From: Acidimicrobiaceae bacterium
Lineage (GTDB): Bacteria; Actinomycetota; Acidimicrobiia; Acidimicrobiales; Ilumatobacteraceae
NCBI GenBank assembly: GCA_024641005.1
Contig: JAHEDX010000001.1
Span: forward strand, 1-64,000
Direction: 5' to 3'
Length of the DNA stretch: 64,000 nucleotides
Below are positions 1-64,000 of the stretch, piece by piece (positions within the stretch are counted from its first letter, which is position 1; each line of letters opens with the position of its first letter). The notes beneath the pieces are model-generated. The model saw nothing but the letters and a program-made list of their open reading frames with translations. It had not been told where the DNA came from and did not search any database. Position numbers and translations under genes: made by a program.

Positions 1-375
1 GGGTACGGCGACCGTGTTGGTGCCGTCGGGGCCGGTCACCTCGACCTGCCCGGGCTCACCGAGCGTCACTGCGGTCGGGTTGCCGGCGCCGGCAGCGGCG
101 GCAGCGTCGGCAGCGTCGGCGTGTTCGATCAGTTCGGCGTATCGGCGGGCGAGGCTCGGCCCGATCGCATCGGCGTCGGACAGTGTGTCGCCCTTGATCT
201 CGAACAGGGTCCGCAGCGCGGTCGCAGCGTCGGTCGCGACGACCTCGTCCCAGCCGAGTTCGGCGAGACGCTCGGACAGCGGCCGCGCCGACTCGTCGGT
301 GAGCACGTGGGTGAGGCTGCCGCGGAGCATGTCGAGCATGTCCGGGTCGAGCGCGGTGCGGGTATCGGTGCGCAT
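1..375 (-). CDS. Acyl-CoA dehydrogenase-like protein, N-terminal part (cut by window edge)
   Basis: The reading frame is open from an ATG at 373-375 to the left edge (125 codons). It starts MRTDTRTALDPDMLDML and contains ELGWDEVVATDAATALRTLFE, resembling the N-terminal helical domain of the smaller partner in actinobacterial paired acyl-CoA dehydrogenases. The start lies 11 nt after the stop of the full-length dehydrogenase at 387-1526, so the two are probably co-transcribed and may form a heteromeric enzyme, as known for FadE pairs of steroid side-chain oxidation. The FAD- and substrate-binding parts lie outside the window, so the family call rests on the N-terminal pattern and the neighbour. 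Confidence 0.6.
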   Translation of the reverse strand, partial: MRTDTRTALDPDMLDMLRGSLTHVLTDESARPLSERLAELGWDEVVATDAATALRTLFEIKGDTLSDADAIGPSLARRYAELIEHADAADAAAAAGAGNPTAVTLGEPGQVEVTGPDGTNTVAVP

Positions 376-386
376 GATGTTCTCCC

Positions 387-1526
387 TCAGTCCCGCGGCA
401 TGCCGAGCACGCGTTGAGCGACGAGTGTGCGTTGGATCTCGAGCGATCCGCCGTAGATCGGGGCCGCCCGGCTGAACATGTACTCCCCGAACAACCAGTG
501 CATGTCGGGGTCGGTCTCGAGTCGGGCGCCGATGTGTTCGCGCACGGTGTTCCACGTGGCGGTCTCGGCATCGATCAGCAGGAGCTTGTCGATCGACACC
601 TCGGGTCCGAGTGTCTCTTCCCGAGCGAGCCGTTCGACGGTATCGCGGGTGTGCAGCCGCAGTGCTGCCGCCAGCGTGTAGGCATGCCCGATCGATGCGG
701 AGTGACGCTGGTCGGTCGGTGCCCATGCGAGCATCTGTTCGAGCCGCTTGTGGAAGCGGCCCTGTTGGATCCAGCCCCACGCGCCCCGCTCCCATTGCAG
801 CATGTACATCGCCACGGCCCAGCCCTGGCCGAGCTCGCCGATCACGCGCTCTTTGGGGACGAACGCCCCGTCGAGGAAGATCTCCGAGAAGTGGTTCTCG
901 CCGTCCTGTGCCCGGATCGGGCGCACGTCGGCGCCGTCCTGGTCGAGGTCGACCAGCACCATCGTGAGCCCCTTGTGGCCCGGGCCGCCGGATCGGGCGA
1001 GCAGCACCGAGCGGCGCGAGAGGTGCCCGAACGTCGACCACACCTTCTGGCCGTACAGCCGGAATCCGTCGCCGTCGGGCTCCATGCGGGTGCGCAACGA
1101 CGCAAGGTCGCTGCCGGCGTCGGGTTCGGAGAACGCCTGGGCCCAGGTGTCGTCGCCGCGCAGCAGGCCGGGCAGCAACTCGTCCGCGAGGTGTGGGGCG
1201 AACACGAGCAGCACGGGGACCAGGATCTCGAGCGTCGTGAACGGCTCGGGAATCTGGATGTCGAGATCCCACAGGGTCTGGAACATCGCCGCCCGCAGAC
1301 GGGGATCACCGCCGAGCCCGCCGGTGCTCTCGGGCCAGCCGAGCCGCGACCAGCCCTCGTCGAAGATCAGTGCCTGCAGCCCGCGCAGGTGATTCGCGGC
1401 GTGCTCGAGGTTGGGTGCCCGGTACCCGATGTACGGCTCGGCGCGCGGATCGCTGCGCAGGAACTCTGCCAGCGCGGCCGAGTAGGCAGCGGGGGAATCG
1501 AACGTGTCGGCGGTGAGCTTGGTCAT
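387..1526 (-). CDS. Acyl-CoA dehydrogenase (FadE-type, large partner)
   Basis: This 379-residue flavoprotein would introduce an alpha,beta double bond into an acyl-CoA. Family signatures are clear: QAFSEPDAGSDLASLRTR around 133-150 (FAD/substrate loop), GQKVWSTFGHLSRR, and the C-terminal IYGGSLEIQRTLVAQRVLG. At the position where MCAD carries its base (YEG) this protein has YGG, as in many subunits of heteromeric actinobacterial dehydrogenases, where the base comes from elsewhere. It begins 15 nt after the LLM oxidoreductase gene and ends 11 nt before the partner dehydrogenase, so the three form an operon behind the palindrome at 2453-2466. The substrate cannot be told from sequence. Confidence 0.9.
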   Translation of the reverse strand: MTKLTADTFDSPAAYSAALAEFLRSDPRAEPYIGYRAPNLEHAANHLRGLQALIFDEGWSRLGWPESTGGLGGDPRLRAAMFQTLWDLDIQIPEPFTTLEILVPVLLVFAPHLADELLPGLLRGDDTWAQAFSEPDAGSDLASLRTRMEPDGDGFRLYGQKVWSTFGHLSRRSVLLARSGGPGHKGLTMVLVDLDQDGADVRPIRAQDGENHFSEIFLDGAFVPKERVIGELGQGWAVAMYMLQWERGAWGWIQQGRFHKRLEQMLAWAPTDQRHSASIGHAYTLAAALRLHTRDTVERLAREETLGPEVSIDKLLLIDAETATWNTVREHIGARLETDPDMHWLFGEYMFSRAAPIYGGSLEIQRTLVAQRVLGMPRD

Positions 1527-1541
1527 GCGGTCCCTCGGGTC

Positions 1542-2435
1542 TCAGAAGTACGTCTCGGCGAAGCCCTGGATGAACTCGTGGGCAACCGGGGGCACGCCGG
1601 TCGGACCGGGCACGTTGATCCAGGTCGCTCCGAGTTCGGCGATCTGGCCGAGTTCGTCGCGGTGCCGCTCGACATCGGTGCCGAGGTCGTACACGGAGGC
1701 ATCGGTGTAGGCGACCGAGATGTCGAGCGTGTCGAATCGTTCGCCGGCCAACTCCTTCAGCATCGCGAGACGCGCCGACAGATCGTCGGAGCTGCTGATC
1801 CCTGGGGAGCGAACCGTCGAGAACATGCCGGCCGGGCCGGTGAGCGGCATCCATCCCTGCGCGCGCTCGGCGACGCGGCGCAGCGTGAGTTTGGCGTTGC
1901 CGCCGATCCAGATGGGGATCGGGATCTGCACCGGGCGGGGCCGGCCGATCGTGCCCCTGCAGCTGAAGTGGGTGCCGTCGTAGTCGAACGGCTCGCCCGA
2001 CCAGTGCAGGGGGAGCACGTCCAGCGCTTCGTCGAACAGGGTGTTGCGTTCGTCGAAATCGACGCCGAGAGCGAAGTACTCGGCCTTGAGATAGCCGGTG
2101 CCGACGCCCATGATGAAGCGACCGTTGGAGAGCTTGTCGACCGTTGCCGCCGACTTGGCCAACGAGGCCGGGTTTCGATACGGGAGCACGGCGAGATAGG
2201 TCAGCAGCTTCAGTTCGGAGGTGACCGCGGCGACGTGGCCCAGTGCCACGAACGGGTCGAGGCTTTGGTGGCCGCCGGTCTCGAGCCATTTGGCCGTGGG
2301 AGCGGGATGCTCGGTGAACGAGAAACCTTTCCATCCCGATCGTTCGGCGGCCACGGCCAGGTCGGCCACGGGGCCGGCGTCGAGCATGTCGCCGTCGGTG
2401 CCGTGCAGGTCGGGGTATTGGAAGATGTACTTCAT
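1542..2435 (-). CDS. LLM-class F420-dependent oxidoreductase
   Basis: A 297-residue TIM-barrel protein of the luciferase-like monooxygenase class. It shows FTEHPAPTAKW near residue 40, a strand containing LLTYLAVLPYRNP, the motif SNGRFIMGVGTGYLKAEY and the segment PIPIWIGGNAKLTLRR. In actinomycetes these enzymes usually use deazaflavin F420 or FMN to reduce or oxidise carbonyl or unsaturated substrates; which cofactor applies here is inference. It is the first gene of an operon with two acyl-CoA dehydrogenases, suggesting work on a CoA-linked or precursor acid. Its ATG is only 17 nt from the operator at 2453-2466, so the mRNA probably has a very short leader. Confidence 0.85.
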   Translation of the reverse strand: MKYIFQYPDLHGTDGDMLDAGPVADLAVAAERSGWKGFSFTEHPAPTAKWLETGGHQSLDPFVALGHVAAVTSELKLLTYLAVLPYRNPASLAKSAATVDKLSNGRFIMGVGTGYLKAEYFALGVDFDERNTLFDEALDVLPLHWSGEPFDYDGTHFSCRGTIGRPRPVQIPIPIWIGGNAKLTLRRVAERAQGWMPLTGPAGMFSTVRSPGISSSDDLSARLAMLKELAGERFDTLDISVAYTDASVYDLGTDVERHRDELGQIAELGATWINVPGPTGVPPVAHEFIQGFAETYF

Positions 2436-2452
2436 GCGGAAATCACCCTAGC

Positions 2453-2466
2453 TGACACATGTGTCA
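2453..2466. promoter_or_regulatory. Operator palindrome, TGACA-N4-TGTCA family
   Basis: TGACACATGTGTCA is a perfect 14-nt palindrome in the 64-nt gap between the SDR stop (2500) and the LLM oxidoreductase start (2435). It is one of fourteen related sites in this window and sits where a repressor would cover the promoter of the minus-strand operon. The binding protein is not known; a TetR-type dimer is my inference. Confidence 0.6.
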
Positions 2467-2499
2467 AGTTCGAATGGGACGATGGAAATCGAGGGCTGC

Positions 2500-3408
2500 T
2501 CATCGTGGCCTCATCAACCGACGGTGGGCCGCCCTGCCCTCCTCGAAGGCTGCACCGAACTCGACCCCTGGGTCGTCGCCGAGCAGGTCGGGCTCGTGGT
2601 CGCGCACGAGTTCGGGTGTGAGCTCGTCGGCATCGAACCCTTCGGTCACCCGCAGCGCGAAGCGGGCGACGCGGCCGCCCACGGCGCTGAGCACCTTTCC
2701 GTTGAGCGTGCACGACTCGTGTGCCAGCCACGCCGCGACGGGCGCCACCTGGGCGACGTCCAGCCGACGCGACCACTCGTCGCCTTCTCCGGTCTGCCAC
2801 GTCGTGGGCGCCACCTTCGAGCGCGCCGACATCGCCGTGTAGGCCATCGGCGCGATCGCATTGACGTTGATGCCGAGCGGGGCCCCCTCGAGCGACAGGC
2901 TGCGCGTGAATCCCCAGATCGCAGCCTTGGACGACGCGTAGGCGCTGGACCCGGCGACGCCGAGCAGGCCGGAGTTCGATGTCGTCGAGATGATCCGACC
3001 GAAGCCCTGTTCGACCATGTGCGGCCACGCCGCGTGGGTGACGAGGAACGTCCCGCGGAGGTTGACGGCGATCACGCGGTCCCAGATCTCGACGGTCATG
3101 TCCGCGAACGGCGACGAGCGCAGCACGCCGGCGTTGTTGATGACGATGTCGACCCGGCCGAAGGCGTCGATCGCAGCTGCGATCGTGGCTGCCGCTCCGG
3201 CCTCGGTGGCGATGTCGCCGGCCGCGACCACTGACCGTCCGCCGGCCGCGGTGATGGCCGCGGCGACCGAGTGGGCTTCCGGCTCGGCGAGATCGTTCAC
3301 GACGACGGCCGCCCCCCGGTCGGCCAGCAGCCGTGCGTGGGCGGCGCCGATGCCGGTGCCGCCGCCAGTGACGACGGCGACACGATCGTCGAATCGCAGT
3401 GCGGTCAC
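2500..3408 (-). CDS. SDR-family 3-hydroxyacyl-CoA dehydrogenase (MFE-2/17beta-HSD4-like)
   Basis: A classical short-chain dehydrogenase of 302 residues that starts RFDDRVAVVTGGGTGIG and VVVNDLA, the pattern of the dehydrogenase part of peroxisomal multifunctional enzyme 2. It has NNAG and the catalytic YASSK. The family oxidises (3R)-hydroxyacyl-CoA with NAD. An upstream ATG at 3483 is in frame, but I chose GTG 3406-3408 because it overlaps the preceding stop as GTGA, implying translational coupling. The extended C-terminus (after VGGRVARFALRVTEGF) matches MFE-2 relatives rather than 250-residue SDRs. It forms a two-gene operon with the SDR at 3405-4289. Confidence 0.8.
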   Translation of the reverse strand: MTALRFDDRVAVVTGGGTGIGAAHARLLADRGAAVVVNDLAEPEAHSVAAAITAAGGRSVVAAGDIATEAGAAATIAAAIDAFGRVDIVINNAGVLRSSPFADMTVEIWDRVIAVNLRGTFLVTHAAWPHMVEQGFGRIISTTSNSGLLGVAGSSAYASSKAAIWGFTRSLSLEGAPLGINVNAIAPMAYTAMSARSKVAPTTWQTGEGDEWSRRLDVAQVAPVAAWLAHESCTLNGKVLSAVGGRVARFALRVTEGFDADELTPELVRDHEPDLLGDDPGVEFGAAFEEGRAAHRRLMRPR

Positions 3409-4289
3409 GACTGCTCGCGCATCAGGTCGAGCACATCGGGAGGAACCATGTTGCCGTAGCCCGAGCCCGGCCAGTTGAACCACCCGGCGGAGGCGAACGT
3501 GCCGCCATCGGGATGCAGCGTGGTGCCGGTCAGGTACGACGACAGGCCGGACGCGAGGAACACCACGGCGTTCGAGATGTCGGCGGGAACGCCGAGGCGG
3601 CCCATCGGGATCGACACGCCGACGTTGAGCGGGTCGAGCATCGGGTGCTGCCCGGTGTCGCCGTCACCGCTGATGCCGATCATGTTCGGGGTCGGGGCGA
3701 GGTCGGGGGCGACACAGTTGACGCGGATCCGTTCTGGGGCGAGCTCGACGGCGAGCGTGCGGCTGAACTGGGCGACGGCAGCCTTGGCCGCCGAGTACAC
3801 CGCGAAGTTCGGCGCTGCCCGGTACCCCTCGATGGTGGTGAGGCTGATGATGCTGCCGCCGCGACCGCCGGCCCGCATCGCCGGGATCGCCCGTGACGTG
3901 GCGTGCAGCACGTGCGTGAGGTTGGTGCGGATCAATGCGTCCCAGGCCTTGGGGGTCTGGTCGCTGAACGGTGCCCGGAACGTGCCACCGACCACGTTCA
4001 CGAGCGTGTCGAGCCGGCCCCACCGCTCGGCCGCAGCGTCGAACAGGACGTCGAGCACGTCGGGATCGCGAGCGTCGCCGGTGTGCGCGATCGCGTCGTG
4101 GCCGTCGGCGGCGAGTGCCGCACCGATCCGCTCGGTGGCGGCTTCGTCGCGGTCGACCAGCGCCACTCGTACCCCATTGGCGGCGAGGTCGAGCGTGATC
4201 GCTTCGCCAAGACCACCCGCCCCGCCGGTGACGACGGCGACCGTGCCATCCAGTCCCGCACGCTCGTCCCACCACTGCGAACTGCTCAT
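3405..4289 (-). CDS. Short-chain dehydrogenase/reductase
   Basis: A 294-residue SDR with the Rossmann motif TGGAGGLG near residue 21, a serine-containing strand [15 protein letters not shown], and the catalytic YSAAK. The N-terminal leader [15 protein letters not shown] and the tail [23 protein letters not shown] are longer than in typical family members. It is the first gene of a coupled pair with the MFE-2-like SDR and is transcribed away from a third SDR (4409-5200). Their shared 119-nt control region holds a REP-like palindrome and an operator. Substrate unknown; an oxidised or hydroxylated acyl-CoA or ketone is plausible from context. Confidence 0.85.
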
Positions 4290-4308
4290 GTCACTTCGTC
4301 CCTCCAGT

Positions 4309-4335
4309 TACGAAACGTGCCAGGCACGTTTCGTA
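4309..4335. repeat. REP-like palindrome, copy 1
   Basis: Perfect inverted repeat with arms TACGAAACGTGCC and GGCACGTTTCGTA around a single A (27 nt). This copy lies between two divergent genes, so the element is not only a 3'-end or terminator structure. Confidence 0.85.
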
Positions 4336-4367
4336 CTGTTCCCGGTCACGGTGGTCATTGGTACATT

Positions 4368-4383
4368 CTGACAGAAGTGTCAG
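4368..4383. promoter_or_regulatory. Operator palindrome, TGACA-N4-TGTCA family
   Basis: CTGACAGAAGTGTCAG: 6-nt arms CTGACA and TGTCAG around GAAG, 25 nt before the ATG of the SDR at 4409 and inside the divergent promoter region shared with the SDR pair on the minus strand. Confidence 0.6.
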
Positions 4384-4408
4384 GTACGGATCGGTTCGGA
4401 GGCCCATC

Positions 4409-5200
4409 ATGGATTTGCAGATCGCCGAGAAGTCGTTTCTCGTCGTCGGGGGAACGTCGGGTATCGGGCTCGCCGCAGCCGTCGCTCTGGCGCAGGACGG
4501 CGCCGCCGTGGTCGTCGCCGGGCGCGATCGCACGCGCGCCGACCACGCCGCCGGCCTCGTGCAGGCGGCCGGTGCGCGTTCGGCGTACGCCGTCGTCGGT
4601 GATGCCGGCGCCGAAGGTGGCGCCGCCCGGATCGTCGCCGAGGCGGTCGAGCGGATGGGCGGGCTCGACGGGGTCTGCGTCACGACCGGGTTGATCGGGC
4701 ACGAGCCGATCGAGATCCCTGACGAACGCTGGATCGAGGTGTTTCGCGACGTGGTACTCGGTACCACTCGAACGGTGGAAGCTGCACTGCCACACCTCGT
4801 CGAATCCAAGGGTTCGATCGTGACGACCGCTGCGTACTCGATTCGTGCCCCCGAGATCGCACGGCTGCCGTACGCCTCGATGAAGAGCGCCGTCGCCACG
4901 TTCACCAAGGGCATCGCCAAGACCTATGGCAGGCGGGGTGTGCGAGCGAATTGCATTGCCCCTGGTGCGATCGAGACGGAGGCGCTCACCGCGATCCGTC
5001 AACAGGTGTCGGACGCCAAGGGCATCCCGTACGACGAGGCGCTCGAACGCGTGATGGTGGACGAGTGGGGCCTCGACATCGCCCTCGAACGGCCGGGCAG
5101 GCCCGACGAGGTGGGTGCCCTGATCGCGTTCCTGCTGTCTCCGGTCGCCGGCTACATGACCGGTGCCCTGCTGAACATCGACGGCGGCACCAACTTCTAG
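4409..5200 (+). CDS. Short-chain dehydrogenase/reductase
   Basis: A 263-residue [12 protein letters not shown] near residue 13, [17 protein letters not shown] in the place of the usual NNAG region, catalytic YASMK, and the C-terminal [13 protein letters not shown]. The NNAG motif has become VTTGL, uncommon but seen in divergent SDRs. An in-frame ATG at 4358 would begin upstream of the operator at 4368-4383, so I chose the ATG at 4409, which gives a normal SDR N-terminus. It stands alone, and its stop codon is part of the palindrome at 5199-5231. Substrate not deducible. Confidence 0.85.
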
Positions 5201-5231
5201 TTACGAAACGTGCCTGGCACGTTTCGTAACT
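5199..5231. repeat. REP-like palindrome, copy 2, overlapping two convergent stop codons
   Basis: Inverted repeat with 16-nt arms AGTTACGAAACGTGCC and GGCACGTTTCGTAACT around a single T. It fills the whole gap between two convergent genes: its ends provide the AG of the left TAG (5198-5200) and lie within the right gene's TAG (5230-5232). It could act as a bidirectional terminator, though there is no T-tract. Confidence 0.85.
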
Positions 5232-6276
5232 AGGAGGGGTCGACGAGGATCTTGACGTGCTGGTCGGCGTGGTGGAGCAGCTCCTCGAGGCCGTCCTCGA
5301 TCACACGATCGAGCGGGATGTGATCGCTGATCAGCACATCGGTGTCGAACGCACCCGATGCCAGCATCGACAGCGTGGCGGGGTAGTCGATCGCCGGCTC
5401 GTAGGTCATCGTGAACCTGATGTCGATCTCCTTCGCCATCGACACGCCCATGTCGACGCGGGCGAGTTCGCCCCAACCGGCGACGCTGACCAGCGTGCCG
5501 CGCGGGCGCAGCGAACGGATGCCCTGGGAGAGCGCGGCGTCGTTGGCGGTCGTCTCGAACACGACGTCGACACCGTGCCCGGTCAGGTCGCGCACCGCCG
5601 TGCGCGGGTCATCGGCTGACGGATCGACGATCGCGCCCGCGCCGAGCCGGGCGGCGGCACGACGGCGGGCTTCGGAGATCTCGGTCACGATCGTGGTCCG
5701 CGCACCGGCGGCGATCGCCGACTGCAGCACGCCGAGCCCGATCGGGCCGGCACCGAGCACCATCACGTTGGCACCGAGCAGATTGGGGGCGCGCCGCACG
5801 GCGTGCACGGCGACCGCCATCGGCTCGGCGAGCGCCGCTTCGATCACGCCCAGACCTTCGGGCACCTCGAACGCCGAACGTCGCGACACGCTGACCAGCG
5901 GCGCCAGGCCTCCGTGGAGTGGAAGCCGGTAGCCCCCGTACAGACCGAGCTTGCGGCACATCTGCGGCCACGAATGGGTGCACGAGTAGCAACTGCCGCA
6001 CCATTCGATCGGTGCGATCGCCACGTGGGTGCCGACAGCGATGTCGTCGATACCGTCGCCGACATCGCGCACCGTGCCGGCGAACTCGTGGCCGAGCACG
6101 ATGCCGGGAACGTGCATCGTCGCGCCACCTTTCGATGCGCCGACGTAGGTGTGCAGATCGCTGCCGCAGATCCCGTTGCGCGATACCTCGATCAGCAGCC
6201 GGCCGGGCTGTGGCGTCGGCTCGGGAACATCCTCGATCCGGATGTCGCGCGGGCCGTGGTAGACGGCACCTTTCAT
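5230..6276 (-). CDS. Zinc-dependent alcohol dehydrogenase (MDR family)
   Basis: A 348-residue medium-chain dehydrogenase. Catalytic zinc ligands are visible as C37 in GICGSDLH and H63-E64 in LGHEFAG. The structural zinc site is C93, C96, C99 and C107 in WCGSCYSCTHSWPQMC. The nucleotide fold shows VLGAGPIGLG. The pattern is closest to threonine/butanediol/sorbitol-type dehydrogenases that oxidise secondary alcohols with NAD(P). Its ATG overlaps the stop of the CoA-transferase gene (ATGA), so it is the last gene of a cupin, CoA-transferase, dehydrogenase operon. An upstream in-frame extension lies inside the neighbouring gene and is rejected. Confidence 0.88.
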   Translation of the reverse strand: MKGAVYHGPRDIRIEDVPEPTPQPGRLLIEVSRNGICGSDLHTYVGASKGGATMHVPGIVLGHEFAGTVRDVGDGIDDIAVGTHVAIAPIEWCGSCYSCTHSWPQMCRKLGLYGGYRLPLHGGLAPLVSVSRRSAFEVPEGLGVIEAALAEPMAVAVHAVRRAPNLLGANVMVLGAGPIGLGVLQSAIAAGARTTIVTEISEARRRAAARLGAGAIVDPSADDPRTAVRDLTGHGVDVVFETTANDAALSQGIRSLRPRGTLVSVAGWGELARVDMGVSMAKEIDIRFTMTYEPAIDYPATLSMLASGAFDTDVLISDHIPLDRVIEDGLEELLHHADQHVKILVDPS

Positions 6277-7439
6277 CGGGGCCCCTGGTGTGCTCGGCGC
6301 AGGTCGTCGCGGTGTTGTGGTGCAGCGATCTCGATGATCCGCTCGGCGCGCCCAGCGTCGCTGATCCCGCGCAGGTCGGCGACGCCGTGCTCGGTCACGA
6401 CGAGATCGATGTCGGATCGTTGTGTCGACACCTGGTCGACCGACGGGACGATCGTCGAGGCGCCCTTCGCGGTGAGCGAACGGACGGCGATCACCGACAG
6501 CCCGCCGACCGATCGTGACGCACCAGAGCAGAAATCGCTGTGGCCACCGACGGCGGCGATGATCCGACCGCCGACCCGCTCGACGTTGACGGCCCCGTCG
6601 AGGCCGAGCTGCAGCGCCGTGTTGCAGCCCACCAGCCGGGGGGTCGACGACAGGATCGAGAGGTCGTGTGTCTCGGTGCACGATGCCAGACGCAGCATGC
6701 CGGCCTCGGAGAGTCGCCGGATCGGGTCACCTCCCCAGGCGTAGGCCGCGACCACCGGGCCCAGCAGCAGGCCACGTTCGTGGATCTCGGCCATCGCATC
6801 GGTCACCAGACCCGACCAGACCCGGACTGGCCGGTCGAGCGACCGGGCGATGCCCTCGCCGATCCCGCCAGGCCCGAACTGCAGGGTTGCATCTGCAGGC
6901 AACAACGACGCGACGAGAGCGCCGATCCGGAGATCGATATCGTCCGCCGGACGCGAGGCTGCCGGTGCCTGCGCGGGTGCCGGCGGACGGATAACGGTCG
7001 TCACGATGTTGCCCGCGATCAGCGGTGCCCCGAGATCGACTCCGTCGTCGTCGATCTCGACGACGAGCTTCGATGCCGAGCGGGCGAGCACGTCGGCCCA
7101 CCCCACCGAACTGCCGAAGGCGAATCCGTCGCCGCGCCGTATCCCGGTGACGACGGCGACATCGGGCGGGTGCTCCTCGATCATGCTGGGCACGGCGCTG
7201 AGCCGCACCGGAAGCGGGGTGATCCGGCCTTCGTTGACGGCCCGCCCGAGGCCGTACCCGGCCAAGACCGTGCGGGCGCAGAACGATGGCTCGTCGATCC
7301 ACGGGTGACGCTCGATGGTCCAGCCGAGGGTGATGTCGGCTCGACCGGCAGAGTCGTGCCCGGATGCGGCCAACACCTCGGTCGGGCTCGTGCGCGGCGA
7401 ATCGGAACCGTCGGCGTACCAGAGGTGGGGCGTGCTCAT
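6273..7439 (-). CDS. Acetyl-CoA hydrolase/transferase-family CoA-transferase
   Basis: A 388-residue protein with the C-terminal signature VVTEHGVADLRG, diagnostic of the acetyl-CoA hydrolase/4-hydroxybutyrate CoA-transferase family, and the glycine-rich LQFGPGGIGEGIAR typical of its middle. These enzymes move CoA between acids through a glutamyl-CoA intermediate. The stretch VWSGLVTDAMAEI seems to align with the HTEM-like segment that often carries the active glutamate, and here has none; I am not certain of that alignment. The ATG at 7437-7439 is 7 nt after the cupin stop. It probably activates or deactivates the acid handled by the cupin and dehydrogenase. Confidence 0.78.
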   Translation of the reverse strand: MSTPHLWYADGSDSPRTSPTEVLAASGHDSAGRADITLGWTIERHPWIDEPSFCARTVLAGYGLGRAVNEGRITPLPVRLSAVPSMIEEHPPDVAVVTGIRRGDGFAFGSSVGWADVLARSASKLVVEIDDDGVDLGAPLIAGNIVTTVIRPPAPAQAPAASRPADDIDLRIGALVASLLPADATLQFGPGGIGEGIARSLDRPVRVWSGLVTDAMAEIHERGLLLGPVVAAYAWGGDPIRRLSEAGMLRLASCTETHDLSILSSTPRLVGCNTALQLGLDGAVNVERVGGRIIAAVGGHSDFCSGASRSVGGLSVIAVRSLTAKGASTIVPSVDQVSTQRSDIDLVVTEHGVADLRGISDAGRAERIIEIAAPQHRDDLRRAHQGPR

Positions 7440-7446
7440 GGATGGA

Positions 7447-7947
7447 TCAGGATTCGTCGTCAGCGGTCCAGTTGGTGACGCTGCCCTGGGCGTACTTCGC
7501 AGCTGCCCACGGCGGCAGACGGGTCGGCATCGGGAGCGGCACCATCCGCGCCCCTCGGGCCGCGAGCAATGCATCGAAAGCGGCCTGGTCGCCGGCGAAG
7601 GGCGAGCCCTCTCCGGCGATGAAGCCGTACAGCTCACACCCCTCCGGACCGGCCTCCCAGGGGCCGAACGTGTCGCCCCATTCGAGCATGATGTGGCTGC
7701 CTGCCGTACACACGGTGTCGCCGCAGCGGATCTCGCCCTGAAGGATGAAGTTGATGTGGTCACCCGTGTGGCCGTGTGAGTTGGTCATCGCCCCTGGGTC
7801 CCACTTGTTCCAGAAGGCGACGTAGCGCGGCGACATCTCGATCCACTTCTCCCAGATCGAGGCGGTTCGGCCATCGTCGAACTCGAAGCGCAGCATCTCC
7901 TCTGCCGGCACATCGTCGAGATGCTTGATGCTCGGTCCACCCCTCAT
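7447..7947 (-). CDS. Cupin-domain protein (paralogue of 25717-26214)
   Basis: A 166-residue single-domain cupin with HGHTGDHINFILQGEIRCG (cupin motif 1, histidine ligands) and GSHIMLEWGDTFGPWEAG (motif 2 region). Nearly the same protein, with an identical MRGGPSI start, occurs at 25717-26214. Cupins of this size bind a metal and may be lyases, isomerases or dioxygenases; which applies is unknown. It leads a three-gene operon with a CoA-transferase and a zinc alcohol dehydrogenase, directly behind the operator at 7964-7979, 16 nt from the ATG. The mixture of a strongly conserved WEKWIEMSPRYVAFWN segment and the cupin box suggests a defined subfamily. Confidence 0.8.
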   Translation of the reverse strand: MRGGPSIKHLDDVPAEEMLRFEFDDGRTASIWEKWIEMSPRYVAFWNKWDPGAMTNSHGHTGDHINFILQGEIRCGDTVCTAGSHIMLEWGDTFGPWEAGPEGCELYGFIAGEGSPFAGDQAAFDALLAARGARMVPLPMPTRLPPWAAAKYAQGSVTNWTADDES

Positions 7948-7963
7948 GTCGGTACCCCCTGAT

Positions 7964-7979
7964 CTGACGACTGTGTCAG
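7964..7979. promoter_or_regulatory. Operator palindrome, TGACA-N4-TGTCA family
   Basis: CTGACGACTGTGTCAG, arms CTGACG and TGTCAG (one mismatch) around ACTG, 16 nt upstream of the cupin ATG on the minus strand. Confidence 0.55.
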
Positions 7980-8002
7980 GTCACACCGTACACGGGCGCG
8001 AC

Positions 8003-8030
8003 GACGCCCCCGGAACCGGCCGGGGGCGTC
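8003..8030 (-). terminator. GC-rich terminator-like hairpin
   Basis: Perfect 11-bp stem GACGCCCCCGG / CCGGGGGCGTC with a 6-nt loop, 17 nt downstream of the amidohydrolase stop (8048) on the minus strand. There is no T-tract, as is common in high-GC actinobacteria, so termination is inferred from position and stem strength. Confidence 0.55.
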
Positions 8031-8047
8031 GCAGGGGGATCGGTGCG

Positions 8048-9226
8048 TCAGGTACGCGGGAAGTTGTACAGCTCGCGAGCGTTCAGCTCGACGATCTTGT
8101 GGACCTCTTCGTCGGGCACGTCGTGGAAGATCTCGGTGTAGTGCTTGCGGCTGTTCGGCCACAGCGAGTCGGAGTGTGGATAGTCGACCTCGCAGGTGAT
8201 GCGGTCGATACCGATCAGGTTTCGGACCTTGACACCGAACTGGTCGTCGATGAAGCAGCCCCAGAAATGCTTGTCCATCAGTTCGGACGGACGCTGGTCG
8301 AAGTCGATCTTCTGGTACCAGCGGTGACGTTCCCACGTGTAATCGATCCGCTCTCGAATGTAGGGCATCCAGCCGATGCCACCCTCGGCGAGCACGAACT
8401 TGAGCCCGGGATGCTTCTGCAGTACCCCCGAGAACAGCAGATCGGACACCGTCCACATCAGGTTGGTGGCGAACAGCGAGATCGCGACGGCGAACGGGGC
8501 GTTGTCCTGCAAGCCGCCGTCGGCGAGGTTGTCGGTGCTCATGCCAGCCAATCCGAACGACGGGACGAAGCTCGACGAACCGAAGTGCAGCGAGATCGGA
8601 AGGTTGGTCTCCTCCAGAGCGTTCCACACCGGCTCCCAGTGATCGGTGTGGAACGAGGGGAGCTTCAGTGGCACGGGTGACTCGGGGAAGGTGATGCCCT
8701 TGGCCCCGGCGGCAGCGACGCGGTGGATCTCGGCAACGGTCTCATCGACGTTCCAGTACGGCACCATCGCCAGCGGGATGAAACGATCTGGGGCGAACCC
8801 GTACCATTCCTCGAGATTGAAATCGTTCCACGCCGCGATGCAGAGACGGGCGAGTTCCTTGTCGTCAGCCCTGGCGAGCGCGCCCCCGGCGAATCCAGGC
8901 ATCGACGGGTAGCAGCAAGCGACCTGCACGCCGTCGACGTCCATGTCGGCGACGCGCGCTTTGGGGTCGTAGCAACCGGGGATCATCTGGTCGTAGCGGA
9001 CGGGCTCCATGCCGTAGTCCTTCGGCTCCTTGCCGGCCACGGCGTTGAGCCCGATGTACGGGAAGATCTTCCCGTCGTATTTCCAAACTTGATGGCCGCC
9101 CTCGATCTCGACGATTTGGGGCCCGATCTCCCGGTACTTCTCGGGGAGCCGCTCGGTCCAGACCCTGGGGTGTTCGATGAGGTGGTCGTCGACCGAGACG
9201 ATGTGCATATGGTCCTGAAGAGGCAA
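8048..9226 (-). CDS. Amidohydrolase-2 family metal-dependent TIM-barrel protein
   Basis: A 392-residue member of the ACMSD/LigW-type amidohydrolase-2 family. Likely metal-site elements are VSVDDHLIE near residue 12, SLHFGSSSF in the middle, and CEVDYPHSDS near the C-terminus, where the Asp usually completes the site; AEGGIGWMPYIRERID is a further family signature. Members decarboxylate, hydrate or hydrolyse acidic aromatic or ring-opened substrates. It is closest in this window to the protein at 34114-35370, which shares DDHLIE, ITFPE and DYPHSDS. It stands alone, divergent from a small gene at 9278, with a 14-nt palindrome between them and a hairpin after its stop. Confidence 0.85.
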   Translation of the reverse strand: MPLQDHMHIVSVDDHLIEHPRVWTERLPEKYREIGPQIVEIEGGHQVWKYDGKIFPYIGLNAVAGKEPKDYGMEPVRYDQMIPGCYDPKARVADMDVDGVQVACCYPSMPGFAGGALARADDKELARLCIAAWNDFNLEEWYGFAPDRFIPLAMVPYWNVDETVAEIHRVAAAGAKGITFPESPVPLKLPSFHTDHWEPVWNALEETNLPISLHFGSSSFVPSFGLAGMSTDNLADGGLQDNAPFAVAISLFATNLMWTVSDLLFSGVLQKHPGLKFVLAEGGIGWMPYIRERIDYTWERHRWYQKIDFDQRPSELMDKHFWGCFIDDQFGVKVRNLIGIDRITCEVDYPHSDSLWPNSRKHYTEIFHDVPDEEVHKIVELNARELYNFPRT

Positions 9227-9255
9227 GGAACGATCCTTTCGTGACGGCTTGCGGT

Positions 9256-9269
9256 GAACCTCGAGGTTC
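9256..9269. promoter_or_regulatory. 14-nt perfect palindrome in a divergent promoter
   Basis: GAACCTCGAGGTTC lies between the amidohydrolase start (9226, minus) and the small gene at 9278 (plus). It differs in sequence from the TGACA sites and is a candidate operator for an unidentified regulator. Confidence 0.45.
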
Positions 9270-9277
9270 GTGGTTCA

Positions 9278-9622
9278 ATGCGAGACATGATGGCTCAGAA
9301 TCCAGCACACCACGAATCTGACGTTCCTGTCAACACAGACGGCCCGGCGGTCATGGGTGCTGACGGCGCGGACGAGGTGATGGTCGAACGAACCGACGAA
9401 GAAGACCACGACCTTCTGACGTTCGGAGAGGCCGGTGCTCGGCTGAGCGAAGAGGTCATCAAGCAGGAACGGGTGATCGAACGACTCCGATTGGGCGGCG
9501 CCACCGAGGATGTGATCGCCGGTGCAACGAGTCGTCTGGACGCCTTGCGGCTTGCGGCCGAACGCAATCGACCACCCTCGCTCGACAATCTCAAGTCGTC
9601 CGGATTCTTCGGGCAGAGGTGA
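9278..9622 (+). CDS. Small acidic-helical protein of unknown function
   Basis: I do not recognise this family. The 114-residue product has a low-complexity acidic N-terminal part (VNTDGPAVMGADGADEVMVE) followed by a likely helical hairpin: LTFGEAGARLSEEVIKQERV, IERLRLGG, then DVIAGATSRLDALRLAAERN, ending PSLDNLKSSGFFGQR. There is no signal peptide or membrane segment. The start is uncertain: ATGs at 9278, 9287 and 9290 are all in frame and none has a clear Shine-Dalgarno. The regular charge pattern and codon use in the second half support a real protein. It is divergent from the amidohydrolase and may share the operator at 9256-9269. Confidence 0.55.
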   Translation: MRDMMAQNPAHHESDVPVNTDGPAVMGADGADEVMVERTDEEDHDLLTFGEAGARLSEEVIKQERVIERLRLGGATEDVIAGATSRLDALRLAAERNRPPSLDNLKSSGFFGQR

Positions 9623-9664
9623 CGACCGGCCATCGCCAACGGGCGCGTCACCTGGATGACGGCT

Positions 9665-10882
9665 TCAGCGGTCGGGTACGAGTGCCACACCGCTCAGCAG
9701 TCTGCGTGCCGTGCGGGTGACTCCCACTGATTCGACCACCGCCGCACCGTCATCCGACCTCGTGCGAACCGCCACTTCCGTGACGCCCTTGGGGTGAGCG
9801 AGCCGGATCGGACCCTGCGTCGGAGCGCTCAACATGTCGAACGGGATGGTGCCGGGCAATGACGCGGCCGCAGCCACACACATCGCGGTCGTCAGTGGGA
9901 TCGCATGATGGAAGCGCTGCATCGATGTCGACCGCACGATCAGATCGTGGTCCTCGGTTCCGATCACTCGTCGTCCCGCGACCTGGTGTTGACGTCGCGC
10001 CCCGAGTAGTGCGATTCGCGGCAGAGCGGGCGAGCGTTCCAGGGCCTCGGCCTCGGTAGTGCAGAAGCCGAGTGCCACCGCGGCGGCGGCGCGAACCGAC
10101 TCGATCCGCGCCTCGAGCGTGTTGTCGAGGTTCAGTTCGGCGGGGTTGGCGGTCGGATCTATTCCGAGGTCCGCTGCGCTGAGCATCACGACGGGTGCGG
10201 TGACATCGGCGATCGTGACCTCGAAGGTGCCGCCGGACGTCGGTTCGAGGGTGGTGCGGACTCCGCCGGCAGGAAACAGCTGTCCCGTAACCGCGCCGGC
10301 CGGGTCGAGATAGTCGGTGGTGATCGGCGCGGCCGAGCCGGGTACCCCGTCGAGCCGATAGTCGCCGTCCCAAGCGAACTCGCCATCGGCGACGGGCACC
10401 CGAGCGGTGATGCGCCGGCCGGTGTTGAGGTTGTAGAGCCGTACGTCGACGGTTCCGGACGCCGCATCCGCGAGCTCGATGAGACCATCGTCGATCGCGT
10501 ACGGAGCGACCGCTGCCGTCAGATTGCCGCAGTTCCCCTTCGCGTCGACGACGGGCCGGTCGATACCGACTTGGAAGAACATGTAGTCGAGGTCGCAATC
10601 CGTCCGTTCCGAACGACGGACCGCAACCACCTTGCTCGTGGACGACATGGTCCCGCCCAGGCCGTCGATCTGCATCGGGTCCGGCGAGCCCATCAGAGCG
10701 AGCAGAAATCGATCCCGGGCATCGGCATCGCCGGGGAGGTCATCAGCACGGACGAACACGCCCTTGCTGGTGCCGCCTCGCATGATCACGATCGGAAGGC
10801 TGGTCGACGACCGCCGTCGAGACGGAGCAGCGTCGGGCGCTCGGGTCAGCGGCTCGGCTGTGTCGTGAGGTCTGGGGTCCAC
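9665..10882 (-). CDS. PrpF-family isomerase (aconitate/oxalomesaconate-type)
   Basis: A 405-residue protein of the PrpF family, which shifts double bonds in unsaturated di- and tricarboxylic acids (aconitate isomerase PrpF, 4-oxalomesaconate tautomerase GalD). Signatures are IVIMRGGTSKGVFVR (K40 in the substrate loop), IDGLGGTMSSTSKVV, and GNCGN with C118, followed by the second diaminopimelate-epimerase-like half. The GTG start at 10880-10882 lacks an obvious Shine-Dalgarno, and the first 29 residues look like a non-conserved extension. It is the last gene of the GntR-led operon, 21 nt after the dioxygenase-like gene, and probably isomerises the ring-opened product. Confidence 0.85.
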   Translation of the reverse strand: MDPRPHDTAEPLTRAPDAAPSRRRSSTSLPIVIMRGGTSKGVFVRADDLPGDADARDRFLLALMGSPDPMQIDGLGGTMSSTSKVVAVRRSERTDCDLDYMFFQVGIDRPVVDAKGNCGNLTAAVAPYAIDDGLIELADAASGTVDVRLYNLNTGRRITARVPVADGEFAWDGDYRLDGVPGSAAPITTDYLDPAGAVTGQLFPAGGVRTTLEPTSGGTFEVTIADVTAPVVMLSAADLGIDPTANPAELNLDNTLEARIESVRAAAAVALGFCTTEAEALERSPALPRIALLGARRQHQVAGRRVIGTEDHDLIVRSTSMQRFHHAIPLTTAMCVAAAASLPGTIPFDMLSAPTQGPIRLAHPKGVTEVAVRTRSDDGAAVVESVGVTRTARRLLSGVALVPDR

Positions 10883-10903
10883 GTATGACAGCTTCGACGA
10901 CGC

Positions 10904-12043
10904 TCAGAGCCAGGCGCTCGGGTACGCCGGGTCATCTGCGGGAATCGCATTGGTCGTCAGCTGCAGCGGATTGATGATGTCGATGAGTACGGCCCAGAGT
11001 TCGTTCATCAGCCCTGGTTCGGCACGATCGTGACCGGGCTTGGCACCGTGCCCGGCCGCTCGGGTGTGGACCGTCAACTTTTCGAGGCCGTGCACTTGAG
11101 CGCCCTCGCTCGCCACCCGATACAGGATCTCGTCACAGTCCGTGTTGTGATCAGGGATGTTCGGGATCGCGTCCGGGTGGTCAGGGAAACGGGCCGGCGT
11201 GATCGCCGAGACGAGCGCTCCTTCACATTCGAACACTGCGTCCATGTCGGGGTCGAGGCTCACGCGACCACTGAAGGGTTCGACGTCGCGCATGTTCAAG
11301 GCGTAGGGGTACAGCGCCCCCGCCCAGCCCACTACGTCCAACGGGTGACTGTCGAGAACGTAGGTGGTGACGATCTCATTGACCTTCACGGCAATCTCGA
11401 ACTCACCCTTCTCGTCGGTCGGATCGCCGAGCTCGGGAACGCGGATGTCTCGTTCGGAATAGGTGGCCCGCGACATGAACTGACCGACGTTGTTGCGGTA
11501 GCGGGCCGGCGGCTGGATCTGGCCTCTCGTCTCGAGGAGGATCATTCGCTGCGGCTCGGCGTTCGGCAGGATTCGCCATGTGGCCCCGCGCGGAACGCAG
11601 ATGAAGTCCATCGGGCCGTAGTGGAGAACGCCGAACGTGGACTCGAAGGTGCCCGTGCCCTGCACGATGAAGAGCAACTCGTCCCGCTCGGCATTGCGAT
11701 AGAAGCGGTCGCTGGATCGATCCGGAGAAGCGACCGAGTACGACAGATCAGCGTTGAACGCGACGGGTACACGGGAGTCGAGAATGTCGCCAGACGCCTT
11801 CAACAGCGCTGGATCGATGATGTGGTTTCGAACGACTCCTTCGTTCCACGGCTCGAGCGGCAACGTCGTCAGGGGCTCGACGCGGAGCACCCTGCTCGGT
11901 TGGTTGATGCGGTACAGCAGCGACAACGGTCCGTTGAATCCGAGCGAGTTGTGCAGCTCTTCGTAGTAGCGCCCGCCATTGGGTTTTGGCAGCACCGTGA
12001 AATGCTTGGCCGGGATCGTTCCCCGTTCCTGGTAGTACGTCAT
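10904..12043 (-). CDS. Homogentisate 1,2-dioxygenase-like cupin oxygenase
   Basis: This 379-residue protein follows the homogentisate dioxygenase plan: YRINQPSRVLRVEPL at 44-58, SDRFYRNAERDELLFIVQG at 111-129, and YGPMDFICVPRGATWRI at 142-158. Candidate iron ligands equivalent to His335, Glu341 and His371 of the human enzyme are H299 and E305 in HNTDCDE and H332 in GHGAKPG. The C-terminal segment differs enough from true HmgA that another ring or C-C bond is likely to be the target. The long upstream frame covers the next gene, so I took the ATG at 12041-12043. It lies in a cluster with PrpF, hydrolase, lyase and amidohydrolase genes. Confidence 0.75.
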   Translation of the reverse strand: MTYYQERGTIPAKHFTVLPKPNGGRYYEELHNSLGFNGPLSLLYRINQPSRVLRVEPLTTLPLEPWNEGVVRNHIIDPALLKASGDILDSRVPVAFNADLSYSVASPDRSSDRFYRNAERDELLFIVQGTGTFESTFGVLHYGPMDFICVPRGATWRILPNAEPQRMILLETRGQIQPPARYRNNVGQFMSRATYSERDIRVPELGDPTDEKGEFEIAVKVNEIVTTYVLDSHPLDVVGWAGALYPYALNMRDVEPFSGRVSLDPDMDAVFECEGALVSAITPARFPDHPDAIPNIPDHNTDCDEILYRVASEGAQVHGLEKLTVHTRAAGHGAKPGHDRAEPGLMNELWAVLIDIINPLQLTTNAIPADDPAYPSAWL

Positions 12044-12081
12044 GGTTGCTCCTTCAGTGCCGAGATCGGCATCGATCGCCG

Positions 12082-13380
12082 TCAGAAACCTGATCCGAAG
12101 TTGCTGTGAAGCCAATCGGTCACAGCGTCGGTTCCGTCGGCGATACGTGGGCCCGAGGTTCCGTCGGGATGAATCGGGAATCCGAAGTGATCCGCCTTCG
12201 GAATCAGAACCAGATCCTTGACGGCCGATTTCGCGGCGTCGAATGTCGCCCGAACTTTCGTCATTTGTGTGATGTTGTCGCCGAGGTAGTGCACGGTCAA
12301 CAGGGGCTCTTCGAGATGGCCGAGACAGGCTTCGGTGTCGGCGCGGCTGGTGTTGGCACTCCAGGTGCTGAGCCAGGCTTCTGGGGTCAGAAACTTGACC
12401 AGGCCGGACTGGCCACTCTGTCCTGCGAAGTCGCCCATCGCACCGCCGTAGTTGAGCAGATCGGGGCGAAGATGGTTGGTGTAGGCGCAGAGCCGACGGT
12501 CGTCGGGTTCGATCGAGAGGTCGAGCATCGCCGGGTCGGCCATCGTGCGATGCACGACGACGTGCTGGGTGTGTGAAGCAACTCGCTCGCCATGTGGGTC
12601 CGGCCGGGAACGGAACTCGGCCTCGGCGTTGCGGCGATGTTCGATCGAGGCACGAGCGAACGCGTCGATTCGGTCGATCCGAGCCTGCTGTGCCTCGGCG
12701 TGTTTCGTCAGGAAGTCGGCCGAGTACGTACTCCCTTCTGGTAGTTGACGGAAGCCGTTGCGCGGGTCGTACATGTCGAGGGTCGACTCCCATTCGAGCG
12801 GCTTGGTCTCGTCCAAGAGCGATGGGTCGATCCGTTTGCGAAGTGAGATCGCCTCGCCGGGGTGTCCGCCGATGATCACGATCGCGTCTGCTGCCGGCAG
12901 GTCGGCGCCGGGGAGGTCGATCTGGTCTCCGGCCGGTGTGTCGCGTAGTCGCGTCGAGGGCGTCGTCCTGGCCTGCCATTGATAGAACGCCGCGAGCGGT
13001 GCACCGCCGCTGTTTCCCAGAAGTACCACCGTTTCGCACCCACGCGATCGGAGTAGTTGCACACCGGCCGCAACGTCGAGCAGCAGGGTCTCATGGATCG
13101 TGGCGGTGTCGTTGTTGACCCAGCGGCCCGCTCGAGCGAGGACCATGCACCCGGCCTCGACGAGGGGTGGCACGTTGTAGTTGAACGTTTGATCGGTCCG
13201 GGGGTGCATGATGTGCACACCGACCCGTGGCCGTCGTGCAGTCGGTACGTAGAGATGGCCACGCGACCTGCCGCCGTCTTCGGCAACGAGCTGTACAGCC
13301 TCGACCGTGCATCCGGTGATGTCGCCGAGGTTGACGTTCGCACCAGTCGGCAGCCGCGTCGAGTCGCTGAGGGTTGTCAT
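12082..13380 (-). CDS. Alpha/beta-hydrolase
   Basis: A 432-residue serine hydrolase. The nucleophile elbow is VVLLGNSGGAPLA with S124, and a candidate histidine lies near the C-terminus in LIPKADHFGFP. The middle (about 150-340) carries a large helical lid with DMYDPRNGFRQLPEGSTYS and ERVASHTQHVVVHRTMADP. This size and lid fit hydrolases acting on esters or on C-C bonds of ring-cleavage diketones. It is encoded 31 nt after the lyase gene and 38 nt before the dioxygenase-like gene, within the GntR-led operon, so a role in cutting the oxygenated intermediate is plausible but not shown. Confidence 0.8.
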   Translation of the reverse strand: MTTLSDSTRLPTGANVNLGDITGCTVEAVQLVAEDGGRSRGHLYVPTARRPRVGVHIMHPRTDQTFNYNVPPLVEAGCMVLARAGRWVNNDTATIHETLLLDVAAGVQLLRSRGCETVVLLGNSGGAPLAAFYQWQARTTPSTRLRDTPAGDQIDLPGADLPAADAIVIIGGHPGEAISLRKRIDPSLLDETKPLEWESTLDMYDPRNGFRQLPEGSTYSADFLTKHAEAQQARIDRIDAFARASIEHRRNAEAEFRSRPDPHGERVASHTQHVVVHRTMADPAMLDLSIEPDDRRLCAYTNHLRPDLLNYGGAMGDFAGQSGQSGLVKFLTPEAWLSTWSANTSRADTEACLGHLEEPLLTVHYLGDNITQMTKVRATFDAAKSAVKDLVLIPKADHFGFPIHPDGTSGPRIADGTDAVTDWLHSNFGSGF

Positions 13381-13411
13381 GATGGCGTCCGTTTCTGATG
13401 GGTGGGGCGGG

Positions 13412-14287
13412 TCACGCCGGTGCCTCAGGTGGTGGGGTGGTGTTGTATCGAGTGCCCAGAGCGTCGAAATGCGTCTTCCGAACGAGTCGCTGGCGCTCGT
13501 CCCATGACGCGATCGGCGGATCGTGTTGGTTGTTGGTGTCGGTGCGAAGATGTTCGAGGGTCTCGCGAACGGCATGAATGCTCGCCAGCAACGGGAGGTT
13601 CGCGAACAACGCGAAGGTGTAGCCGAGTTCGGCGATGTGCTCGGTCGGCACGTGGGGAGTGACGCCACCGTGCACCAGGTTCAGGATCTTCGGTCCGGGT
13701 ACCTCGGCGGCGACGATGTCGACTTCCTCGATCGTTTGGGGTGCCTCGACGAACACGATGTCGGCGCCGGCGTCGCGATACAAGTTCCCTCGTCGACAGG
13801 CTTCCTCGAGTCCGAACTCGTATCGAGCGTCGGTGCGCGCCACGATGAGGCAGCCTGCGTCTCGACGAGCGTCGCAGGCCGCAGCCACCTTGTCGACCAT
13901 CTCCTCGGCGCTCACCACCGACTTGTCGGCGAAGTGACCACAACGCTTCGGAAATGTCTGATCCTCGATCTGGATCGCGTCGGCGCCGGCGCTCTCGAGC
14001 GCTCGAACCGTTCGCCACACATTGACCGCGTTCCCGAAGCCGGTATCGGCGTCGACGATCAGTGGGATGTCGACGGCCTCCCTGATCGCGGCGACGTGGG
14101 CGACGATCTCGGTCACCGTCAGTAAGCCGATGTCGGGGACACCGAGGAACGTGTTGGCGATCCCGGCGCCCGTGACATACACCGCGTCGAAACCGGAATC
14201 CTCGACGAGTCGTGCTGTCAGGGCGTTCGGCGCGCCGGGAAGGATCGTGACGCTGTCGCGTTCGATCAACTCGCGGATCGTGGTCAC
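13412..14287 (-). CDS. Isocitrate lyase/PEP mutase-family lyase (dimethylmalate- or methylisocitrate-lyase-like)
   Basis: A 291-residue member of the isocitrate lyase superfamily: magnesium-binding VDADTGFGN at 78-86, the active-site loop KRCGH at 114-118 with catalytic C116, and ARTDA further on. Members with this length and KRCGH cleave 2-methylisocitrate, 2,3-dimethylmalate, oxaloacetate or similar acids to pyruvate or oxaloacetate plus a second acid. GTG at 14285-14287 gives the standard VTTIRELIE N-terminus. Placed between amidohydrolase and alpha/beta-hydrolase genes, it is the best candidate for the final C-C cleavage of this operon's pathway, releasing central metabolites. Confidence 0.87.
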   Translation of the reverse strand: MTTIRELIERDSVTILPGAPNALTARLVEDSGFDAVYVTGAGIANTFLGVPDIGLLTVTEIVAHVAAIREAVDIPLIVDADTGFGNAVNVWRTVRALESAGADAIQIEDQTFPKRCGHFADKSVVSAEEMVDKVAAACDARRDAGCLIVARTDARYEFGLEEACRRGNLYRDAGADIVFVEAPQTIEEVDIVAAEVPGPKILNLVHGGVTPHVPTEHIAELGYTFALFANLPLLASIHAVRETLEHLRTDTNNQHDPPIASWDERQRLVRKTHFDALGTRYNTTPPPEAPA

Positions 14288-14330
14288 CCGCGGGCTCCTC
14301 CCGGAACCGACCACTGCGACCGGGCCCGCA

Positions 14331-15575
14331 TCACAGCTCCAGTTGGTAGAGCTCGGCTGCGTTGTCCTGGAGAATCCGTCGCACCGTGTGTGCGTCGAGA
14401 CCCGCCAGAACATCCGCGAAGTGCTCCCTTGCTCCCGGGTACATGCAAGTCGGGTGCGGGATGTCGGTCTCGACGAGCACGTTGTTGACTCCGATCTCCT
14501 CCAGCGCATGCTTGGGACCGAAGCGCTCGAACCAGAACATCACGTAGATGTGATCGTTGAAGTACTCGCGAGGGCGCCGCTTGTTGAACGACACCTCGCT
14601 CGGAGCGACGACCATCTCGTCGAGCTGCCACTCCAGTGATTCGAGCAGGAACGGAATCCATCCGATCCCACTCTCGGCCGAGACCACCTTGAGCTTCTCG
14701 TAGCGATCGAACAGGTTGCTGCACACCAGATTGGTGATGATGCGGGCGTTGCTCATGTACCCCTGGATGGCCGTGACTGCCAGCTGCCGCATCGGGCCGA
14801 ATGACGCAAAACTCGGATTTGCGACCTTGGGGATCTCGTTCGTCGGCTTCTGGACGAGCTGCAGCGCTCGACGGGCTTCGACCTCGTCGCGGCGATTTCC
14901 CGAACCGATGTGGAAGTTGACGACGGAGCCGGTCGAGTTGAAGATGTCCCACATGGGCTCGTAATAGGGCTCGTCGAGCTCGGGGAGACCCAAGAGTTCG
15001 GGCCGATCGGTGAGCGTGAAGCCGCGAATGCCGGCGTCGATCAGGCGGGTCATTTCCTTCACGGTGTAGTCCATGTCCCAGATCGGGATCATCGCCTGAG
15101 GAAGCAATCGGTCGTTCGACTGCCGCTGAACGTCGACGTAGAAGTCGTTCAACGTCTCGAGCACGACGGCGCGCAGGTCGAGGTCGTCGACGGCGAAGAT
15201 GTGATTCGAGGAGAATCCGATCCCGTTCGGATACAGGACCTGTGCCCAGATCCCGATCTGATCGAGCAGCTCGAGTCGTTCTTTCACGCTCCAGGCGCAG
15301 GGATCGATCGCGTCGAATGGCTGCATCACCCATTCGCCGAGCACCTTCTCGCGGCCGCGCTTGAGTGTGTTGCCACCGATGCTCGCCCACGGCTGACCGT
15401 CGAGGAACCAGTGGGTCTTCCCGTCGATGGTGCGCTGTTCTGGTACACGACTCTTCCACGACGATGCGGCGCGGCTGGACCACAGATCCGGAGGTTCGGT
15501 GAAATGGGAATCCGTATCGATGATCTTGATGCCGTCGAGATCGGCGACCGCGGGGGCAGGTTCGGTAATGGTCAT
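14331..15575 (-). CDS. Amidohydrolase-2 family hydratase/decarboxylase
   Basis: A 414-residue amidohydrolase-2 protein: IIDTDSHFTEPPDLW around 18-32, VNFHIGSGN in the middle, SAESGIGWIPFLLESLEW, and VETDIPHPTC near the end, giving the His/Asp metal-site pattern of ACMSD, LigJ and LigW relatives. LigJ hydrates 4-oxalomesaconate, the substrate or product of GalD-type PrpF proteins, so the combination here with PrpF is suggestive. It is the first enzyme gene after the GntR regulator (69-nt gap), followed 43 nt later by the lyase gene. Exact reaction unknown. Confidence 0.85.
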   Translation of the reverse strand: MTITEPAPAVADLDGIKIIDTDSHFTEPPDLWSSRAASSWKSRVPEQRTIDGKTHWFLDGQPWASIGGNTLKRGREKVLGEWVMQPFDAIDPCAWSVKERLELLDQIGIWAQVLYPNGIGFSSNHIFAVDDLDLRAVVLETLNDFYVDVQRQSNDRLLPQAMIPIWDMDYTVKEMTRLIDAGIRGFTLTDRPELLGLPELDEPYYEPMWDIFNSTGSVVNFHIGSGNRRDEVEARRALQLVQKPTNEIPKVANPSFASFGPMRQLAVTAIQGYMSNARIITNLVCSNLFDRYEKLKVVSAESGIGWIPFLLESLEWQLDEMVVAPSEVSFNKRRPREYFNDHIYVMFWFERFGPKHALEEIGVNNVLVETDIPHPTCMYPGAREHFADVLAGLDAHTVRRILQDNAAELYQLEL

Positions 15576-15644
15576 GAGTCAGCTCCTGACGAGTAGAGAT
15601 GTGGTCGGATGGAGAACGTCGCGTGCGGCCCGCTGCAATCGGAC

Positions 15645-16334
15645 CTATTGGTCGTCCGAAGTCGCCGGTTCGTGATTGAGGAGGGATTTCGCGAGATGTC
15701 GAGCCATCGCATCAGCCGCGGCACTGCCGTCGCCGGCAGCGATCGCTCGAACGATGGCATGGTGCTCGTCGAGCGCGTCACGCGCCCGACCCGGCTTGCG
15801 AGCGGAACTCCGTCTCGCGATTCGGATTTGGGTCTGGAGCTCGATCCCGACCGCCAGCAGCGATGGATTGTCTGCGAGTTCGAGAATCTGTCGGTGGAAA
15901 TCGGGCGCTGCCGGGTAGGGCGCATCGGGGTCCGCGCTCAGGATGGCTTCCGCCTCGGCGAGTGACTCGCGCACGGCGGTCACGGCCTGTGGTGAAGCAC
16001 GTTTGGCGGCGAGGCGTGCCGCACCGGACTCGATGATCTCGCGAAACTCGTACATCGTTCGCAGCTCAGCGACGGTGAAGGATCGCACAAACGCTCCGCG
16101 GTGGGGGATGAGCTCCACCAGGCCTTCGGCGGCCAGACGTTGCAGTGCCTCGCGAAGTGGGCCCCGGCTGATCCCCATGCTGTCTGCGATCTCCACCTCG
16201 TTGAGGCGCGCGCCTGAGTCGTACGTCCCCGAGACGATCTGTTCGCGTAGGATCTCGACTGCCTGGTCACGAAAGTTCCAGGTCGCGACCCTGGTCGATG
16301 CGGCGGTCGAAGGGATCTCGGTAGTGGTGCGCAT
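15645..16334 (-). CDS. GntR-family transcriptional regulator with FCD domain
   Basis: A 229-residue regulator: an N-terminal winged helix with VEILREQIVSGTYDSGARLN, a helix-turn-helix ADSMGISRGPLREALQRLA, the wing VELIPHRGAFV, then a helical FCD effector domain with MYEFREIIESGAARLAA and FHRQILELADNPSL. FCD regulators bind organic acids as inducers. I chose the ATG at 16332-16334; a longer frame to 16403 would run through the CAACTGT element at 16401. The regulator heads the operon 9665-16334 and is divergent from the SnoaL/CaiB genes. The two CAACTGT elements upstream, plus copies at 24616 and 31556, are its likely targets. Confidence 0.88.
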   Translation of the reverse strand: MRTTTEIPSTAASTRVATWNFRDQAVEILREQIVSGTYDSGARLNEVEIADSMGISRGPLREALQRLAAEGLVELIPHRGAFVRSFTVAELRTMYEFREIIESGAARLAAKRASPQAVTAVRESLAEAEAILSADPDAPYPAAPDFHRQILELADNPSLLAVGIELQTQIRIARRSSARKPGRARDALDEHHAIVRAIAAGDGSAAADAMARHLAKSLLNHEPATSDDQ

Positions 16335-16400
16335 CGTGGTCTCGCTCGCGGTGTGACGGATGATGAAAGGCCAACGGTAGCAGTCGATCGTTCGGAGTGT

Positions 16401-16416
16401 CAACTGTCAACAACTG
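16401..16416. promoter_or_regulatory. CAACTGT-family operator, site 1
   Basis: CAACTGTCAACAACTG: the left half matches the perfect palindrome at 24616-24631 (CAACTGTC) and the right half is degenerate. It lies in the divergent region between the GntR gene and the SnoaL gene, 43 nt centre to centre from site 2. Confidence 0.5.
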
Positions 16417-16443
16417 GGCGGTGATGGAACGCCGCTCGATTGC

Positions 16444-16459
16444 CAACTGTCAACAGATG
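16444..16459. promoter_or_regulatory. CAACTGT-family operator, site 2
   Basis: CAACTGTCAACAGATG differs from the perfect copy at 24616 at three positions, one on the central axis and two in the right half. Paired with site 1 in the GntR control region, consistent with autoregulation plus control of the divergent CoA-transferase operon. Confidence 0.5.
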
Positions 16460-16597
16460 GCGTGGACTGAGCTACACTCGACCCACGAGGAAGCCAGAGG
16501 GGGCAGATCGCATGGAGACGGGAGTCGCCTCGTCCGACGGAATCGGACGCGAACAGGCGAAATGCAGAGCGAGGGCAACAGATCGCGTCCCGTTGGT

Positions 16598-17107
16598 ATG
16601 CGCAACGTCCGTGCCGGCTCCAGGGGACCAGCGACCGTGACGGCCGACGCGACCAGTTCGACGCGCCGCCTGATCGAGAGCTTCCTGACCGCTCGTGCCT
16701 CCGGTGACCACGCCGTGGTCGCACGATGCCTCGCCGACGATGTCGATCTCGAACCGCCCGTGTCAACGGGTTTCGGTCCGTTCCAGGGTCGAGATGCCGT
16801 CGTGGAGGCACTTGCCGGGTCGGTCGTCGGTGAAGTACTCGATGTGTCGTCCATCCAACGGACGCTCCACCGGGTCCTCGCAGATGGCGACATGGGGGTC
16901 GTTCTCAACCGCATGGAGGCAACAACGCTGAACGGCGAGCCGTACACGAACGAGTACTGCTTCGTGTTCACCTGTGCCGACGGCGCGATCACGAGGATTC
17001 AAGAGTTCGCGGACACCCTGCTCGCCAACGCGGTTTTCAACTTTGCAGCGTTGGGAGACCGGCCGGAGCGTCGGCGACCAGGACATGGATCAGGAGGAGA
17101 AGAATGA
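16598..17107 (+). CDS. SnoaL/NTF2-like small protein
   Basis: A compact alpha+beta-barrel protein of about 156-169 residues. The helix STRRLIESFLTARASGDHA is followed by CLADDVDLEPPVSTGFGPFQ, GRDAVVEALAGSVVGEV, paired strands (VLADGDMGVVLNRMEAT, YCFVFTCADGAITRIQEFA) and a short tail, the SnoaL-like order. These proteins act as small isomerases, hydratases or binding partners. Either ATG 16598 or GTG 16637 could be the start; I took the ATG. Its stop overlaps the next ATG (ATGA), so it is coupled to the double CaiB gene and may bind the same substrate. Confidence 0.68.
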   Translation: MRNVRAGSRGPATVTADATSSTRRLIESFLTARASGDHAVVARCLADDVDLEPPVSTGFGPFQGRDAVVEALAGSVVGEVLDVSSIQRTLHRVLADGDMGVVLNRMEATTLNGEPYTNEYCFVFTCADGAITRIQEFADTLLANAVFNFAALGDRPERRRPGHGSGGEE

Positions 17108-19548
17108 CGGCATTTGCAGGGCTTCGGGTGATCGACCTGTGGCCAACACGTATCGGGGCACAGGCGAGCCAGGTGTTCGCCGACTTCGGGGCCGACGTGA
17201 TCCAGGTCGAGCCGCCGGGTGGAGCGGAGATTCGAGAGCACGGTGCCTACCCGTTCTGGGGGCGCGGAAAGCGCAGCATCGTGCTCGACCTCCACGATGC
17301 AACCGATCGGCAGACGTTGGTCGACCTGTGTCGACATGCTGACGTGCTCATCGAGACCAACCCGACCGGACTGCTGGATGATCTGGGGCTCGGCTACGCC
17401 GACCTGGCAGCGGTCAACCCGCGACTGGTCTACACATCGGTGACCTCGTTCGGACGGCAGGGGCCGCACGCGCGCACGCCGGTACACGAAGGGTTGGCGA
17501 TGGCCAAGCTCGGCGTCTTCAACGCATTCAAGATGATGAACACCCGCGATGTTCCCCCATACGTCAATGTTCCGTTTGCGTCGTTTGCCGCCAGCCAGGT
17601 CGCCGTGCACGGCATCCTGGCGGCGTTGATCGAGCGGCAACGCAGCGGCGCAGGTCAATGGGTTGAGACCAATCTGCTCCAGGCGTTCACGGCTCTCGAC
17701 AACTGGGCCTGGTACGAGTATCTGATCGCCGATCGCTGGCCCGAGGCCTTCGTCAAGACCGACACGTTCGACGATCGTGGTCGGCCTGCGAGCCCGCTCG
17801 GATTGATGGTGATCGTCTGTCTCACCAAGGACGGAACCTGGCTGCAGTTCGCCTCGGTCGCTCCGCACCTGTTCGCTGCGACGATGAACGCGTTGGGGCT
17901 GGCTTGGATGTTCGACGATCCCGAGTGGCGGGGGCTTCCCGCCTTCGACGGAGATGTCGACAAGATGACCGAACTCTGGACCCGCATGCTCGAGGCGGCG
18001 CGGTCCAAGACGCTGGACGAATGGGAGGCGATTTTCGAAGCCGACCCCAACGTGTTCGCGGAGCAGTTCCGCAACGGGCCGGCGTCGCTCGAGCACCCCC
18101 AGTTGTTGCACGACGGCATGACCATTGACGTACAAGATGCCGAACACGGTCCCGTGCGACAGCCCGCCGCGATCGTCAAGGCGCTCGGGACGCCGGCCGA
18201 ACTGTCACGTAGCGCACCCCGCCTCGATGAACATCGCTCCGCGATCGTCGAACTCGCCGGGAAGGCCGCCCAAGAACCACGCCGACCGTCGAGCCCGAGC
18301 CCGAGCTCGGCGCTGCCGCTCGACGGTGTGGTGATCCTCGAACTGGCAACGATGTTCGCCGGCCCCCACGGAACCACCATGCTCACCGACCTCGGGGCGC
18401 GAGTGATCAAGGTCGAGCCGCTCGGCGGCGACCGCATCCGGATGACCTTGCCGTTCCCCGAGTCAGGCGGATTCAAGGTGATGCAGGGAAAGGAGAGCAT
18501 CGCCATCGATCTGTCGACACCCGATGGCGTTGCTCTGATCCAGGAGGTGGCCCGCACGTGCGATGTCGTCGTCCAGGGATATCGGGCCGGAGCGATGGGG
18601 CGCCTCGGTCTCGACTACGAATCGATCCGAGCGCTCAACCCCGACATCGTGTACGTCAACGCTCCGGGCTACGGCGTCGACGGCCCGTACGGAGCAAAGC
18701 CGGCCTACGCGCCGAGCATCGGTGCCGCGTCGGGTATCCCGCTGGGCAACATCGGCTCGAGCGTCGAGGTGGGTCCGGAGATGTCGATCGACGAGTTGAA
18801 GGACGGGGTTCGACGGCTGTTCACCGCCGGCATGCGCGCCAACGCGAACGCCGACGGGGTCGCCGCACTGGGTGTCTCGACCGCGATCCTCGTCGGGGTC
18901 GCCGCACGATCGTTCGGCTCCGGTGGACAGGAGCTGTTGAGCTCGATGCTGAACACCAACACCCATCTCATGTCGGCACAAGCGGTGACATATCCGGGCG
19001 CGCCGATCGAACCGGCACCTGACTCGACCTTGTCGGGCACCGACGCATTGTGCCGGATCTACGAGGCGTCCGACGGCTACGTCTTCGTCGGGGTTCGCAC
19101 CGACAGTGAGTGGGCTGCGTTCGTCGCCGGTCTCGGGTCGCGTTCGGACGTCGCCGATGATCCTCGCTTTGCCGACAGCACCGGCCGCCGCTCGAACGAT
19201 GGCGAGTTGACCCGGCTGTTGGCAGACGTGATGGCGCAACGAACGGCCGTCGAGTGGGAATCGATCATGCTTCCGCTCGACGTCGTCTGTGCCCGGGTGA
19301 CGACGGCATCGATCGAACAGATGCTGTTCGATCCCGCCTTCGGAGTCGCGAGTGGCTACGTGGCCAACGTCACCCACCCGATCCTCGACGATCACCCGCG
19401 CCTCGCTCCATTCGTTCGGTTCTCGAGATCCGCGACCCAGGTCCTGCCCGGCGTCCTGAGCGGGTCGGACACCGATGCGATCCTGGCTGAACTCGGCAAG
19501 AGCGCCGACGAGATCGCTGACCTTCGGGCGCGGGACATTATCGCCTGA
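17104..19548 (+). CDS. Tandem-domain family III CoA-transferase (two CaiB/BaiF domains)
   Basis: An 814-residue protein with two complete CaiB/BaiF domains, about 1-395 (FAGLRVIDLW, FADFGADVIQVEPPGG) and 404-814 (LPLDGVVILELATMFAGPHG, LTDLGARVIKVEPLGGDR). Family III enzymes move CoA through an aspartyl-CoA intermediate. In the usual PxYDxxxQAxxG box the N-half reads PVHEGLAMAKLG (Glu129) and the C-half PAYAPSIGAASG (Ala536), so neither has the standard Asp. The Shine-Dalgarno AGGAGG at 17092-17099 is strong, and the ATG overlaps the SnoaL stop. It may activate the GntR-cluster substrate or product as a CoA ester, or be a CoA-binding non-transferase. Confidence 0.85.
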   Translation: MTAFAGLRVIDLWPTRIGAQASQVFADFGADVIQVEPPGGAEIREHGAYPFWGRGKRSIVLDLHDATDRQTLVDLCRHADVLIETNPTGLLDDLGLGYADLAAVNPRLVYTSVTSFGRQGPHARTPVHEGLAMAKLGVFNAFKMMNTRDVPPYVNVPFASFAASQVAVHGILAALIERQRSGAGQWVETNLLQAFTALDNWAWYEYLIADRWPEAFVKTDTFDDRGRPASPLGLMVIVCLTKDGTWLQFASVAPHLFAATMNALGLAWMFDDPEWRGLPAFDGDVDKMTELWTRMLEAARSKTLDEWEAIFEADPNVFAEQFRNGPASLEHPQLLHDGMTIDVQDAEHGPVRQPAAIVKALGTPAELSRSAPRLDEHRSAIVELAGKAAQEPRRPSSPSPSSALPLDGVVILELATMFAGPHGTTMLTDLGARVIKVEPLGGDRIRMTLPFPESGGFKVMQGKESIAIDLSTPDGVALIQEVARTCDVVVQGYRAGAMGRLGLDYESIRALNPDIVYVNAPGYGVDGPYGAKPAYAPSIGAASGIPLGNIGSSVEVGPEMSIDELKDGVRRLFTAGMRANANADGVAALGVSTAILVGVAARSFGSGGQELLSSMLNTNTHLMSAQAVTYPGAPIEPAPDSTLSGTDALCRIYEASDGYVFVGVRTDSEWAAFVAGLGSRSDVADDPRFADSTGRRSNDGELTRLLADVMAQRTAVEWESIMLPLDVVCARVTTASIEQMLFDPAFGVASGYVANVTHPILDDHPRLAPFVRFSRSATQVLPGVLSGSDTDAILAELGKSADEIADLRARDIIA

Positions 19549-19582
19549 TCCGGAGCGCTGACTCGCTCTCGCCGAGGCCATA

Positions 19583-19599
19583 TGGAAATAACATTTCCA
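19583..19599. promoter_or_regulatory. Inverted repeat upstream of the amidohydrolase gene
   Basis: TGGAAAT-AAC-ATTTCCA, perfect 7-nt arms, in the 178-nt gap before the gene at 19727. It is unusually AT-rich for this DNA and unlike the other two operator families, so a separate regulator is possible. Confidence 0.45.
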
Positions 19600-19726
19600 A
19601 ACAAGAGGGACGTGTTCTAGATTGGGACACCTTCCGGCGACAAGGTCTGCCCTGTAGGGCTCGGTTGTCGTCCGAGATCCGTCCCTGGCGTTTGCCAGAA
19701 GACCCGAACCAACAAGGAGATCAGAC

Positions 19727-20875
19727 GTGAAGATCTGGGCCAACTCAGGCGATTCCCATCTCGTCGAACCGGACGACATCTTCTCGACCAGGCTGCCCCG
19801 CGAACTCGCGGACCGCATGCCGAGGTCTGTGAAGGACGCCGATGGAAGCCACGAGACATTGCACGTCGACGGCCAGGAGATCAGGCGACGGATGCCGAAT
19901 ATCGAAACGTCCCTCACCGACGAGAACGGCCTCACCGTCTCGCAGCGTGCACCGGGGGCGAACGACATGAGCTTGCGCCTGCAGGACTTGAACGCGGAGG
20001 GCATCTGGGCCGAACTCGTCTACCCGTCGATCGGCATCTGGATGTCGTCGATTCGCGACCCGAAGCTGCTCGCCGCGGGTTGCGCTGCCGTCAACGACTG
20101 GGCGTTCGAGTTCCAGCGATTCAACGAGCGGTATGTCACGACGGCAACCATCCCGCTGCTCGACTCCGAGCATGCAGTCGCGGAGATCGAACGCAGCGCG
20201 GCCATCGGGTTCAAGGCCGCCTATTTCTCCGTGACGCCTGGCCTCGGAGCGAGGGACTGGCACTACACCGACGATTGGGAACCGGTCTGGAGCGCGATCG
20301 AGGAGACCGGCCTCGTCATCGCGTTCCACATCGGTACCGAAGCCCACGACGCCACGTCGACGCACGGCAACTACTTCCGGGGGCCCGGCGGCGCCATGCT
20401 CAACTACATGGAGACGACGTACGGCGGCCAACGTGCGGTCAGCAAGATGATCGCCTCCGGGGTGTTCGATCGTCATCCGGGCATCAAGACGATCGTGTCG
20501 GAAGGTGGCGCGACATGGGGGCCGTTCGTCGCCGACCGGCTCGACGAGGCGTACCGGCAGCACGCCGTCATGATCAACCCGAAGCTCCGGCGGCTGCCGA
20601 GCGAGTATCTCTACGAGAACGTGTACGCCTCCTTCCAGCACGACCGCTCGGCGGTCAAAGCCGTGACCGCGATGGGCTGGCAGAACGTGTGCTGGGGTAG
20701 CGATTATCCCCACACCGAAGGCACCTACGGCCACACCCAGAAGACATTGCACGAGTTGTTCGACGACGTCGACGAGGCGGCAATGCGTCGGATGACCGTC
20801 GGCGCCTTCGAGGAACTGTTCCCCCACGTTCCGGCAGCGCCATCGAACGGTACGGAGACTCCTGGCGAAGCCTGA
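19727..20875 (+). CDS. Amidohydrolase-2 family protein
   Basis: A 382-residue amidohydrolase-2 member: SGDSHLVEPDDIF near the N-terminus, IAFHIGTEAHDATSTHG in the middle, VSEGGATWGPFVADRLDE, and WGSDYPHTEGTYG near the C-terminus as metal-site elements. It starts with GTG at 19727 behind the Shine-Dalgarno AAGGAGA. It stands alone, 178 nt after the double CaiB gene, with its own inverted repeat upstream at 19583. It is clearly diverged from the 14331 copy, so the five such proteins in this window probably treat different intermediates. Reaction unknown; hydrolysis or decarboxylation of a ring-opened or cyclic acid is plausible. Confidence 0.85.
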   Translation: MKIWANSGDSHLVEPDDIFSTRLPRELADRMPRSVKDADGSHETLHVDGQEIRRRMPNIETSLTDENGLTVSQRAPGANDMSLRLQDLNAEGIWAELVYPSIGIWMSSIRDPKLLAAGCAAVNDWAFEFQRFNERYVTTATIPLLDSEHAVAEIERSAAIGFKAAYFSVTPGLGARDWHYTDDWEPVWSAIEETGLVIAFHIGTEAHDATSTHGNYFRGPGGAMLNYMETTYGGQRAVSKMIASGVFDRHPGIKTIVSEGGATWGPFVADRLDEAYRQHAVMINPKLRRLPSEYLYENVYASFQHDRSAVKAVTAMGWQNVCWGSDYPHTEGTYGHTQKTLHELFDDVDEAAMRRMTVGAFEELFPHVPAAPSNGTETPGEA

Positions 20876-20906
20876 CCGCGTCGCCGCAGAGACCGATTCC
20901 GCCTCA

Positions 20907-20925
20907 CGCGCCCACCTTTGGCGCG
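20907..20925. terminator. Weak hairpin between convergent genes
   Basis: CGCGCC-N7-GGCGCG in the 144-nt gap between convergent stops (20875 and 21020). A short stem without a T-tract; it may end transcription from either side, but this is weak. Confidence 0.3.
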
Positions 20926-21019
20926 CGTCACGTTCGGACGCGGCGCTCGTTCCACAACACGAAGCTGTGGGCTTCGGCTCGTTGCCGGCGTGCCCGACAT
21001 GCGGCCGGGCCTCCAATCG

Positions 21020-22051
21020 CTAGACGGGTCCGGAGAGCTCGAGCAGGCGCGCCAGATGCGTCGGCATGCCCCCCAGCGTCCTTCTCCACACCTCTGCTCG
21101 CTTGACGTAGAGATGGGCATCGTGCTCGTGGGTGAACCCCATGCCGCCGAGCACCTGGATGGTGGTGCTCGTCGAGAACTCGGCCGCCCCGGCGGCGGCG
21201 ACATGAGCGCTCAGGGCTTGGAACTCGGCGTCTTCGCGGGCTTCGTCGATCGCCAGCGCAGCGAACAGGGTTTGGGCGTAGGCGAGCTGGGCCTGAACGG
21301 CCATGTCGGCGCACGGGTGTTTGATCGCCTGATTGACGCCGATCGGCTTGCCGAACTGCACCCGGTCGATCGCATGCGTCGCAGCGGCATCGCGTGCCCA
21401 TTCGGCGATTCCGGTGAGCATCGACGCGATCAGGACGTGAGCTCGATGTTCGACAGCCTCGGTTGACGCGGGCAGATGCGCGATCGGGGAGAGCGTGTTC
21501 GCTGTCGCCCGCTGGAGATCCACTGTGGGGTCGACGCAGGGCACTCGCGATCGATCTCCGAGGCTCTCGACGTCGATGATCGACGCGACGCTGGGCGACA
21601 GCACCAACGCCAGGCCCGATGTCGCGTCGAGCAACTGCACTTCGCCAGCGATCGACCCGTCCTCGCCGATCGCGTGCAGCGAGCCCGGCACGGTGAGACC
21701 AACGCCTCGCCCGGCGACGATCTCGTCGGCGAGATCCTGTGCGCCGGACAGGGCGGCGACCCGTGCCGCCAGCACGGTGGAGACGAATGGGCCGGGCGCC
21801 GCTGCTCGACCGATCTCGCGGAACAGCAGGGCTTCCTCGGCGAGCCCGAAGCCGACACCGCCGAACTGTTCGGGGAGCCCCAGGGCGAACCAGCCGAGCT
21901 CTGCCGCAGCGGCCCAGGCGGCGTTCGACACGGCGGGTGTCGTGCCCGATTCGAACTGGAGCCGACTCTGGTCCGTCGACATCTTGTCATTCAGGAACGA
22001 CGCAGCTGCTGCGATGATCTCGTCCTGGTCGGGTGAGGTGAGAAGGTCCAT
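21020..22051 (-). CDS. Acyl-CoA dehydrogenase, small-partner type
   Basis: A 343-residue acyl-CoA dehydrogenase of the degenerate partner type: GWFALGLPEQFGGVGFGLAE near residue 53, DRVQFGKPIGVNQAIKH at about 235, and IQVLGGMGFTHEHDAHLYVK near the C-terminus. These resemble the FAD-binding arginine and glycine loops of the family, while the middle beta domain is short and divergent. Such proteins pair with a large partner to make an alpha2beta2 enzyme acting on bulky acyl-CoAs. The large partner at 22060-23229 is 8 nt upstream, and a P450 precedes both. Confidence 0.87.
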   Translation of the reverse strand: MDLLTSPDQDEIIAAAASFLNDKMSTDQSRLQFESGTTPAVSNAAWAAAAELGWFALGLPEQFGGVGFGLAEEALLFREIGRAAAPGPFVSTVLAARVAALSGAQDLADEIVAGRGVGLTVPGSLHAIGEDGSIAGEVQLLDATSGLALVLSPSVASIIDVESLGDRSRVPCVDPTVDLQRATANTLSPIAHLPASTEAVEHRAHVLIASMLTGIAEWARDAAATHAIDRVQFGKPIGVNQAIKHPCADMAVQAQLAYAQTLFAALAIDEAREDAEFQALSAHVAAAGAAEFSTSTTIQVLGGMGFTHEHDAHLYVKRAEVWRRTLGGMPTHLARLLELSGPV

Positions 22052-22059
22052 CCAGCTTC

Positions 22060-23229
22060 CTATCTCGGGAGCCCGAGGACTCGTTCGCCAATGATGTTTC
22101 GCTGGATCTCGGAGGTCCCGCCGCCGATCGACGTCGAGAACGCCATCAGATGTCGGTCGACCCAGTCGGAGTCGTCCTCGTCGAGCGCGAACGCGAGTGC
22201 ATTCGTGTCGATCACGTCGAGCCCGAGCAGGTAGACCCGCTTCGCGAGATCCGCGTATTGCAGCTTCAACATCGAACCCTCGGGACCCGGCTGTGTCGAA
22301 TGCGCATTCTTGGAGATCCCCAGGTAGGTCAGCGCACGCAGCGCAGCGCAGTCGGCCCGTGCCTTCGCAAGCCGTTCTGCCACCGCCCCGTCGGCGATCA
22401 CCGCCCGTCCGTTGATCGAGGTCCGACTGCGTGCCATGTCGATCAGTGCTTCGATACTCGACGCGAGTTGCACCTGGCTGACGGTGAACGCGGTGCCGCG
22501 TTCGAACGACAAGGTCGACATCGCGACGCTCCAGCCGTCGTTGAGGTCGCCCACGACATTTGCCAGCGGGATGCGGACCTCGTCATAGAAGACTTCGTTG
22601 AAGTCGGCGCCACCCTCGATGGTTCGGATCGGGCGGATGTCGATGCCCGGTGAGCGCATGTCGCAGATCACCCAGGTGATGCCCTTGTGCTTCGGGGCGT
22701 CCGGGTCGGTTCGCACCAGCAGCTCCTGCCAATCGGAGACGGCAGCGAAACTGGTCCAGATCTTCTGCCCGGTGACGACGAGTTCGTCGCCGTCGACGAC
22801 GGCTCGCGTCCGGAGACTCGCCAGGTCTGAACCGGCCTCGGGCTCGGAGAAACCCTGACACCAGATGACCTCGCCGCCGAGAATCTTCGGGAGGTGGAAC
22901 TGCTTCTGCTCTTCGCTCGATCGGAGCATCAGGGTCGGGCCCGCGTGCGCCAGGCCGACGAATCGGGAGTCGATCGGAGCCAGCCCGGTGCGCGCGTATT
23001 CCTCGTACCAGATCAACTGTTGGGTCAGCGGTAGATCGCGTCCGCCGTAGTCGACGGGCCACGCGACCCCACCCCAGCCGGCGGCATGCATCGTTCGTTG
23101 CCACGCCAAGTCGAACTCGCGCATGGCATGGGATTCTTTCGGCCGGCGACCCGTCGGGGCGTTCGCCTTCAGCCATGTTCGAACCTCGTCCCGGAACTCG
23201 TTGTCCTCCGTCGAGAAGCTGAGGTCCAT
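22060..23229 (-). CDS. Acyl-CoA dehydrogenase, large partner
   Basis: A 389-residue acyl-CoA dehydrogenase with GFSEPEAGSDLASLRTRAVV, GQKIWTSFAAVSDWQ, FNEVFYDEVRIP and the C-terminal SIGGGTSEIQRNIIGERVLG. As in the gene at 387, the MCAD-type Glu (YEG) is replaced by Gly, typical of heteromeric partners. The ATG at 23227-23229 is chosen over a longer frame because the family N-terminus MDLSFSTEDNEFRDEVR starts there. It is the second gene of a P450, large partner, small partner operon, which suggests that a hydroxylated side chain is oxidised to an acid and then desaturated. Confidence 0.9.
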   Translation of the reverse strand: MDLSFSTEDNEFRDEVRTWLKANAPTGRRPKESHAMREFDLAWQRTMHAAGWGGVAWPVDYGGRDLPLTQQLIWYEEYARTGLAPIDSRFVGLAHAGPTLMLRSSEEQKQFHLPKILGGEVIWCQGFSEPEAGSDLASLRTRAVVDGDELVVTGQKIWTSFAAVSDWQELLVRTDPDAPKHKGITWVICDMRSPGIDIRPIRTIEGGADFNEVFYDEVRIPLANVVGDLNDGWSVAMSTLSFERGTAFTVSQVQLASSIEALIDMARSRTSINGRAVIADGAVAERLAKARADCAALRALTYLGISKNAHSTQPGPEGSMLKLQYADLAKRVYLLGLDVIDTNALAFALDEDDSDWVDRHLMAFSTSIGGGTSEIQRNIIGERVLGLPR

Positions 23230-23287
23230 CAGAGATCCCCTGCGGCGACGAACGGTTCGAGTCGAGGTCGGACGTGCGCCGGGAGCG

Positions 23288-24511
23288 TCACCACGAGAGC
23301 ATGAGGTTCTGGAAGTGTCGCAGACCTGTGGGCGACTCGAGTTGCTCGTGGCCTGGCTTGAGCTGGTACGTGGGAATGCGACGATGGAACTCGGCGATCG
23401 CCACTCGGAGTTCGCGTCGGGCAAGGTGCGAACCGAGACACCGATGGACTCCGCCGCCGAAGGCGATGTGGCGATTCACTTCGCGATCGAATCGCACGTC
23501 GAACCCGTCCGGGAACTCTTTCGGGTCGACGTTGGCCGCACCGAAACTGATGCTCACCGCGGTGCCCTCGGCGATGACGGTGCCGTTCGGCAGCTCGACG
23601 TCGCGAGTGGCGACCCGCGGAATTCCGTATGGCACGGGCGACTCCCAGCGCAGCATCTCCTCGACGGCGGTGGGAATCGAATCCGGGTCGTCGACGATGA
23701 ACTGGCGCTGCTCGGGATGGGTCGCCAGGTACGCGAACATGCACGTCAGCGAATCACTCACCGTGTCCAGGCCAGCGATCAAGAAGAGATAGCACAGGTC
23801 GAGGATCTCCTCACGAGACATCCGCTCGCCGTCGACCTCGGCGGTGATGAAGTGCGACAAGATGTCATCGGTCAAGCTCGACTCGCGTGCATCGAGCTGG
23901 GAGTTGAAGTACTCGTAGACGCGCTGACCCGTCTCGCCCATCACCCCGAACCGGGCCATGACGTCATCTTCAGCGGCCGGGTTGATCCGTTCAGGGTGCA
24001 GAATCCCGTTTCGAAGCTCCATCAGGGTGTCGAGCTCGTCCCAGGGCAGACCCATCAACCCGAGAAAGACCGCTGACGGGAAGAGCTCGGCGAACTCATC
24101 GGTGAAGTTGCACTCGCCGCGGTCGACGAAGTTGTCGATGAACCGGTTGGCGCGTGCAGCGATGTCATCCTCCAGCGCGTCCATCCTCTTGGGAGCGAAC
24201 AGTGGATCGAGAATCTTGCGATACAGCGAGTGCTTGGGTGGGTCGACGTTGAGGGGGATCAGCGGGCGGATGTTGCCGAGCGGCAGGTCGACCGCCGAGG
24301 AGAAGAGCTCGTGATTGCGGAGGACGAAATCGGTCAGCTCGCGGCTGAACGTGAAGGCGACGCCGTCCATCGGGCAGTGCAGCCCGCCCTGCTCGATCAT
24401 GTCGACGTACGGCTGCTGCGGGCGATCGAGCGGAACGAGATTCGGCAGCGCCATCTGTGTGTACATCATCCCGCGTATGGGCGGGGGGAGGAGCATTGGG
24501 TCGAGGTCCAT
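23288..24511 (-). CDS. Cytochrome P450
   Basis: A 407-residue soluble bacterial P450. The I-helix has AGLDTVSDS at 246-254, the ExxR pair is E285-R288, and the haem loop is FGGGVHRCLGSHLARRE with C358 as thiolate ligand. P450s of this type, close to CYP125/CYP142-like actinobacterial proteins in general plan, hydroxylate lipids, steroids or terpenoids; the family assignment is not certain. The tail GLRHFQNLMLSW is closely matched by the partial P450 at 63740-64000. It precedes an acyl-CoA dehydrogenase pair (58-nt gap) and is divergent from an SDR, with the operator 24616-24631 between them. Confidence 0.9.
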   Translation of the reverse strand: MDLDPMLLPPPIRGMMYTQMALPNLVPLDRPQQPYVDMIEQGGLHCPMDGVAFTFSRELTDFVLRNHELFSSAVDLPLGNIRPLIPLNVDPPKHSLYRKILDPLFAPKRMDALEDDIAARANRFIDNFVDRGECNFTDEFAELFPSAVFLGLMGLPWDELDTLMELRNGILHPERINPAAEDDVMARFGVMGETGQRVYEYFNSQLDARESSLTDDILSHFITAEVDGERMSREEILDLCYLFLIAGLDTVSDSLTCMFAYLATHPEQRQFIVDDPDSIPTAVEEMLRWESPVPYGIPRVATRDVELPNGTVIAEGTAVSISFGAANVDPKEFPDGFDVRFDREVNRHIAFGGGVHRCLGSHLARRELRVAIAEFHRRIPTYQLKPGHEQLESPTGLRHFQNLMLSW

Positions 24512-24615
24512 CTTGATTCCTGTCAGTCGTGATCGGGAATGACTCGATTGTCCACCCGGCCAGCGGCACTCGCATTCGGTCGCAGGCGAAGCTAGCCGTC
24601 CGGTGAGTCGATAGT

Positions 24616-24631
24616 CAACTGTCGACAGTTG
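24616..24631. promoter_or_regulatory. CAACTGT-family operator, perfect palindrome
   Basis: CAACTGTCGACAGTTG is a perfect 16-nt palindrome in the 275-nt region between the P450 gene (start 24511, minus) and the SDR gene (start 24787, plus). It is the best copy of the element also seen upstream of the GntR gene. Confidence 0.6.
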
Positions 24632-24786
24632 CTCAAGGGCGCCTCGGCGAGTGCGGCACGAGCGTCGCGAGGGGTCCGCCCGCTCGTCGGGACGAGTCAG
24701 ATCGGGTGAGAATGGCACTGTCGTCGCCTTGGCCCGTAGCTCGCGCTCGGAGCTATCGTTGCGAAGAGGGTTCAACGAGGGGCGTT

Positions 24787-25626
24787 GTGGAAGCGATCGG
24801 ATCGAACGTCAGGCCGGGCCAACCGTTGGCGGTGGTGATGGGCGCAGGCGGGTTGGCCATGGCGGTCGCTCGGCGGCTCGGCAACACCAATCGCGTGATG
24901 ATCGTCGATCGTGACGGTGATCACCTCGATCGTCAGGTGGCCGCCCTCCGAGCCGAAGGGCTCGATGCGTCGGGCGTGACCGCTGACATCACCGATCCCG
25001 ACGACGTTCGACGGGTCGCCGCTGCAGCTGATCAGGCCGGGTCGATGCGATGGCTCGCTCATGTCGTCGGGATCGCACCGGCGACCGGTGATGCGACGTC
25101 GATCCTGCGTGTCAACCTGCGCGGCGCAGCGCTCGTCGCCGAGGAGTTCCTGCCGATCATGCCGGCAGGTGGCGCAGCCGTGTTCGTGACCTCGTTGGCA
25201 GCGCATCTCGGTGCGGTTCCCGCTGTCGTGGAGCCGGTGATCGATGAACCACTCGCGCCCGACCTGGTCGAGCGGACGGTCTCGGCGGTCACCCAATTCG
25301 GTCCGAACGAGGCATACACGTTCTCGAAGATCGGCGTCATTCGCATGGTCCAACGGCTCGCTGCACCGTGGGGTGCACGAGGTGCTCGAATCGTCACGTT
25401 GTCACCTGGTCTGATCGCCACGCCGATGGGTGCCGCCGGCTTCGACAGTCCGGCCAAGCGAGCGCTGTACGAGCTGACGCCGCTGCAGCGAGAGGGCACG
25501 ATGGTCGAGATCGCCGACGCGATGGAATTCCTGCTCTCTGACCGGGCGTCGTTCATCACCGGTGTCGATCTTCTCGTCGACGGTGGCGTTGCCGCTGCCG
25601 CTCGAAACACCGTGCCGCCGACCTGA
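24787..25626 (+). CDS. Divergent short-chain dehydrogenase/reductase
   Basis: A 279-residue SDR with an altered nucleotide loop: VVMGAGGLAMAVARRL in place of TGxxxGIG, with NNAG replaced by VVGIAPATGD. The catalytic pair YTFSK and the strand VFVTSLAAHLG (Ser) remain, and the C-terminus SFITGVDLLVDGG is typical. The changes suggest altered cofactor preference. I chose GTG 24787 behind a GAGG Shine-Dalgarno; an upstream ATG at 24706 would add an arginine-rich, unconserved leader. It is divergent from the P450 and probably oxidises a product of that pathway. Confidence 0.8.
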   Translation: MEAIGSNVRPGQPLAVVMGAGGLAMAVARRLGNTNRVMIVDRDGDHLDRQVAALRAEGLDASGVTADITDPDDVRRVAAAADQAGSMRWLAHVVGIAPATGDATSILRVNLRGAALVAEEFLPIMPAGGAAVFVTSLAAHLGAVPAVVEPVIDEPLAPDLVERTVSAVTQFGPNEAYTFSKIGVIRMVQRLAAPWGARGARIVTLSPGLIATPMGAAGFDSPAKRALYELTPLQREGTMVEIADAMEFLLSDRASFITGVDLLVDGGVAAAARNTVPPT

Positions 25627-25716
25627 ACCGGATGGGGCCGGAGGACGGGACTCAGGCAGTGGGCTCGTAGAAGTCGGCCCCGAGCGCCCACCAGCGCTGT
25701 GCCGCGAACTTCCCAG

Positions 25717-26214
25717 CTATTCCTCGGGCGCAACCCAGTTCGTCACACTTCCATGGTCCATCTTGGCGAGCACCCAGGGTGGGAACCTGGTCGGCATCGG
25801 GAGTGGAACCGAGCGTGCACCACGCTCGTCGAGCAGACGCTGGAACACGGACGGGTCCCCCGAGAACGGCGAACCCTCACCCGCCACGAAGCCGTACAGC
25901 TCGCAACCATCCGGCCCTGCCTCCCACGGACCGAACAGGTCGCCCCACTCGAGGGTGATGTGCGTGCCGGCCCCGCAGACGATGTCTCCGCAGCGGATCT
26001 CACCTTGCAGGATCAGATTGATGTGGTCACCCGTGTGGCCGTGCAACGGAGACATCGCACCGGGATCCCATCGGTTCCAGAAGGCGACGTACCGGGGCGA
26101 CATCTCGATCCATTTTTCCCAGATCGACGCCGTATGCCCGTCGGAGAACTCGAACCGCAGCATCTCCTCTGCCGGCACGTCATCCAGATGTCGAATACTT
26201 GGCCCACCCCTCAT
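25717..26214 (-). CDS. Cupin-domain protein (paralogue of 7447-7947)
   Basis: A 165-residue cupin almost the same as the protein at 7447-7947, including MRGGPSI at the start, WEKWIEMSPRYVAFWN, HGHTGDHINLILQGEIRCG and GPWEAGPDGCELYGF. The chosen ATG (26212-26214) gives the same N-terminus as the paralogue. Unlike the first copy it is not followed by CoA-transferase and dehydrogenase genes but lies alone between an SDR and a divergent acyl-CoA ligase. It may process a similar substrate under a different regulator: no TGACA site lies upstream here. Confidence 0.8.
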   Translation of the reverse strand: MRGGPSIRHLDDVPAEEMLRFEFSDGHTASIWEKWIEMSPRYVAFWNRWDPGAMSPLHGHTGDHINLILQGEIRCGDIVCGAGTHITLEWGDLFGPWEAGPDGCELYGFVAGEGSPFSGDPSVFQRLLDERGARSVPLPMPTRFPPWVLAKMDHGSVTNWVAPEE

Positions 26215-26310
26215 GATGATGGCGATCCTCTCCGAGTTGGTGCCGCACCCGTGCGGCCACGCGACATCACCGACAGTACAGTTCGGCTTCATGAAGTCTC
26301 GGATCCCGAC

Positions 26311-27864
26311 GTGAACGTGGAATCACCAGACATCCCGCCGCTGCTCGGATCATTCGAGACGATCGCCGACGCATTCGAAGCCGTCGCCGAACAATTCGGC
26401 GACCGCATCGCGTACGTCGACGGAGTGTCCGGCGGCGAGCGGATCACGTTCGGCGAGTGGCACCGCCGCTCGGATGCCCTGGCCGGCTTCCTCGTCGAGC
26501 AAGGCGTTCGACCCGGCGACGTCGTCGCGATCATGTTGCGCTCATCGATCGAGTACGCCGTCGCTCTGGGTGCCACGATGCTGGCGGGGGCGGTGGCGAC
26601 CGGGATCAATGAACGGCTCGGGGCTCGAGAGATCACGTCGATCCTCGACCGGGCAGCGGCCCGTCTCACGTTCCACGATCGCGAGGCGTTTGCGGACGTG
26701 CAGCCGGACGGCTGCGTGATCGTCACCCCAACGGATCTCGCTGCTGCCGCCCACCACCCGCCGCTGGGCGCCCGACGCCCCAGGGCGCAACGTGGCGACC
26801 CGGTCGTGATCATCTGGACCAGTGGTACCACCGGAAACCCCAAGGGTGCATGGTTCGACCACGGCAATCTCGAGGCGGCGGTTGCCAGCGCAGGGGTGAT
26901 GAGCGAGCCGTTCGACATCAAACTCATCTCCACCCCGTTCCCGCACGCCGGGTACATGTCGAAGATGTGGGACCAGCTGGCGTGGGTCACGACCTCGGTC
27001 ATCTCGCCGAGCCCCTGGAAGGCATCCGACATGCTTCGGCTGATGGTGGATGAACGAATCACGGTGGTGACCGGCGTGCCGACGCAATGGTCCAAGCTGC
27101 TCGACGAACCGGGTATCGACTCGGCCGATCTGTCATCGGTGAGGTTGGGGTTGACGGCGACCGCGCCTGCGTCGCCGGAGCTGATCGAGCGGGTCGCCTC
27201 GACGATCGGGTGCCCGCTGGTCGTGCGGTACTCGATGACCGAATGTCCGAGCGTCACGGGCACCGACGTCTCGGATCCGCCCGAGGTCCAGTTTCGCACC
27301 GTCGGACGGGTGCAGGCCGGCATGTCGATCATGATCGTCGATGACGACGGTCGCGAAGTTGCGGCCGGTTCGGTGGGTCGTCTCAGAGTCCAGGGTCGCT
27401 GTGTGATGCAGGGGTATTGGGGCGACCCCGACCTCACGGCCTCGATCCGCGACGATTTCGGCTGGCTCACCACATCCGACCTCGTCATCGTGCGCGACGA
27501 CGGCAACCTGGTGCTCGTCGGCAGGACGTCCGACATGTACATCCGCGGGGGCTACAACATTTACCCGCTCGAAGTCGAGAACGTCCTCGCCGAGCACCCG
27601 TCCGTCGAGCGAGCAGCGATCGTGGGCGTGCCTGCCGACGTCATCGGTGAGATCGGCGTGGCGTTCGTCGTGGCGGTCGACCCGGCACATCCCCCGAGCC
27701 TCGATGCCCTGCGGTCGTTCGTTCGGCAACGGCTCGCCGACTACAAGGCGCCGGACCGGCTCGAGATCATCGACGCCCTGCCGCTGACGTCGATGATGAA
27801 GATCGATCGCCCCGCTCTGCAGCAACTCGCTGAGTCGGCCGACGGCCTCGTGGCCGGTTCGTAG
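26311..27864 (+). CDS. AMP-forming acyl-CoA synthetase
   Basis: A 517-residue ANL-family ligase that would convert an acid, ATP and CoA to an acyl-CoA. Motifs: phosphate loop [21 protein letters not shown] (A5), TSDLVIVRDDGNLVLVGRTS (A7-A8), YIRGGYNIYPLEVENVL, and the catalytic lysine in LTSMMKIDRPAL near the C-terminus. A longer frame begins at 25699, but its first part runs antisense through the cupin gene, so I chose GTG at 26311 (GTG 26317 is also possible). It is divergent from the cupin, 96 nt apart, and convergent with the AhpD-like gene. Confidence 0.88.
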   Translation: MNVESPDIPPLLGSFETIADAFEAVAEQFGDRIAYVDGVSGGERITFGEWHRRSDALAGFLVEQGVRPGDVVAIMLRSSIEYAVALGATMLAGAVATGINERLGAREITSILDRAAARLTFHDREAFADVQPDGCVIVTPTDLAAAAHHPPLGARRPRAQRGDPVVIIWTSGTTGNPKGAWFDHGNLEAAVASAGVMSEPFDIKLISTPFPHAGYMSKMWDQLAWVTTSVISPSPWKASDMLRLMVDERITVVTGVPTQWSKLLDEPGIDSADLSSVRLGLTATAPASPELIERVASTIGCPLVVRYSMTECPSVTGTDVSDPPEVQFRTVGRVQAGMSIMIVDDDGREVAAGSVGRLRVQGRCVMQGYWGDPDLTASIRDDFGWLTTSDLVIVRDDGNLVLVGRTSDMYIRGGYNIYPLEVENVLAEHPSVERAAIVGVPADVIGEIGVAFVVAVDPAHPPSLDALRSFVRQRLADYKAPDRLEIIDALPLTSMMKIDRPALQQLAESADGLVAGS

Positions 27865-27906
27865 GCCAAGCCCTCGACCCTGCGTCACGCCAGATCGCCC
27901 GGCCGA

Positions 27907-27923
27907 CCGATCGCGATGATCGG
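27907..27923. terminator. Short hairpin between convergent genes
   Basis: CCGATC-GCGAT-GATCGG, 6-bp stem, between convergent stops at 27864 and 27928. Position supports a terminator role; the stem is short and no T-tract follows. Confidence 0.3.
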
Positions 27924-27927
27924 CGGG

Positions 27928-28482
27928 TCAGCTGCGGACCTTGGTGGACGCAGTCACGGCTGGTGGGTCCTCCCCGAGCACGTCGAGGGTGTGCATGAAG
28001 CGGTGCATCCCCAACGATTGTCCGCAGAGCCAGCCCAACTCGATGATCTCCTCGGCGGAAAACTCCTCGGCGAGCTCGCGATACGTATCGGCCCCGATCG
28101 AGTGATGGTCGGTGGCGAACCGGTCGAGGTATGCCAGCGCGAGCGTCTCGCGCCGACTGAACGAGCCCCCCGCTGGATCGACCAGGCAGGCGACGTCGCT
28201 CTCCGCCACTGTCGAGGACTCCTTGCGCGAGATCGAGCAGGGCTGGCAGGCGTTCAGCTGAGCGCTCCGCAGCCGGAGCAACTCCTGAAGACGGTCGTCG
28301 ATCGAGCCTGCCCGAAAGTGCGCTTTGTACCCCTCGTCCATCGAACGCAGGACCATCTCGCTGTGAGCGAGAATCTGGAGGGGCACGGTCTGGGTGTACA
28401 TGCCGCTGGCCAAACCGGCCTCGATGCGAGATCGAGCATCGTCGGACAGCTCGTCGTACGGGACCGGTTCGATTCTTGGCAC
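27928..28482 (-). CDS. Carboxymuconolactone decarboxylase/AhpD-like protein
   Basis: A 184-residue all-helical protein of the AhpD/CMD fold: a CxxC site in QLNACQPCSISRKESS (C79, C82) and the helices DDRLQELLRLRSAQLNAC and ETLALAYLDRFATDHHSIG. AhpD-type members have a histidine a few residues after CxxC; here SISRKE has none, so peroxidase activity may be reduced. GTG at 28480-28482 has a good Shine-Dalgarno (GGAGG), and an upstream ATG at 28608 is rejected as basic and unconserved. Convergent with the acyl-CoA ligase. Possible roles: peroxide defence near oxygenases, or a decarboxylase. Confidence 0.78.
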   Translation of the reverse strand: MPRIEPVPYDELSDDARSRIEAGLASGMYTQTVPLQILAHSEMVLRSMDEGYKAHFRAGSIDDRLQELLRLRSAQLNACQPCSISRKESSTVAESDVACLVDPAGGSFSRRETLALAYLDRFATDHHSIGADTYRELAEEFSAEEIIELGWLCGQSLGMHRFMHTLDVLGEDPPAVTASTKVRS

Positions 28483-28621
28483 AGTGATCCTCCGTCGCGA
28501 TTGGGCGCAGATGCCATTCGAAAGAACCCTAGCCAGCACAGACGTGCTCAGAGTTCGGCGGGGCCGCTTCCTGTGGGATCGCCCTGACACCAGATTGCGC
28601 TGGAGCACGCGAAACAGCGGA

Positions 28622-29257
28622 TCAGCGCGTTGACGTCAACTGACCGACCATCTCGGCCGCAGTGGCGATCGTCGCCAGCATCGGGAGCGACTCGGTGATC
28701 ATGAAACGATGGGATTCTGCCGTGGCTCCGGCGCTGCAATCCTCGGCGACGACCGCTTGATAACCGCGTTCGACCGCTCCGAGCGCGCCACCGAACAACG
28801 CCAGATTCGTCGAGACGCCGCACAGCACGACGGTGTCGATGTCGAAGGATCGAAGGGTGACGTCCATGTCGGTGCCGAACCACATCACGAGACCGGAACG
28901 ACGAGCACTGACGACATCCCCAGGCATCGGAGCAACCTCCGGCATCGACTCGGCACGCGATGTGCCCTCGACCAGTCCGCCCGACCGCAACGCAACCGCT
29001 GCGAGCGGGCTGGTGACCATCGCTCCGACGAGGTCGGGGCGATGGCAGATGTGGGCGTGGATGACCGGCAACCGCAAGGTGCGGAACTCTGACGCGAGCT
29101 CGGCGATGCGAGGGAGGATCGCTCGTTCCTGTGCCTGTTCGACGAGCTGCGGGAGTGTCGAGAACTCAATGTCCAAGATCCCGCGCTGGCATTCACTGAT
29201 GACGAGGGCCGGCCGTCGGCCCGGTTCGAGACCGCGAATGAATCTGAGGTTCGACAT
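28622..29257 (-). CDS. Isochorismatase-fold protein with altered catalytic triad
   Basis: A 211-residue protein with the isochorismatase-like cysteine hydrolase fold (ALVISECQRGILD, IDTVVLCGVSTNLALFG, YQAVVAEDCSAGATAESH). The usual Asp-Lys-Cys triad seems replaced: Glu22 in SECQ where most have D, an arginine (119 or 120) in SARRSGLVMWFGTD where Lys is expected, and Ala153 at the Cys position. Some isochorismatases such as PhzD lack the Cys but keep Asp and Lys. A SECQ subgroup exists in actinomycetes as far as I recall, so this may be a conserved variant rather than decay. Function unknown. Confidence 0.75.
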   Translation of the reverse strand: MSNLRFIRGLEPGRRPALVISECQRGILDIEFSTLPQLVEQAQERAILPRIAELASEFRTLRLPVIHAHICHRPDLVGAMVTSPLAAVALRSGGLVEGTSRAESMPEVAPMPGDVVSARRSGLVMWFGTDMDVTLRSFDIDTVVLCGVSTNLALFGGALGAVERGYQAVVAEDCSAGATAESHRFMITESLPMLATIATAAEMVGQLTSTR

Positions 29258-29528
29258 GCTGCCAGCGTGCCACCCCGCTCAGCGTCAGACAATCCGTTCA
29301 ACAGGTCCGCGTGCGCGCCGACGATGACGCAGTGTCTCCCGCTGACCTCGACGGTGTCTCTCGAACTTGCCGCATCGAGCACTTCGACCGATTGACTCAC
29401 GCCCCGGTCGACCTCGCGGCACCCCAAACTCGAACTCGCCGTCGCAGAGGTTCTGACGGTACTGTCATTCCGAGGATCAACGGGGACGCGATTCTGCTGC
29501 GCCCGCCAGCCCCACGAGGAGGGTGCAC

Positions 29529-30503
29529 ATGACACGAGTGCTCGTCACAGGCGCAACCGGCCTCATCGGATCAAACGTGTGCCAACGATTGCTCGAGCGC
29601 GGCGACGAGGCGATCGCGCTCGTTCGCCCCGGAAGCGATCGCGCCCCGCTCGACTCGATCGGGGTTCGGGTCGTCGAGGGCGATGTCACCTCCAGCGACG
29701 ACGTCGCACGCGCGACCCTCGGTTGCGAGGCGATCGTCCACTCGGCAGCGAGCCTCGGCGGGCCGGATCAGGATCCGGCGGTCCACGAGGCGACCAATGT
29801 GATCGGCGCTCGCAACGTCCTCGACGCGGCAGCGCTCACCGGGATCAGAACGGTCACGCTGTCCACGGCGCTGTACCTCGACTTCTCGCGCACCTTGACC
29901 GAATCCTCGCCGGTCAGCGCCGACATTCCCCCTGATGCATACAGCGCCTCGAAGCGTCGAGCGCACCGCGAAGCGCAAGAGCGGGCAGACCGCGGTGCGG
30001 ACATCGTCGAGGTCATTCCCGGCGCCGCGTTCGGACCGGGTCTGTCGGTGCAACGCTCGTTGGGTCGCGAAAGCTGGAACCGAGCGATCCGGGCGGCGAT
30101 CAACGGACGGATTTCCGACCATCTGGTCGGCAGCCCGGCGCCGTGGGTCTTCGCCGATGACACGGCGCTCGCGATCGTCGCCGCCCTCGACAAGGGCAGA
30201 GCCGGATCGACCTACCTGGCCTTTGGTGCCGAGGACGCGAGCGACCTACCGGACTTCCTCAATCTGGCTTGCGAAGTCGCCGGTGTGTCGCATCGTTTGA
30301 TCGGACTCCGAGTCGATGACGACAACCGAACCGAACTGCTCGCCCGGTTCGGACCGAGCCTGATCGCGAACGCAGAACGAAGATGGCCGAAGCCTTGGTT
30401 CGACAACACCGCGACCAGCGAGGCGCTCGACTACCACCCGCGTCCACTGCGCAGCGCGCTGGAGAGCACGGTCGACTGGCTGAGAGGGTTGGGTCACATC
30501 TGA
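29529..30503 (+). CDS. NAD-dependent epimerase/dehydratase (extended SDR)
   Basis: A 324-residue extended SDR: RVLVTGATGLIGSNVCQRL at the N-terminus binds NAD(P), HSAASLGGPD follows the fourth strand, and YSASKRRAH carries the Tyr-Lys pair. The overall plan resembles 3beta-hydroxysteroid dehydrogenase, dihydroflavonol reductase or sugar epimerase relatives. The ATG at 29529 has a strong Shine-Dalgarno (GAGGAGG at 29516-29522). The gene is single, convergent with the SDR at 30584. In this context an alcohol, ketone or CoA-thioester substrate is more likely than a sugar nucleotide. Confidence 0.85.
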   Translation: MTRVLVTGATGLIGSNVCQRLLERGDEAIALVRPGSDRAPLDSIGVRVVEGDVTSSDDVARATLGCEAIVHSAASLGGPDQDPAVHEATNVIGARNVLDAAALTGIRTVTLSTALYLDFSRTLTESSPVSADIPPDAYSASKRRAHREAQERADRGADIVEVIPGAAFGPGLSVQRSLGRESWNRAIRAAINGRISDHLVGSPAPWVFADDTALAIVAALDKGRAGSTYLAFGAEDASDLPDFLNLACEVAGVSHRLIGLRVDDDNRTELLARFGPSLIANAERRWPKPWFDNTATSEALDYHPRPLRSALESTVDWLRGLGHI

Positions 30504-30583
30504 CGTCGACGTTCGGCGCGCAGGTTCGCGAGCGCCGCGAGGACGTTCGGAGCCGTGTGGTTCCTCCTGGGTCGGGCGCCCGT

Positions 30584-31504
30584 TCAGCCGCCCAGTCGAA
30601 GTCCGGGGGCGCGCGTGCGGAACACGTCGGTGGCGAAGAGATCTCCGAGCTTGTTCGCATCCCATCGTGTCCCACCGTTCGAAATCGTCACGGCCTCGGA
30701 CCAGCCGCTCATCAGGTGGATGTGTTCACCCATCGCTCGGATGACCTGGCCGCTGACATGGCCGGCCTGGTCGCTGGCCAACCAGGCGACGACCGGGGAA
30801 CACAACGAAGGATCCATCGGGTCGAACTCGTCGTCGGGGATCTGGTCGGGTTCGCGGATGTCTCCGCCCGTCATCGTGCCGGTGATGCGGGTCATGCCTC
30901 CCGGCCCGATCACGTTGGCCGTGACACCGATGCGCGCCAGCTCGAGATTGAGTGTCTGGGTGAGCCCGACGATCGCCGCCTTGGCTGTCGCGTAATTGGT
31001 CTGCCCGAAGTTCCCCAGCAGGCCGGCACCGGAGGTGGTGTTGATGATCCGTCCACCGGCCGAACCGCCGGAGTCCTTCGCCACCTGCCGCCAGTGGCGG
31101 GCGGCAGCCCGGCAGGTCAACCACGTACCGCGCACGTGCACGTTCATGACGAGGTCGAAGTCGTCGGCCGACATGTTCCAGATCGCGCGGTCGCGCACGA
31201 TGCCGGCGTTGTTGACGACGATGTCGAGGCGCCCGTACTCGTCGATCGCCTGTTGCACCATGGCATCGGCTTGCGCTTCGTCCGCGACGTTGCCGTAATT
31301 CGCCGACGCCGAACCTGCTCGGCCACGGATGACGTCGACGACAGCATCCGCATCTCGACCGGCGCCTTCGCCGGTCACCGATGACCCGAGGTCGTTGACG
31401 ATCACCGTCGCGCCGTGCTTGGCGAGTTCGACGGCGTGCCCGCGTCCGATGCCGTGACCGGCGCCGGTGACGAGCGCGACCTTTCCTTCAAGAAGACTGG
31501 ACAT
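30584..31504 (-). CDS. SDR-family 3-hydroxyacyl-CoA dehydrogenase (MFE-2-like)
   Basis: A 306-residue SDR with LEGKVALVTGAGHGIGRGHA, VIVNDLGSSVTGEG, NNAG, and catalytic YATAK, followed by the long C-terminal extension (ISNGGTRWDANKLGDLFAT) seen in relatives of peroxisomal multifunctional enzyme 2. The VNDLG plus GxG insert is typical of hydroxyacyl-CoA dehydrogenases rather than simple SDRs. The ATG at 31502-31504 is the family start. It is divergent from an AMP-forming ligase, with a CAACTGT-type palindrome (31556-31568) between, so ligase and dehydrogenase may serve one beta-oxidation pathway. Confidence 0.83.
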   Translation of the reverse strand: MSSLLEGKVALVTGAGHGIGRGHAVELAKHGATVIVNDLGSSVTGEGAGRDADAVVDVIRGRAGSASANYGNVADEAQADAMVQQAIDEYGRLDIVVNNAGIVRDRAIWNMSADDFDLVMNVHVRGTWLTCRAAARHWRQVAKDSGGSAGGRIINTTSGAGLLGNFGQTNYATAKAAIVGLTQTLNLELARIGVTANVIGPGGMTRITGTMTGGDIREPDQIPDDEFDPMDPSLCSPVVAWLASDQAGHVSGQVIRAMGEHIHLMSGWSEAVTISNGGTRWDANKLGDLFATDVFRTRAPGLRLGG

Positions 31505-31555
31505 GTTGTTCACTTTCGATGCTCGTGGTCTCGCACGTGGTCGAGATATGTTAGT

Positions 31556-31568
31556 GTCAACAGTTGAC
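31556..31568. promoter_or_regulatory. CAACTGT-family operator between divergent SDR and ligase genes
   Basis: GTCAAC-A-GTTGAC is a perfect odd palindrome; on the minus strand it reads GTCAACTGTTGAC and shares the CAACTGT half site with the elements at 16401, 16444 and 24616. It lies 51 nt from the SDR start. Confidence 0.5.
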
Positions 31569-31764
31569 GATACAACGGCGAACGAGTCCGGTAGTAACCG
31601 CGACGTCACGGTCGAGGTGCCGTGTCACTGTCGATCGAAGTTGTGGTCGGCAGCATCGATGCCGATCCGAGTTCGGTCGACTACGCCCAGGCTGTGCAGA
31701 ATGTGCGAGTGCGCGGAACGCACCCGGGTACCACCACAGGTCACCTCTCCGGAAGGATCCCTCG

Positions 31765-33363
31765 ATGACACCCAGCACGATGCAGGACTACTCGCTCAAT
31801 CTGCGGCCGCTCGTCCAGTTCGGGCGCACGGTTCATGCCGAGAGCAAGATCATCACCTTCACCGGCGACGGATACCGAGAGGCCACCTTCGCCGAGGTGG
31901 GTGACCGCGCCGACCGACTCGCTGCCGCCTTGACCAGACTCGGCGTCTGCCAAGGCGATCGTGTGGGCACGTTCATGTGGAACAACCAGGCCCACATGGA
32001 GGCATACCTTGCCGTCCCCACGATGGGTGCCGTGCTCCATACCTTGAACATCAGGCTGTTCCCCGACCAACTCGAGTACGTCATCAACCATGCCGAGGAC
32101 AAGGTATTGATCGTTGACGGCTCTCTGGCCGTCCTGCTCGCACCGCTCAGAGATCGCCTGTCGAGTGTCGAACACATCATTGTCATCGGACCGTCCGACG
32201 CAACGCTGGGCGAGACGCTCGACTACGAGGCTCTGCTTGCCGCCGAGCAGCCGGGCTTCGACTACCCCGACGTCGACGAACTCGCCGGGGCAGCGATGTG
32301 CTACACGAGCGGCACCACCGGCAATCCAAAAGGTGTCGTGTACAGCCACCGCAGCACCTACATCCACTCGATGATGGTCACCTCGACGGCCAACATCGCG
32401 CTGGCGGAGGCGGACCGCATGCTCGTGATCGTGCCGATGTTCCACGCAAACGCGTGGGGCACGCCGTACGCGGCATGGATGGTCGGCGCCGATCTGGTAT
32501 TTCCGCAGCAGTACCTCCAAGCCGCACCACTTGCCCGCATGATCGAAGACACTCGACCGACGCTCACCGGGGCGGTCCCCACCATTCTCAATGACATCCT
32601 CACGAACGCCAAAGGGGCCGATCTGTCGTCACTGCGCATGATCATGTGTGGCGGGTCCGCGGTACCCCGAGCGCTGATCGAGGGATATCGGGATCACTTC
32701 CATGTCCCGATCGTCCAGGGCTGGGGAATGACCGAAACGAGCCCCGTCGCCGCGATCGGCAACCCTCCCAAGGACCTACTCGGCGTCGACGAGACGACCT
32801 GGCGTGCCCGGTCGGGGCGCGTCATTCCCGGTGTCGAGATCCGAATCACCGGCGACGACGGCGCCGAACTGCCGTGGGACGGCGAGTCGGTCGGTGAGCT
32901 CGAAGCTCGCGGTTCGTGGGTGACCGGGTCCTACTACAACGTGGAGGCCGATGATCGATTTCACGACGGCTGGCTTCGCACCGGAGATGTCGCCTCGATC
33001 TTCCCGAACGGATTCGTGCAGATCAGTGACCGTTCCAAGGACGTGATCAAATCGGGAGGAGAATGGGTCAGCTCGGTCGACCTCGAGAATCAGCTCATGG
33101 GTCATCCCGACGTCTTCGAGGCCGCCGTGATCGGCGTGGAGGATGACCGTTGGGGCGAGCGACCGATGGCATGCGTCGTGTTGCGTCCCGGTACGCACAC
33201 GACGACCGCCGAAATCTCCGAATGGTTGACCGCCCGCACCGCCAAATTCTGGGTGCCCGACCGTTGGTCGGTGATCGCCGAGATCCCGAAGACGAGCGTC
33301 GGCAAATTCGACAAGAAGCAACTCCGCGCCCGGTACGCGTCCGGCCAGCTGCCGGTCGATTGA
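31765..33363 (+). CDS. AMP-forming fatty acyl-CoA synthetase
   Basis: A 532-residue ANL ligase of the medium/long-chain fatty acyl-CoA synthetase type: [37 protein letters not shown] (typical of this subfamily), [33 protein letters not shown] and the catalytic Lys in [13 protein letters not shown]. It would activate a free acid by adenylation and thioesterification. An upstream in-frame extension to 31564 lies over the operator and is rejected; the ATG at 31765 follows GGAAGGA. Divergent from the MFE-2-like SDR. The following 245 nt (33364-33608) hold no gene or palindrome that I can support. Confidence 0.9.
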
Positions 33364-33608
33364 GGGTCGGGCTGCGGTGAGCCATCTTCGTGTCGCGCTG
33401 CCTCCGCCGATGGTCCGTCGTCCCCGAGGCGCCGACGGGCGCACCCCGATGGCATGAGCAGCCCGATGAGTCCCGCATCGGCTGACGAACCCGATCGACT
33501 GGCGGTCCTTCCGGGCCGGCCCCGGGCTGGCATGATGAAGATCGACAATGTCGCGCTCGCCCGCTCGGCGGCGCGCACCCCCGAGGATCGCTCTACGAGG
33601 ACAACCTG

Positions 33609-34013
33609 ATGGCCGACCGACTTGACCTGCCAACCGTCGAAGACGAGACGCGCCCGTACTGGGAGGCGGCCAAGCAAGGTCGGCTCCTGATCAAGAAGTG
33701 CAATGGTTGTGGTGAGGTGCACCACTACCCGCGGCCGTTCTGCCCGTCGTGCTGGAGCGAGGATGTCGACTGGCTGGAAGCCAGTGGGCGCGGCACGGTC
33801 TACACCTATTCTGTGGTGTTCCGGAACGACCTGCCGCCGTTCAACGAGTGGGGCACGTACATCCCCGCTGTCGTCGAGCTGGAGGAGGGCCCTCGGTTGA
33901 TGACCAACATCATCGACACGACGCCGGACGCGCTGTCGGTCGGCATGCCGGTCGAGGTGCGCTTCCGCGACCTCACCGACGACTGGGCGGCCCCCGTCTT
34001 CACCCCCGCCTAG
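33609..34013 (+). CDS. DUF35 OB-fold/zinc-ribbon protein
   Basis: A 134-residue DUF35 protein: an N-terminal helix [19 protein letters not shown], a rubredoxin-like zinc ribbon with C31, C34, C45 and C48 (CNGCG, CPSCW), then an OB fold ([40 protein letters not shown]). DUF35 proteins are obligate partners of Ltp2-type thiolase-like aldolases and of MaoC-type hydratases in steroid degradation, where they bind the CoA end. The nearest likely partner is the thiolase-like protein at 35431-36576. Its TAG stop is the left edge of a REP-like palindrome. Confidence 0.9.
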
Positions 34014-34044
34014 TTACGAAACGTGCCTGGCACGTTTCGTAACT
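34012..34044. repeat. REP-like palindrome, copy 3, overlapping a stop codon
   Basis: Same 33-nt sequence as the copy at 5199-5231, with 16-nt arms AGTTACGAAACGTGCC and GGCACGTTTCGTAACT around T. It again contributes to a TAG stop, here that of the DUF35 gene. Confidence 0.85.
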
Positions 34045-34076
34045 GGCGTGTCGAGGGGTAGGCGGAGTACCTTTAC

Positions 34077-34092
34077 TTGACAGAAGCGTCAA
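34077..34092. promoter_or_regulatory. Operator palindrome, TGACA-N4-TGTCA family
   Basis: TTGACAGAAGCGTCAA, arms TTGACA and CGTCAA (one mismatch) around GAAG, 21 nt before the ATG of the amidohydrolase at 34114. Confidence 0.55.
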
Positions 34093-34113
34093 ATTTCGAG
34101 GGGAGTCAGCGAC

Positions 34114-35370
34114 ATGAAGATCGAGGACATGATCCTGGTGAGCATCGATGATCATCTCATCGAGCCGCCCGACCTGTTCCAGAACCACATGCCGGCCAAA
34201 TACCGCGACCAAGGGCCTCAGTTCGAGCGACTTCCCAACGGCGTCGACCAATGGGTGTTCCAGGGCGAGGTGATGGGCACGGTCGGTCTGGGTGCCACCG
34301 CGTCGTGGCCGCGCGACGAGTGGAACTTCGACCCGGTCGGTCTCGCCGAGATGCGCCCCGGCTGTTACGACGTCCATCGACGTATCCACGACATGAACGC
34401 CAACGGTGTCCTCGGATCCCTGAACTTCGGCACGGCGGTCGGTTTCGCGGGCGCGTGGCTGGCGGGCAAGCCGGATCTGCACCTCGCCCAGATCGCGGTG
34501 TCGGCGTACAACGACTGGCAGATCGACGAACTGGCCGGTTCGTACCCTGGCCGGATCCTGCCGCTGTGCGTGCTTCCCTTGTGGGACACCGACGCCTGCG
34601 TGCTCGAACTCGAGCGGATCTCCGCCAAGGGATGCAAGGCCATCACCTTTCCCGAGACCCCGTACGCGAACGGTCTACCGAGCTTCTACGGCGACCACTG
34701 GGACTCGGTGTTCGAGGCGTGCGAACGACTCGGGATCGTGTTGTCGATGCACATCGGTGGTGCCTTCAACCTGTTGACCCGCCCCGAGGGTGCGCCTCCC
34801 GATCAGCTGATCGTGCTGGCCGCACAGCTGTCCGGCGTGGCGTTCACCGACCTCGTCACGGCCGGCACGTTCCGCAAGTTCCCGAACCTCAAGGTCGCGT
34901 TGTCCGAGGGTGGTGTCGGCTGGGTGCCGTTCATGCTCGATCGGATGGACAAGCACATGTGGAACCAGGCGTGGACCGGGCTCGACATCGGCGCTGACAC
35001 AGCGACCGAGATCTGGAAGAAGAACTTCCTCGGATGCTTCATCACCGAGCCGACCAATCTGCGTCTCGTCGACCGAATGGGCGAGCACACGGTCGCCTGG
35101 GAATGCGACTACCCGCACAGCGATTCGACCTGGCCGTTGTCGCCCGAGAAGCTGATGGCGGAGTTCGAGGGGGCGGGCACGAGCGACGATCTGATCGGCA
35201 AGATCACCTGGCAGAACGCCTGCGCCTTCTACGACTGGGACCCGTTCCAGCACACACCCAAGGAGCAGGCGACCGTCGGAGCGCTGCGGTCGCTCGCCTC
35301 CGACATCGACACCAGCGAGACCCGCAAGGCCGAATATCGCGAGCGCTACCTGGCATCGGCCGGCGACTGA
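34114..35370 (+). CDS. Amidohydrolase-2 family protein
   Basis: A 418-residue amidohydrolase-2 protein closely related in motifs to the one at 8048-9226: VSIDDHLIEPPDLF, GCKAITFPETPY, LSMHIGGAFNL, SEGGVGWVPFMLDRMD and WECDYPHSDSTWP. The His/Asp pattern fits the metal site of ACMSD-like decarboxylases and hydrolases. A GAGGGGAG Shine-Dalgarno precedes the ATG. It lies between the DUF35 and Ltp2-like genes, which are typical of retro-aldol side-chain or ring cleavage, so it may treat a ring-opened CoA ester or the released acid; this is inference. Confidence 0.85.
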   Translation: MKIEDMILVSIDDHLIEPPDLFQNHMPAKYRDQGPQFERLPNGVDQWVFQGEVMGTVGLGATASWPRDEWNFDPVGLAEMRPGCYDVHRRIHDMNANGVLGSLNFGTAVGFAGAWLAGKPDLHLAQIAVSAYNDWQIDELAGSYPGRILPLCVLPLWDTDACVLELERISAKGCKAITFPETPYANGLPSFYGDHWDSVFEACERLGIVLSMHIGGAFNLLTRPEGAPPDQLIVLAAQLSGVAFTDLVTAGTFRKFPNLKVALSEGGVGWVPFMLDRMDKHMWNQAWTGLDIGADTATEIWKKNFLGCFITEPTNLRLVDRMGEHTVAWECDYPHSDSTWPLSPEKLMAEFEGAGTSDDLIGKITWQNACAFYDWDPFQHTPKEQATVGALRSLASDIDTSETRKAEYRERYLASAGD

Positions 35371-35401
35371 CGGCGCAGGGCCACGCAGAGTTCGAGTCGG
35401 T

Positions 35402-35416
35402 GAACCCGTCGGGTTC
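35402..35416. terminator. Odd palindrome between convergent genes
   Basis: GAACCCG-T-CGGGTTC, perfect 7-nt arms, 31 nt after the amidohydrolase stop and 14 nt beyond the stop of the convergent thiolase-like gene. It could form a short bidirectional hairpin. Confidence 0.35.
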
Positions 35417-35430
35417 GTGCGGTTCGAGCG

Positions 35431-36576
35431 TCAGCCGACGCCGAGCAGCATGGTGCCATTCGAGCTGAACCAACCGCCCGTGCCACTGACGCAGGCGATC
35501 TCGGCATCGGGCACCTGCCGGTCGCCGGCCTGACCGCGCAGCTGTCGTGTCGCCTCGACGATCAAGAACAGCCCGCGCTGGCCGGGATGGCACGCAGACA
35601 GCCCGCCTCCATCGGTGTTGGTGGGTAGCGCGCCGCCAAGCCGTAGCTTGCCGTCTTCGACGAACGGGCCCGCCTCGCCCTTGCCGCAGAACCCGAGGTC
35701 TTCGAGGGTGATCAGCAGCATGTAGGTGAAGGCGTCGTACAGCTCGCACACGTCGACGTCGGCGGGCGTGAGACCGGCCCGTTCGAACGCCATCCGGCCG
35801 GCGACTGCGGCGGGGCCCGTGGTGAAGTCGCGCCATTGGCCCATCGAGATGTGCGACGTGCTCTCGCCGGTGCCGAGGATCCACACCGGCTCAATGGGGA
35901 GATCGGCAACGCGGTCCTCGGCGACGAGGATCACCGCCGCTGCTCCGTCGGACCGGATGCAGCACTGCAGCTTGGTGAATGGATCGGCGATCATCGAGCC
36001 CGACAGCACCTCGTCGATGGTGATCGGCTCGCGGGCGAACGCCTCGGGATTGGTCGCAGCATTGAAACGCGCCGACACGGCGATCTCGGCCAGCTGCTCG
36101 ATCGTGGTGCCGTACTCGTGCATGTGGCGCCTTGCCGCCATCGCATACTTGGCGATCAGCGTGTGGCCGTAGGGGGCCTCCCACTGCATGGGCCCGCGCC
36201 CGCCCCAGTCGAGGTTGGCGGTGCGCAGGCCCTTGCGCAGGTCGGATCGGGCGGTCGAACCGTAGGCGAGCAGGATCACGTCGGCGTGTCCGGCGCTGAT
36301 CGCGTCCGCGGCGTGCGCCGCCATGACCTCCCAAGCGGCGCCTCCGACCGCGGTCGAGTCGACCCAACGCGGCGTGATGCCCATGTACTCGGCGACGTCG
36401 ACCGGAGCCATGGTGCCGAGCCCGGTGGAGGCGAAGCCGTCGATCTGCTCGACCGACAGCCCGGCATCGGCGAGTGCCCGTCGTGACGCCTGTGCCATCA
36501 GCGCGTAGGGCGTCGAGTCGGGCACGGTGCCGACGTCGGACAGTGAGACGCCGGCGATGGCTACACGTCTGCTCAT
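35431..36576 (-). CDS. Thiolase-like retro-aldolase/lipid-transfer protein (Ltp2 type)
   Basis: A 381-residue thiolase-superfamily protein. The usual nucleophile cysteine is absent (STAVGGAAWEVMAAHAADA where thiolases have a Cys), while CELYDAFTYMLLITLEDLGF and GGGLSACHPGQRG are retained, matching Ltp2-type aldolases that cleave beta-hydroxyacyl-CoA with a DUF35 partner in steroid side-chain degradation. The ATG at 36574-36576 is the family start. The operator at 36591-36606 is 14 nt upstream, inside the 35-nt gap to the DUF2889 gene, so it can be transcribed separately. The DUF35 gene at 33609 is the likely partner. Confidence 0.85.
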   Translation of the reverse strand: MSRRVAIAGVSLSDVGTVPDSTPYALMAQASRRALADAGLSVEQIDGFASTGLGTMAPVDVAEYMGITPRWVDSTAVGGAAWEVMAAHAADAISAGHADVILLAYGSTARSDLRKGLRTANLDWGGRGPMQWEAPYGHTLIAKYAMAARRHMHEYGTTIEQLAEIAVSARFNAATNPEAFAREPITIDEVLSGSMIADPFTKLQCCIRSDGAAAVILVAEDRVADLPIEPVWILGTGESTSHISMGQWRDFTTGPAAVAGRMAFERAGLTPADVDVCELYDAFTYMLLITLEDLGFCGKGEAGPFVEDGKLRLGGALPTNTDGGGLSACHPGQRGLFLIVEATRQLRGQAGDRQVPDAEIACVSGTGGWFSSNGTMLLGVG

Positions 36577-36590
36577 GGACGCGAATCTAG

Positions 36591-36606
36591 TTGACAGCGT
36601 TGTCAG
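36591..36606. promoter_or_regulatory. Operator palindrome, TGACA-N4-TGTCA family
   Basis: TTGACAGCGTTGTCAG with a perfect TGACA-GCGT-TGTCA core, 14 nt from the start of the Ltp2-like gene and only a few nt beyond the stop of the DUF2889 gene (36612). Confidence 0.6.
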
Positions 36607-36611
36607 AACTC

Positions 36612-37283
36612 TCAGTGATCGTCGGTGCGCGTCCCATCGGGCATCGACAAGCCGAGCTTGGCCAGGCGAGGGCGCATGAACACCGGGGCCTGCTCGGGGA
36701 CACCGGCCTCGCGGTTGGCGACCGCCGGGCCGTGCTCGTCCCAGACATGGCACGTGTTGATGCTCTTGCGCCACATGTCGTCGCTGTTGCGCTGTCGGTC
36801 GAGCATCGGGTCGGGCTCGCCATTGATCTTGGCGGATGCGGCGCGCATCGACCAGAAGCACTGCATTGCGATCGGTGCCATCGCCTGTAAGAGCGCCGTC
36901 GTGTGCGTGCAGCCGCGCGGACCACCGAACAACTCGCGAGCCTTGTGCGTGAAGCCGCGCGCGATCGACAATCCGACCAGCTTGTCGTAGTGCCCGATGA
37001 TCGAGGGGCATTCCTCGCGTGGATGGGATTCGAAATGGGTGTCGACGGCCAGGATCTCGAGTTGCGGGAACGAGATCTCGATCGAGAGCTGCATGTGATG
37101 GATGGTCAGCGGATCGGGGTCGATCTGGATATAGAGCCCCGGAGGTTTCTGGTCGCGAATAGCGCCCTGGATGAGGATTCGGTCAGAGGCCAGTCGAAAC
37201 GCCCGCACGCGGTATTCGCGGTCGTGCAGAATCGGGAGCGCGCCCTCGGGTTCGGGTGGCAGGATCGGATCGGTCGCAAACAT
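36612..37283 (-). CDS. DUF2889 family protein
   Basis: A 223-residue protein that I assign to DUF2889 from the central pattern: RILIQGAIRDQKPPGLYIQ, a strand-rich MQLSIEISFPQLEILAVDTHF, the loop PREECPSI, then GLSIARGFTHKARELFGG and PRGCTHTTALLQAMAPIAMQ. The CTHT segment and conserved acidic residues suggest a bound metal or an enzymatic site, but no activity is known for the family. It is often found beside Ltp/DUF35 and CoA genes in actinomycetes. ATG 37281-37283 is preferred; an in-frame start 42 nt upstream is also possible. Divergent from a crotonase at 37335. Confidence 0.72.
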   Translation of the reverse strand: MFATDPILPPEPEGALPILHDREYRVRAFRLASDRILIQGAIRDQKPPGLYIQIDPDPLTIHHMQLSIEISFPQLEILAVDTHFESHPREECPSIIGHYDKLVGLSIARGFTHKARELFGGPRGCTHTTALLQAMAPIAMQCFWSMRAASAKINGEPDPMLDRQRNSDDMWRKSINTCHVWDEHGPAVANREAGVPEQAPVFMRPRLAKLGLSMPDGTRTDDH

Positions 37284-37334
37284 CGTCACGCCTGCGATGT
37301 AAACAGAATGGCGACGCTGCGGCATGATCGCACG

Positions 37335-38108
37335 ATGACTGTCGACCACGAATTGACCGTGACGCTCGGCGACGATCACGTCGCCACGATCGAGTTCGAC
37401 CGGGCTCCCGACAACTACATCGACGTCGATCTGGCGCGCTCGATCGCCGACGCGATCGAACAGCTCGACGGGAACCTCGACTGTCGTGTGATCGTGTTGC
37501 GGTCGGTCGGCAAGCACTTCTGTGCGGGTGCGCGGCTGAGTCCCCGGGCCGACGATTTGCCCGGCAACAGCGGCAACCCGCTGTACGACCAGGTCGCCCG
37601 CATGTTCGCCGGCAGCGTGCCGATCGTCGCTGTCGTGCAGGGCGCGGCGATCGGTGCAGGGCTCGGGTTGGCACTCGCCGCAGATTTCCGCGTCGCCTGC
37701 CCCGAAGCGCGATTCGGGGCGACCTTCGCCCGGCTCGGATTTCATCAGGGTTTCGGCCTCACCGCGACGCTGCCGCGCGTGGTCGGCGAGCAGCGCGCGA
37801 TCGAGATGCTCTACACGGGTCGGCGAGTGAAGGGCGACGAGGCACGATCGATCGGCTTGTGCGACCGGCTGGTCGAGGCCACCGAACTCGATGCGGCAAC
37901 CCGCCGGCTGGCGCTCGAGATAGCGGGATCGGCGCCGCTCGCCGTGCGATCGATCCGTCGAACGATGCGTGGTGGTCTGGCCGCTGAAGTGAGCGCAGCG
38001 ACCGCCGTCGAGCACGCTCAGCAGCAGGTCCTGCGCCGAACCGATGACTATCGCGAAGGCGTAGCAGCGACGGCGGCACGCCGACCGCCGAACTTCCAGG
38101 GGCACTGA
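37335..38108 (+). CDS. Enoyl-CoA hydratase/isomerase (crotonase fold)
   Basis: A 257-residue crotonase: oxyanion-hole segments SVGKHFCAGARL near 60 and QGAAIGAGLGLALAADFRVA near 100. Of the two hydratase glutamates, the first position (PE in crotonase) seems to be FA in ATFARLGFHQGFG, while the second is present in AIEMLYTGRR. One remaining Glu fits isomerases or C-C hydrolases as well as weak hydratases. It starts 51 nt from the divergent DUF2889 gene. A crotonase next to Ltp2/DUF35 commonly makes the beta-hydroxyacyl-CoA for the aldolase. An upstream in-frame extension overlaps the DUF2889 gene and is rejected. Confidence 0.86.
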   Translation: MTVDHELTVTLGDDHVATIEFDRAPDNYIDVDLARSIADAIEQLDGNLDCRVIVLRSVGKHFCAGARLSPRADDLPGNSGNPLYDQVARMFAGSVPIVAVVQGAAIGAGLGLALAADFRVACPEARFGATFARLGFHQGFGLTATLPRVVGEQRAIEMLYTGRRVKGDEARSIGLCDRLVEATELDAATRRLALEIAGSAPLAVRSIRRTMRGGLAAEVSAATAVEHAQQQVLRRTDDYREGVAATAARRPPNFQGH

Positions 38109-38146
38109 GGGCGGTCGAGGCCACCGAGTTCGGGCTTGGCATCGAA

Positions 38147-38164
38147 TCTGACAGATGTGTCAGA
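38147..38164. promoter_or_regulatory. Operator palindrome, TGACA-N4-TGTCA family, 18 nt
   Basis: TCTGACA-GATG-TGTCAGA, perfect 7-nt arms. It ends only 9 nt before the thiolase ATG at 38174, so a bound regulator would cover the promoter or a leaderless start. Confidence 0.65.
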
Positions 38165-38173
38165 CTGCTCCGC

Positions 38174-39349
38174 ATGACTGAAGCCTTGATCGTTGCCGGT
38201 GCCCGCACGCCCATCGGGCGCGCGCACAAAGGTTCACTCGTCGACGTCGACGCTGCCGCCCTCGCACAGGTCGCGCTCGGTGCCACGATCGACCGGTCGG
38301 GCGTCGACCCGACATTGATCGACGACATCGTCCTGGCCGAGTCGATGCAGGGCGGCGGGGTGCTCGCGCGTTACGTGGCCCACCGTCTCGGTCTGGTCGA
38401 GGTGCCGGGCCTCGCCGACAACCGGCACTGCGCCGGTGGTCTGAGTGCGGTGCAGATCGGCGCAGCCGGTATCCGCGCAGGGATGGATCAGATCGTCCTG
38501 GCAGGAGGCACCGAGAGCTTGAGTTCGACTCCGCAGCTCCTGAAGTCGGTGCCGGCCTCGGCCCGCAATCCTCAACCGTGGGCCCCGGAATCGCACCCCG
38601 ACAGCCCCGAGGCGCCGGCGTGGGACATGAGTATCACCGTCGGCGAGAACGCCGCCCGCGAGGCCAACGTGACCCGCGAGCAATCCGACGAATGGGCGTT
38701 CCACTCGCACCAGCGGGCATCGGCCGCCGTCGAGTCGGGTCGGTTCGACGAGGAGATCGTGCCGGTCGAGGTACCCGACGGCTCGGGCGGCACCCGCCTG
38801 TTCGCCCGCGACGAACACCCGCGGGGCGACACCACCCTCGAGCGCCTGGCATCGCTCGCCCCGCTCCATCCCGAGCTGCCGAACCCCACCGTGACGGCCG
38901 GCAACGCCGCCGGCCTCAACGACGCTGCGGCCGCGGTGCTGTTGATGAGCGATCGCGCGGCTGCCGAGTACGGGGCCACGCCCTTGGCGCGGATCGTCTC
39001 GTGGGCGTCGGTCGGGATCGATCCGGTGATCACCGGGCTCGCCCCCACGAAGGCGATCCCGAAGGCGCTCGATCGAGCCGGCATGAAGATCGGTGACATC
39101 GAATTGTTCGAGATCAATGAAGCGTTCTGTTCGATGGCCGTGGCGTCCGCACGGATCCTCGAGCTCGACCACGCGATCGTCAACGTGAACGGCAGCGGGT
39201 GTGGGTTGGGCCACCCGATCGCTGCAACCGGCGCCCGGATGGTCGTCAGCATGATCCACGAGCTGCGCAAGCGAAATCAAACCGTCGGCTGCGTCGCCAT
39301 GTGTGCGGGCGGCGGTATGGGCTCGGCACTGATCGTTGAACTGTTGTGA
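38174..39349 (+). CDS. Acetyl-CoA C-acyltransferase (beta-ketothiolase)
   Basis: A 391-residue true thiolase. The nucleophile cysteine lies in DNRHCAGGLSAVQ, NEAFCSM matches the NEAF motif, the histidine is in GLGHPIAATGAR, and the second cysteine in CVAMCAGGGMGSA. It would split beta-ketoacyl-CoA with CoA to give acetyl- or propionyl-CoA. It forms an operon with the crotonase at 39346, whose GTG overlaps its TGA, and is preceded by the palindrome 38147-38164. Unlike the two thiolase-like proteins elsewhere in the window it keeps all catalytic residues, so it is the likely final beta-oxidation enzyme here. Confidence 0.92.
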   Translation: MTEALIVAGARTPIGRAHKGSLVDVDAAALAQVALGATIDRSGVDPTLIDDIVLAESMQGGGVLARYVAHRLGLVEVPGLADNRHCAGGLSAVQIGAAGIRAGMDQIVLAGGTESLSSTPQLLKSVPASARNPQPWAPESHPDSPEAPAWDMSITVGENAAREANVTREQSDEWAFHSHQRASAAVESGRFDEEIVPVEVPDGSGGTRLFARDEHPRGDTTLERLASLAPLHPELPNPTVTAGNAAGLNDAAAAVLLMSDRAAAEYGATPLARIVSWASVGIDPVITGLAPTKAIPKALDRAGMKIGDIELFEINEAFCSMAVASARILELDHAIVNVNGSGCGLGHPIAATGARMVVSMIHELRKRNQTVGCVAMCAGGGMGSALIVELL

Positions 39350-40122
39350 GCGTCGTCGACGACATCCGCCGTGACGATGCCGACGGCATCATCACGCTCA
39401 CGTTCACCCGCGACACGAAACTCAATGCGGTCACCGACGACATGCTCGACGTGATGCGTGAGGCCGTCCGGGACCTCGGTGACCACGAGACGAACCGCGC
39501 CCTGGTCATCACGGCCGAGGGCCGCTACTTCACCGCGGGCAAGGACATCGGCGAGATGGGTGCGCAACCCGAGTCCGGTGTCGCACTGCGCCGCGACTAT
39601 CGCCGGTTGCACGAGCTCTTCGACGAGATGGAGCGGCTCGAGAAGCCGATCATCCTCGCTGCCCAGGGCCCGTGCCTCGGGATCGGCGTCGAGATGGCAT
39701 CGTCGTGCGACTTCCGGTTCGCCGGCCAGCGCTCGGTGTTCGGTCTGCCCGAGCTGCCGAACCTGGCGGTGCTGCCGGGGTCGGGTGGCATCAGCCGGTT
39801 CACGCGTCTGGTGGGCCCGCACTGGGCTCGCTGGGTGGCCATGGCGGGCGAGAACGTCGACGCCGAACTGGCTCGAACGATCGGGTTCGTGCATCAGGTG
39901 TTTCCCGACGAGACGTTCCACGATGACGTCCAGGCATGGGTTCGCAGGTTGGTCGGCCTCTCGGCCGAGGCGCTCGGGCTGGCCAAGATCACGATCGATG
40001 CCGCTGCAGATTCTGATCGGCGCACGGCCCGCCACATCGATCGAATGGCCAACACGATGTTGCTGCACACGTCAGAGCATCTCGACAAGATCGAGCAGTT
40101 CATGAAGCGTTCGAAGCGCTGA
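39346..40122 (+). CDS. Enoyl-CoA hydratase/isomerase (crotonase fold)
   Basis: A 258-residue crotonase that starts with GTG overlapping the thiolase stop (GTGA). Oxyanion segments are RYFTAGKDIGEM and GPCLGIGVEMASSCDFRFA. Here the first glutamate is kept (VFGLPELPNLAVLPGSGG), but the second position has no Glu (WARWVAMAG), the reverse of the protein at 37335. Coupling to a thiolase suggests a beta-oxidation hydratase or an isomerase. The C-terminus is helical and basic, ending EHLDKIEQFMKRSKR. Confidence 0.87.
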   Translation: MSVVDDIRRDDADGIITLTFTRDTKLNAVTDDMLDVMREAVRDLGDHETNRALVITAEGRYFTAGKDIGEMGAQPESGVALRRDYRRLHELFDEMERLEKPIILAAQGPCLGIGVEMASSCDFRFAGQRSVFGLPELPNLAVLPGSGGISRFTRLVGPHWARWVAMAGENVDAELARTIGFVHQVFPDETFHDDVQAWVRRLVGLSAEALGLAKITIDAAADSDRRTARHIDRMANTMLLHTSEHLDKIEQFMKRSKR

Positions 40123-40156
40123 TGCAGAAGGTCAAGAAAAGGTCACCTGTTTGAGG

Positions 40157-40170
40157 TGACACAAGTGTCA
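40157..40170. promoter_or_regulatory. Operator palindrome, TGACA-N4-TGTCA family (first of two)
   Basis: TGACACAAGTGTCA, perfect TGACA/TGTCA arms, in the 255-nt gap before the substrate-binding protein gene. A second site lies 47 nt downstream, centre to centre, the only tandem pair of this motif seen in the window upstream of one gene. Confidence 0.6.
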
Positions 40171-40203
40171 GCTCAGTGCTAAGGTCCACGGCGTGGTGAT
40201 ATC

Positions 40204-40217
40204 TGACACAGGTGTCG
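40204..40217. promoter_or_regulatory. Operator palindrome, TGACA-N4-TGTCA family (second of two)
   Basis: TGACACAGGTGTCG, one mismatch in the right arm. The 160 nt from here to the ATG at 40378 leave room for a long 5' leader, unlike the other sites. Confidence 0.5.
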
Positions 40218-40377
40218 CCAAACCAGGGGTAGAGGAGAGAGGGGCGAACCGGGGGATCTGAGGCACGCTCACCCGAACGGGTTGGCGTGAGAAGGATCGG
40301 GGGAGTCGGGCATCAGCCCGAACCGAACACCCGGGTGGACTCATCTCATGAACATGTCTGAAAGGACATCACCAATC

Positions 40378-41727
40378 ATGATGAGAAACCGAACCAAGCG
40401 AGGGCTCGCCCTCCTGTGTGCATTGTCGTTCACCGCGGCAGCGTGTGGCGGTGACGACGACTCGGCGACCACGACTCCCGAGGCGACCACGGCTCCCGAG
40501 GCGACCACGGCTCCCGACGAGACCACGGCTCCCGACGAGACCACAGCTCCCGACGAGACCACAGCTCCCGACGAGACCACAGCTCCCGACGAGACCACAG
40601 CTCCAGAGGCCGGCCCTCTGGGCGATCCCAACCCGGCCACCGGCGAACCGCTCGAGGTCATCTACATGTGGTCGGGTGTGTCACCCGCCGTCGACAACTC
40701 GGCAGACCTCGCGTCTGCCAAGGCGGTTGTGCAGTGGATCAACGAGTACGGCGGCGGCATCGGACCCGATCACCGCGAACTCGTGCTCAAGGACTGCGCC
40801 GCTCCGGACAGCGCAATCGCTGCCACTTGTGGTTCGACCATCGTCGAATCCGGCGCCCCGATCGTGCTGTTCAACGTGATCGGTGATGTCGAGCCGTGGG
40901 CGACGCCCACGATCGCTGCTGGGATTCCCATCCTGGGCTATGCGTCCGCCGATGCATCGTTGCTCGGCAACCCCGACACGGTGTTCGCGTTGTCGAACCC
41001 GATCACGGGCTTCGGCCAGTTCCCGGCGCAGCTCGCGAAGGAAATCGGTGCCACGCTCTCGGTGATCGACGTGATCGACGTGCCCGCCGCGGTGGGCCCG
41101 ACCCAGGCGCTGGCGCCGCCCACCTTCGAGGCGCTCGGTGCGGGCGAGGTCAAGGTTGTTCCGATCTCCCCGACCGCTCCTGATCACGGACCGGACGTTC
41201 AGGTCGCTCTGCAGGACAATCCCCAGTTGTGGAGCATCATCGGCAACCCGGCGTACTGCTCGCTGAGCATCCGTGCGCTGCGTGATGCCGGGTACGAGGG
41301 AGCCATCGGTGGTATCTCGAACTGCATCGACGCCGCTGCGCTCGAGCAGCTCGGGTCGGACCTCGAGGGTGTGTACATCTCGTACAGCGCCGGCGAGGAT
41401 CCCGCCAACGCGGATTATGCGACCTACCTGGCAATCGTCGACAAGTACGACTCGACGATCACGCCGAACGGCACGCCGGTCGGTGCATTCGTGGCCCTCG
41501 AAGGCTTCCGTCGGGTGATGGAGGACTACACGGGTGATTTCAGCCCGACCTCGGTTGCCGAGCACATCCGCAATCACGGTCCGGTTCCTCAGCCGACGAT
41601 CGAAGGTGCGACGTTCCAATGCAACAGCACGGCCGTCTCACTCCTCCCGATCGCCTGCACCGGCGCGTTCGCCTATACCCAGTTGGATGCCGAAGGCAAG
41701 CCGACCACGTTCAAGAGCGGCGGCTGA
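40378..41727 (+). CDS. ABC importer substrate-binding lipoprotein (branched-chain amino acid type)
   Basis: A 449-residue lipoprotein: basic start MMRNRTKRG, hydrophobic LALLCALSF, and lipobox TAAAC with C23 for lipid attachment. A flexible linker of eight TTAPDE-type hexapeptides (31-78) follows, then a periplasmic-binding (Peripla_BP_6) domain with EVIYMWSGVSPAVDNSADL, DCAAPDSAIAAT and a long C-terminal lobe. The family binds amino acids or, in degraders, aromatic and other acids. ATG 40378 fits a signal peptide better than the in-frame ATG at 40348. It heads an operon with the fused permease-ATPase and a second ATPase. Confidence 0.9.
   Translation: MMRNRTKRGLALLCALSFTAAACGGDDDSATTTPEATTAPEATTAPDETTAPDETTAPDETTAPDETTAPDETTAPEAGPLGDPNPATGEPLEVIYMWSGVSPAVDNSADLASAKAVVQWINEYGGGIGPDHRELVLKDCAAPDSAIAATCGSTIVESGAPIVLFNVIGDVEPWATPTIAAGIPILGYASADASLLGNPDTVFALSNPITGFGQFPAQLAKEIGATLSVIDVIDVPAAVGPTQALAPPTFEALGAGEVKVVPISPTAPDHGPDVQVALQDNPQLWSIIGNPAYCSLSIRALRDAGYEGAIGGISNCIDAAALEQLGSDLEGVYISYSAGEDPANADYATYLAIVDKYDSTITPNGTPVGAFVALEGFRRVMEDYTGDFSPTSVAEHIRNHGPVPQPTIEGATFQCNSTAVSLLPIACTGAFAYTQLDAEGKPTTFKSGG
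40468..40611 (+). repeat. Tandem 18-nt coding repeat in the lipoprotein linker
   Basis: Eight consecutive 18-nt units encoding TTTPEA, TTAPEA, five TTAPDE and a final TTAPEA. Several units are nearly identical in DNA, so copy number could vary by slippage or recombination. Confidence 0.85.
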
Positions 41728-41753
41728 CCTGAGGTAGTACTTCGTTTGATGCG

Positions 41754-41785
41754 ACGTGGTGCCGGGCGCGAGCCCGGCGCCACGT
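41754..41785 (+). promoter_or_regulatory. Intercistronic hairpin with GCGA tetraloop
   Basis: 14-bp stem ACGTGGTGCCGGGC / GCCCGGCGCCACGT (one G-T pair) closed by GCGA, a GNRA tetraloop, between the binding-protein and permease genes. Such hairpins often protect the binding-protein mRNA and reduce read-through, giving more binding protein than transporter. It could also be a partial terminator. Confidence 0.6.
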
Positions 41786-41831
41786 CCTTCGTTCACACCC
41801 ATTGTTCATTGGTACTTGGGGGCCATCTCGA

Positions 41832-44600
41832 ATGAGTCATATCGGATTCCTGCTGCTCGGTCTTGGTGCCGGCGCTGCATACGCGTCGTTAGCGATGGCG
41901 CTCGTCGTCACCTACCGGAGCTCAGGGGTCATCAACTTCGCGAGCGGATCGATCGCCGTCTACACGGCATTCGTGTACGCCTTCTTGCGTAAGGGCCAGT
42001 TCACCCCGATGATCCCCGGGCTTCCCAGGACCATCGACCTCGGAACCGATTTCAGCTTCTGGCCGGCGTTCCTGGTGGCATTGGCGCTGGCAGCCTTGCT
42101 CGGCCTGTTGCTCTACCTGCTCGTGTTCCGGCCACTTCGAACGGCGCCACCGTTGGCGAGAGTGGTCGCCTCGATCGGCATCCAGGTGTCGATCGTGCTC
42201 CTCATCGTCAAACAGATGGGCACCACCCAGGTTCCCGTCGATCCGATCTTCCCCGAGCACTCGTTCAGACTCGGAACCAGCGTAGGCAACTGGAAGTTCA
42301 TCTGGACCGCTCTCGCCGTGCTGGTCGTGGCGACGGGGCTGTCGGCGCTGTTCCGCTACACCCGTTTCGGGCTCGCCACGCGGGCAGTCGCCGAGAGCGA
42401 GAAGGGTGCAGTCGTCAGTCGCATCCCGGCCGGCCGCATCGCAGCGATCAACTGGATGTTGTCGTCTGCGGTCGCCGGTGTTGCCGGCGTTCTGATCGCC
42501 CCCCTCGTCGCTGTGGTTCCGCTCGTGTTCTCGCTCTTCATCGTGCCGGCGTTGGCGGCAGCCGTCGTCGCCCGGTTCGAGCACATCGCCACCGCTGTCG
42601 TCGCCGGCCTCACGATCGGCATGTTGGAATCAGAGGCCCGGTTCTTGCACGCGACCTGGTCGTGGTTCCCGAAGAACGGTGGGCCCGAACTCGTGTCGCT
42701 GCTGGTGATCCTTGTGGCCCTGGTCGTGCGCGGCCGACCGTTGCCGGCGCGCGGTTCCCTGATCCAGCGTTCATTGGGTCGTGCGCCGCGGCCGCGGCAG
42801 ATATGGGCGACGGCGTTCGTGGCGGCTTCGGTCGGCGCCGTGCTGCTGTTCGCTCTGCAAGGCAAGTGGCGCCAGTCGCTGATCGTGAGCTTCGTCTTCG
42901 GAACGATCTCGCTGTCCTTTGTGGTCGTCACCGGGTACGCGGGTCAGATCTCGCTGGCACAGCTGACGCTGGCCGGCACGTCTGCCTACATGCTCAGCTT
43001 CTTCACGGTTTCTTGGAACCTGCCGTTCCCGATCGCCCCGTTGCTGTCCGCTCTGGTGGCGACCGCGATCGGCGTCCTCGTCGGGCTTCCGGCGTTGCGG
43101 GTGCGCGGGCTCAGTGTCGCCGTCGTCACACTCTCGTTGGCGGTCACTCTCGACGCCATCTGGTTCCGCAACACCGACATCGTCGGGTTCACCGGCGGTG
43201 TCAAGGTCAAGGACCCGGAGCTGTTCGGGATCAACCTCGGTTGGGACATCTCGCCAGGGGCTACGCATCTCGAGTTCGGTGTGCTCGCTTTGGTGGTGTT
43301 GACGCTCTGCGCGATCGGCGTCGCGTTGCTGCGTCGCAGTCAGCTCGGATCGGCGATGGTCGCGGTACGGGCCAACGAGCGCTCGGCCGCCGCTGCCGGC
43401 GTCAACGTGTTCCAGGTCAAGATCATGGCGTTCGCGATCTCCTCGTTCGTCGCCGGAATCGGCGGCGCGATGCTCGCCTACCGCTTCGGGACGATCAACG
43501 ACACCCAGTTCGCGCCGTTGCTCGGCCTGAGCATCTTCGCGACCGCCTACCTGGCGGGCATCACCTCGGTGTCGGGCGGCATCGCCGCCGGAATGCTGGC
43601 GGTCACCGGAGTGGCCTATACCGCGACGAGCAGTTGGCTGCACTTGGGCGACTGGTACCTGCTCGTCACGAGCGTGCTGCTGATCGTCACCGTCATCAAC
43701 AACCCCGAGGGCATCATGGGGCCGAATCACGAGATGGCCGACAAGCTCAACGATCGGCGGATGGCGAAGCGCAAGGCGGGGATCGACGTTCCAGCCTCGG
43801 TCCCGGTCGGCCGCTTGGAGGCCAAACCGATCGACATTTCGGGGCTGCCGAGCCTGTTGAGCATCCGTAACCTCCGTGTCGCATACGGCGGCGTGGTAGC
43901 CGTTGACGACGTCAGCTTCGACGTGCCAGAGGGGGCCATCGTCGGCCTGATCGGACCCAACGGTGCAGGCAAGACGACCATGGTCGATGCCCTTTCGGGA
44001 TTCGCGCCCTATACCGGAGCCGTCACCTTCGACGGCCACCCTCTCGAGGGAGCCAAGCCGCACCGACGTGTGAAGTTCGGACTCAGTCGCACGTTCCAGG
44101 CGATCGAGCTGTACGACGACCTGGCCGTCGAGGAGAATCTCGAGGTCGGCCTGGCCAGTGGTCGCCAAGGTCACGGCGCCGGCGCGCTCGAAAGCCTCGA
44201 TCGCACGTGTGAGGTGCTTGGTCTGACCGAGCTGCGCGAACGCGCCGCAGGCGACCTCTCACAGGGCCAGCGCCAGATGGTCTCGATCGGGCGGGCGATG
44301 GTCGCCCAACCCAAGATGCTGTTGCTCGACGAGCCGGCAGCGGGGCTCGATACTCAGGAAAGCGAGTGGCTCGGCCTGCATCTTCGCGATGTGCGGGACC
44401 AGGGTGTCACGATCCTGATGGTGGATCACGACGTGAACCTGGTGCTCAATCTGTGCGACTACATCGTCGTCCTCGACTTCGGTGTCCTGATCGCCGCCGG
44501 TACGCCGTCGGAGATTCGCAGCGACCAGCGGGTGATCAAGGCATACCTCGGGTCGACTCACACCGATCCGAGCATCACCGGCGAGGGGAAGTTGTCGTGA
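41832..44600 (+). CDS. Fused branched-chain-type ABC permease-permease-ATPase (LivH-LivM-LivG)
   Basis: A 922-residue single polypeptide. Residues 1 to about 310 are LivH-like (FLLLGLGAGAAYASLAMALV, VVTYRSSGVINFASG); about 320 to 635 are LivM-like (VVTGYAGQISLAQLTLAGTS, VRANERSAAAAGVNV, ISSFVAGIGGAMLA); about 676 to 922 are a LivG-like ATPase with Walker A GPNGAGKTT near 708, signature LSQGQRQ, Walker B MLLLDEPAAGLD and the switch VDHD. These are normally three proteins. No stop or frameshift separates the parts. It sits 105 nt after the binding protein, and the second ATPase overlaps its stop by GTGA. The imported substrate is probably an organic acid of this catabolic region. Confidence 0.92.
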   Translation: MSHIGFLLLGLGAGAAYASLAMALVVTYRSSGVINFASGSIAVYTAFVYAFLRKGQFTPMIPGLPRTIDLGTDFSFWPAFLVALALAALLGLLLYLLVFRPLRTAPPLARVVASIGIQVSIVLLIVKQMGTTQVPVDPIFPEHSFRLGTSVGNWKFIWTALAVLVVATGLSALFRYTRFGLATRAVAESEKGAVVSRIPAGRIAAINWMLSSAVAGVAGVLIAPLVAVVPLVFSLFIVPALAAAVVARFEHIATAVVAGLTIGMLESEARFLHATWSWFPKNGGPELVSLLVILVALVVRGRPLPARGSLIQRSLGRAPRPRQIWATAFVAASVGAVLLFALQGKWRQSLIVSFVFGTISLSFVVVTGYAGQISLAQLTLAGTSAYMLSFFTVSWNLPFPIAPLLSALVATAIGVLVGLPALRVRGLSVAVVTLSLAVTLDAIWFRNTDIVGFTGGVKVKDPELFGINLGWDISPGATHLEFGVLALVVLTLCAIGVALLRRSQLGSAMVAVRANERSAAAAGVNVFQVKIMAFAISSFVAGIGGAMLAYRFGTINDTQFAPLLGLSIFATAYLAGITSVSGGIAAGMLAVTGVAYTATSSWLHLGDWYLLVTSVLLIVTVINNPEGIMGPNHEMADKLNDRRMAKRKAGIDVPASVPVGRLEAKPIDISGLPSLLSIRNLRVAYGGVVAVDDVSFDVPEGAIVGLIGPNGAGKTTMVDALSGFAPYTGAVTFDGHPLEGAKPHRRVKFGLSRTFQAIELYDDLAVEENLEVGLASGRQGHGAGALESLDRTCEVLGLTELRERAAGDLSQGQRQMVSIGRAMVAQPKMLLLDEPAAGLDTQESEWLGLHLRDVRDQGVTILMVDHDVNLVLNLCDYIVVLDFGVLIAAGTPSEIRSDQRVIKAYLGSTHTDPSITGEGKLS

Positions 44601-45316
44601 CCACTGTGCTCGAGGCGCTCGACCTGACTTGTGGCTACGGCAAGATCGTGGCCGTACGCGATATCGGGCTCAAGCTGGACGGCGGCCAGGTGCTCGCGAT
44701 CCTCGGCCCCAATGGCGCCGGTAAGTCGACTCTGATGATGACCTTGGCAGGGCTGTTGCCGCGCATCAGCGGCGACGTGCTGCTGGACGGGAAGTCGCTC
44801 CCGAACGGCAGGCCGGGTCTCGCCAACCGCAACGGAATCGTACTGGTGCCCGACAATCGGGCACTGTTCACGACCTTGACCACCCGGGAGAACATCGAGA
44901 TCGCTCGCGTCAAGGGCCAGAACAACGTCGACGATGTGATCGACCTGTTTCCCGACCTGCAGAAGCGGTTGAAGGTGAAGGCCGGGTCGTTGTCGGGCGG
45001 TGAGCAGCAGATGCTCGCGATGGCGCGAGGGATCGTGCAGCAGCCGAAGATCTTTCTGGTCGACGAGATGAGCATGGGTCTGGCCCCGATCATCGTCGAG
45101 TCCCTCCTGCCGATCGTCCGTCGGATTGCCGACGAGACCGATGCCGCCGTCGTGCTCGTCGAGCAACACGTGAGCCTGGCCCTCGAGGTCGCCGACGAGG
45201 CGATGGTGCTGGTCCACGGAGATGTCTCACTCAGTGGCCCTGCCGAGGATTTTCGTGCCGACCCGTCCCGCGTCGAAGCTGCCTATCTCGGTGCTGGCGT
45301 CGAGCACGAACACTGA
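44597..45316 (+). CDS. Branched-chain-type ABC transporter ATPase (LivF)
   Basis: A 239-residue LivF-like ATPase: LDLTCGYGKIVAVRDIGL, Walker A LGPNGAGKSTLMMTLAG, LVPDNRALFTTLTTRENIE (LivF-type Q-loop region), signature LSGGEQQMLAMARG, Walker B FLVDEMSMGLAP and H-switch VLVEQHV. It pairs with the LivG domain of the preceding fusion protein to power import. Translation starts at GTG overlapping the previous TGA, so it is coupled. A dehydrogenase gene follows 9 nt later in the same operon. Confidence 0.93.
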   Translation: MTTVLEALDLTCGYGKIVAVRDIGLKLDGGQVLAILGPNGAGKSTLMMTLAGLLPRISGDVLLDGKSLPNGRPGLANRNGIVLVPDNRALFTTLTTRENIEIARVKGQNNVDDVIDLFPDLQKRLKVKAGSLSGGEQQMLAMARGIVQQPKIFLVDEMSMGLAPIIVESLLPIVRRIADETDAAVVLVEQHVSLALEVADEAMVLVHGDVSLSGPAEDFRADPSRVEAAYLGAGVEHEH

Positions 45317-45325
45317 CCCGCCAGC

Positions 45326-46138
45326 GTGGCTGTTGAGGAGTTCGCAGATCTGAACGTTGGTTTCATCGGCGTCGGCCACATGGGCCGCCCGATGGTCGAT
45401 CGACTCGTCGCAGCAGGTGTGCCGACACAGGTGTACGTGCGGCGGCCGGAGCTGCGCGCCGAGTTGTCGGCAGACGGCGTCGACGTCGCCGAGTCTCCGA
45501 CCGACCTCGCCTCGCGGGCTGACCTGCTGATTCTGTGTTTCTTCAGTGATGCCCAGGTGCGTGAGGTGATGCTCACCGACGGTGTGCTGGCCGCGATGCG
45601 GCCGGGGTCCGTGCTCGTCTCGCACGTGACGGGGAGCCCCGAGTTGTCGGTCGAGTTGCAGGCGGCGGCACCGCAGAGCGTCACGGTGCTGGATGTGCCG
45701 ATCAGCGGCACCGAGGATCACATTCGACGGGGCGAGCTGACGCTGTTGGTCGGCGGCGATCTGGATGCGCTCGAGCAGGTTCGGCCCGCCTTGGCGGCGT
45801 ATGCCAACCCGATCCTCGAAGTGGGTGGCCTGGGCGATGGCCAGCGGATGAAGCTGATCAACAACCTGTTGTTCACGGTCAACCTACGGACTGCGCTCGA
45901 GGCCGCCAAACTCGGCGAGTCGATGGGGATTGCGCCGAGCGAGCTGTCACGGGTCGTGTCCGAATGCTCGGGCGGCAGCTTTGCCGTCAACCTGTTCCAA
46001 CACATGCCTCCCGAGGCGATGGCCACGGGTGCCCGTCACTACCTCGTCAAGGACGTGGGTGTGATCCGTGACGTCGCCGCGGCTCAGGGGATCGATCTGG
46101 GCCAGCTCGGCGAGCTCGCCGGCTGGGTCTTCGACTGA
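45326..46138 (+). CDS. 3-hydroxyisobutyrate dehydrogenase-like beta-hydroxyacid dehydrogenase
   Basis: A 270-residue beta-hydroxyacid dehydrogenase: NAD(P)-binding VGFIGVGHMGRPMVDRL, substrate loop LDVPISGTEDHIRRGELTLLVGG (ISG motif), and the catalytic lysine in GQRMKLINNLLFTVNLR. The family oxidises beta-hydroxyacids such as 3-hydroxyisobutyrate or tartronate semialdehyde reductase substrates. It starts with GTG 9 nt after the ABC ATPase, so it is probably made together with the importer and may be the first intracellular enzyme for the imported acid. Convergent with the crotonase at 46142 (3-nt gap). Confidence 0.86.
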   Translation: MAVEEFADLNVGFIGVGHMGRPMVDRLVAAGVPTQVYVRRPELRAELSADGVDVAESPTDLASRADLLILCFFSDAQVREVMLTDGVLAAMRPGSVLVSHVTGSPELSVELQAAAPQSVTVLDVPISGTEDHIRRGELTLLVGGDLDALEQVRPALAAYANPILEVGGLGDGQRMKLINNLLFTVNLRTALEAAKLGESMGIAPSELSRVVSECSGGSFAVNLFQHMPPEAMATGARHYLVKDVGVIRDVAAAQGIDLGQLGELAGWVFD

Positions 46139-46141
46139 CGG

Positions 46142-46915
46142 TCAGGCGCTGGGAGTCGCGTCCGGCCGATACCAGGTACCGGGCCCGGCCGCTTCTACGT
46201 CGAAGCGCTCGTCCAGACTGCGCCCGGCCCCGGCATCGTAGACGTCCCGCCAGGCGCCGACGGCGCCTGGCGGGACGGCAGCGATCGCTCGAGCCCGTTC
46301 GAGCGCAACCGACAACAAGGTGTCGTGTGGCACGGTCTGGGTCGTCAGGCCGATCGCGAAGGCCTCGTCGGCGTTCACGAACCGCGCGGTGAGCGACATC
46401 TCCTTGGCCCGTCGTCTGCCGACCGCCTCGGACAGCAATGCGGTCATGCCCCACATTCCCGGGCCTGGAGTCATGCCGAGCTTGGCGTGGGTGTCGGCGA
46501 ACGTCGCCCGCTCCGAGGCGATGACGAAGTCGCAGCTGAGGGCGATCTCGAGGCCTCCGGTGATACATGGTCCGTTGACGGCCGCGATGATCGGCGTGGC
46601 GACCGATCGGATCGCCTTGCCAGGGTGCGGCGCCGTCGGCCGACGTTCGAGATAGGCGGCCCGGTACGCCTTGAGGTCGACACCTCCCGAGAAGGCCGGG
46701 TCGGTGCCGGTCAGGATGATCGCCCGTACCGCCTCGTCGGCGTCGGCGTCGGCGAGTACTTCGTGGATCAACTCGTGCGTCGGTACGTCGATCGCGTTGC
46801 GCACTTCCGGACGGTTGAGCGTGATGACCGCCACCGGCCCGTCGACGGTAGCCAGCACCGATCCGGCTGTGCGCTCGATCACGGCAGGTAGCGGCTCACG
46901 CCGACTTCCAGCCAC
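46142..46915 (-). CDS. Enoyl-CoA hydratase/isomerase (crotonase fold)
   Basis: A 257-residue crotonase: oxyanion segments DPAFSGGVDLKAYRAAY and NGPCITGGLEIALSCDFVIA. The first catalytic position has no Glu (ADTHAKLGMTPGPG); the second is in RAKEMSLTARFV. The frame overlaps the upstream SDR gene by 20 nt; a GTG start at 46882 would remove the overlap and is possible. The coding sequence contains a 35-nt perfect palindrome at 46243-46277. Co-transcribed with the SDR at 46896, so it may form or remove a hydroxyl that the SDR oxidises. Confidence 0.86.
   Translation of the reverse strand: MAGSRREPLPAVIERTAGSVLATVDGPVAVITLNRPEVRNAIDVPTHELIHEVLADADADEAVRAIILTGTDPAFSGGVDLKAYRAAYLERRPTAPHPGKAIRSVATPIIAAVNGPCITGGLEIALSCDFVIASERATFADTHAKLGMTPGPGMWGMTALLSEAVGRRRAKEMSLTARFVNADEAFAIGLTTQTVPHDTLLSVALERARAIAAVPPGAVGAWRDVYDAGAGRSLDERFDVEAAGPGTWYRPDATPSA
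46243..46277. repeat. 35-nt perfect palindrome within the crotonase gene
   Basis: 17-nt arms CGTCCCGCCAGGCGCCG and CGGCGCCTGGCGGGACG around a single A, about 105 nt beyond the stop of the convergent dehydrogenase gene. It shares the odd-centred design of the REP-like element but not its sequence. It may be a terminator for the plus-strand operon placed inside the neighbouring gene, or a second repeat family. Confidence 0.75.
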
Positions 46916-47648
46916 CGTCGACGGGCATCACGAGCCCGTTGACGTTGCTGGCCTCGCTCGAAGTCAGCCACGAGATCGCGGCTGCGATTTCGTCGGGCTG
47001 CGCCGTTCGTTCACCGAGGGCGATACTGGGCATCTGCCGTTCGAACGACCACATGCTGGTCGGCGCCGCCGTGGTGCCGATGTTCGTTTCGACACCGCCC
47101 GGGCAGACCACGTTGCAGCGGATGCCCTGGGGCCCATATGTGTACGCGATGTGTCGGGCGAGGCCGATCGCGGCGTGCTTCGAGGCGATGTACGACACGC
47201 CCGCCCCGGAACCGCCGAGGCCGGCGACCGAGGCGACATTCACGATCGACCCGCCGCCCCGCTCGGTCATCAGCGGGATGACTGCGCGGCAGATCCGCAT
47301 CTGGGCGGTGACGTTGACGCTGAACACCCGATCCCACATCTCGTCGTCGAGCTCGGTCACCGGCACGAAGTGATCCATGATCCCTGCGACGTTGGCGACG
47401 ATCGCCACCGGGCCGATCGCCTCGGCGCCGGCGACGAGTTCGGAGATGAAGGTGGCGTCGCCGAGGTCCCCCTGGATCGTGCTGATCGCCGGGTACTCCG
47501 ATGCCAGGGTCGCCAACCCGTCACCGTTGAAATCGGTCGCCACGACCGTGGCACCTTCCTGAGCGAGTCGGGCCGCCGTGGCGCGCCCGATGCCCGAGGC
47601 CGCCCCTGTGACGAGCGCGGTCGAGCCGGTGTGTCGTTGTGTGTCCAT
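46896..47648 (-). CDS. Short-chain dehydrogenase/reductase
   Basis: A 250-residue classical SDR: ALVTGAASGIGRATAARL at the N-terminus, VANVAGIM in the NNAG position, VNVASVAGLGGSG (Ser), catalytic YIASK, and the C-terminal NVNGLVMPVDGGW. Its length and sequence fit NAD(P)-dependent oxidoreductases of the 3-oxoacyl reductase/alcohol dehydrogenase type. It is divergent from the SDR at 47745; the 96-nt gap has no good TGACA operator, only an imperfect GACA-GTA-TGTC. It overlaps the following crotonase gene. Confidence 0.87.
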   Translation of the reverse strand: MDTQRHTGSTALVTGAASGIGRATAARLAQEGATVVATDFNGDGLATLASEYPAISTIQGDLGDATFISELVAGAEAIGPVAIVANVAGIMDHFVPVTELDDEMWDRVFSVNVTAQMRICRAVIPLMTERGGGSIVNVASVAGLGGSGAGVSYIASKHAAIGLARHIAYTYGPQGIRCNVVCPGGVETNIGTTAAPTSMWSFERQMPSIALGERTAQPDEIAAAISWLTSSEASNVNGLVMPVDGGWKSA

Positions 47649-47744
47649 CGCGAACCTCCGTGTCCCGGACAGTATGTCTCAGAATGCGGCTCACTAGAGT
47701 CGGACGCGAATCGAGAGTGTCGGCGTTCGGAGAGGGGACGGATC

Positions 47745-48530
47745 ATGGGGGACCAGCTGCAGGGCAAGGTCGTTGCGATTGCCGGAGCGTCTGCCGGCAT
47801 GGGGTTGGCGGTCTCGCGGATGTGCGTCGCGGAGGGCGCCAGCGTGGTCATGATGGCGCGCGGTCGGGAGCGGCTCGAACAACAGGCGGGCGAACTCGGC
47901 GCGATGCCGGTCGTCTGTGACGTCGCAGACCCCGACAGCGTGCGCGCCGCCTTCGCCGAGATCGCCACCGCCCACGGCAAGCTCGATGCGCTGCTCAACG
48001 TGGCCGGCGTCGCCCGGATCCGCAAGATCGTCGACGCCACCGACGAGGACATCGCGTTCGTCCTGGGGGTCAACCTGATGGGGCCGATCTACACCACCCG
48101 GTCGGCGATCCCGCTGATGCGCGCCGCCGGCGGTGGAGACATCATCAATGTGTCGTCCGAGATCACCGGCGACTACATGCCGGCGATGGTGCTGTACGGC
48201 ACATCGAAAGGTGGGCTCGACACGTTCTCGAAGATGATGGTGCACGAACTGAAAGACGACAGGATTCGCGTCTCGAACTTCGTGAGCGGCAGCGTCTCGA
48301 CCGAGTTCGGATCCAACTTCACCGAGGAAGAGGTCGGCGGGGTGTGGCCCGAGTGGGAAGCGAGCGGCTACCTGACGAGAGTCGCCGGACCGGGGATGGA
48401 TCCGGCATGGATGGCCGACGCGATGCTGTTCCAGCTGACCCGCCCGGCCGGGCAGATGATCGACTGGATCCACGTCCGTTCCTTCGCCCCCGGCCACGAC
48501 GGGCCCGACCAGCCCGAGCAGCCACGCTGA
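47745..48530 (+). CDS. Short-chain dehydrogenase/reductase
   Basis: A 261-residue SDR: VVAIAGASAGMGLAVSRM (TGxxxGxG changed to AGASAGMG), NVAGVARIRK, INVSSEITGDYM (Ser), catalytic YGTSK and SKMMVHELKDDRIRVSNF. The tail ends LFQLTRPAGQMIDWIHVRSF, different from the common GGxxx end. The ATG follows GGAGAGGGG. An in-frame upward extension covers two other genes and is rejected. Next downstream, 71 nt away, are the ferredoxin and P450 genes under a TGACA-family operator, so the SDR is probably not in the same transcript. Confidence 0.85.
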   Translation: MGDQLQGKVVAIAGASAGMGLAVSRMCVAEGASVVMMARGRERLEQQAGELGAMPVVCDVADPDSVRAAFAEIATAHGKLDALLNVAGVARIRKIVDATDEDIAFVLGVNLMGPIYTTRSAIPLMRAAGGGDIINVSSEITGDYMPAMVLYGTSKGGLDTFSKMMVHELKDDRIRVSNFVSGSVSTEFGSNFTEEEVGGVWPEWEASGYLTRVAGPGMDPAWMADAMLFQLTRPAGQMIDWIHVRSFAPGHDGPDQPEQPR

Positions 48531-48538
48531 TCCACAAG

Positions 48539-48554
48539 TTGACGGATTCGTCAA
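48539..48554. promoter_or_regulatory. Operator palindrome, TGACA-N4-TGTCA family (TTGACG variant)
   Basis: TTGACG-GATT-CGTCAA, perfect 6-nt arms, 47 nt before the ferredoxin start. Confidence 0.55.
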
Positions 48555-48601
48555 GTGGCGCGTACGGTCGCGTTCGTCATCGATAGCTCCGGGGAGGGCA
48601 T

Positions 48602-48799
48602 ATGAAGGTCTGGGTCGATCCCGAAAAGTGCCGCGGTCACGCGCTCTGTCTCACCTACGCCGAGGACGCGTTCGAGTTCATCGACCTCGAAGACCGCTCC
48701 GTCGTCATCGAAGGAGCGGTCGACTCGGTCGCACCCGACGTGTTTCGGGCTGCCGCCAACGAGTGCCCCGAGCGAGCGATCATCATCGAGGAGGACTGA
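48602..48799 (+). CDS. Small [3Fe-4S] ferredoxin for a cytochrome P450
   Basis: A 65-residue ferredoxin. Cysteines C10, C16 and C55 (CP at the third) are the three iron-sulfur ligands; the position of the fourth cysteine is His13 in CRGHALC, a pattern known from actinobacterial P450-partner ferredoxins. It would pass electrons from a ferredoxin reductase to the P450 encoded only 1 nt after its stop. The start follows GGGGAGGG. No ferredoxin reductase gene is in the window. Confidence 0.92.
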   Translation: MKVWVDPEKCRGHALCLTYAEDAFEFIDLEDRSVVIEGAVDSVAPDVFRAAANECPERAIIIEED

Positions 48800-48800
48800 C

Positions 48801-50030
48801 ATGGCCGCCGACGCCAAGCACGTGATCGACTTCGACCATCACGGCCCGATGCTGCGTGATCACAACACCGAACAGCTCAAGGAGCTGATGTACAACGATG
48901 CCGGTTGCCCGATGGGTTGGTCGACGGCCCACAATGGACACTGGGCCATTTGGGGATACGACGCCCTGTACGACGCGGTCCAGGACGCGGAGACGTTCAG
49001 CTCGACGCATCTGCCGCCCGAGTGCCCGAAGGGTGTTCCCGGGGCGCTGTACCCCGATCCCCTGATCCCTATCGACATCGACGGCCAAGAGCAGCAGGAC
49101 TACCGCAAGGTGGTGTTGAACTGGTTCAATCCTGGGCACGCCAGGTCGCTCGAACCGCGTATCCAGCAGATCTGCGACGACCTGATCGATGACTTCATCG
49201 AGTCCGGCGAGGCCGATCTCGCCTACCAGCTCTTCACGGCCCTTCCCGCCATCGTCACACTCGAGATGCTCGGCTGGGAGTCGCATCGCTGGCGCGAGTG
49301 GGTCGGCTGGGTGCACTCGTTCATCCACGACGCCACCCACGACCCCGAGCTGGCGATGCAGAACACGATGCTCATGTACGGGAGCATCAACAACGAGATC
49401 GCCCGTCGCCGCGACGAACTCGGTGACGACCTGTTCAGCGACATGATGCGCACCCCGGTCGCGGGCAAGGTGCTCGACGACGACGAACTGCGGAACTTTG
49501 CGACGCTCGTGCTGCTGGGCGGGATGGACACCACATCGGGGGTCACGGGCAACTCGGTGCTCCTGATCGATCAGGACGACGAACTCCGCCGCCAGATCAT
49601 CGACAACATCGACCAGATGCCCAAGATCATCGAGGAGTTCCTGCGCTACGCCGGCCCGGGTGGCGGTCTGTACCGCCGGGTGACGAAAGACGTCGAATTC
49701 CACGGTGAGCAGATGCACGAGGGCGAAAAGGTGCTCATGATGTTCTGGGCCGCCAACCGCGACCCGAAGGCCTTCCCGGACCCCGAGAAGATCGACATCT
49801 TCCGCACCCAGAACCGCCACATGGCGTTCGGCCTCGGACCGCACCGCTGCCTCGGCTCGCACCACGCCCGACGCATGTTCGCCACGTTGATGACCGGAAT
49901 CTTCACCCGCATTCCCGATTTCGAGGTCGACTGGGATGGCGTCGAACGGTTCGAGGACTGCGGCAGCGTGTACGCGGTCCGTCACCTGCCGGTCACGTTC
50001 ACGCCGGGCCCACGTCTCACGCCGGCGTGA
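48801..50030 (+). CDS. Cytochrome P450
   Basis: A 409-residue P450: I-helix GGMDTTSG at 240-247, the ExxR pair in IEEFLRYAG, and haem loop FGLGPHRCLGSHHARRM with C350. The second His in GSHHARR and the N-terminal HVIDFDHHGPMLRDHNT distinguish it from the P450 at 23288. It is translationally near-coupled to a [3Fe-4S] ferredoxin, so it is likely an oxygenase fed by that partner, hydroxylating an import or lipid-like substrate. A TetR gene follows 49 nt later on the same strand. Confidence 0.92.
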   Translation: MAADAKHVIDFDHHGPMLRDHNTEQLKELMYNDAGCPMGWSTAHNGHWAIWGYDALYDAVQDAETFSSTHLPPECPKGVPGALYPDPLIPIDIDGQEQQDYRKVVLNWFNPGHARSLEPRIQQICDDLIDDFIESGEADLAYQLFTALPAIVTLEMLGWESHRWREWVGWVHSFIHDATHDPELAMQNTMLMYGSINNEIARRRDELGDDLFSDMMRTPVAGKVLDDDELRNFATLVLLGGMDTTSGVTGNSVLLIDQDDELRRQIIDNIDQMPKIIEEFLRYAGPGGGLYRRVTKDVEFHGEQMHEGEKVLMMFWAANRDPKAFPDPEKIDIFRTQNRHMAFGLGPHRCLGSHHARRMFATLMTGIFTRIPDFEVDWDGVERFEDCGSVYAVRHLPVTFTPGPRLTPA

Positions 50031-50079
50031 ACGAACCTGCACGCATCGTTCGCTGACGGACGGCGCGTAGGGTGCGAGC

Positions 50080-50682
50080 GTGAGCGATCCCGAACCAGAT
50101 CGACGCGATCCACGCGTCGATCGAACGCATCGAGTCGTGATGGACGCGATCGCGTCGTTGATCGTCGACGAGGGTGCCGACTCGGTGACGCATCAACGCG
50201 TCGCCGAGGTGTCGGGAGTGGGGCGCGCCACGCTGTACCGGCACTGGCCGACGCCGGCCGATCTGTTGTACGCCGCGTTGGCGGATGCCGAGCAGCCGCT
50301 GCTGCGACCGCGTGACGAGCCGTTGGTGACGTGGCTGCGCGCCGAGTTGCGCCGAGCAGCCGGCGAGATGGCGGCGCCGACGGCGGTCCAGTTCGTCGCA
50401 GTGTTGGTCGGGCGCGCTGACCACGATGCCAATGCCGCCGAGTTGCGGCGGCGCCTCATCGACCAGAACGTGATGAACCTGGCGATCGTGCTGGCCCGCG
50501 CCGAGGCGCGCGGCGAGGTGACGAGTGGACTCGACCCACATGATCTCTACTCCAAACTGCTCGGGCCGTTGTTCATGCGCAGCGTGATCGAAGGGCGTCC
50601 TGCCGGTGCGCAGTTCGTCGACGACGTGATCGACACTGTGATGGGCCCATGGCTGCTCGTCGCCAACTCTGAGACATTGTGA
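50080..50682 (+). CDS. TetR-family transcriptional regulator
   Basis: A 200-residue TetR-type regulator: N-terminal helix THRVVMDAIASLIVDEGADS, helix-turn-helix THQRVAEVSGVGRATLYRHW, then a helical ligand domain with RADHDANAAELRRRLIDQN and DLYSKLLGPLFMRSVIEGRP. The GTG at 50080 is followed by an arginine- and aspartate-rich leader. It is the only TetR gene in the window and therefore a candidate binder of the TGACA-N4-TGTCA palindromes, though no such site lies at its own start and a regulator elsewhere could equally be responsible. It may instead control the neighbouring P450. Confidence 0.88.
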   Translation: MSDPEPDRRDPRVDRTHRVVMDAIASLIVDEGADSVTHQRVAEVSGVGRATLYRHWPTPADLLYAALADAEQPLLRPRDEPLVTWLRAELRRAAGEMAAPTAVQFVAVLVGRADHDANAAELRRRLIDQNVMNLAIVLARAEARGEVTSGLDPHDLYSKLLGPLFMRSVIEGRPAGAQFVDDVIDTVMGPWLLVANSETL

Positions 50683-50726
50683 TCTGGAGTTGCGGCTCGC
50701 TTGTGGTGCGACTCATCGGTTAGGTT

Positions 50727-50742
50727 CTGACAACAACGTCAA
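50727..50742. promoter_or_regulatory. Operator palindrome, TGACA-N4-TGTCA family
   Basis: CTGACAACAACGTCAA; core TGACA-ACAA-CGTCA with one inner mismatch, 30 nt before the mycofactocin-type SDR and after the TetR stop. Confidence 0.5.
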
Positions 50743-50772
50743 CTATTGACTTTTACACACTGGAGGAATCCC

Positions 50773-51636
50773 ATGGGTGGTCGTCTCGACGGCAAGGTTG
50801 CATTCATCACGGGTGCGGCACGGGGCCAGGGCAGCGCTCACTGCGTGCGTCTGGCAGAAGAGGGCGCGAACATCATCGCGGTCGACATCCAGGAGGAGAT
50901 CGACTCGGTCGCCTATGGGCAGGGCTCACCAGAGGACATGGCCGACACGGTCGCCCAGGTCGAGGCCACCGGCCAGAAGATCGTCGCCGTCAAGGCCGAC
51001 GTCCGCTCCCGTGAGCAGCTCCAGGCAGCGGTCGACCAGGGCATTGCCGCCTTCGGCCGCCTCGACATCGTGTGTGCCAATGCCGGCATCCTGCCGATCA
51101 AAGAGCCGCACAACGCGTTCCAGTTCGTCGACGCGATGGACGTCGACTTCGGCGGCGTGCTCAACACTGTGGCGGTCACCCTGCCGCACCTCGGAGCGGG
51201 CGCATCGATCGTGTTGACCGGTTCGACCGCCGGCATGATGCCGGGCGCACTCACCAACCCAGCGCTCGGCCCCGGCAGTGTCGGGTATGGCCTCGCCAAG
51301 ACGTTCATCGTGCAGTACACCGAGGTGCTCGCGTTGCAGATCGCTCCGCAGTCGATCCGGGTGAACGCGATCCACCCGACCAACACCAACACGCGGCTGC
51401 TCCACAACGAGGAGCTCTACAAGATCTTCCGCCCCGATCTCGAGAACCCGACCGCCGACGACGTCATGCCGGCGCACGTCTATTTCAATGCGATGCCGAT
51501 CCCCTACGTCGAGCCTCGGGACATCTCCAACGCCGTGCTGTTCTTCGCCTCCGACGAATCGCGCTACGTGACGGGCATCAACCTGCGCGTCGATGCCGGC
51601 TCGCTGCTCAAGTGGCCCGACGGCCCGCAGGGCTGA
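50773..51636 (+). CDS. Mycofactocin-coupled SDR-family oxidoreductase
   Basis: A 287-residue SDR with the N-terminus typical of mycofactocin-dependent SDRs: GGRLDGKVAFITGAARGQG, IIAVDIQEEIDSV with the family's insertion after it, VCANAGILPI, the broad loop MMPGALTNPALGPGSVGYGLAK (Tyr-Lys in YGLAK) and ending NLRVDAGSLLK. In this family NAD is tightly bound and electrons pass to the peptide cofactor mycofactocin. The Shine-Dalgarno GGAGG precedes the ATG at 50773. It is followed 10 nt later by an aldehyde dehydrogenase, suggesting alcohol to aldehyde to acid. No mycofactocin synthesis genes are in the window. Confidence 0.87.
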   Translation: MGGRLDGKVAFITGAARGQGSAHCVRLAEEGANIIAVDIQEEIDSVAYGQGSPEDMADTVAQVEATGQKIVAVKADVRSREQLQAAVDQGIAAFGRLDIVCANAGILPIKEPHNAFQFVDAMDVDFGGVLNTVAVTLPHLGAGASIVLTGSTAGMMPGALTNPALGPGSVGYGLAKTFIVQYTEVLALQIAPQSIRVNAIHPTNTNTRLLHNEELYKIFRPDLENPTADDVMPAHVYFNAMPIPYVEPRDISNAVLFFASDESRYVTGINLRVDAGSLLKWPDGPQG

Positions 51637-51646
51637 GGTCGTCGAC

Positions 51647-53122
51647 ATGACCGACCTCGCCTTTACACCGGAGACCCGGATGCTCGTCGACGGCGAGCTG
51701 GTCGACGCCGACAGCGGCAAGACCTTCGACAACATCAACCCTGCCAACGAGGAGGTGCTCGGTCAGGTCGCCGATGCGTCGGCGGTCGAGATGCAGCGGG
51801 CGATCGCCGGGGCTCGTCGCGCGTTCGACACCGGTGACTGGGCGACGAACAAGGCGCTGCGCAAGCGTTGCCTCGAGCAGTTGCACGAGGCGCTGGTCAC
51901 CGAGGCCGAGGCGCTGCGCGAAGAGCTCATCGCCGAGGTCGGTTCGCCGCGCACGGTCACGTACATGGCCCAGCTCGACGGCCCGCTCGCCGACGCGTTG
52001 CTGTACCCGGCTCGCATGATCGACGAGTTCCCGTGGGATCGTGACATGGGCCAGTCCCAGATGTTCGGCATGACGTCCGAACGGCGGGTCTGGAAAGAGC
52101 CGTTGGGTGTGGTGGGTGCGATCACCCCGTGGAACTACCCCTTCGAGGTGACGATCAACAAGGTCGGCCAGATCCTTGCGACCGGTAACACGATGGTGCT
52201 CAAGCCTGCCCCCGACACACCGTGGAACGCCACCCGCTTGGGTCGTCTGGTCGCCGAGAAGACCGACATCCCGCCCGGCGTGTTCAACGTCGTCACCTCA
52301 TCCGATCACCTGGTGGGGGAAGAGCTCACACTGTCGCCCGACGTCGACATGATCTCGTTCACCGGTTCAACGGTGACCGGTAAGCGGATCATGGAAAAGG
52401 GTGCTGCGACGCTCAAGCGTGTGTTCCTCGAGCTCGGGGGCAAGTCAGCCCAGATCGTGCTCGACGACGCCGACTTCCCGTCGGTCGTGCCGATGGCATC
52501 GATCGTCTGCATGCACGCCGGCCAGGGTTGCGCGATGCAGACCCGGCTGCTGTTGCCGCGTTCGCGATACGACGAGGGTGTCGAGCTGATCACCGCCGGT
52601 ATGGCGCATTTCCCCTATGGCGACCCGCAGGACCCGGCCAACATGATGGGTCCCCTGATCAGCGAGAAGCAGCGCGATCGGGTGCTCGGCTACATCGCCA
52701 AGGGTCAGGAAGAGGGCGCGACCCTCGTTGTCGGTGGGGGGCGTCCCGAACACCTGCCGAAGGGCTGGTGGGTCGAGCCGACATTGTTCACCGACGTCGA
52801 CAACTCGATGACGATCGCCCGCGAAGAGATCTTCGGGCCGGTGTTGACCGTGATCCCGTACGACGACGACGAGGACGCGGTCCGGATCGCCAATGACAGC
52901 GGCTATGGATTGTCGGGCAGCGTCAACTCGGGCAGCCACGAGCGGGCGATCAACGTCGCCCGGCGCATCCGCACCGGTTCGTTCAGTGTCAACGGCGGCG
53001 TCTGGTACGGCGCCGATATGCCCTACGGTGGCTACAAGACGAGCGGTATCGGCCGACAGAACGGCATCGAAGGTTTCGAGCAGCACCTCGAGACCAAGAT
53101 CGTCGCCTGGCTCGCCAGCTGA
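51647..53122 (+). CDS. Aldehyde dehydrogenase (NAD(P)-dependent)
   Basis: A 491-residue aldehyde dehydrogenase: oxyanion Asn in ITPWNYPFEV, catalytic Glu in FLELGGKSAQIV, catalytic Cys in HAGQGCAMQTRLLL, and late motifs EEIFGPVLTVIPYDDDEDAV and GGYKTSGIGRQNGIEGFEQH. It would oxidise the aldehyde from the mycofactocin-type SDR to an acid. The ATG at 51647 is 10 nt after that gene. Its TGA stop is part of the REP-like palindrome at 53121-53155. Full length for the family, with no motif lost. Confidence 0.93.
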   Translation: MTDLAFTPETRMLVDGELVDADSGKTFDNINPANEEVLGQVADASAVEMQRAIAGARRAFDTGDWATNKALRKRCLEQLHEALVTEAEALREELIAEVGSPRTVTYMAQLDGPLADALLYPARMIDEFPWDRDMGQSQMFGMTSERRVWKEPLGVVGAITPWNYPFEVTINKVGQILATGNTMVLKPAPDTPWNATRLGRLVAEKTDIPPGVFNVVTSSDHLVGEELTLSPDVDMISFTGSTVTGKRIMEKGAATLKRVFLELGGKSAQIVLDDADFPSVVPMASIVCMHAGQGCAMQTRLLLPRSRYDEGVELITAGMAHFPYGDPQDPANMMGPLISEKQRDRVLGYIAKGQEEGATLVVGGGRPEHLPKGWWVEPTLFTDVDNSMTIAREEIFGPVLTVIPYDDDEDAVRIANDSGYGLSGSVNSGSHERAINVARRIRTGSFSVNGGVWYGADMPYGGYKTSGIGRQNGIEGFEQHLETKIVAWLAS

Positions 53123-53155
53123 CGTACGAAACGTGCCAGGCACGTTTCGTACGTC
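53121..53155. repeat. REP-like palindrome, copy 4, overlapping a stop codon
   Basis: 17-nt arms GACGTACGAAACGTGCC and GGCACGTTTCGTACGTC around A. It starts inside the aldehyde dehydrogenase TGA (53120-53122) and ends 18 nt before the next ATG. The outermost bases differ from copies 2 and 3 yet remain complementary, indicating compensatory selection or origin from a palindromic target. Confidence 0.85.
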
Positions 53156-53173
53156 TGACCCCACGGAGAATTG

Positions 53174-53950
53174 ATGAGCCTCACACTCGACCTGACCGGG
53201 CGCCGGGCCCTGGTGACCGGTGCCGGGCAGGGCGTGGGCGCCGGCATCGCCGGGTTGTTGGCGCGGGCTGGGGCGCGTGTGATGATCAATGACCTCGTCG
53301 CCGACCGTGCCGAGCAGCAGGCAGCGGAGCTGCGGGCATCCGGCGGTGACGCTGTCGCGGCTCCGTTCGACGTGACCGACTTCGACCAGGTGACCGAGTC
53401 GATCGCCGATCTCGACGGCGTCGACATTCTGATCAACAACGCCGGCAATGCCGGCGGCGACTCATGGCCCGGCATGGTCAACTTCGCCGAGTCCGACCCG
53501 GCCGATTGGGATCGCTTCCTCGGCGTCAACCTCTATGGCGTGATGAACGCGACTCGGGCTGCCCTGCCGACGATGATCGAGCACGGGTGGGGGAGGGTCG
53601 TCACGATCATCTCCGACTCGGCCCGGATCGGCGAACCCAAGATGGCTGCCTACGCGGCGGCCAAGGCGGGTGCTGCCGGCCTGATGCGGGCGATCTCGAA
53701 AGAGGTCGGCCGGCACGGCATCACGGCGAACAGCATCTCGCTCGGCACGATGCGGACACCGCTCACCGAAGCGAGCTGGGAAGGGCTCGACGAGCAGCAG
53801 GCCGCCGCCCGCCTGAAGGGCTATCCGGTCCGTCGCCCCGGACTTCCCGATGACGTTGCCGGTCTCGTCGGCTATCTCGTCAGTCCAGGCGCCAGTTGGA
53901 TCACCGGCCAGACGATCCCGCTCAACGGCGGCTACTCCGTCGCCCAGTAA
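53174..53950 (+). CDS. Short-chain dehydrogenase/reductase
   Basis: A 258-residue SDR: RALVTGAGQGVGAGIAGLL, NNAGNAGGDSWPGMVNF, VTIISDSARIGEPKM (Ser), catalytic YAAAK and the tail ITGQTIPLNGGYS. The ATG at 53174 follows GGAGAA; a TTG one codon earlier is less likely. It is separated from the aldehyde dehydrogenase by the REP-like palindrome, which may uncouple the two, and a second palindrome lies 19 nt after its stop. Convergent with the APH-like gene. Substrate unknown; a 3-oxoacyl or alcohol substrate fits the family. Confidence 0.87.
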   Translation: MSLTLDLTGRRALVTGAGQGVGAGIAGLLARAGARVMINDLVADRAEQQAAELRASGGDAVAAPFDVTDFDQVTESIADLDGVDILINNAGNAGGDSWPGMVNFAESDPADWDRFLGVNLYGVMNATRAALPTMIEHGWGRVVTIISDSARIGEPKMAAYAAAKAGAAGLMRAISKEVGRHGITANSISLGTMRTPLTEASWEGLDEQQAAARLKGYPVRRPGLPDDVAGLVGYLVSPGASWITGQTIPLNGGYSVAQ

Positions 53951-53969
53951 CCCCTCGTACCGACGAACT

Positions 53970-53996
53970 TACGAAACGTGCCTGGCACGTTTCGTA
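53970..53996. repeat. REP-like palindrome, copy 5
   Basis: Arms TACGAAACGTGCC and GGCACGTTTCGTA around T (27 nt), between convergent stops at 53950 and 53999. Confidence 0.85.
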
Positions 53997-53998
53997 CG

Positions 53999-55369
53999 TC
54001 AGGGGAGCAGCGAGCGTCCGAGCGGTTGCATCACGTGGTGTGCTGCCATGGCAGAACCGGGAGGACCCATCAGGGCCTTGTAGCGTCGCCAGCGGCGGTC
54101 GAACAATGCGACCAACTGCATGTCGTGGACGCCGTCGTCGGCGAGCACGAACTGTTCGAGCTGAGCCTCACAATCCTCCCAGTCGGCTGACGTGCGTCCG
54201 GTGATCGCGGCGACGTCGGCCCGATCGAGTTGCATCACCTCTGCACCGATCTGGTCGAAGCGTTCGAGGTGTCGCGCCAGACGGAACGCGATGCGGACCT
54301 GGTAAGCAACGAACGGATCGTCGACCTTGATGGACCGCAGCGAACGCGAGAGATGCTCGTGTGGGGCCGAGACGGGCGAGACGATCGGGTCGGGGATGTC
54401 GACCTCGTCGAGTTCGAGGCCGAGGTAATCCGCCATCGTCTCGACGGTGTGGAGGTTGGTCTCGCTGACCCAGTGGGCATAGGTCATGTAGTCGGTGTCA
54501 GGCACCGGTTCGGCGAGCGGATTGTGGAACGACAATGCGTTGGTGAGCGTGAAGAACAAGTGATGCCACTGGATCGCGGCTCTGTCGACCGGTGTCCCAC
54601 TGATCTCTGTGTAGCGGTCATAGATCTGATCGAAGTCGCCGTACGGGATGACGGTGTCGCGCATACGCCATGCTGCGAGATCCATCATCGGATCGCCGAT
54701 GTGGCCGAGCTCGACATCCATCACTGCCAGCACCTTCTTGCCGTCGTGGTGGAACTGGCCCGAATCCCAGACGACCGGACTCTCGCGATCGGATTCGGGC
54801 ATCGGGTGGCGTTGCAGCCAGCCGAGCACGAACTCCATCAGCGGGTCGGGCCGGACCTTCGTCGACCGGAACACGCGATCGAAGCGCCGGGTGCCGACGA
54901 GAGCGGCGTCGGCCGGTGACGTGCCTCGAACGATGCCGGCCGCGGCGAACGGCTCGACGGGCAAGGCGTGGATGCGGGCCAACACATGCAGGTAATCATC
55001 GACGATCGCAGCTCGATCCTCGGCAGCGACCCCAGCGAAGTCGGGCTTGCCCGGCACGGCCGCCATCGCGTAGGCGCGCGGCTCGTCACACCATCCGTGC
55101 ACATGGGGGACCGGGATGCCCTGCTGCTCGAGCAGTCGTTGGAACCGCATCTCGTGATCGAGTGGGAAGACGAGTGGGCAGTCGGCCCGCTCGCCGCGCA
55201 CCACGACGCGTTCGAACGTTCCGGCGCGGTCGATCTCGACGAACCACATCGGTCGCCAACGAGGCTGGCGTTCCCAGGACACGACACGCCCGGCCAGTTC
55301 GCTCTCCAGCCAGGCGATCACCCGGGCGTCGTCACCTGTTGCGCCGCCCACTTCGTCCGATCCCGCCAC
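53999..55369 (-). CDS. APH-like phosphotransferase-family protein with altered Brenner motif
   Basis: A 456-residue member of the aminoglycoside phosphotransferase (APH)-like kinase family, as often found beside acyl-CoA dehydrogenases (compare ACAD10/11 kinase domains). The metal motif VMDVELGHIGDPMMDLA is clear. The catalytic HGDxxxxN box is changed to VVWDSGQFHHDG, so the His is lost and the Asn position has His. A GTG start at 55367-55369 is chosen because the longer frame covers the operator 55416-55433. Possible role: phosphorylating a hydroxyacid or hydroxyacyl-CoA so water can be eliminated, if still active. Convergent with the SDR and divergent from MarR. Confidence 0.8.
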   Translation of the reverse strand: MAGSDEVGGATGDDARVIAWLESELAGRVVSWERQPRWRPMWFVEIDRAGTFERVVVRGERADCPLVFPLDHEMRFQRLLEQQGIPVPHVHGWCDEPRAYAMAAVPGKPDFAGVAAEDRAAIVDDYLHVLARIHALPVEPFAAAGIVRGTSPADAALVGTRRFDRVFRSTKVRPDPLMEFVLGWLQRHPMPESDRESPVVWDSGQFHHDGKKVLAVMDVELGHIGDPMMDLAAWRMRDTVIPYGDFDQIYDRYTEISGTPVDRAAIQWHHLFFTLTNALSFHNPLAEPVPDTDYMTYAHWVSETNLHTVETMADYLGLELDEVDIPDPIVSPVSAPHEHLSRSLRSIKVDDPFVAYQVRIAFRLARHLERFDQIGAEVMQLDRADVAAITGRTSADWEDCEAQLEQFVLADDGVHDMQLVALFDRRWRRYKALMGPPGSAMAAHHVMQPLGRSLLP

Positions 55370-55415
55370 GTTGCAGTCCTCTCTGTCAGAAGCGGGCCTG
55401 CGGCCCGTCGTAGTA

Positions 55416-55433
55416 CTTGACACTAGTGTCAAG
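55416..55433. promoter_or_regulatory. Operator palindrome, TGACA-N4-TGTCA family, 18 nt perfect
   Basis: CTTGACACTAGTGTCAAG is a perfect 18-nt palindrome and one of the strongest copies of the motif. It lies 46 nt from the APH-like start and 142 nt from the divergent MarR start. Confidence 0.65.
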
Positions 55434-55575
55434 CCTTCGGACGAGAGGCATCGCAGGCAGCGACAGCGCGAGATCGGTTGCAGGTGGTCGACCCCGTGCC
55501 ATGCCGTGCAAGGAGCGGGCCCTCGTCCAGGCGATGGCTAGCCTGACGCCTGACGACGTGGACCAGAAGGGCAGC

Positions 55576-56094
55576 ATGGACGACTCGACGATTCGCGAGC
55601 TCAATGAGTGCAAGGCGTTGATCCGTGAACGCGCCGCTGGGGAAGCGGCGCTCGGCGACGAGGTGCTCGATCGGATGGAAGTGATGTTCGATCTCAGTCG
55701 CTTCGCGCTCCGGCTCGCCCGCGACTTCGAATCGGTCCACCGTGTCAATGGGCTCACGTGGGCCGGCTTCCGGGTGCTCAACATGCTGTGGGTGATGGGG
55801 GATCTCGGGCCGAGCCGGCTCGCAGTGCTCACCGGGTCGTCCCGAGCGAGCATTTCGAGCGTCATGAACTCCTTGGAGGCGGGCGGTCTGATCGAACGCA
55901 CTGTCGACCCGTCGAATCGGCGGCTCGTCCAAGTTGCGCTGACCGAAAAGGGTCACGGTGCTTTGGCCGAGGCGATCCCCGTGCAGGCGGAACGCGAACG
56001 CAATTGGCTGGCGGTCCTGTCGAGCCAGGACCTCAGCGATCTCAAGCGGATCATGAATCGGTTGCTCGAACAGCCCGATCCACAGCCGTCGTGA
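55576..56094 (+). CDS. MarR-family transcriptional regulator
   Basis: A 172-residue winged-helix regulator: dimer helices MEVMFDLSRFALRLARDFES, HTH region LGPSRLAVLTGSSRASISSV, recognition and wing LEAGGLIERTVDPSNRRLVQ, then VALTEKGHGALAEAIPVQA. The ATG at 55576 has an AGAAGG Shine-Dalgarno; in-frame starts upstream are less likely. It may control the VOC/amidohydrolase/crotonase operon downstream, where overlapping palindromes lie at 56180-56197, or the divergent APH-like gene. MarR proteins commonly sense phenolic or acidic ligands. Confidence 0.86.
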   Translation: MDDSTIRELNECKALIRERAAGEAALGDEVLDRMEVMFDLSRFALRLARDFESVHRVNGLTWAGFRVLNMLWVMGDLGPSRLAVLTGSSRASISSVMNSLEAGGLIERTVDPSNRRLVQVALTEKGHGALAEAIPVQAERERNWLAVLSSQDLSDLKRIMNRLLEQPDPQPS

Positions 56095-56179
56095 GCCGGT
56101 TCGGGTAGTCACCGCCGGCATCCATCACCTGGTGCCGTTCGATCATCACCTGGCGCAGTGCGATGCCGCGCCGAAGGGT

Positions 56180-56197
56180 GTCAATATTGACGGTCAA
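56180..56197. promoter_or_regulatory. Two overlapping palindromes upstream of the VOC operon
   Basis: GTCAATATTGAC (56180-56191, perfect) overlaps TTGACGGTCAA (56187-56197, perfect odd palindrome). The GTCAA...TTGAC orientation is the inverse of the TGACA...TGTCA motif, so a different protein, possibly the MarR encoded just upstream, may bind here. Confidence 0.5.
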
Positions 56198-56297
56198 ACC
56201 TTGAATCATGACCGAGGGCACGAGTAGTGTGGGCTTCGTCGTCGCCACTCGAACCGTTCCCGAGTCGTTCCGCCCGACCCAACGAGGAGGTCCAGCC

Positions 56298-56954
56298 ATG
56301 CCACCCGAGACCATCACGAGTGCCGTGCAGGACGCGGCGGTACCCAGCACTCCGCCCACCAGCCCTCAGAACCTGCACCACGTTGCGTACATCACCTACG
56401 ACAGCGCAGCGACTGCCGACTTCTACACCAGGGTGATGGGTATGCCGTTGGTCAACGCGGTCATGGACGACCACCTTCCGTCCACCGGCGATCGCACGCC
56501 CTACTTCCACACCTTCTTCCGCATGGGTGACGGTTCGACGATCGCCTTCTTCGAGTCGCCGGGCCTCCCGCCGACGCCAGAGGTGCCGACGCCGGCGTTC
56601 AAGAACTTCAACCACATCGCCTTGCAGGTGCCGACCCGAGCCGACGTGGATCAGTGGTGTGCCTGGCTGGAGCGAAACGGTGTCGACGTGCGAGTGGTCG
56701 ACCATCACATCATCTACAGCGCCTATTTCGAAGATCCCAACGGGGTGCGCCTCGAGGTCACCGCGACGATCGTCGAATCGTGGAACGATCAAGCAGAGGT
56801 CGGAGCCGCAGCGCTGCGTGAATGGACCGAGGCGAAAGCGCAGGCCCAGCGCGAAGGCACCGACAGCGATGACGCGCTGCGCTCCGTGATCGCCGGCCAC
56901 GCCCATCAGGCGAGCATCCGAGACCAGGTCGACACCAGCCGGACCGAGAGCTGA
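56298..56954 (+). CDS. VOC-family protein (glyoxalase/extradiol-dioxygenase fold)
   Basis: A 218-residue vicinal-oxygen-chelate protein with two beta-alpha-beta-beta-beta units: LHHVAYITYDSAATADFYTR and FFESPG in the first, FNHIALQVPTRADVDQWCAW and LEVTATIVESW in the second. The His and Glu residues at these points are the usual metal ligands. The C-terminal 40 residues are a charged helix beyond the fold. Shine-Dalgarno GAGGAGG sits 7 nt before the ATG at 56298; an upstream in-frame ATG lies in the leader. First gene of an operon with an amidohydrolase and a crotonase, so it may be a dioxygenase, isomerase or epimerase. Confidence 0.82.
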   Translation: MPPETITSAVQDAAVPSTPPTSPQNLHHVAYITYDSAATADFYTRVMGMPLVNAVMDDHLPSTGDRTPYFHTFFRMGDGSTIAFFESPGLPPTPEVPTPAFKNFNHIALQVPTRADVDQWCAWLERNGVDVRVVDHHIIYSAYFEDPNGVRLEVTATIVESWNDQAEVGAAALREWTEAKAQAQREGTDSDDALRSVIAGHAHQASIRDQVDTSRTES

Positions 56955-56992
56955 TCAACGATGGCGCACCCCGACCATTGCGAGGGAATCCG

Positions 56993-58186
56993 ATGACGTT
57001 GACCGGCCCTTACTTCGACTGCGACTCACACATCGTCGAGACCCTCGAGAATCTGACGCGGCATCAGCCCAAGGCGTTCAAAGAGAAGTATCGACTCGAA
57101 CGGCGCGAAACCGACGAGGGCAAGTATCCCTGGTTCCTGAACGGCCAGAAGCTCGCAATTCTCGAAGATGCCACCCGCCCCGGCAACCTGATCCCCAAGC
57201 CGGGTGCCTTGAAGGAGTTCCTGAAAGCTCTCAAAGAGGGCCTCACGACACACGTCTTCGTACCGGCAGGGCCAGAGGTGCTGACGCGCGATGGCCGGCT
57301 CGAGCACATGGACGCGACCGGCGTCGAGGCATCGATCCTCTATCCGGGTGAGGTCATCTCGATCTGGCCGTACTTCACCGAGCCTGCTGATCGCCTCACA
57401 TTGCTGCACGCCTTCAACGAATATCTGTTGGAGGATTGGGGTTTCAACTATCGCGACCGCCTGTACGGCGCGCCGATGCTCGTCCTGGATGACGTCGATG
57501 CCGCGGTGAGCGAAGCGAACTGGATGGTCGAGCACGGTGCACGGGTCGTCCTGATCCCGGCCCAACCGGCCGCTGGGCGCTCACCTGCCGATCCCCACTT
57601 CGATCCGGTCTGGTCGATCCTCAACGAAGCAGGCGTCGTGGTGGCCTTTCACATCGGCGAGTCCGAAGGCACCCACCCGCTCCTGCGAGCATGGAACGAA
57701 ACGGTGACACCGGCGCGACATTCCGCTTCAGCCTGGTTCTGGATGAATGCCTATGGCGAAGCGCCCCTGGTGCACACCCTGTCGTCGATGATCTACTACA
57801 ACCTGTTCGCCCGGTTCCCGAATCTGAGGATCCTCAGTGTCGAGAACGGGGCCGAGTGGGTTCCGCATTTCCTGACCAAGCTCGACAAGAGTCGGGGCAT
57901 GGCGAAGAATGGCGAGTGGCCATGTGGCCAGCTGCCCGAACGGCCGAGCAACATCTTCCGTCAACACGTCGGTGTGGTGCCGTATCCGGAGGACGACGTG
58001 GTCGAGATCACCGCTGCGGTCGGTCCCGACACGCTCTGTCTCGGAACCGACTTCCCGCACCCGGAAGGCGTCGCCAGAGCGCAGGAGTTCGCCGAGCAGT
58101 CGATGGCCGGGATCGACGACGAGTCGACTCGTCGCAAGCTCCTGTACGAGAACGGACGTCGCTTCGTCCCGGTCGGCACCGCGTAG
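56993..58186 (+). CDS. Amidohydrolase-2 family protein
   Basis: A 397-residue amidohydrolase-2 protein: YFDCDSHIVETLENL, LIPAQPAAGRSPADPHFDP, VAFHIGESEGTHPL, LSVENGAEWVPHFLTKLD and LGTDFPHPEG, again the His/Asp metal-site pattern. Of the five copies it is the least like the DDHLIE pair; DCDSH and TDFPHPEG group it loosely with the 14331 protein. It starts with ATG at 56993 after GAGGGA and lies 38 nt after the VOC gene and 9 nt before a crotonase. Reaction unknown; hydration or decarboxylation of an oxygenase product is plausible. Confidence 0.85.
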   Translation: MTLTGPYFDCDSHIVETLENLTRHQPKAFKEKYRLERRETDEGKYPWFLNGQKLAILEDATRPGNLIPKPGALKEFLKALKEGLTTHVFVPAGPEVLTRDGRLEHMDATGVEASILYPGEVISIWPYFTEPADRLTLLHAFNEYLLEDWGFNYRDRLYGAPMLVLDDVDAAVSEANWMVEHGARVVLIPAQPAAGRSPADPHFDPVWSILNEAGVVVAFHIGESEGTHPLLRAWNETVTPARHSASAWFWMNAYGEAPLVHTLSSMIYYNLFARFPNLRILSVENGAEWVPHFLTKLDKSRGMAKNGEWPCGQLPERPSNIFRQHVGVVPYPEDDVVEITAAVGPDTLCLGTDFPHPEGVARAQEFAEQSMAGIDDESTRRKLLYENGRRFVPVGTA

Positions 58187-58195
58187 CTTCTGGGT

Positions 58196-59014
58196 ATGAA
58201 CGATCGAGCTGAACAGTCGTTGGTCTTCGACTCACCCGTCCCCGGAGTGAGGCGGGTCACGTTCAATCGACCGGAGAAGTACAACGCCTTCACGTTCGAC
58301 ATGTACCGAACCCTTCTCGAATGGTTGCGGTCCGTCCAGTTCGATGCGGAGGCGCGAGTCGTCGTGTTGACCGGGGCTGGGCGCGGGTTTTGTTCAGGTC
58401 AGGATCTCGCGGCCGGCAGCCCTCCGCCATGGGCGCCCCCCAACGTCGGCAATCAATACCGAGATCTGTACGCGATGCAGGAGATTCGCGAGATCCCGCT
58501 CGTCATGCGCGGTCTCCCGCAGCCCGTGATCGCCGCCGTCAACGGTCCGGTCGCCGGGATCGGCATGATGTTCGCACTCGCTGCCGACATAGCGGTTGCA
58601 GCTCGGTCGGCGAGGTTCGTCAACGCCTTTCACAATGTCGGGATCGGAAGCGAGGGCGGCGTGAGCTACCTCCTCCCGCGAGCGGTCGGTAGCCAGCGCG
58701 CCGCCGAGCTGCTGTTCACGAGTCGAGTGGTCGAAGCCGATGAGGCCGCCGACATCGGGCTCGTGCTCGAAAGCGTGCCCGACGACGAACTCATGCAGCG
58801 GGTGCTCGAACTGGCATCCAACATGATGCTCAACACGCCGCTCGACAACTGGCTGACCAAGCAGTCGTTGCATGCGAACATCGAGGCGCAGAGTTTCGCC
58901 AGGGCGCTCGACATGGACACTCGTGGCGTCGTGCTGTCACGAACCACCCGCGACACCGGCGAACGACGCGCAGCGAACGCTGAGCGGCGTCCACCGGACT
59001 ACACCCACCACTGA
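58196..59014 (+). CDS. Enoyl-CoA hydratase/isomerase (crotonase fold)
   Basis: A 272-residue crotonase: oxyanion segments GAGRGFCSGQDLAAG and NGPVAGIGMMFALAADIAVA. The first Glu position is absent (VNAFHNVGIGSEGG; a later Glu lies close by), while the second is present in AAELLFTSRVV. The C-terminus is basic and ends RRPPDYTHH, similar to dehydratases and isomerases of ring-degrading operons. It is the third gene of the VOC/amidohydrolase operon and is convergent with the DUF35-thiolase fusion. Confidence 0.87.
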   Translation: MNDRAEQSLVFDSPVPGVRRVTFNRPEKYNAFTFDMYRTLLEWLRSVQFDAEARVVVLTGAGRGFCSGQDLAAGSPPPWAPPNVGNQYRDLYAMQEIREIPLVMRGLPQPVIAAVNGPVAGIGMMFALAADIAVAARSARFVNAFHNVGIGSEGGVSYLLPRAVGSQRAAELLFTSRVVEADEAADIGLVLESVPDDELMQRVLELASNMMLNTPLDNWLTKQSLHANIEAQSFARALDMDTRGVVLSRTTRDTGERRAANAERRPPDYTHH

Positions 59015-59077
59015 TCCCATGGCCGACGGCTGCTAGGTGGGATCGTCCGCCGTCGTGAACGAGCGCACCAGAGATGA

Positions 59078-60712
59078 TCAAGGTCCGGTGAGCAGCATCG
59101 TGCTGCTGGGCACGCCACCGCCGCTCGAGACCAGGGCGACGCGGGCGTCGGTCACCTGACGCCCGTCCGCTCGGCCTCGTAACTGCAACACGGCTTCGTG
59201 CAGATACCCGAAGCCGTGTGTCCTGCCCGCCGAGAGCTGGCCGCCGTGAGGGTTGAGCGGCAGACTGCCGCTGAGCGAGATGCGGCTGCCGTCGCCGATG
59301 AAGTCGCTCGCCTCGCCGAGCCCGCAGAAGCCGAGCGCTTCGATCCACGAGAGACAGTTGAACGTGAACCCGTCGTACAGCAGGGCGACGTCGACATCAT
59401 CGGTCGTCAGGTCGGTACGCGACCACAGATGGGCGGCGGGGCCCATCAACTGTGGCTCGTGCGTGATCGTGCCCTGGTCCCACGAGATCCGCTCGATGAT
59501 CTGGGTGCCGACCGCTTCGATCCGGATCGGCGGCTGCCGTAGGTCGGCGCTGGTGTCGGCTGCCGACACGATGAACGCGATCGAGCCGTCACATGGAACG
59601 TCGCAGTCGTACAGACCGAACGGCGTCGAGATCATCCGCGCCGACAGGTAATCGTCCATCGTCATCGGGTCGCGGTAGATCGCGGCCGGATTGAGCGCGG
59701 CGTTGTTGCGGGCGTTGACAGCGATCCGCCCGAGTACGTCGCGGCTGGCGCCGTAGTGGTGCAGATAGTTGTTGGCGTACATGCCGATCCAGTTGGCGGC
59801 CGACACGGCGCCGAACGGCATCCGGTAGGCGAGCATGTCGCCGGTCACCCTGCCGGTGTGAGCAGCGGTCCGGGGGAGCGAAGCGCTGGTGGACTCCCAC
59901 ACCGTGCGATAACAGAGCACGTGGCGACACATGCCGGATGCGACGGCCATCATCGCTGCGATGAGCGCACCGGCCTGTCCTGGGATCTCGGCGCCACCAT
60001 TGATCCAGGTCGGCCGGATCCTCAGCGATTCCTCGACCGGGGTGATGCCACCCTCCGAGTGCCCGCCGTCATAGCCGCCGGCACCTGGGTAGGTCGACAA
60101 GCCGTCGATGTCGTCGAGCGTGAGGCCGGCGTCGTCGATGGCGGTCAGGCACGCTTGGACGGTGAGCCCGACCGGATCGGCCATCAGCCGACGACCGATC
60201 TGCGATGTGCCGATCCCGCTGATGACGGAATGATGCTCGAACTTGGCGGTGCCCGACATCGGCCGCACCGACGAGCGGATGTCGGGGTCCGGTGCTGTCG
60301 GAGCCGGATCGGCGCCCGGAATCGGCTGGAACATCGGCAGCCACACGTCGTCGTACTGCTCGAAGACCACCTGAACCCGCATCCCGATCCCCACGTCTGC
60401 GGGATCACAGCCGATGATGTTGGTGGTGAGCCGCACCCTGGGGTCCTCGTCGATCGCCACGATCGCGATCACATAGGGCGGTGGCAGGTCGGGCAGCCAG
60501 GGATGAGCGTTGATCGTGAAGCCGACCACGGTCGCTGCGCCGTCGACCGCCGCCACCTCGGTCTCGGTCGAGTGACACTCGGCGCACACCGGGCCAGGGG
60601 GGTGCCGAAGCGTGCCGCACGAGCTACACCGCTGGAATCGCAGGTGTCCGTCGGCACCCGAGGTCCAGAAGAATGCGTTCCAAGGCGTCAGCTCCGGGAG
60701 TGGCCGGGGCAT
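59078..60712 (-). CDS. DUF35-thiolase fusion (natural Ltp2-type retro-aldolase fusion)
   Basis: A 544-residue single chain. Residues 1-130 are a DUF35 domain: zinc ribbon C29, C32, C43 and C46 (CSSCG, CAEC) and an OB fold (ATVVGFTINAHPW, VRLTTNIIGC, GMRVQVVFEQY). A Pro/Ala/Asp linker at 131-160 leads to a thiolase-like domain (160-544) with NGGAEIPGQAGALIAAMMAV lacking the nucleophile Cys, LLYDGFTFNCLSWIEALGFC and HGGQLSAGRTHGFGYLHEA. Elsewhere DUF35 and the Ltp2 thiolase are two proteins in one complex. There is no stop or frameshift between them. It follows the PPOX gene by 1 nt. Confidence 0.88.
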   Translation of the reverse strand: MPRPLPELTPWNAFFWTSGADGHLRFQRCSSCGTLRHPPGPVCAECHSTETEVAAVDGAATVVGFTINAHPWLPDLPPPYVIAIVAIDEDPRVRLTTNIIGCDPADVGIGMRVQVVFEQYDDVWLPMFQPIPGADPAPTAPDPDIRSSVRPMSGTAKFEHHSVISGIGTSQIGRRLMADPVGLTVQACLTAIDDAGLTLDDIDGLSTYPGAGGYDGGHSEGGITPVEESLRIRPTWINGGAEIPGQAGALIAAMMAVASGMCRHVLCYRTVWESTSASLPRTAAHTGRVTGDMLAYRMPFGAVSAANWIGMYANNYLHHYGASRDVLGRIAVNARNNAALNPAAIYRDPMTMDDYLSARMISTPFGLYDCDVPCDGSIAFIVSAADTSADLRQPPIRIEAVGTQIIERISWDQGTITHEPQLMGPAAHLWSRTDLTTDDVDVALLYDGFTFNCLSWIEALGFCGLGEASDFIGDGSRISLSGSLPLNPHGGQLSAGRTHGFGYLHEAVLQLRGRADGRQVTDARVALVSSGGGVPSSTMLLTGP

Positions 60713-60713
60713 G

Positions 60714-61190
60714 TCAGAGGCCCGCCAGTTTGCGGAAGTCCCAACTGGTGATCTTGTCGGGGGTGATCCGCACCCAGGCGTGCCGACCGTCGGGCATGAA
60801 CGCGCCGTCGGAGTACTTCTGTCCGAACCGCTGCTCGGCGTCGGCGACGGTCGGGTCCGAGGTGTCGGTGCGCGGCACCTCACCGACGCTTTCGACCCGT
60901 CCGTTCAGCTCGACGCCACGCAACTCCATGTAGTCGTCTCCGGCGTCGATCACCACAGCGACTCGCGGGTCGCGCATCAGGTCGGTCCAGCGCTGGCTCT
61001 TCACGATCGAGTTGAGCCACAGCGCCGAGCCGTCCCACACGAACCAGAGCGGAGCGACATGCGGTGCGCCGTCGGCGCCGACGGTGGCGACGCGACAGGT
61101 GCGCTCGGTCGCGAGGAACTCGTCGACTTCGGTCGGGGTCATTGCGATCTTGCGACCGCGGCGCTGACGCTCGTGGGGTGACGTGGTCAT
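60714..61190 (-). CDS. PPOX-family flavin/F420-dependent oxidoreductase
   Basis: A 158-residue split-barrel protein of the pyridoxamine-phosphate oxidase-like family: TEVDEFLATERTCRVATVGA, APHVAPLWFVWDGSALWLNS, DLMRDPRVAVVIDAGDDYME and VELNGRVESVGE. In actinomycetes many members bind F420 or FMN and reduce quinone-like or enone substrates. The second of two adjacent ATGs (61188-61190) has the better spacing to GAGAGG. Its TGA is 1 nt from the ATG of the DUF35-thiolase fusion, so the two form an operon behind the operator at 61210-61225. Confidence 0.85.
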   Translation of the reverse strand: MTTSPHERQRRGRKIAMTPTEVDEFLATERTCRVATVGADGAPHVAPLWFVWDGSALWLNSIVKSQRWTDLMRDPRVAVVIDAGDDYMELRGVELNGRVESVGEVPRTDTSDPTVADAEQRFGQKYSDGAFMPDGRHAWVRITPDKITSWDFRKLAGL

Positions 61191-61209
61191 CATCTTCCTC
61201 TCGACCGAC

Positions 61210-61225
61210 TTGACAATACTGTCAG
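61210..61225. promoter_or_regulatory. Operator palindrome, TGACA-N4-TGTCA family
   Basis: TTGACAATACTGTCAG, perfect core TGACA-ATAC-TGTCA, 19 nt from the PPOX start. Confidence 0.6.
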
Positions 61226-61289
61226 GCGGTCGCTCTGTCGCCATCGAGCCGATCGGGCGCCCCGCAGGAGTTCTGCGATCCGTGGCGGC

Positions 61290-62060
61290 TCAGACGTGGA
61301 TGCTGAGACCTCCGCCGACCCGCAGGGTCTCGGCAGTCACGAACTTGGCTCGATCCGACACGAGGAACAGCATTGCCTCGACGACGTCCTGCTCCTCGCC
61401 GTCACGGCCGATCACCTGGGTCGCCTTGACCATGTCGACGACCGCCTCGGGCAACTCGGCCCGGATCGTGTCGGTGAAGATCAGCCCGGGAGCGATGGCG
61501 TTGACCCTGATGCCGTCGCCGCCCAGTTCGCGCGCCGACGTGACGGTGACGCCGCGAACGGCGAGCTTCGAGATGCCGTACGCGGTCTGGCAGCCGTCCG
61601 CGGCCGCGGACGAGATGTTGACGATCGAGGCGCCCGGGCGGCCCTTCATCACTGGAGCGGCCGCGAGGGTGCAGATGATCGTGCCCATCAGGTTCACGTC
61701 GAACAGGCTGCGCAGCTTGTCGATGCCCGAGTTGGCCATCGGTTCGTTGAAGGCCTGTGAGTGCAGCCCGGCGTTGTTGATCAGGATGTCGACCCCGCCG
61801 AGCCGTTCGACGACATCGTCGAACATAGCTGCCACCTGGTGCTCGTCGCTGACGTCGCAGTCGTACGAGGTCGCCTCGCCACCGGCCGCCCTGATCTCGG
61901 ATGCGACGCGCTCGCCGGCGGCTGGGTCGATGTCGGCCAGCACCACGTGCGCACCCCGTGCTGCGAGGGACCGGCCGAACGCCTCACCGAAGCCGCGCCC
62001 GCCGCCGGTGATCACGGCCACCCGGCCCTGGTGCTCGTGCGCTGGTTCGGGTTGTTCCAC
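61290..62060 (-). CDS. Short-chain dehydrogenase/reductase
   Basis: A 256-residue SDR: RVAVITGGGRGFGEAFGRSL, VVLADIDPAAGERVA, NNAGLHSQAFNEP, VNISSAAADGCQTAYGISK (Ser, Tyr, Lys) and the tail KFVTAETLRVGGGLSI. GTG at 62058-62060 has a GAGGAG Shine-Dalgarno and is preferred to the in-frame start at 62093. Divergent from the exporter gene, with two TGACA-family operators in the shared 127 nt. It resembles hydroxysteroid and hydroxyacyl dehydrogenases in general; substrate unknown. Confidence 0.86.
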   Translation of the reverse strand: MEQPEPAHEHQGRVAVITGGGRGFGEAFGRSLAARGAHVVLADIDPAAGERVASEIRAAGGEATSYDCDVSDEHQVAAMFDDVVERLGGVDILINNAGLHSQAFNEPMANSGIDKLRSLFDVNLMGTIICTLAAAPVMKGRPGASIVNISSAAADGCQTAYGISKLAVRGVTVTSARELGGDGIRVNAIAPGLIFTDTIRAELPEAVVDMVKATQVIGRDGEEQDVVEAMLFLVSDRAKFVTAETLRVGGGLSIHV

Positions 62061-62097
62061 GTCGTCTCCTCGTTCGGTCGGCTGCCGATCCACGGAC

Positions 62098-62113
62098 CTG
62101 ACATCATCGTCAA
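62098..62113. promoter_or_regulatory. Operator palindrome, TGACA-N4-TGTCA family
   Basis: CTGACATCATCGTCAA, core TGACA-TCAT-CGTCA with one inner mismatch, 37 nt from the SDR start and in the divergent region with the exporter. Confidence 0.5.
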
Positions 62114-62149
62114 GTTACAGGCTGTGCAGGGCCCCGTCGAAGGCGCACG

Positions 62150-62167
62150 GTTGACGGGGCCGTCAAC
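62150..62167. promoter_or_regulatory. Operator palindrome, TGACA-N4-TGTCA family (TTGACG variant, 18 nt)
   Basis: GTTGACGGGGCCGTCAAC has perfect 8-nt arms GTTGACGG and CCGTCAAC, 20 nt before the exporter GTG start. With the site at 62098 each divergent gene seems to have its own copy. Confidence 0.55.
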
Positions 62168-62187
62168 TGACGGCCTACTGTTCCTTC

Positions 62188-63708
62188 GTGGAGCAGCTCT
62201 CGCACAGCCAGGTGATGCGCGTGCTGTACGGCCTCATGTCGGGAATGTTCCTGGCCGCGGTCGAGTCGACGATCGTCGCCACCGCGGCACCGACGATCGT
62301 CGAGGACCTCGGCGGCATCAACCTGATCAGCTGGATGTTCACGGCGTACATGCTGACGACGACCGTGAGTTCGGCCCTGTGGGGCAAGCTCAGCGACCTG
62401 GTCGGTCGACGGCCGACCTACCTCGCCGCGATCACGATCTTCATCGCGGGTTCGCTGCTGTGCGGCATCTCCCAGAACATGGTGCAGCTCATCGTGTTCC
62501 GCGGCGTGCAAGGAATCGGCGGTGGCGGTCTCACGGCGCTGAGCTTCACGATCATGGCCGACGTGTTGGCGCCCCGGCAGCGTGGTCGCTACGTCGGCTA
62601 CTTCTCGGCCACGTTCGCTGCCGGGAGCGTGATCGGCCCACTCGTGGGCGGGTTCCTCGTCGACGCCTTCCACTGGCGCGTCGTGTTCCTGCTCAACCTG
62701 CCGTTGGGGATGATCGCCATGGTGGTCTCGGCGAGTGCGCTGCGCGGTGTCGGCGGGCGACGGGAGGCGAAACTCGACATCGCCGGCGCGCTGACGTTGT
62801 CCGGTTCGATCGTGTGCCTGCTGCTCGCCGCGGTGTGGGGCGGCAACGTCTACGGGTGGGCGTCCCCGACGATCGTCGCGCTGCTCGTCGGGTCCGTGGT
62901 GCTCGGGGTCGGCTTCGTCATGGTCGAGCAACGCGCGGCGGAACCCGTGATCGCGATGCGGCTGCTCACCAATCGCACGCTGGTGATGTCGATGGTCATC
63001 GCTGCGTTGACATCGATCCCGTTCCAGGCAGCGATCGTCTTCTTGCCGTTGTTCCTCCAGACGGTGCACGGTGACAGCGTCAGCGGGTCGGGGCTGCAAC
63101 TCGCTCCGTTGATGGTGATGATGAGCGTCGGTTCGATCTGGGCCGGCCGACGGGTGTCGGACACCGGCCGATATCGGGCGCTGTTGCTGGGAGGGCTGGT
63201 GCTGTTCCTGCTCGTGACGGTCTGGATCTCGACGCTCGCCACGGCGACATCCACGGCGACGGTGCTGTTGATGATGGTGTCGTTGGGCTTGGCGTTCGGC
63301 ATCGTGTCTCCGATCATCAACGTGACGGCCCAGAACGCGATGCCAGTGGCGGATCTCGGCGCGGCGAGTTCTGCGCTGATGACGTTCCGGGCGCTCGGGG
63401 CGACGTTGGGGATCGCCGGGGTGGGTTCGATCCTGTTGACGCGGTTGCGCTCGGGCGTGGCGGAACTCCCCGGCAGCGAGGGGCTCGACATCGGTGCGCT
63501 CGCCTCCGGGCCGGACACGATCGCCCAGCTGGACGAACCGTTGAGGTCGGGGGTGATCGATGCGATGAGCCACTCGATCGCCACCGCGATGAGCGTCGGC
63601 ATCCCACTCCTCGTGATCGCCCTCGTGGCGTGGTATTTCCTCCCAGAACTACCGCTCAGGGATCACACCGACATCGAAGTCACGAAAGGTGCCAGGCACG
63701 TTTCGTAA
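62188..63708 (+). CDS. DHA2-type MFS multidrug/metabolite exporter
   Basis: A 506-residue major facilitator protein of the 14-helix DHA2 (EmrB/QacA-like) type: first helix with FLAAVESTIVATAAPTIVED, loop motif GKLSDLVGRRPTY, the antiporter motif in GSVIGPLVGGFLVDAFHWRV, and many later helices (IVALLVGSVVLGVGFVMV, MSMVIAALTSIPFQAAIVF). It likely exports a toxic substrate or intermediate with proton exchange. GTG at 62188 is the start. Its last eight codons (TKGARHVS) and stop lie in the REP-like palindrome 63682-63736, so the native end was probably altered by that element. Confidence 0.9.
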   Translation: MEQLSHSQVMRVLYGLMSGMFLAAVESTIVATAAPTIVEDLGGINLISWMFTAYMLTTTVSSALWGKLSDLVGRRPTYLAAITIFIAGSLLCGISQNMVQLIVFRGVQGIGGGGLTALSFTIMADVLAPRQRGRYVGYFSATFAAGSVIGPLVGGFLVDAFHWRVVFLLNLPLGMIAMVVSASALRGVGGRREAKLDIAGALTLSGSIVCLLLAAVWGGNVYGWASPTIVALLVGSVVLGVGFVMVEQRAAEPVIAMRLLTNRTLVMSMVIAALTSIPFQAAIVFLPLFLQTVHGDSVSGSGLQLAPLMVMMSVGSIWAGRRVSDTGRYRALLLGGLVLFLLVTVWISTLATATSTATVLLMMVSLGLAFGIVSPIINVTAQNAMPVADLGAASSALMTFRALGATLGIAGVGSILLTRLRSGVAELPGSEGLDIGALASGPDTIAQLDEPLRSGVIDAMSHSIATAMSVGIPLLVIALVAWYFLPELPLRDHTDIEVTKGARHVS

Positions 63709-63736
63709 CTGACGAAACGTGCCTGGCACCTTTCGT
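63682..63736. repeat. REP-like palindrome, copy 6: inverted dimer
   Basis: Two 25-nt units, 63682-63706 and 63712-63736, that are exact reverse complements of each other, separated by AACTG. Each unit has one arm changed from ACGAAACGTGCC to ACGAAAGGTGCC, and the change is mirrored between the units. It includes the exporter's stop codon and ends 4 nt before the stop of the convergent P450. Confidence 0.88.
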
Positions 63737-63739
63737 CAG

Positions 63740-64000
63740 TCAGGGCCAGCTGAGGGTGAGATCCTTGACGTGGCGCAGGCCTGGCGGGAACTCGAGTTCC
63801 TCGTGGCCGGGCTTGATGCCGTACTCGGGGATCCGCTTGTGCCATTCGGCGAGCGCGATCCGCAGTTCGCGGCGAGCCAGATGGGACCCGAGGCAACGAT
63901 GGACACCGGCGCCGAATGCGATGTGGCGGTTGCTCTCGCGGTCGAAGCGGACCTCGTCACCGTCGGGGAACTCGGCCGGGTCGATGTTCGCGGCCCCGTA
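63740..64000 (-). CDS. Cytochrome P450, C-terminal part (cut by window edge)
   Basis: The last 86 residues of a P450: a segment with AANIDPAEFPDG, the haem loop FGAGVHRCLGSHLARRELR with the cysteine ligand, and the end HEELEFPPGLRHVKDLTLSW. It is very similar to the end of the P450 at 23288-24511 (FGGGVHRCLGSHLARRELR, GLRHFQNLMLSW), so the two are close paralogues. The start lies beyond the right edge. Convergent with the exporter, with the dimeric REP-like palindrome between their stops. Confidence 0.93.
   Translation of the reverse strand, partial: YGAANIDPAEFPDGDEVRFDRESNRHIAFGAGVHRCLGSHLARRELRIALAEWHKRIPEYGIKPGHEELEFPPGLRHVKDLTLSWP

Follow-up and report, generated by a model that had tools for sequence, protein, structure and literature searches.

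Several autoregulated TetR repressors act through short palindromes at the promoters of CoA-linked catabolic operons, as is the case of KstR, KstR2 and BkaR, and the sites described here, which have the form TGACR-N4-YGTCA, resemble theirs in this arrangement. The operators of KstR and KstR2 are not known to share the TGACR arms. BkaR recognises, at its targets and in its own promoter, a palindrome of 16 bp whose printed core, GTTA(N)T(N4)A(N)TAAC, also differs from the TGACR/YGTCA arms (PMC3920632). Mce3R of Mycobacterium tuberculosis, which has a tandem double-TetR architecture, controls cholesterol and lipid-transport genes (PMC11667970).

The window, that is, the whole 64-kb stretch of DNA that was analysed, contains 15 exact TGACR-N4-YGTCA sites, seven of which have the strict form TGACA-N4-TGTCA. 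In 200 first-order simulations, the R/Y form reached a mean of 0.465 and a maximum of 4, and the strict form a mean of 0.025 and a maximum of 1. Spacing is fixed: the 15 window sites have four bases between the arms, and each other spacing from 0 to 12 gives 0-2 sites; over 224 kb of contigs of the same genome, 41 sites have this spacing and each other one from 0 to 14 again gives 0-2. Nine control palindromes have no exact match in these 224 kb, as compared to 36 for YTGACRNNNNYGTCAR. The signal resides in the exact sites and not in loose matches; with up to two mismatches the window holds 28 matches against 21.5 expected, a number reached by 8 of 100 shuffles and not significant. Over 100 sites the palindrome extends to a 20-bp symmetry, ANYTGACR-NWWN-YGTCARNT, and the fifth arm position is G in 41% of half sites. 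A TetR operator is expected to be such a palindrome, short, perfect or nearly so, and of constant spacing. The first-pass annotation had listed 14 palindromes in the window; 13 of them are exact sites, with coordinates off by 0-2 bases, the one at 40204 has one arm base off, and two exact sites, at 9319 and 29454, had been missed. The sites and adjoining genes are given below; genes were called by composition as longest open reading frames, and their starts are approximate.

2453-2466, no strand: operator TGACACATGTGTCA, upstream of the LLM oxidoreductase 1542-2435 (minus) and the acyl-CoA dehydrogenase 387-1526 (minus); the G500 counterpart also has a site
1542-2435, minus strand: F420-type LLM oxidoreductase; it matches at 66% the LLM gene in the minimal B island of genus g7 (see below)
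4369-4382, no strand: operator TGACAGAAGTGTCA, between divergent SDR genes 3405-4289 (minus) and about 4409-5200 (plus)
7965-7978, no strand: operator TGACGACTGTGTCA, upstream of 7447-7947 (minus)
9319-9332, no strand: operator TGACGTTCCTGTCA, upstream of the PF04909 gene 8048-9226 (minus); the G500 counterpart (72%) has a site
29454-29467, no strand: operator TGACGGTACTGTCA, between an isochorismatase-like gene 28622-29257 (minus) and an epimerase-like gene 29523-30503 (plus)
34078-34091, no strand: operator TGACAGAAGCGTCA, upstream of the PF04909 gene 34114-35370 (plus)
36592-36605, no strand: operator TGACAGCGTTGTCA, upstream of a thiolase-fold (Ltp2-like) gene (minus), likely start ATG 36576
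38149-38162, no strand: operator TGACAGATGTGTCA, between the DUF2889 gene 36612-38105 (minus) and the thiolase 38174-39349 (plus)
40157-40170, no strand: operator TGACACAAGTGTCA, upstream of ABC importer genes from 40348 (plus)
40204-40217, no strand: degenerate operator copy TGACACAGGTGTCG, one mismatch, upstream of the same importer genes
48540-48553, no strand: operator TGACGGATTCGTCA, upstream of ferredoxin 48602, P450 48801 and TetR 50080 (plus)
48801-50030, plus strand: cytochrome P450, under operator 48540
50080-50682, plus strand: TetR C, of the TetR family by Pfam; probable regulon member, not the favoured reader
50728-50741, no strand: operator TGACAACAACGTCA, upstream of a mycofactocin-type SDR (ATG 50773), aldehyde dehydrogenase 51593 and SDR 53171 (plus)
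55418-55431, no strand: operator TGACACTAGTGTCA, between an APH-like gene (53999 to about 55369, minus) and a MarR gene (plus)
about 55501-56094, plus strand: MarR D, probable regulon member
61211-61224, no strand: operator TGACAATACTGTCA, upstream of a PNPOx gene (about 61193-60714, minus; ATG 61193) and the DUF35-thiolase fusion 59078-60883 (minus)
62099-62112, no strand: operator TGACATCATCGTCA, between SDR 61290-62093 (minus) and MFS transporter 62188-63708 (plus)
62152-62165, no strand: second operator TGACGGGGCCGTCA, in the same divergent region

The earlier label of a cupin operon is weak, as 7447-7947 scores 18.7 bits against a cut-off of 27. The claim that each palindrome lies upstream of a gene holds for all 16 window sites: on one strand or both, each is followed by a plausible gene start at a distance of 5-177 bp. 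Gene cores make up 72.6% of the 224 kb, yet they hold 4 of the 41 sites (binomial 5e-17). At least two of these four, 36592 and L031:19160 (where homology begins at 19215), lie in over-extended reading frames. In the whole genome, the strict pattern occurs 18 times against 1 for the reversed pattern, and the R/Y pattern 63 times against 4. Five catabolic contigs (C138, C50, C75, C115, and C169), which comprise 5.4% of the genome DNA, hold 17 of the 18 strict and 41 of the 63 R/Y sites. The motif also recurs before counterpart genes in relatives of other genera and of one other family. The gene-by-gene conservation of sites is moderate: with counterparts of at least 60%, 19 of 29 site-bearing genes have a site-bearing counterpart versus 19 of 44 site-less genes (p = 0.09), and the same comparison at 50% identity gives p = 0.002. 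Fixed spacing, gene-start position, clustering on catabolic contigs, and recurrence in relatives support the earlier proposal of one operator family marking a catabolic regulon, and a TetR-type protein is the most likely type of reader.

We infer that the palindrome is the operator of a TetR-family repressor, whose identity is probably that of a protein encoded outside the window, here called B.

contig C115, L030:13582-14247, minus strand: TetR B, 221 aa

B has a TetR HTH at its N-terminus (PF00440, 57.5 bits), and its predicted structure is helical, with a pLDDT of 83 and matches to TetR folds; an N-terminal HTH joined to a predicted helical ligand domain is what is sought in a candidate reader. 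Among 43 genomes, hand-picked so that most of the motif-rich ones are included, near-full-length matches to B of at least 45% identity are present in seven (G000, G500, G483, G486, G102, G397, and G234), and the next match among those listed is 31% at 1.8e-24. G234 belongs to another family, and G102, G483, and G486 to one genus. A site lies 3-27 bp before the start of a B gene in all seven; its core is exact in five and has one mismatch in G000 and G234. The operator is found in the promoter of seven of the eight B genes of these large genomes. The second B copy of G234 (49%, C4) has no site in the surrounding 5 kb, with up to one mismatch allowed. The recognition-helix segment SRASFYTYF is invariant in all seven genomes.

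B is also carried, at 50-54%, by seven small genomes of the genus g7, which were found only via weak matches to A (a second regulator, described below). Their island consists of six genes, namely, LLM, NTF2, B, SDR, isochorismatase, and PF04909, whose proteins are 69-100% identical among the seven genomes; being close relatives, these count as about one event. An identical TTGACGGTAGTGTCAA is present in the island of six of the seven, one operator each; in the seventh, the island is cut off by the end of its contig. The site is 2.3-2.4 kb away from B, across the cluster, and none occurs within about 250 bp of it. G359 has no site at all (counts 0/0). G352 and the six other g7 genomes were considered as cases of B without the motif, and this was rejected, as the single site is present in the regional sequence of six of the seven. 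In the window's genome, the orthologs of the island LLM, SDR, and PF04909 genes have their own operators, and the isochorismatase ortholog lies behind an operator in its probable operon.

In the proposed mechanism, a dimer of B would cover the start regions both of its own gene and of those that follow about forty operators, and it would be released upon binding of a pathway intermediate, perhaps a CoA thioester. The regulon would serve CoA-linked catabolism through LLM and SDR proteins, acyl-CoA ligases, CoA transferases, thiolase/DUF35 pairs, PF04909 enzymes, P450, and transporters, and A, C, and the MarR protein may themselves be members, giving rise to a layered control. The sites are observed, with their spacing, clustering, positions, and recurrence in relatives, and so is the association of B with them, whereas binding, repression, ligand, and substrate are as we infer them. 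If the proposal is true, a large catabolic network in actinobacteria that are largely uncultured would gain a defined operator, a candidate repressor with a name, and a list of member genes. That genes without a known role, such as the two DUF2889 proteins, several PF04909 enzymes, and the paired DUF35/thiolase proteins, are controlled together would suggest that they belong to one pathway. Relatives would also offer a naturally graded set, in which the number of operators governed by one repressor family rises from one to about forty, suited to studies of regulon growth.

A broader reading can be put forward only tentatively and is doubtful as a whole: TGACR-N4-YGTCA would be read by the single-domain B as well as by the tandem, Mce3R-type A, making a single regulon of about forty operators responsive to two ligands. 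This regulon would have grown from the one-operator, six-gene island persisting in streamlined relatives, and it would bring together several predicted amidohydrolase-related dinuclear oxygenases that break down a cyclic terpenoid- or steroid-like compound.

contig C50, L026:1846-3177, minus strand: tandem double-TetR A, Mce3R architecture, two TetR_N domains

The alternative that A is the main reader, with each palindrome bound by a single A chain carrying both HTH domains and with B only a target, is unlikely, and it was rejected less firmly than the other rivals. A occurs at 50% or more in six of 221 family genomes, four of which share one genus, and all six are motif-rich; both strand counts are at least 8 in all six versus 2 of the 215 others, at a threshold chosen after the data were seen. 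A site precedes A in its six close orthologs, one with a mismatch, and G484, a genome 79% complete, has A and sites but no detected B (best match 34% at 1.2e-15). Conversely, G397 has B and enriched sites (9/7 vs 0/0 in the control) without a close A (best 3.3e-12), and the g7 genomes likewise combine operators and B with no close A. In G234, no site precedes A (40%), while one B gene has a site. The two recognition helices of A differ from each other, and Mce3R, its nearest solved relative, is described as binding an asymmetric, non-palindromic operator (PMC11667970), whereas the conserved element before A is palindromic.

Some motif-rich genomes lie outside the B/A pattern. G492, which has 16/12 sites, lacks a close A, and matches B at 1e-10 at best, was considered as a counter-example and rejected, since several of its matches are one sequence, TTGACAACCATGTCAA; this recurs near contig starts with near-identical flanks in the two copies compared and is therefore probably a repeated element. 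The others are G429, G421, G360, G270, G454, G077, G108, G292, and G265, and except for G429 their best B matches range from 1e-5 to 6e-14, whereas the genomes of the B set reach at least 1e-57.

The window's own TetR C, autoregulated via the ferredoxin-P450-TetR operon behind site 48540, is a very unlikely reader. It belongs to the family by Pfam and is the third gene behind that site, but no site lies near its best orthologs, which are those of G102 and G234, two genomes that also have B. The regions examined around its 42% relatives in G038 and G146 lack an exact site, and the compared g7 island of G352 (L124) has no match to C. For the gel-shift assay in which the first-pass annotation had proposed C, B and then A are better candidates.

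The same annotation did not recognise the palindrome as KstR, KstR2, or another described operator. This stands for the TetR operators compared, but the string TGACA-N4-TGTCA is not new, because it is the printed consensus of Escherichia coli CusR and Pseudomonas aeruginosa CopR (PMC12428095) and, with flanks, as AAGTGACA-N4-TGTCATTT, the putative GraR box (PMC3128592). The strict form matches this consensus 7 times in the window and 18 times in the genome. It is nevertheless highly improbable that an OmpR-family response regulator reads the sites, a judgement made solely on the target genes, the arm base G, and the tracking of TetR genes. The sites precede catabolic genes, and no metal-resistance family was found among the site-adjacent proteins scanned; they often accept G in the arm; and they track B and A, so that both targets and linked regulators differ from those of the CusR, CopR, and GraR systems. 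Moreover, the inner A/T bases are fixed in the site of E. coli CusR, AAAATGACAAnnTTGTCATTTT (PMC11195947), whereas the sites here are variable at these positions. Among the literature matches listed, no paper gives TGACA-N4-TGTCA as a TetR operator, and none is a regulon study of this little-studied actinobacterial class. The string, spelled with N, also appears in four plant WHIRLY papers.

MarR D has little claim to be the reader and can be regarded as a most improbable one: a perfect strict site, 55418, occupies the promoter that it shares divergently with the APH-like gene, yet no site, with up to one mismatch allowed, occurs in the 12.5-kb locus of its 74% relative, which belongs to another Acidimicrobiaceae MAG, and the MarR match in the motif-rich G102 is only remote (2.9e-7). 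Also considered and rejected was the GntR/FCD gene 15645-16403, with no site near it and a 58% relative in L036, which has none.

Finally, the explanation that the palindromes are chance copies, -35 boxes, or a repeated element rather than operators of one protein is strongly disfavoured and the least probable of all, for although the loose count is not above chance, TAnnnT follows 16-18 bp downstream of 3 of 82 arms against a 0.3% background (14/5362), and the high count of G492 partly reflects repeated copies, both arms are kept, the window sites differ in flanks and cores, and fixed spacing, symmetry, clustering, gene-start position, and recurrence in relatives oppose it.

The operator shares the outline YTGAC-N6-GTCAR with the RutR consensus TTGACCAnnTGGTCAA, with different inner bases. 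RutR, a TetR-family protein of E. coli, reads a palindrome of approximately 16 bp (PMC10891134); it differs in having a pyrimidine regulon and in being remote to B (30.4 bits). The operators reported for the TetR protein SAV151 of Streptomyces avermitilis have TGACA/TGTCA half sites as well, with eight bases between them in both listed sites, versus four here (PMC10933834). For A, Mce3R (9b7y) is the best solved match by sequence and fold, although remote (59.1 bits; Foldseek E 2e-7, TM 0.52/0.58, rmsd 11.5, 18% identity), and the KstR model gives A 40.5 bits against a cut-off of 280, which does not indicate orthology. B is related to KstR only remotely, in sequence (30.7 bits to 5ua2) as in fold, and orthology to KstR or KstR2 was not found, as its NCBIfam matches are only to FasR and ScbR-type models, at 1e-8. 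FasR is the best of these, with 42 bits, far below the family cut-off of 330 bits, and the FasR site of Corynebacterium glutamicum (PMC10933834) differs from the operator here. FasR of M. tuberculosis is also among the best fold matches of the B model (6o6o, TM to target 0.78), and it is a TetR protein whose structure was solved with an acyl-CoA ligand (title of 6o6n).

Exact TGACR-N4-YGTCA palindromes (R/Y sites, here also called operators) number 15 in the window, and seven of these are of the strict form TGACA-N4-TGTCA. In 200 simulated windows of the same first-order composition, R/Y sites reached a mean of 0.465 and a maximum of 4, and strict sites a maximum of 1. The first-pass annotation had listed fourteen operator positions; 13 of them are exact, that at 40204 is off by one arm base, and the exact sites at 9319 and 29454 are missing from its list. 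When two mismatches are allowed, the count is not above chance (28 against 21.5 expected, a level attained in 8 of 100 shuffles), and the claim therefore stands on the exact sites. About 19 kb of the window (9665-28608) hold no exact operator; this stretch has its own GntR/FCD gene (15645-16403) besides PrpF, PEP mutase-like, and CoA-transferase III genes and is probably a separate pathway.

The assembly totals 4.14 Mb over 175 contigs; the one that opens with the 64-kb window is 110 kb long. Genome-wide, the strict pattern occurs 18 times versus once for the reversed pattern, and the R/Y pattern 63 times versus 4. Five contigs (C138, C50, C75, C115, and C169), which amount to 224 kb or 5.4% of the genome, carry 17 of the 18 strict and 41 of the 63 R/Y sites (binomial 2e-36 for the 41, on contigs picked for holding sites). 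In these 224 kb, the arms are found 41 times at a spacing of 4; the remaining spacings between 0 and 14 yield 0-2 occurrences each. With flanking Y/R added, the motif has 36 exact matches in these contigs versus 0 for nine control palindromes. Only 4 of the 41 sites fall inside gene cores, which make up 72.6% of this DNA. A set of 100 sites from eight genomes gives the consensus ANYTGACR-NWWN-YGTCARNT, with A as the fifth arm base of 58% of the half sites and G as that of 41%. Positions that were not selected for are also biased: A is found three bases 5′ of the arm in 58%, C/T adjoining the arm in 90%, and A/T at the central two bases in 75%.

Operators are also present in relatives. G102, a genome of another genus of the same family, has 11 exact sites on three contigs, two of them in gene cores, and regions of seven relatives, chosen for carrying regulators or sites, hold 59 exact sites beyond the 41 of the window's genome, eight in gene cores. 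In the window's genome, 18 of the 41 sites precede a gene with a site-bearing counterpart at ≥60% identity in at least one relative. Among genes that have any counterpart at this identity, one with a site exists for 19/29 site-bearing genes versus 19/44 genes without a site (p = 0.09); at 50% identity, the figures are 22/32 versus 22/63 (p = 0.002), and the gene-level contrast is modest. A probable repeated element mimics the operator pattern: in the genome G492 (loci L147 and L150), TTGACAACCATGTCAA recurs in near-identical flanks, with several copies close to contig starts.

The genes at or near the sites encode acyl-CoA ligases, a CoA transferase, acyl-CoA dehydrogenases, hydratases, thiolases, DUF35 proteins with thiolase-fold partners, SDRs including one of mycofactocin type, F420-type LLM enzymes, a P450 with ferredoxin, transporters, two DUF2889 proteins, and, by pattern match only, a Rieske-motif protein (L026:11318-12397; L numbers denote fetched loci). 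This content suggests CoA-dependent degradation, with many oxygenases, of a compound that is hydrophobic and perhaps cyclic. Both DUF2889 proteins (window 36612-38105 and L026:15982-17010) lie directly behind operators, and the second is conserved with its site in G102, beside an acyl-CoA ligase. A single open reading frame at window 59078-60883 joins a DUF35-type zinc-ribbon/OB part to a thiolase-fold (Ltp2-like) part, which are two genes elsewhere in the regulon. The genome also encodes the following proteins of family PF04909, nominally "amidohydrolases".

In the window: 8048-9226
In the window: 14331-15575
In the window: 19727-20875
In the window: 34114-35370
In the window: 56978-58186
Outside the window: L030:1460-2677
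Outside the window: L032:5714-6997

In the alignment, all seven PF04909 proteins checked in the genome have D-x-H-x-x-E near the N-terminus, H-x-(G/A), E-x-G-x-x-W, and D-x-P-H. They may be amidohydrolase-related dinuclear oxygenases rather than hydrolases; the features that separate the two are described as unsettled in PMC10811679 and PMC10401708.

Four proteins were considered as candidate readers of the operator.

A: L026:1846-3177, minus strand, contig C50, tandem double-TetR
B: L030:13582-14247, minus strand, contig C115, TetR of 221 aa
C: window 50080-50682, plus strand, TetR
D: window ~55501-56094, plus strand, MarR

The orthologs of C in G102 and G234 have no site nearby, and the locus of the close relative of D is without any site. 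A relative of D (74%) is found in an Acidimicrobiaceae MAG, the one relative hit with a name, which makes the host probably an actinobacterium of the Acidimicrobiia. At L036, relatives of the window GntR (58%) and the window MarR (74%) are close together.

A, which has two TetR_N domains, is present at ≥50% identity in 6 of 221 family genomes. All six are motif-rich, with both strand counts at least 8, versus 2 of the 215 others; this threshold was set post hoc, and four of the six belong to one genus. A site precedes A in 6/6 genomes, in one of them with a mismatch. Elsewhere in the order, genomes encode more distant double-TetR-like proteins (28-33%), and two such loci (L120 and L094) show CTGAC-N6-GTTAG palindromes at about 1400, ~70-100 bp before the gene-start region. 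B is found near-full-length at ≥45% identity in 7 of 43 hand-picked genomes, and in 7/7 a site lies 3-27 bp before the start of a B gene, its core being exact in five and with one mismatch in two. G234 carries a second copy, the eighth B gene, and the 5 kb surrounding it lack a site even when one mismatch is allowed. A and B are told apart by G397, which has B and enriched sites without a close A; G484 is the reverse case, with A and sites and no B found in a genome 79% complete. The recognition helices of A are unlike each other, and the first is similar to that of B. The structure modelled for B (pLDDT 83) resembles TetR-fold proteins, among them FasR and FadR, whose structures, according to their titles, were solved with acyl-CoA ligands; a CoA thioester is thus a plausible ligand of B.

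B (50-54%) is also encoded in a compact island by seven genomes of a small-genome genus. The island contains genes for an LLM oxidoreductase, an NTF2-like protein, B, an SDR, an isochorismatase-like protein, and a PF04909 enzyme. All seven genomes have the LLM, NTF2, and SDR genes; the isochorismatase-like and PF04909 genes are complete in six. These six share an identical TTGACGGTAGTGTCAA between the isochorismatase-like and PF04909 genes, and in the seventh (G359), where the pattern is counted 0/0, the contig ends within the isochorismatase gene. The island proteins are 69-100% identical, and the seven genomes are so closely related that they represent about one independent case. Since motif counts in these genomes are 0-2 per strand, the island operator may be nearly their sole one. 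Against the PDB, the island PF04909 enzyme best matches 4dzi (uncharacterised), then PtmU3 and 8sm7. The orthologs of the island genes lie dispersed in the window's genome.

Orthologs of the island genes in the window's genome (position; identity; operator)
LLM oxidoreductase: window 1542-2435; 66%; site 2453
SDR: L030:10880; 80%; sites 11797 and 11842
Isochorismatase-like: L031:1645; 73%; probable operon behind site 953
PF04909 enzyme: start ~L031:19215; 73-84%; site 19160
NTF2-like: L030:16047; 52%; without its own site

We infer that a one-operator module expanded to about forty operators.

The operator sequence is not new, because TGACA-N4-TGTCA is printed as the consensus of the response regulators CusR and CopR (PMC12428095) and, with flanks, as a putative GraR box (PMC3128592). 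Spelled as TGACANNNNTGTCA, the string occurs in four papers on plant WHIRLY proteins. Use of the operator sequence before catabolic genes adjoining TetR genes was not found in the literature searched. We read the system as a probable TetR catabolic regulon with a putative, well-supported repressor. Among known systems, SAV151 has the same half sites eight bases apart (PMC10933834), whereas the operators of BkaR, Mce3R, and FasR are unlike TGACR-N4-YGTCA. Mce3R is the nearest solved relative of A by sequence and by fold (a remote match, rmsd 11.5), and its operator is non-palindromic (PMC11667970).
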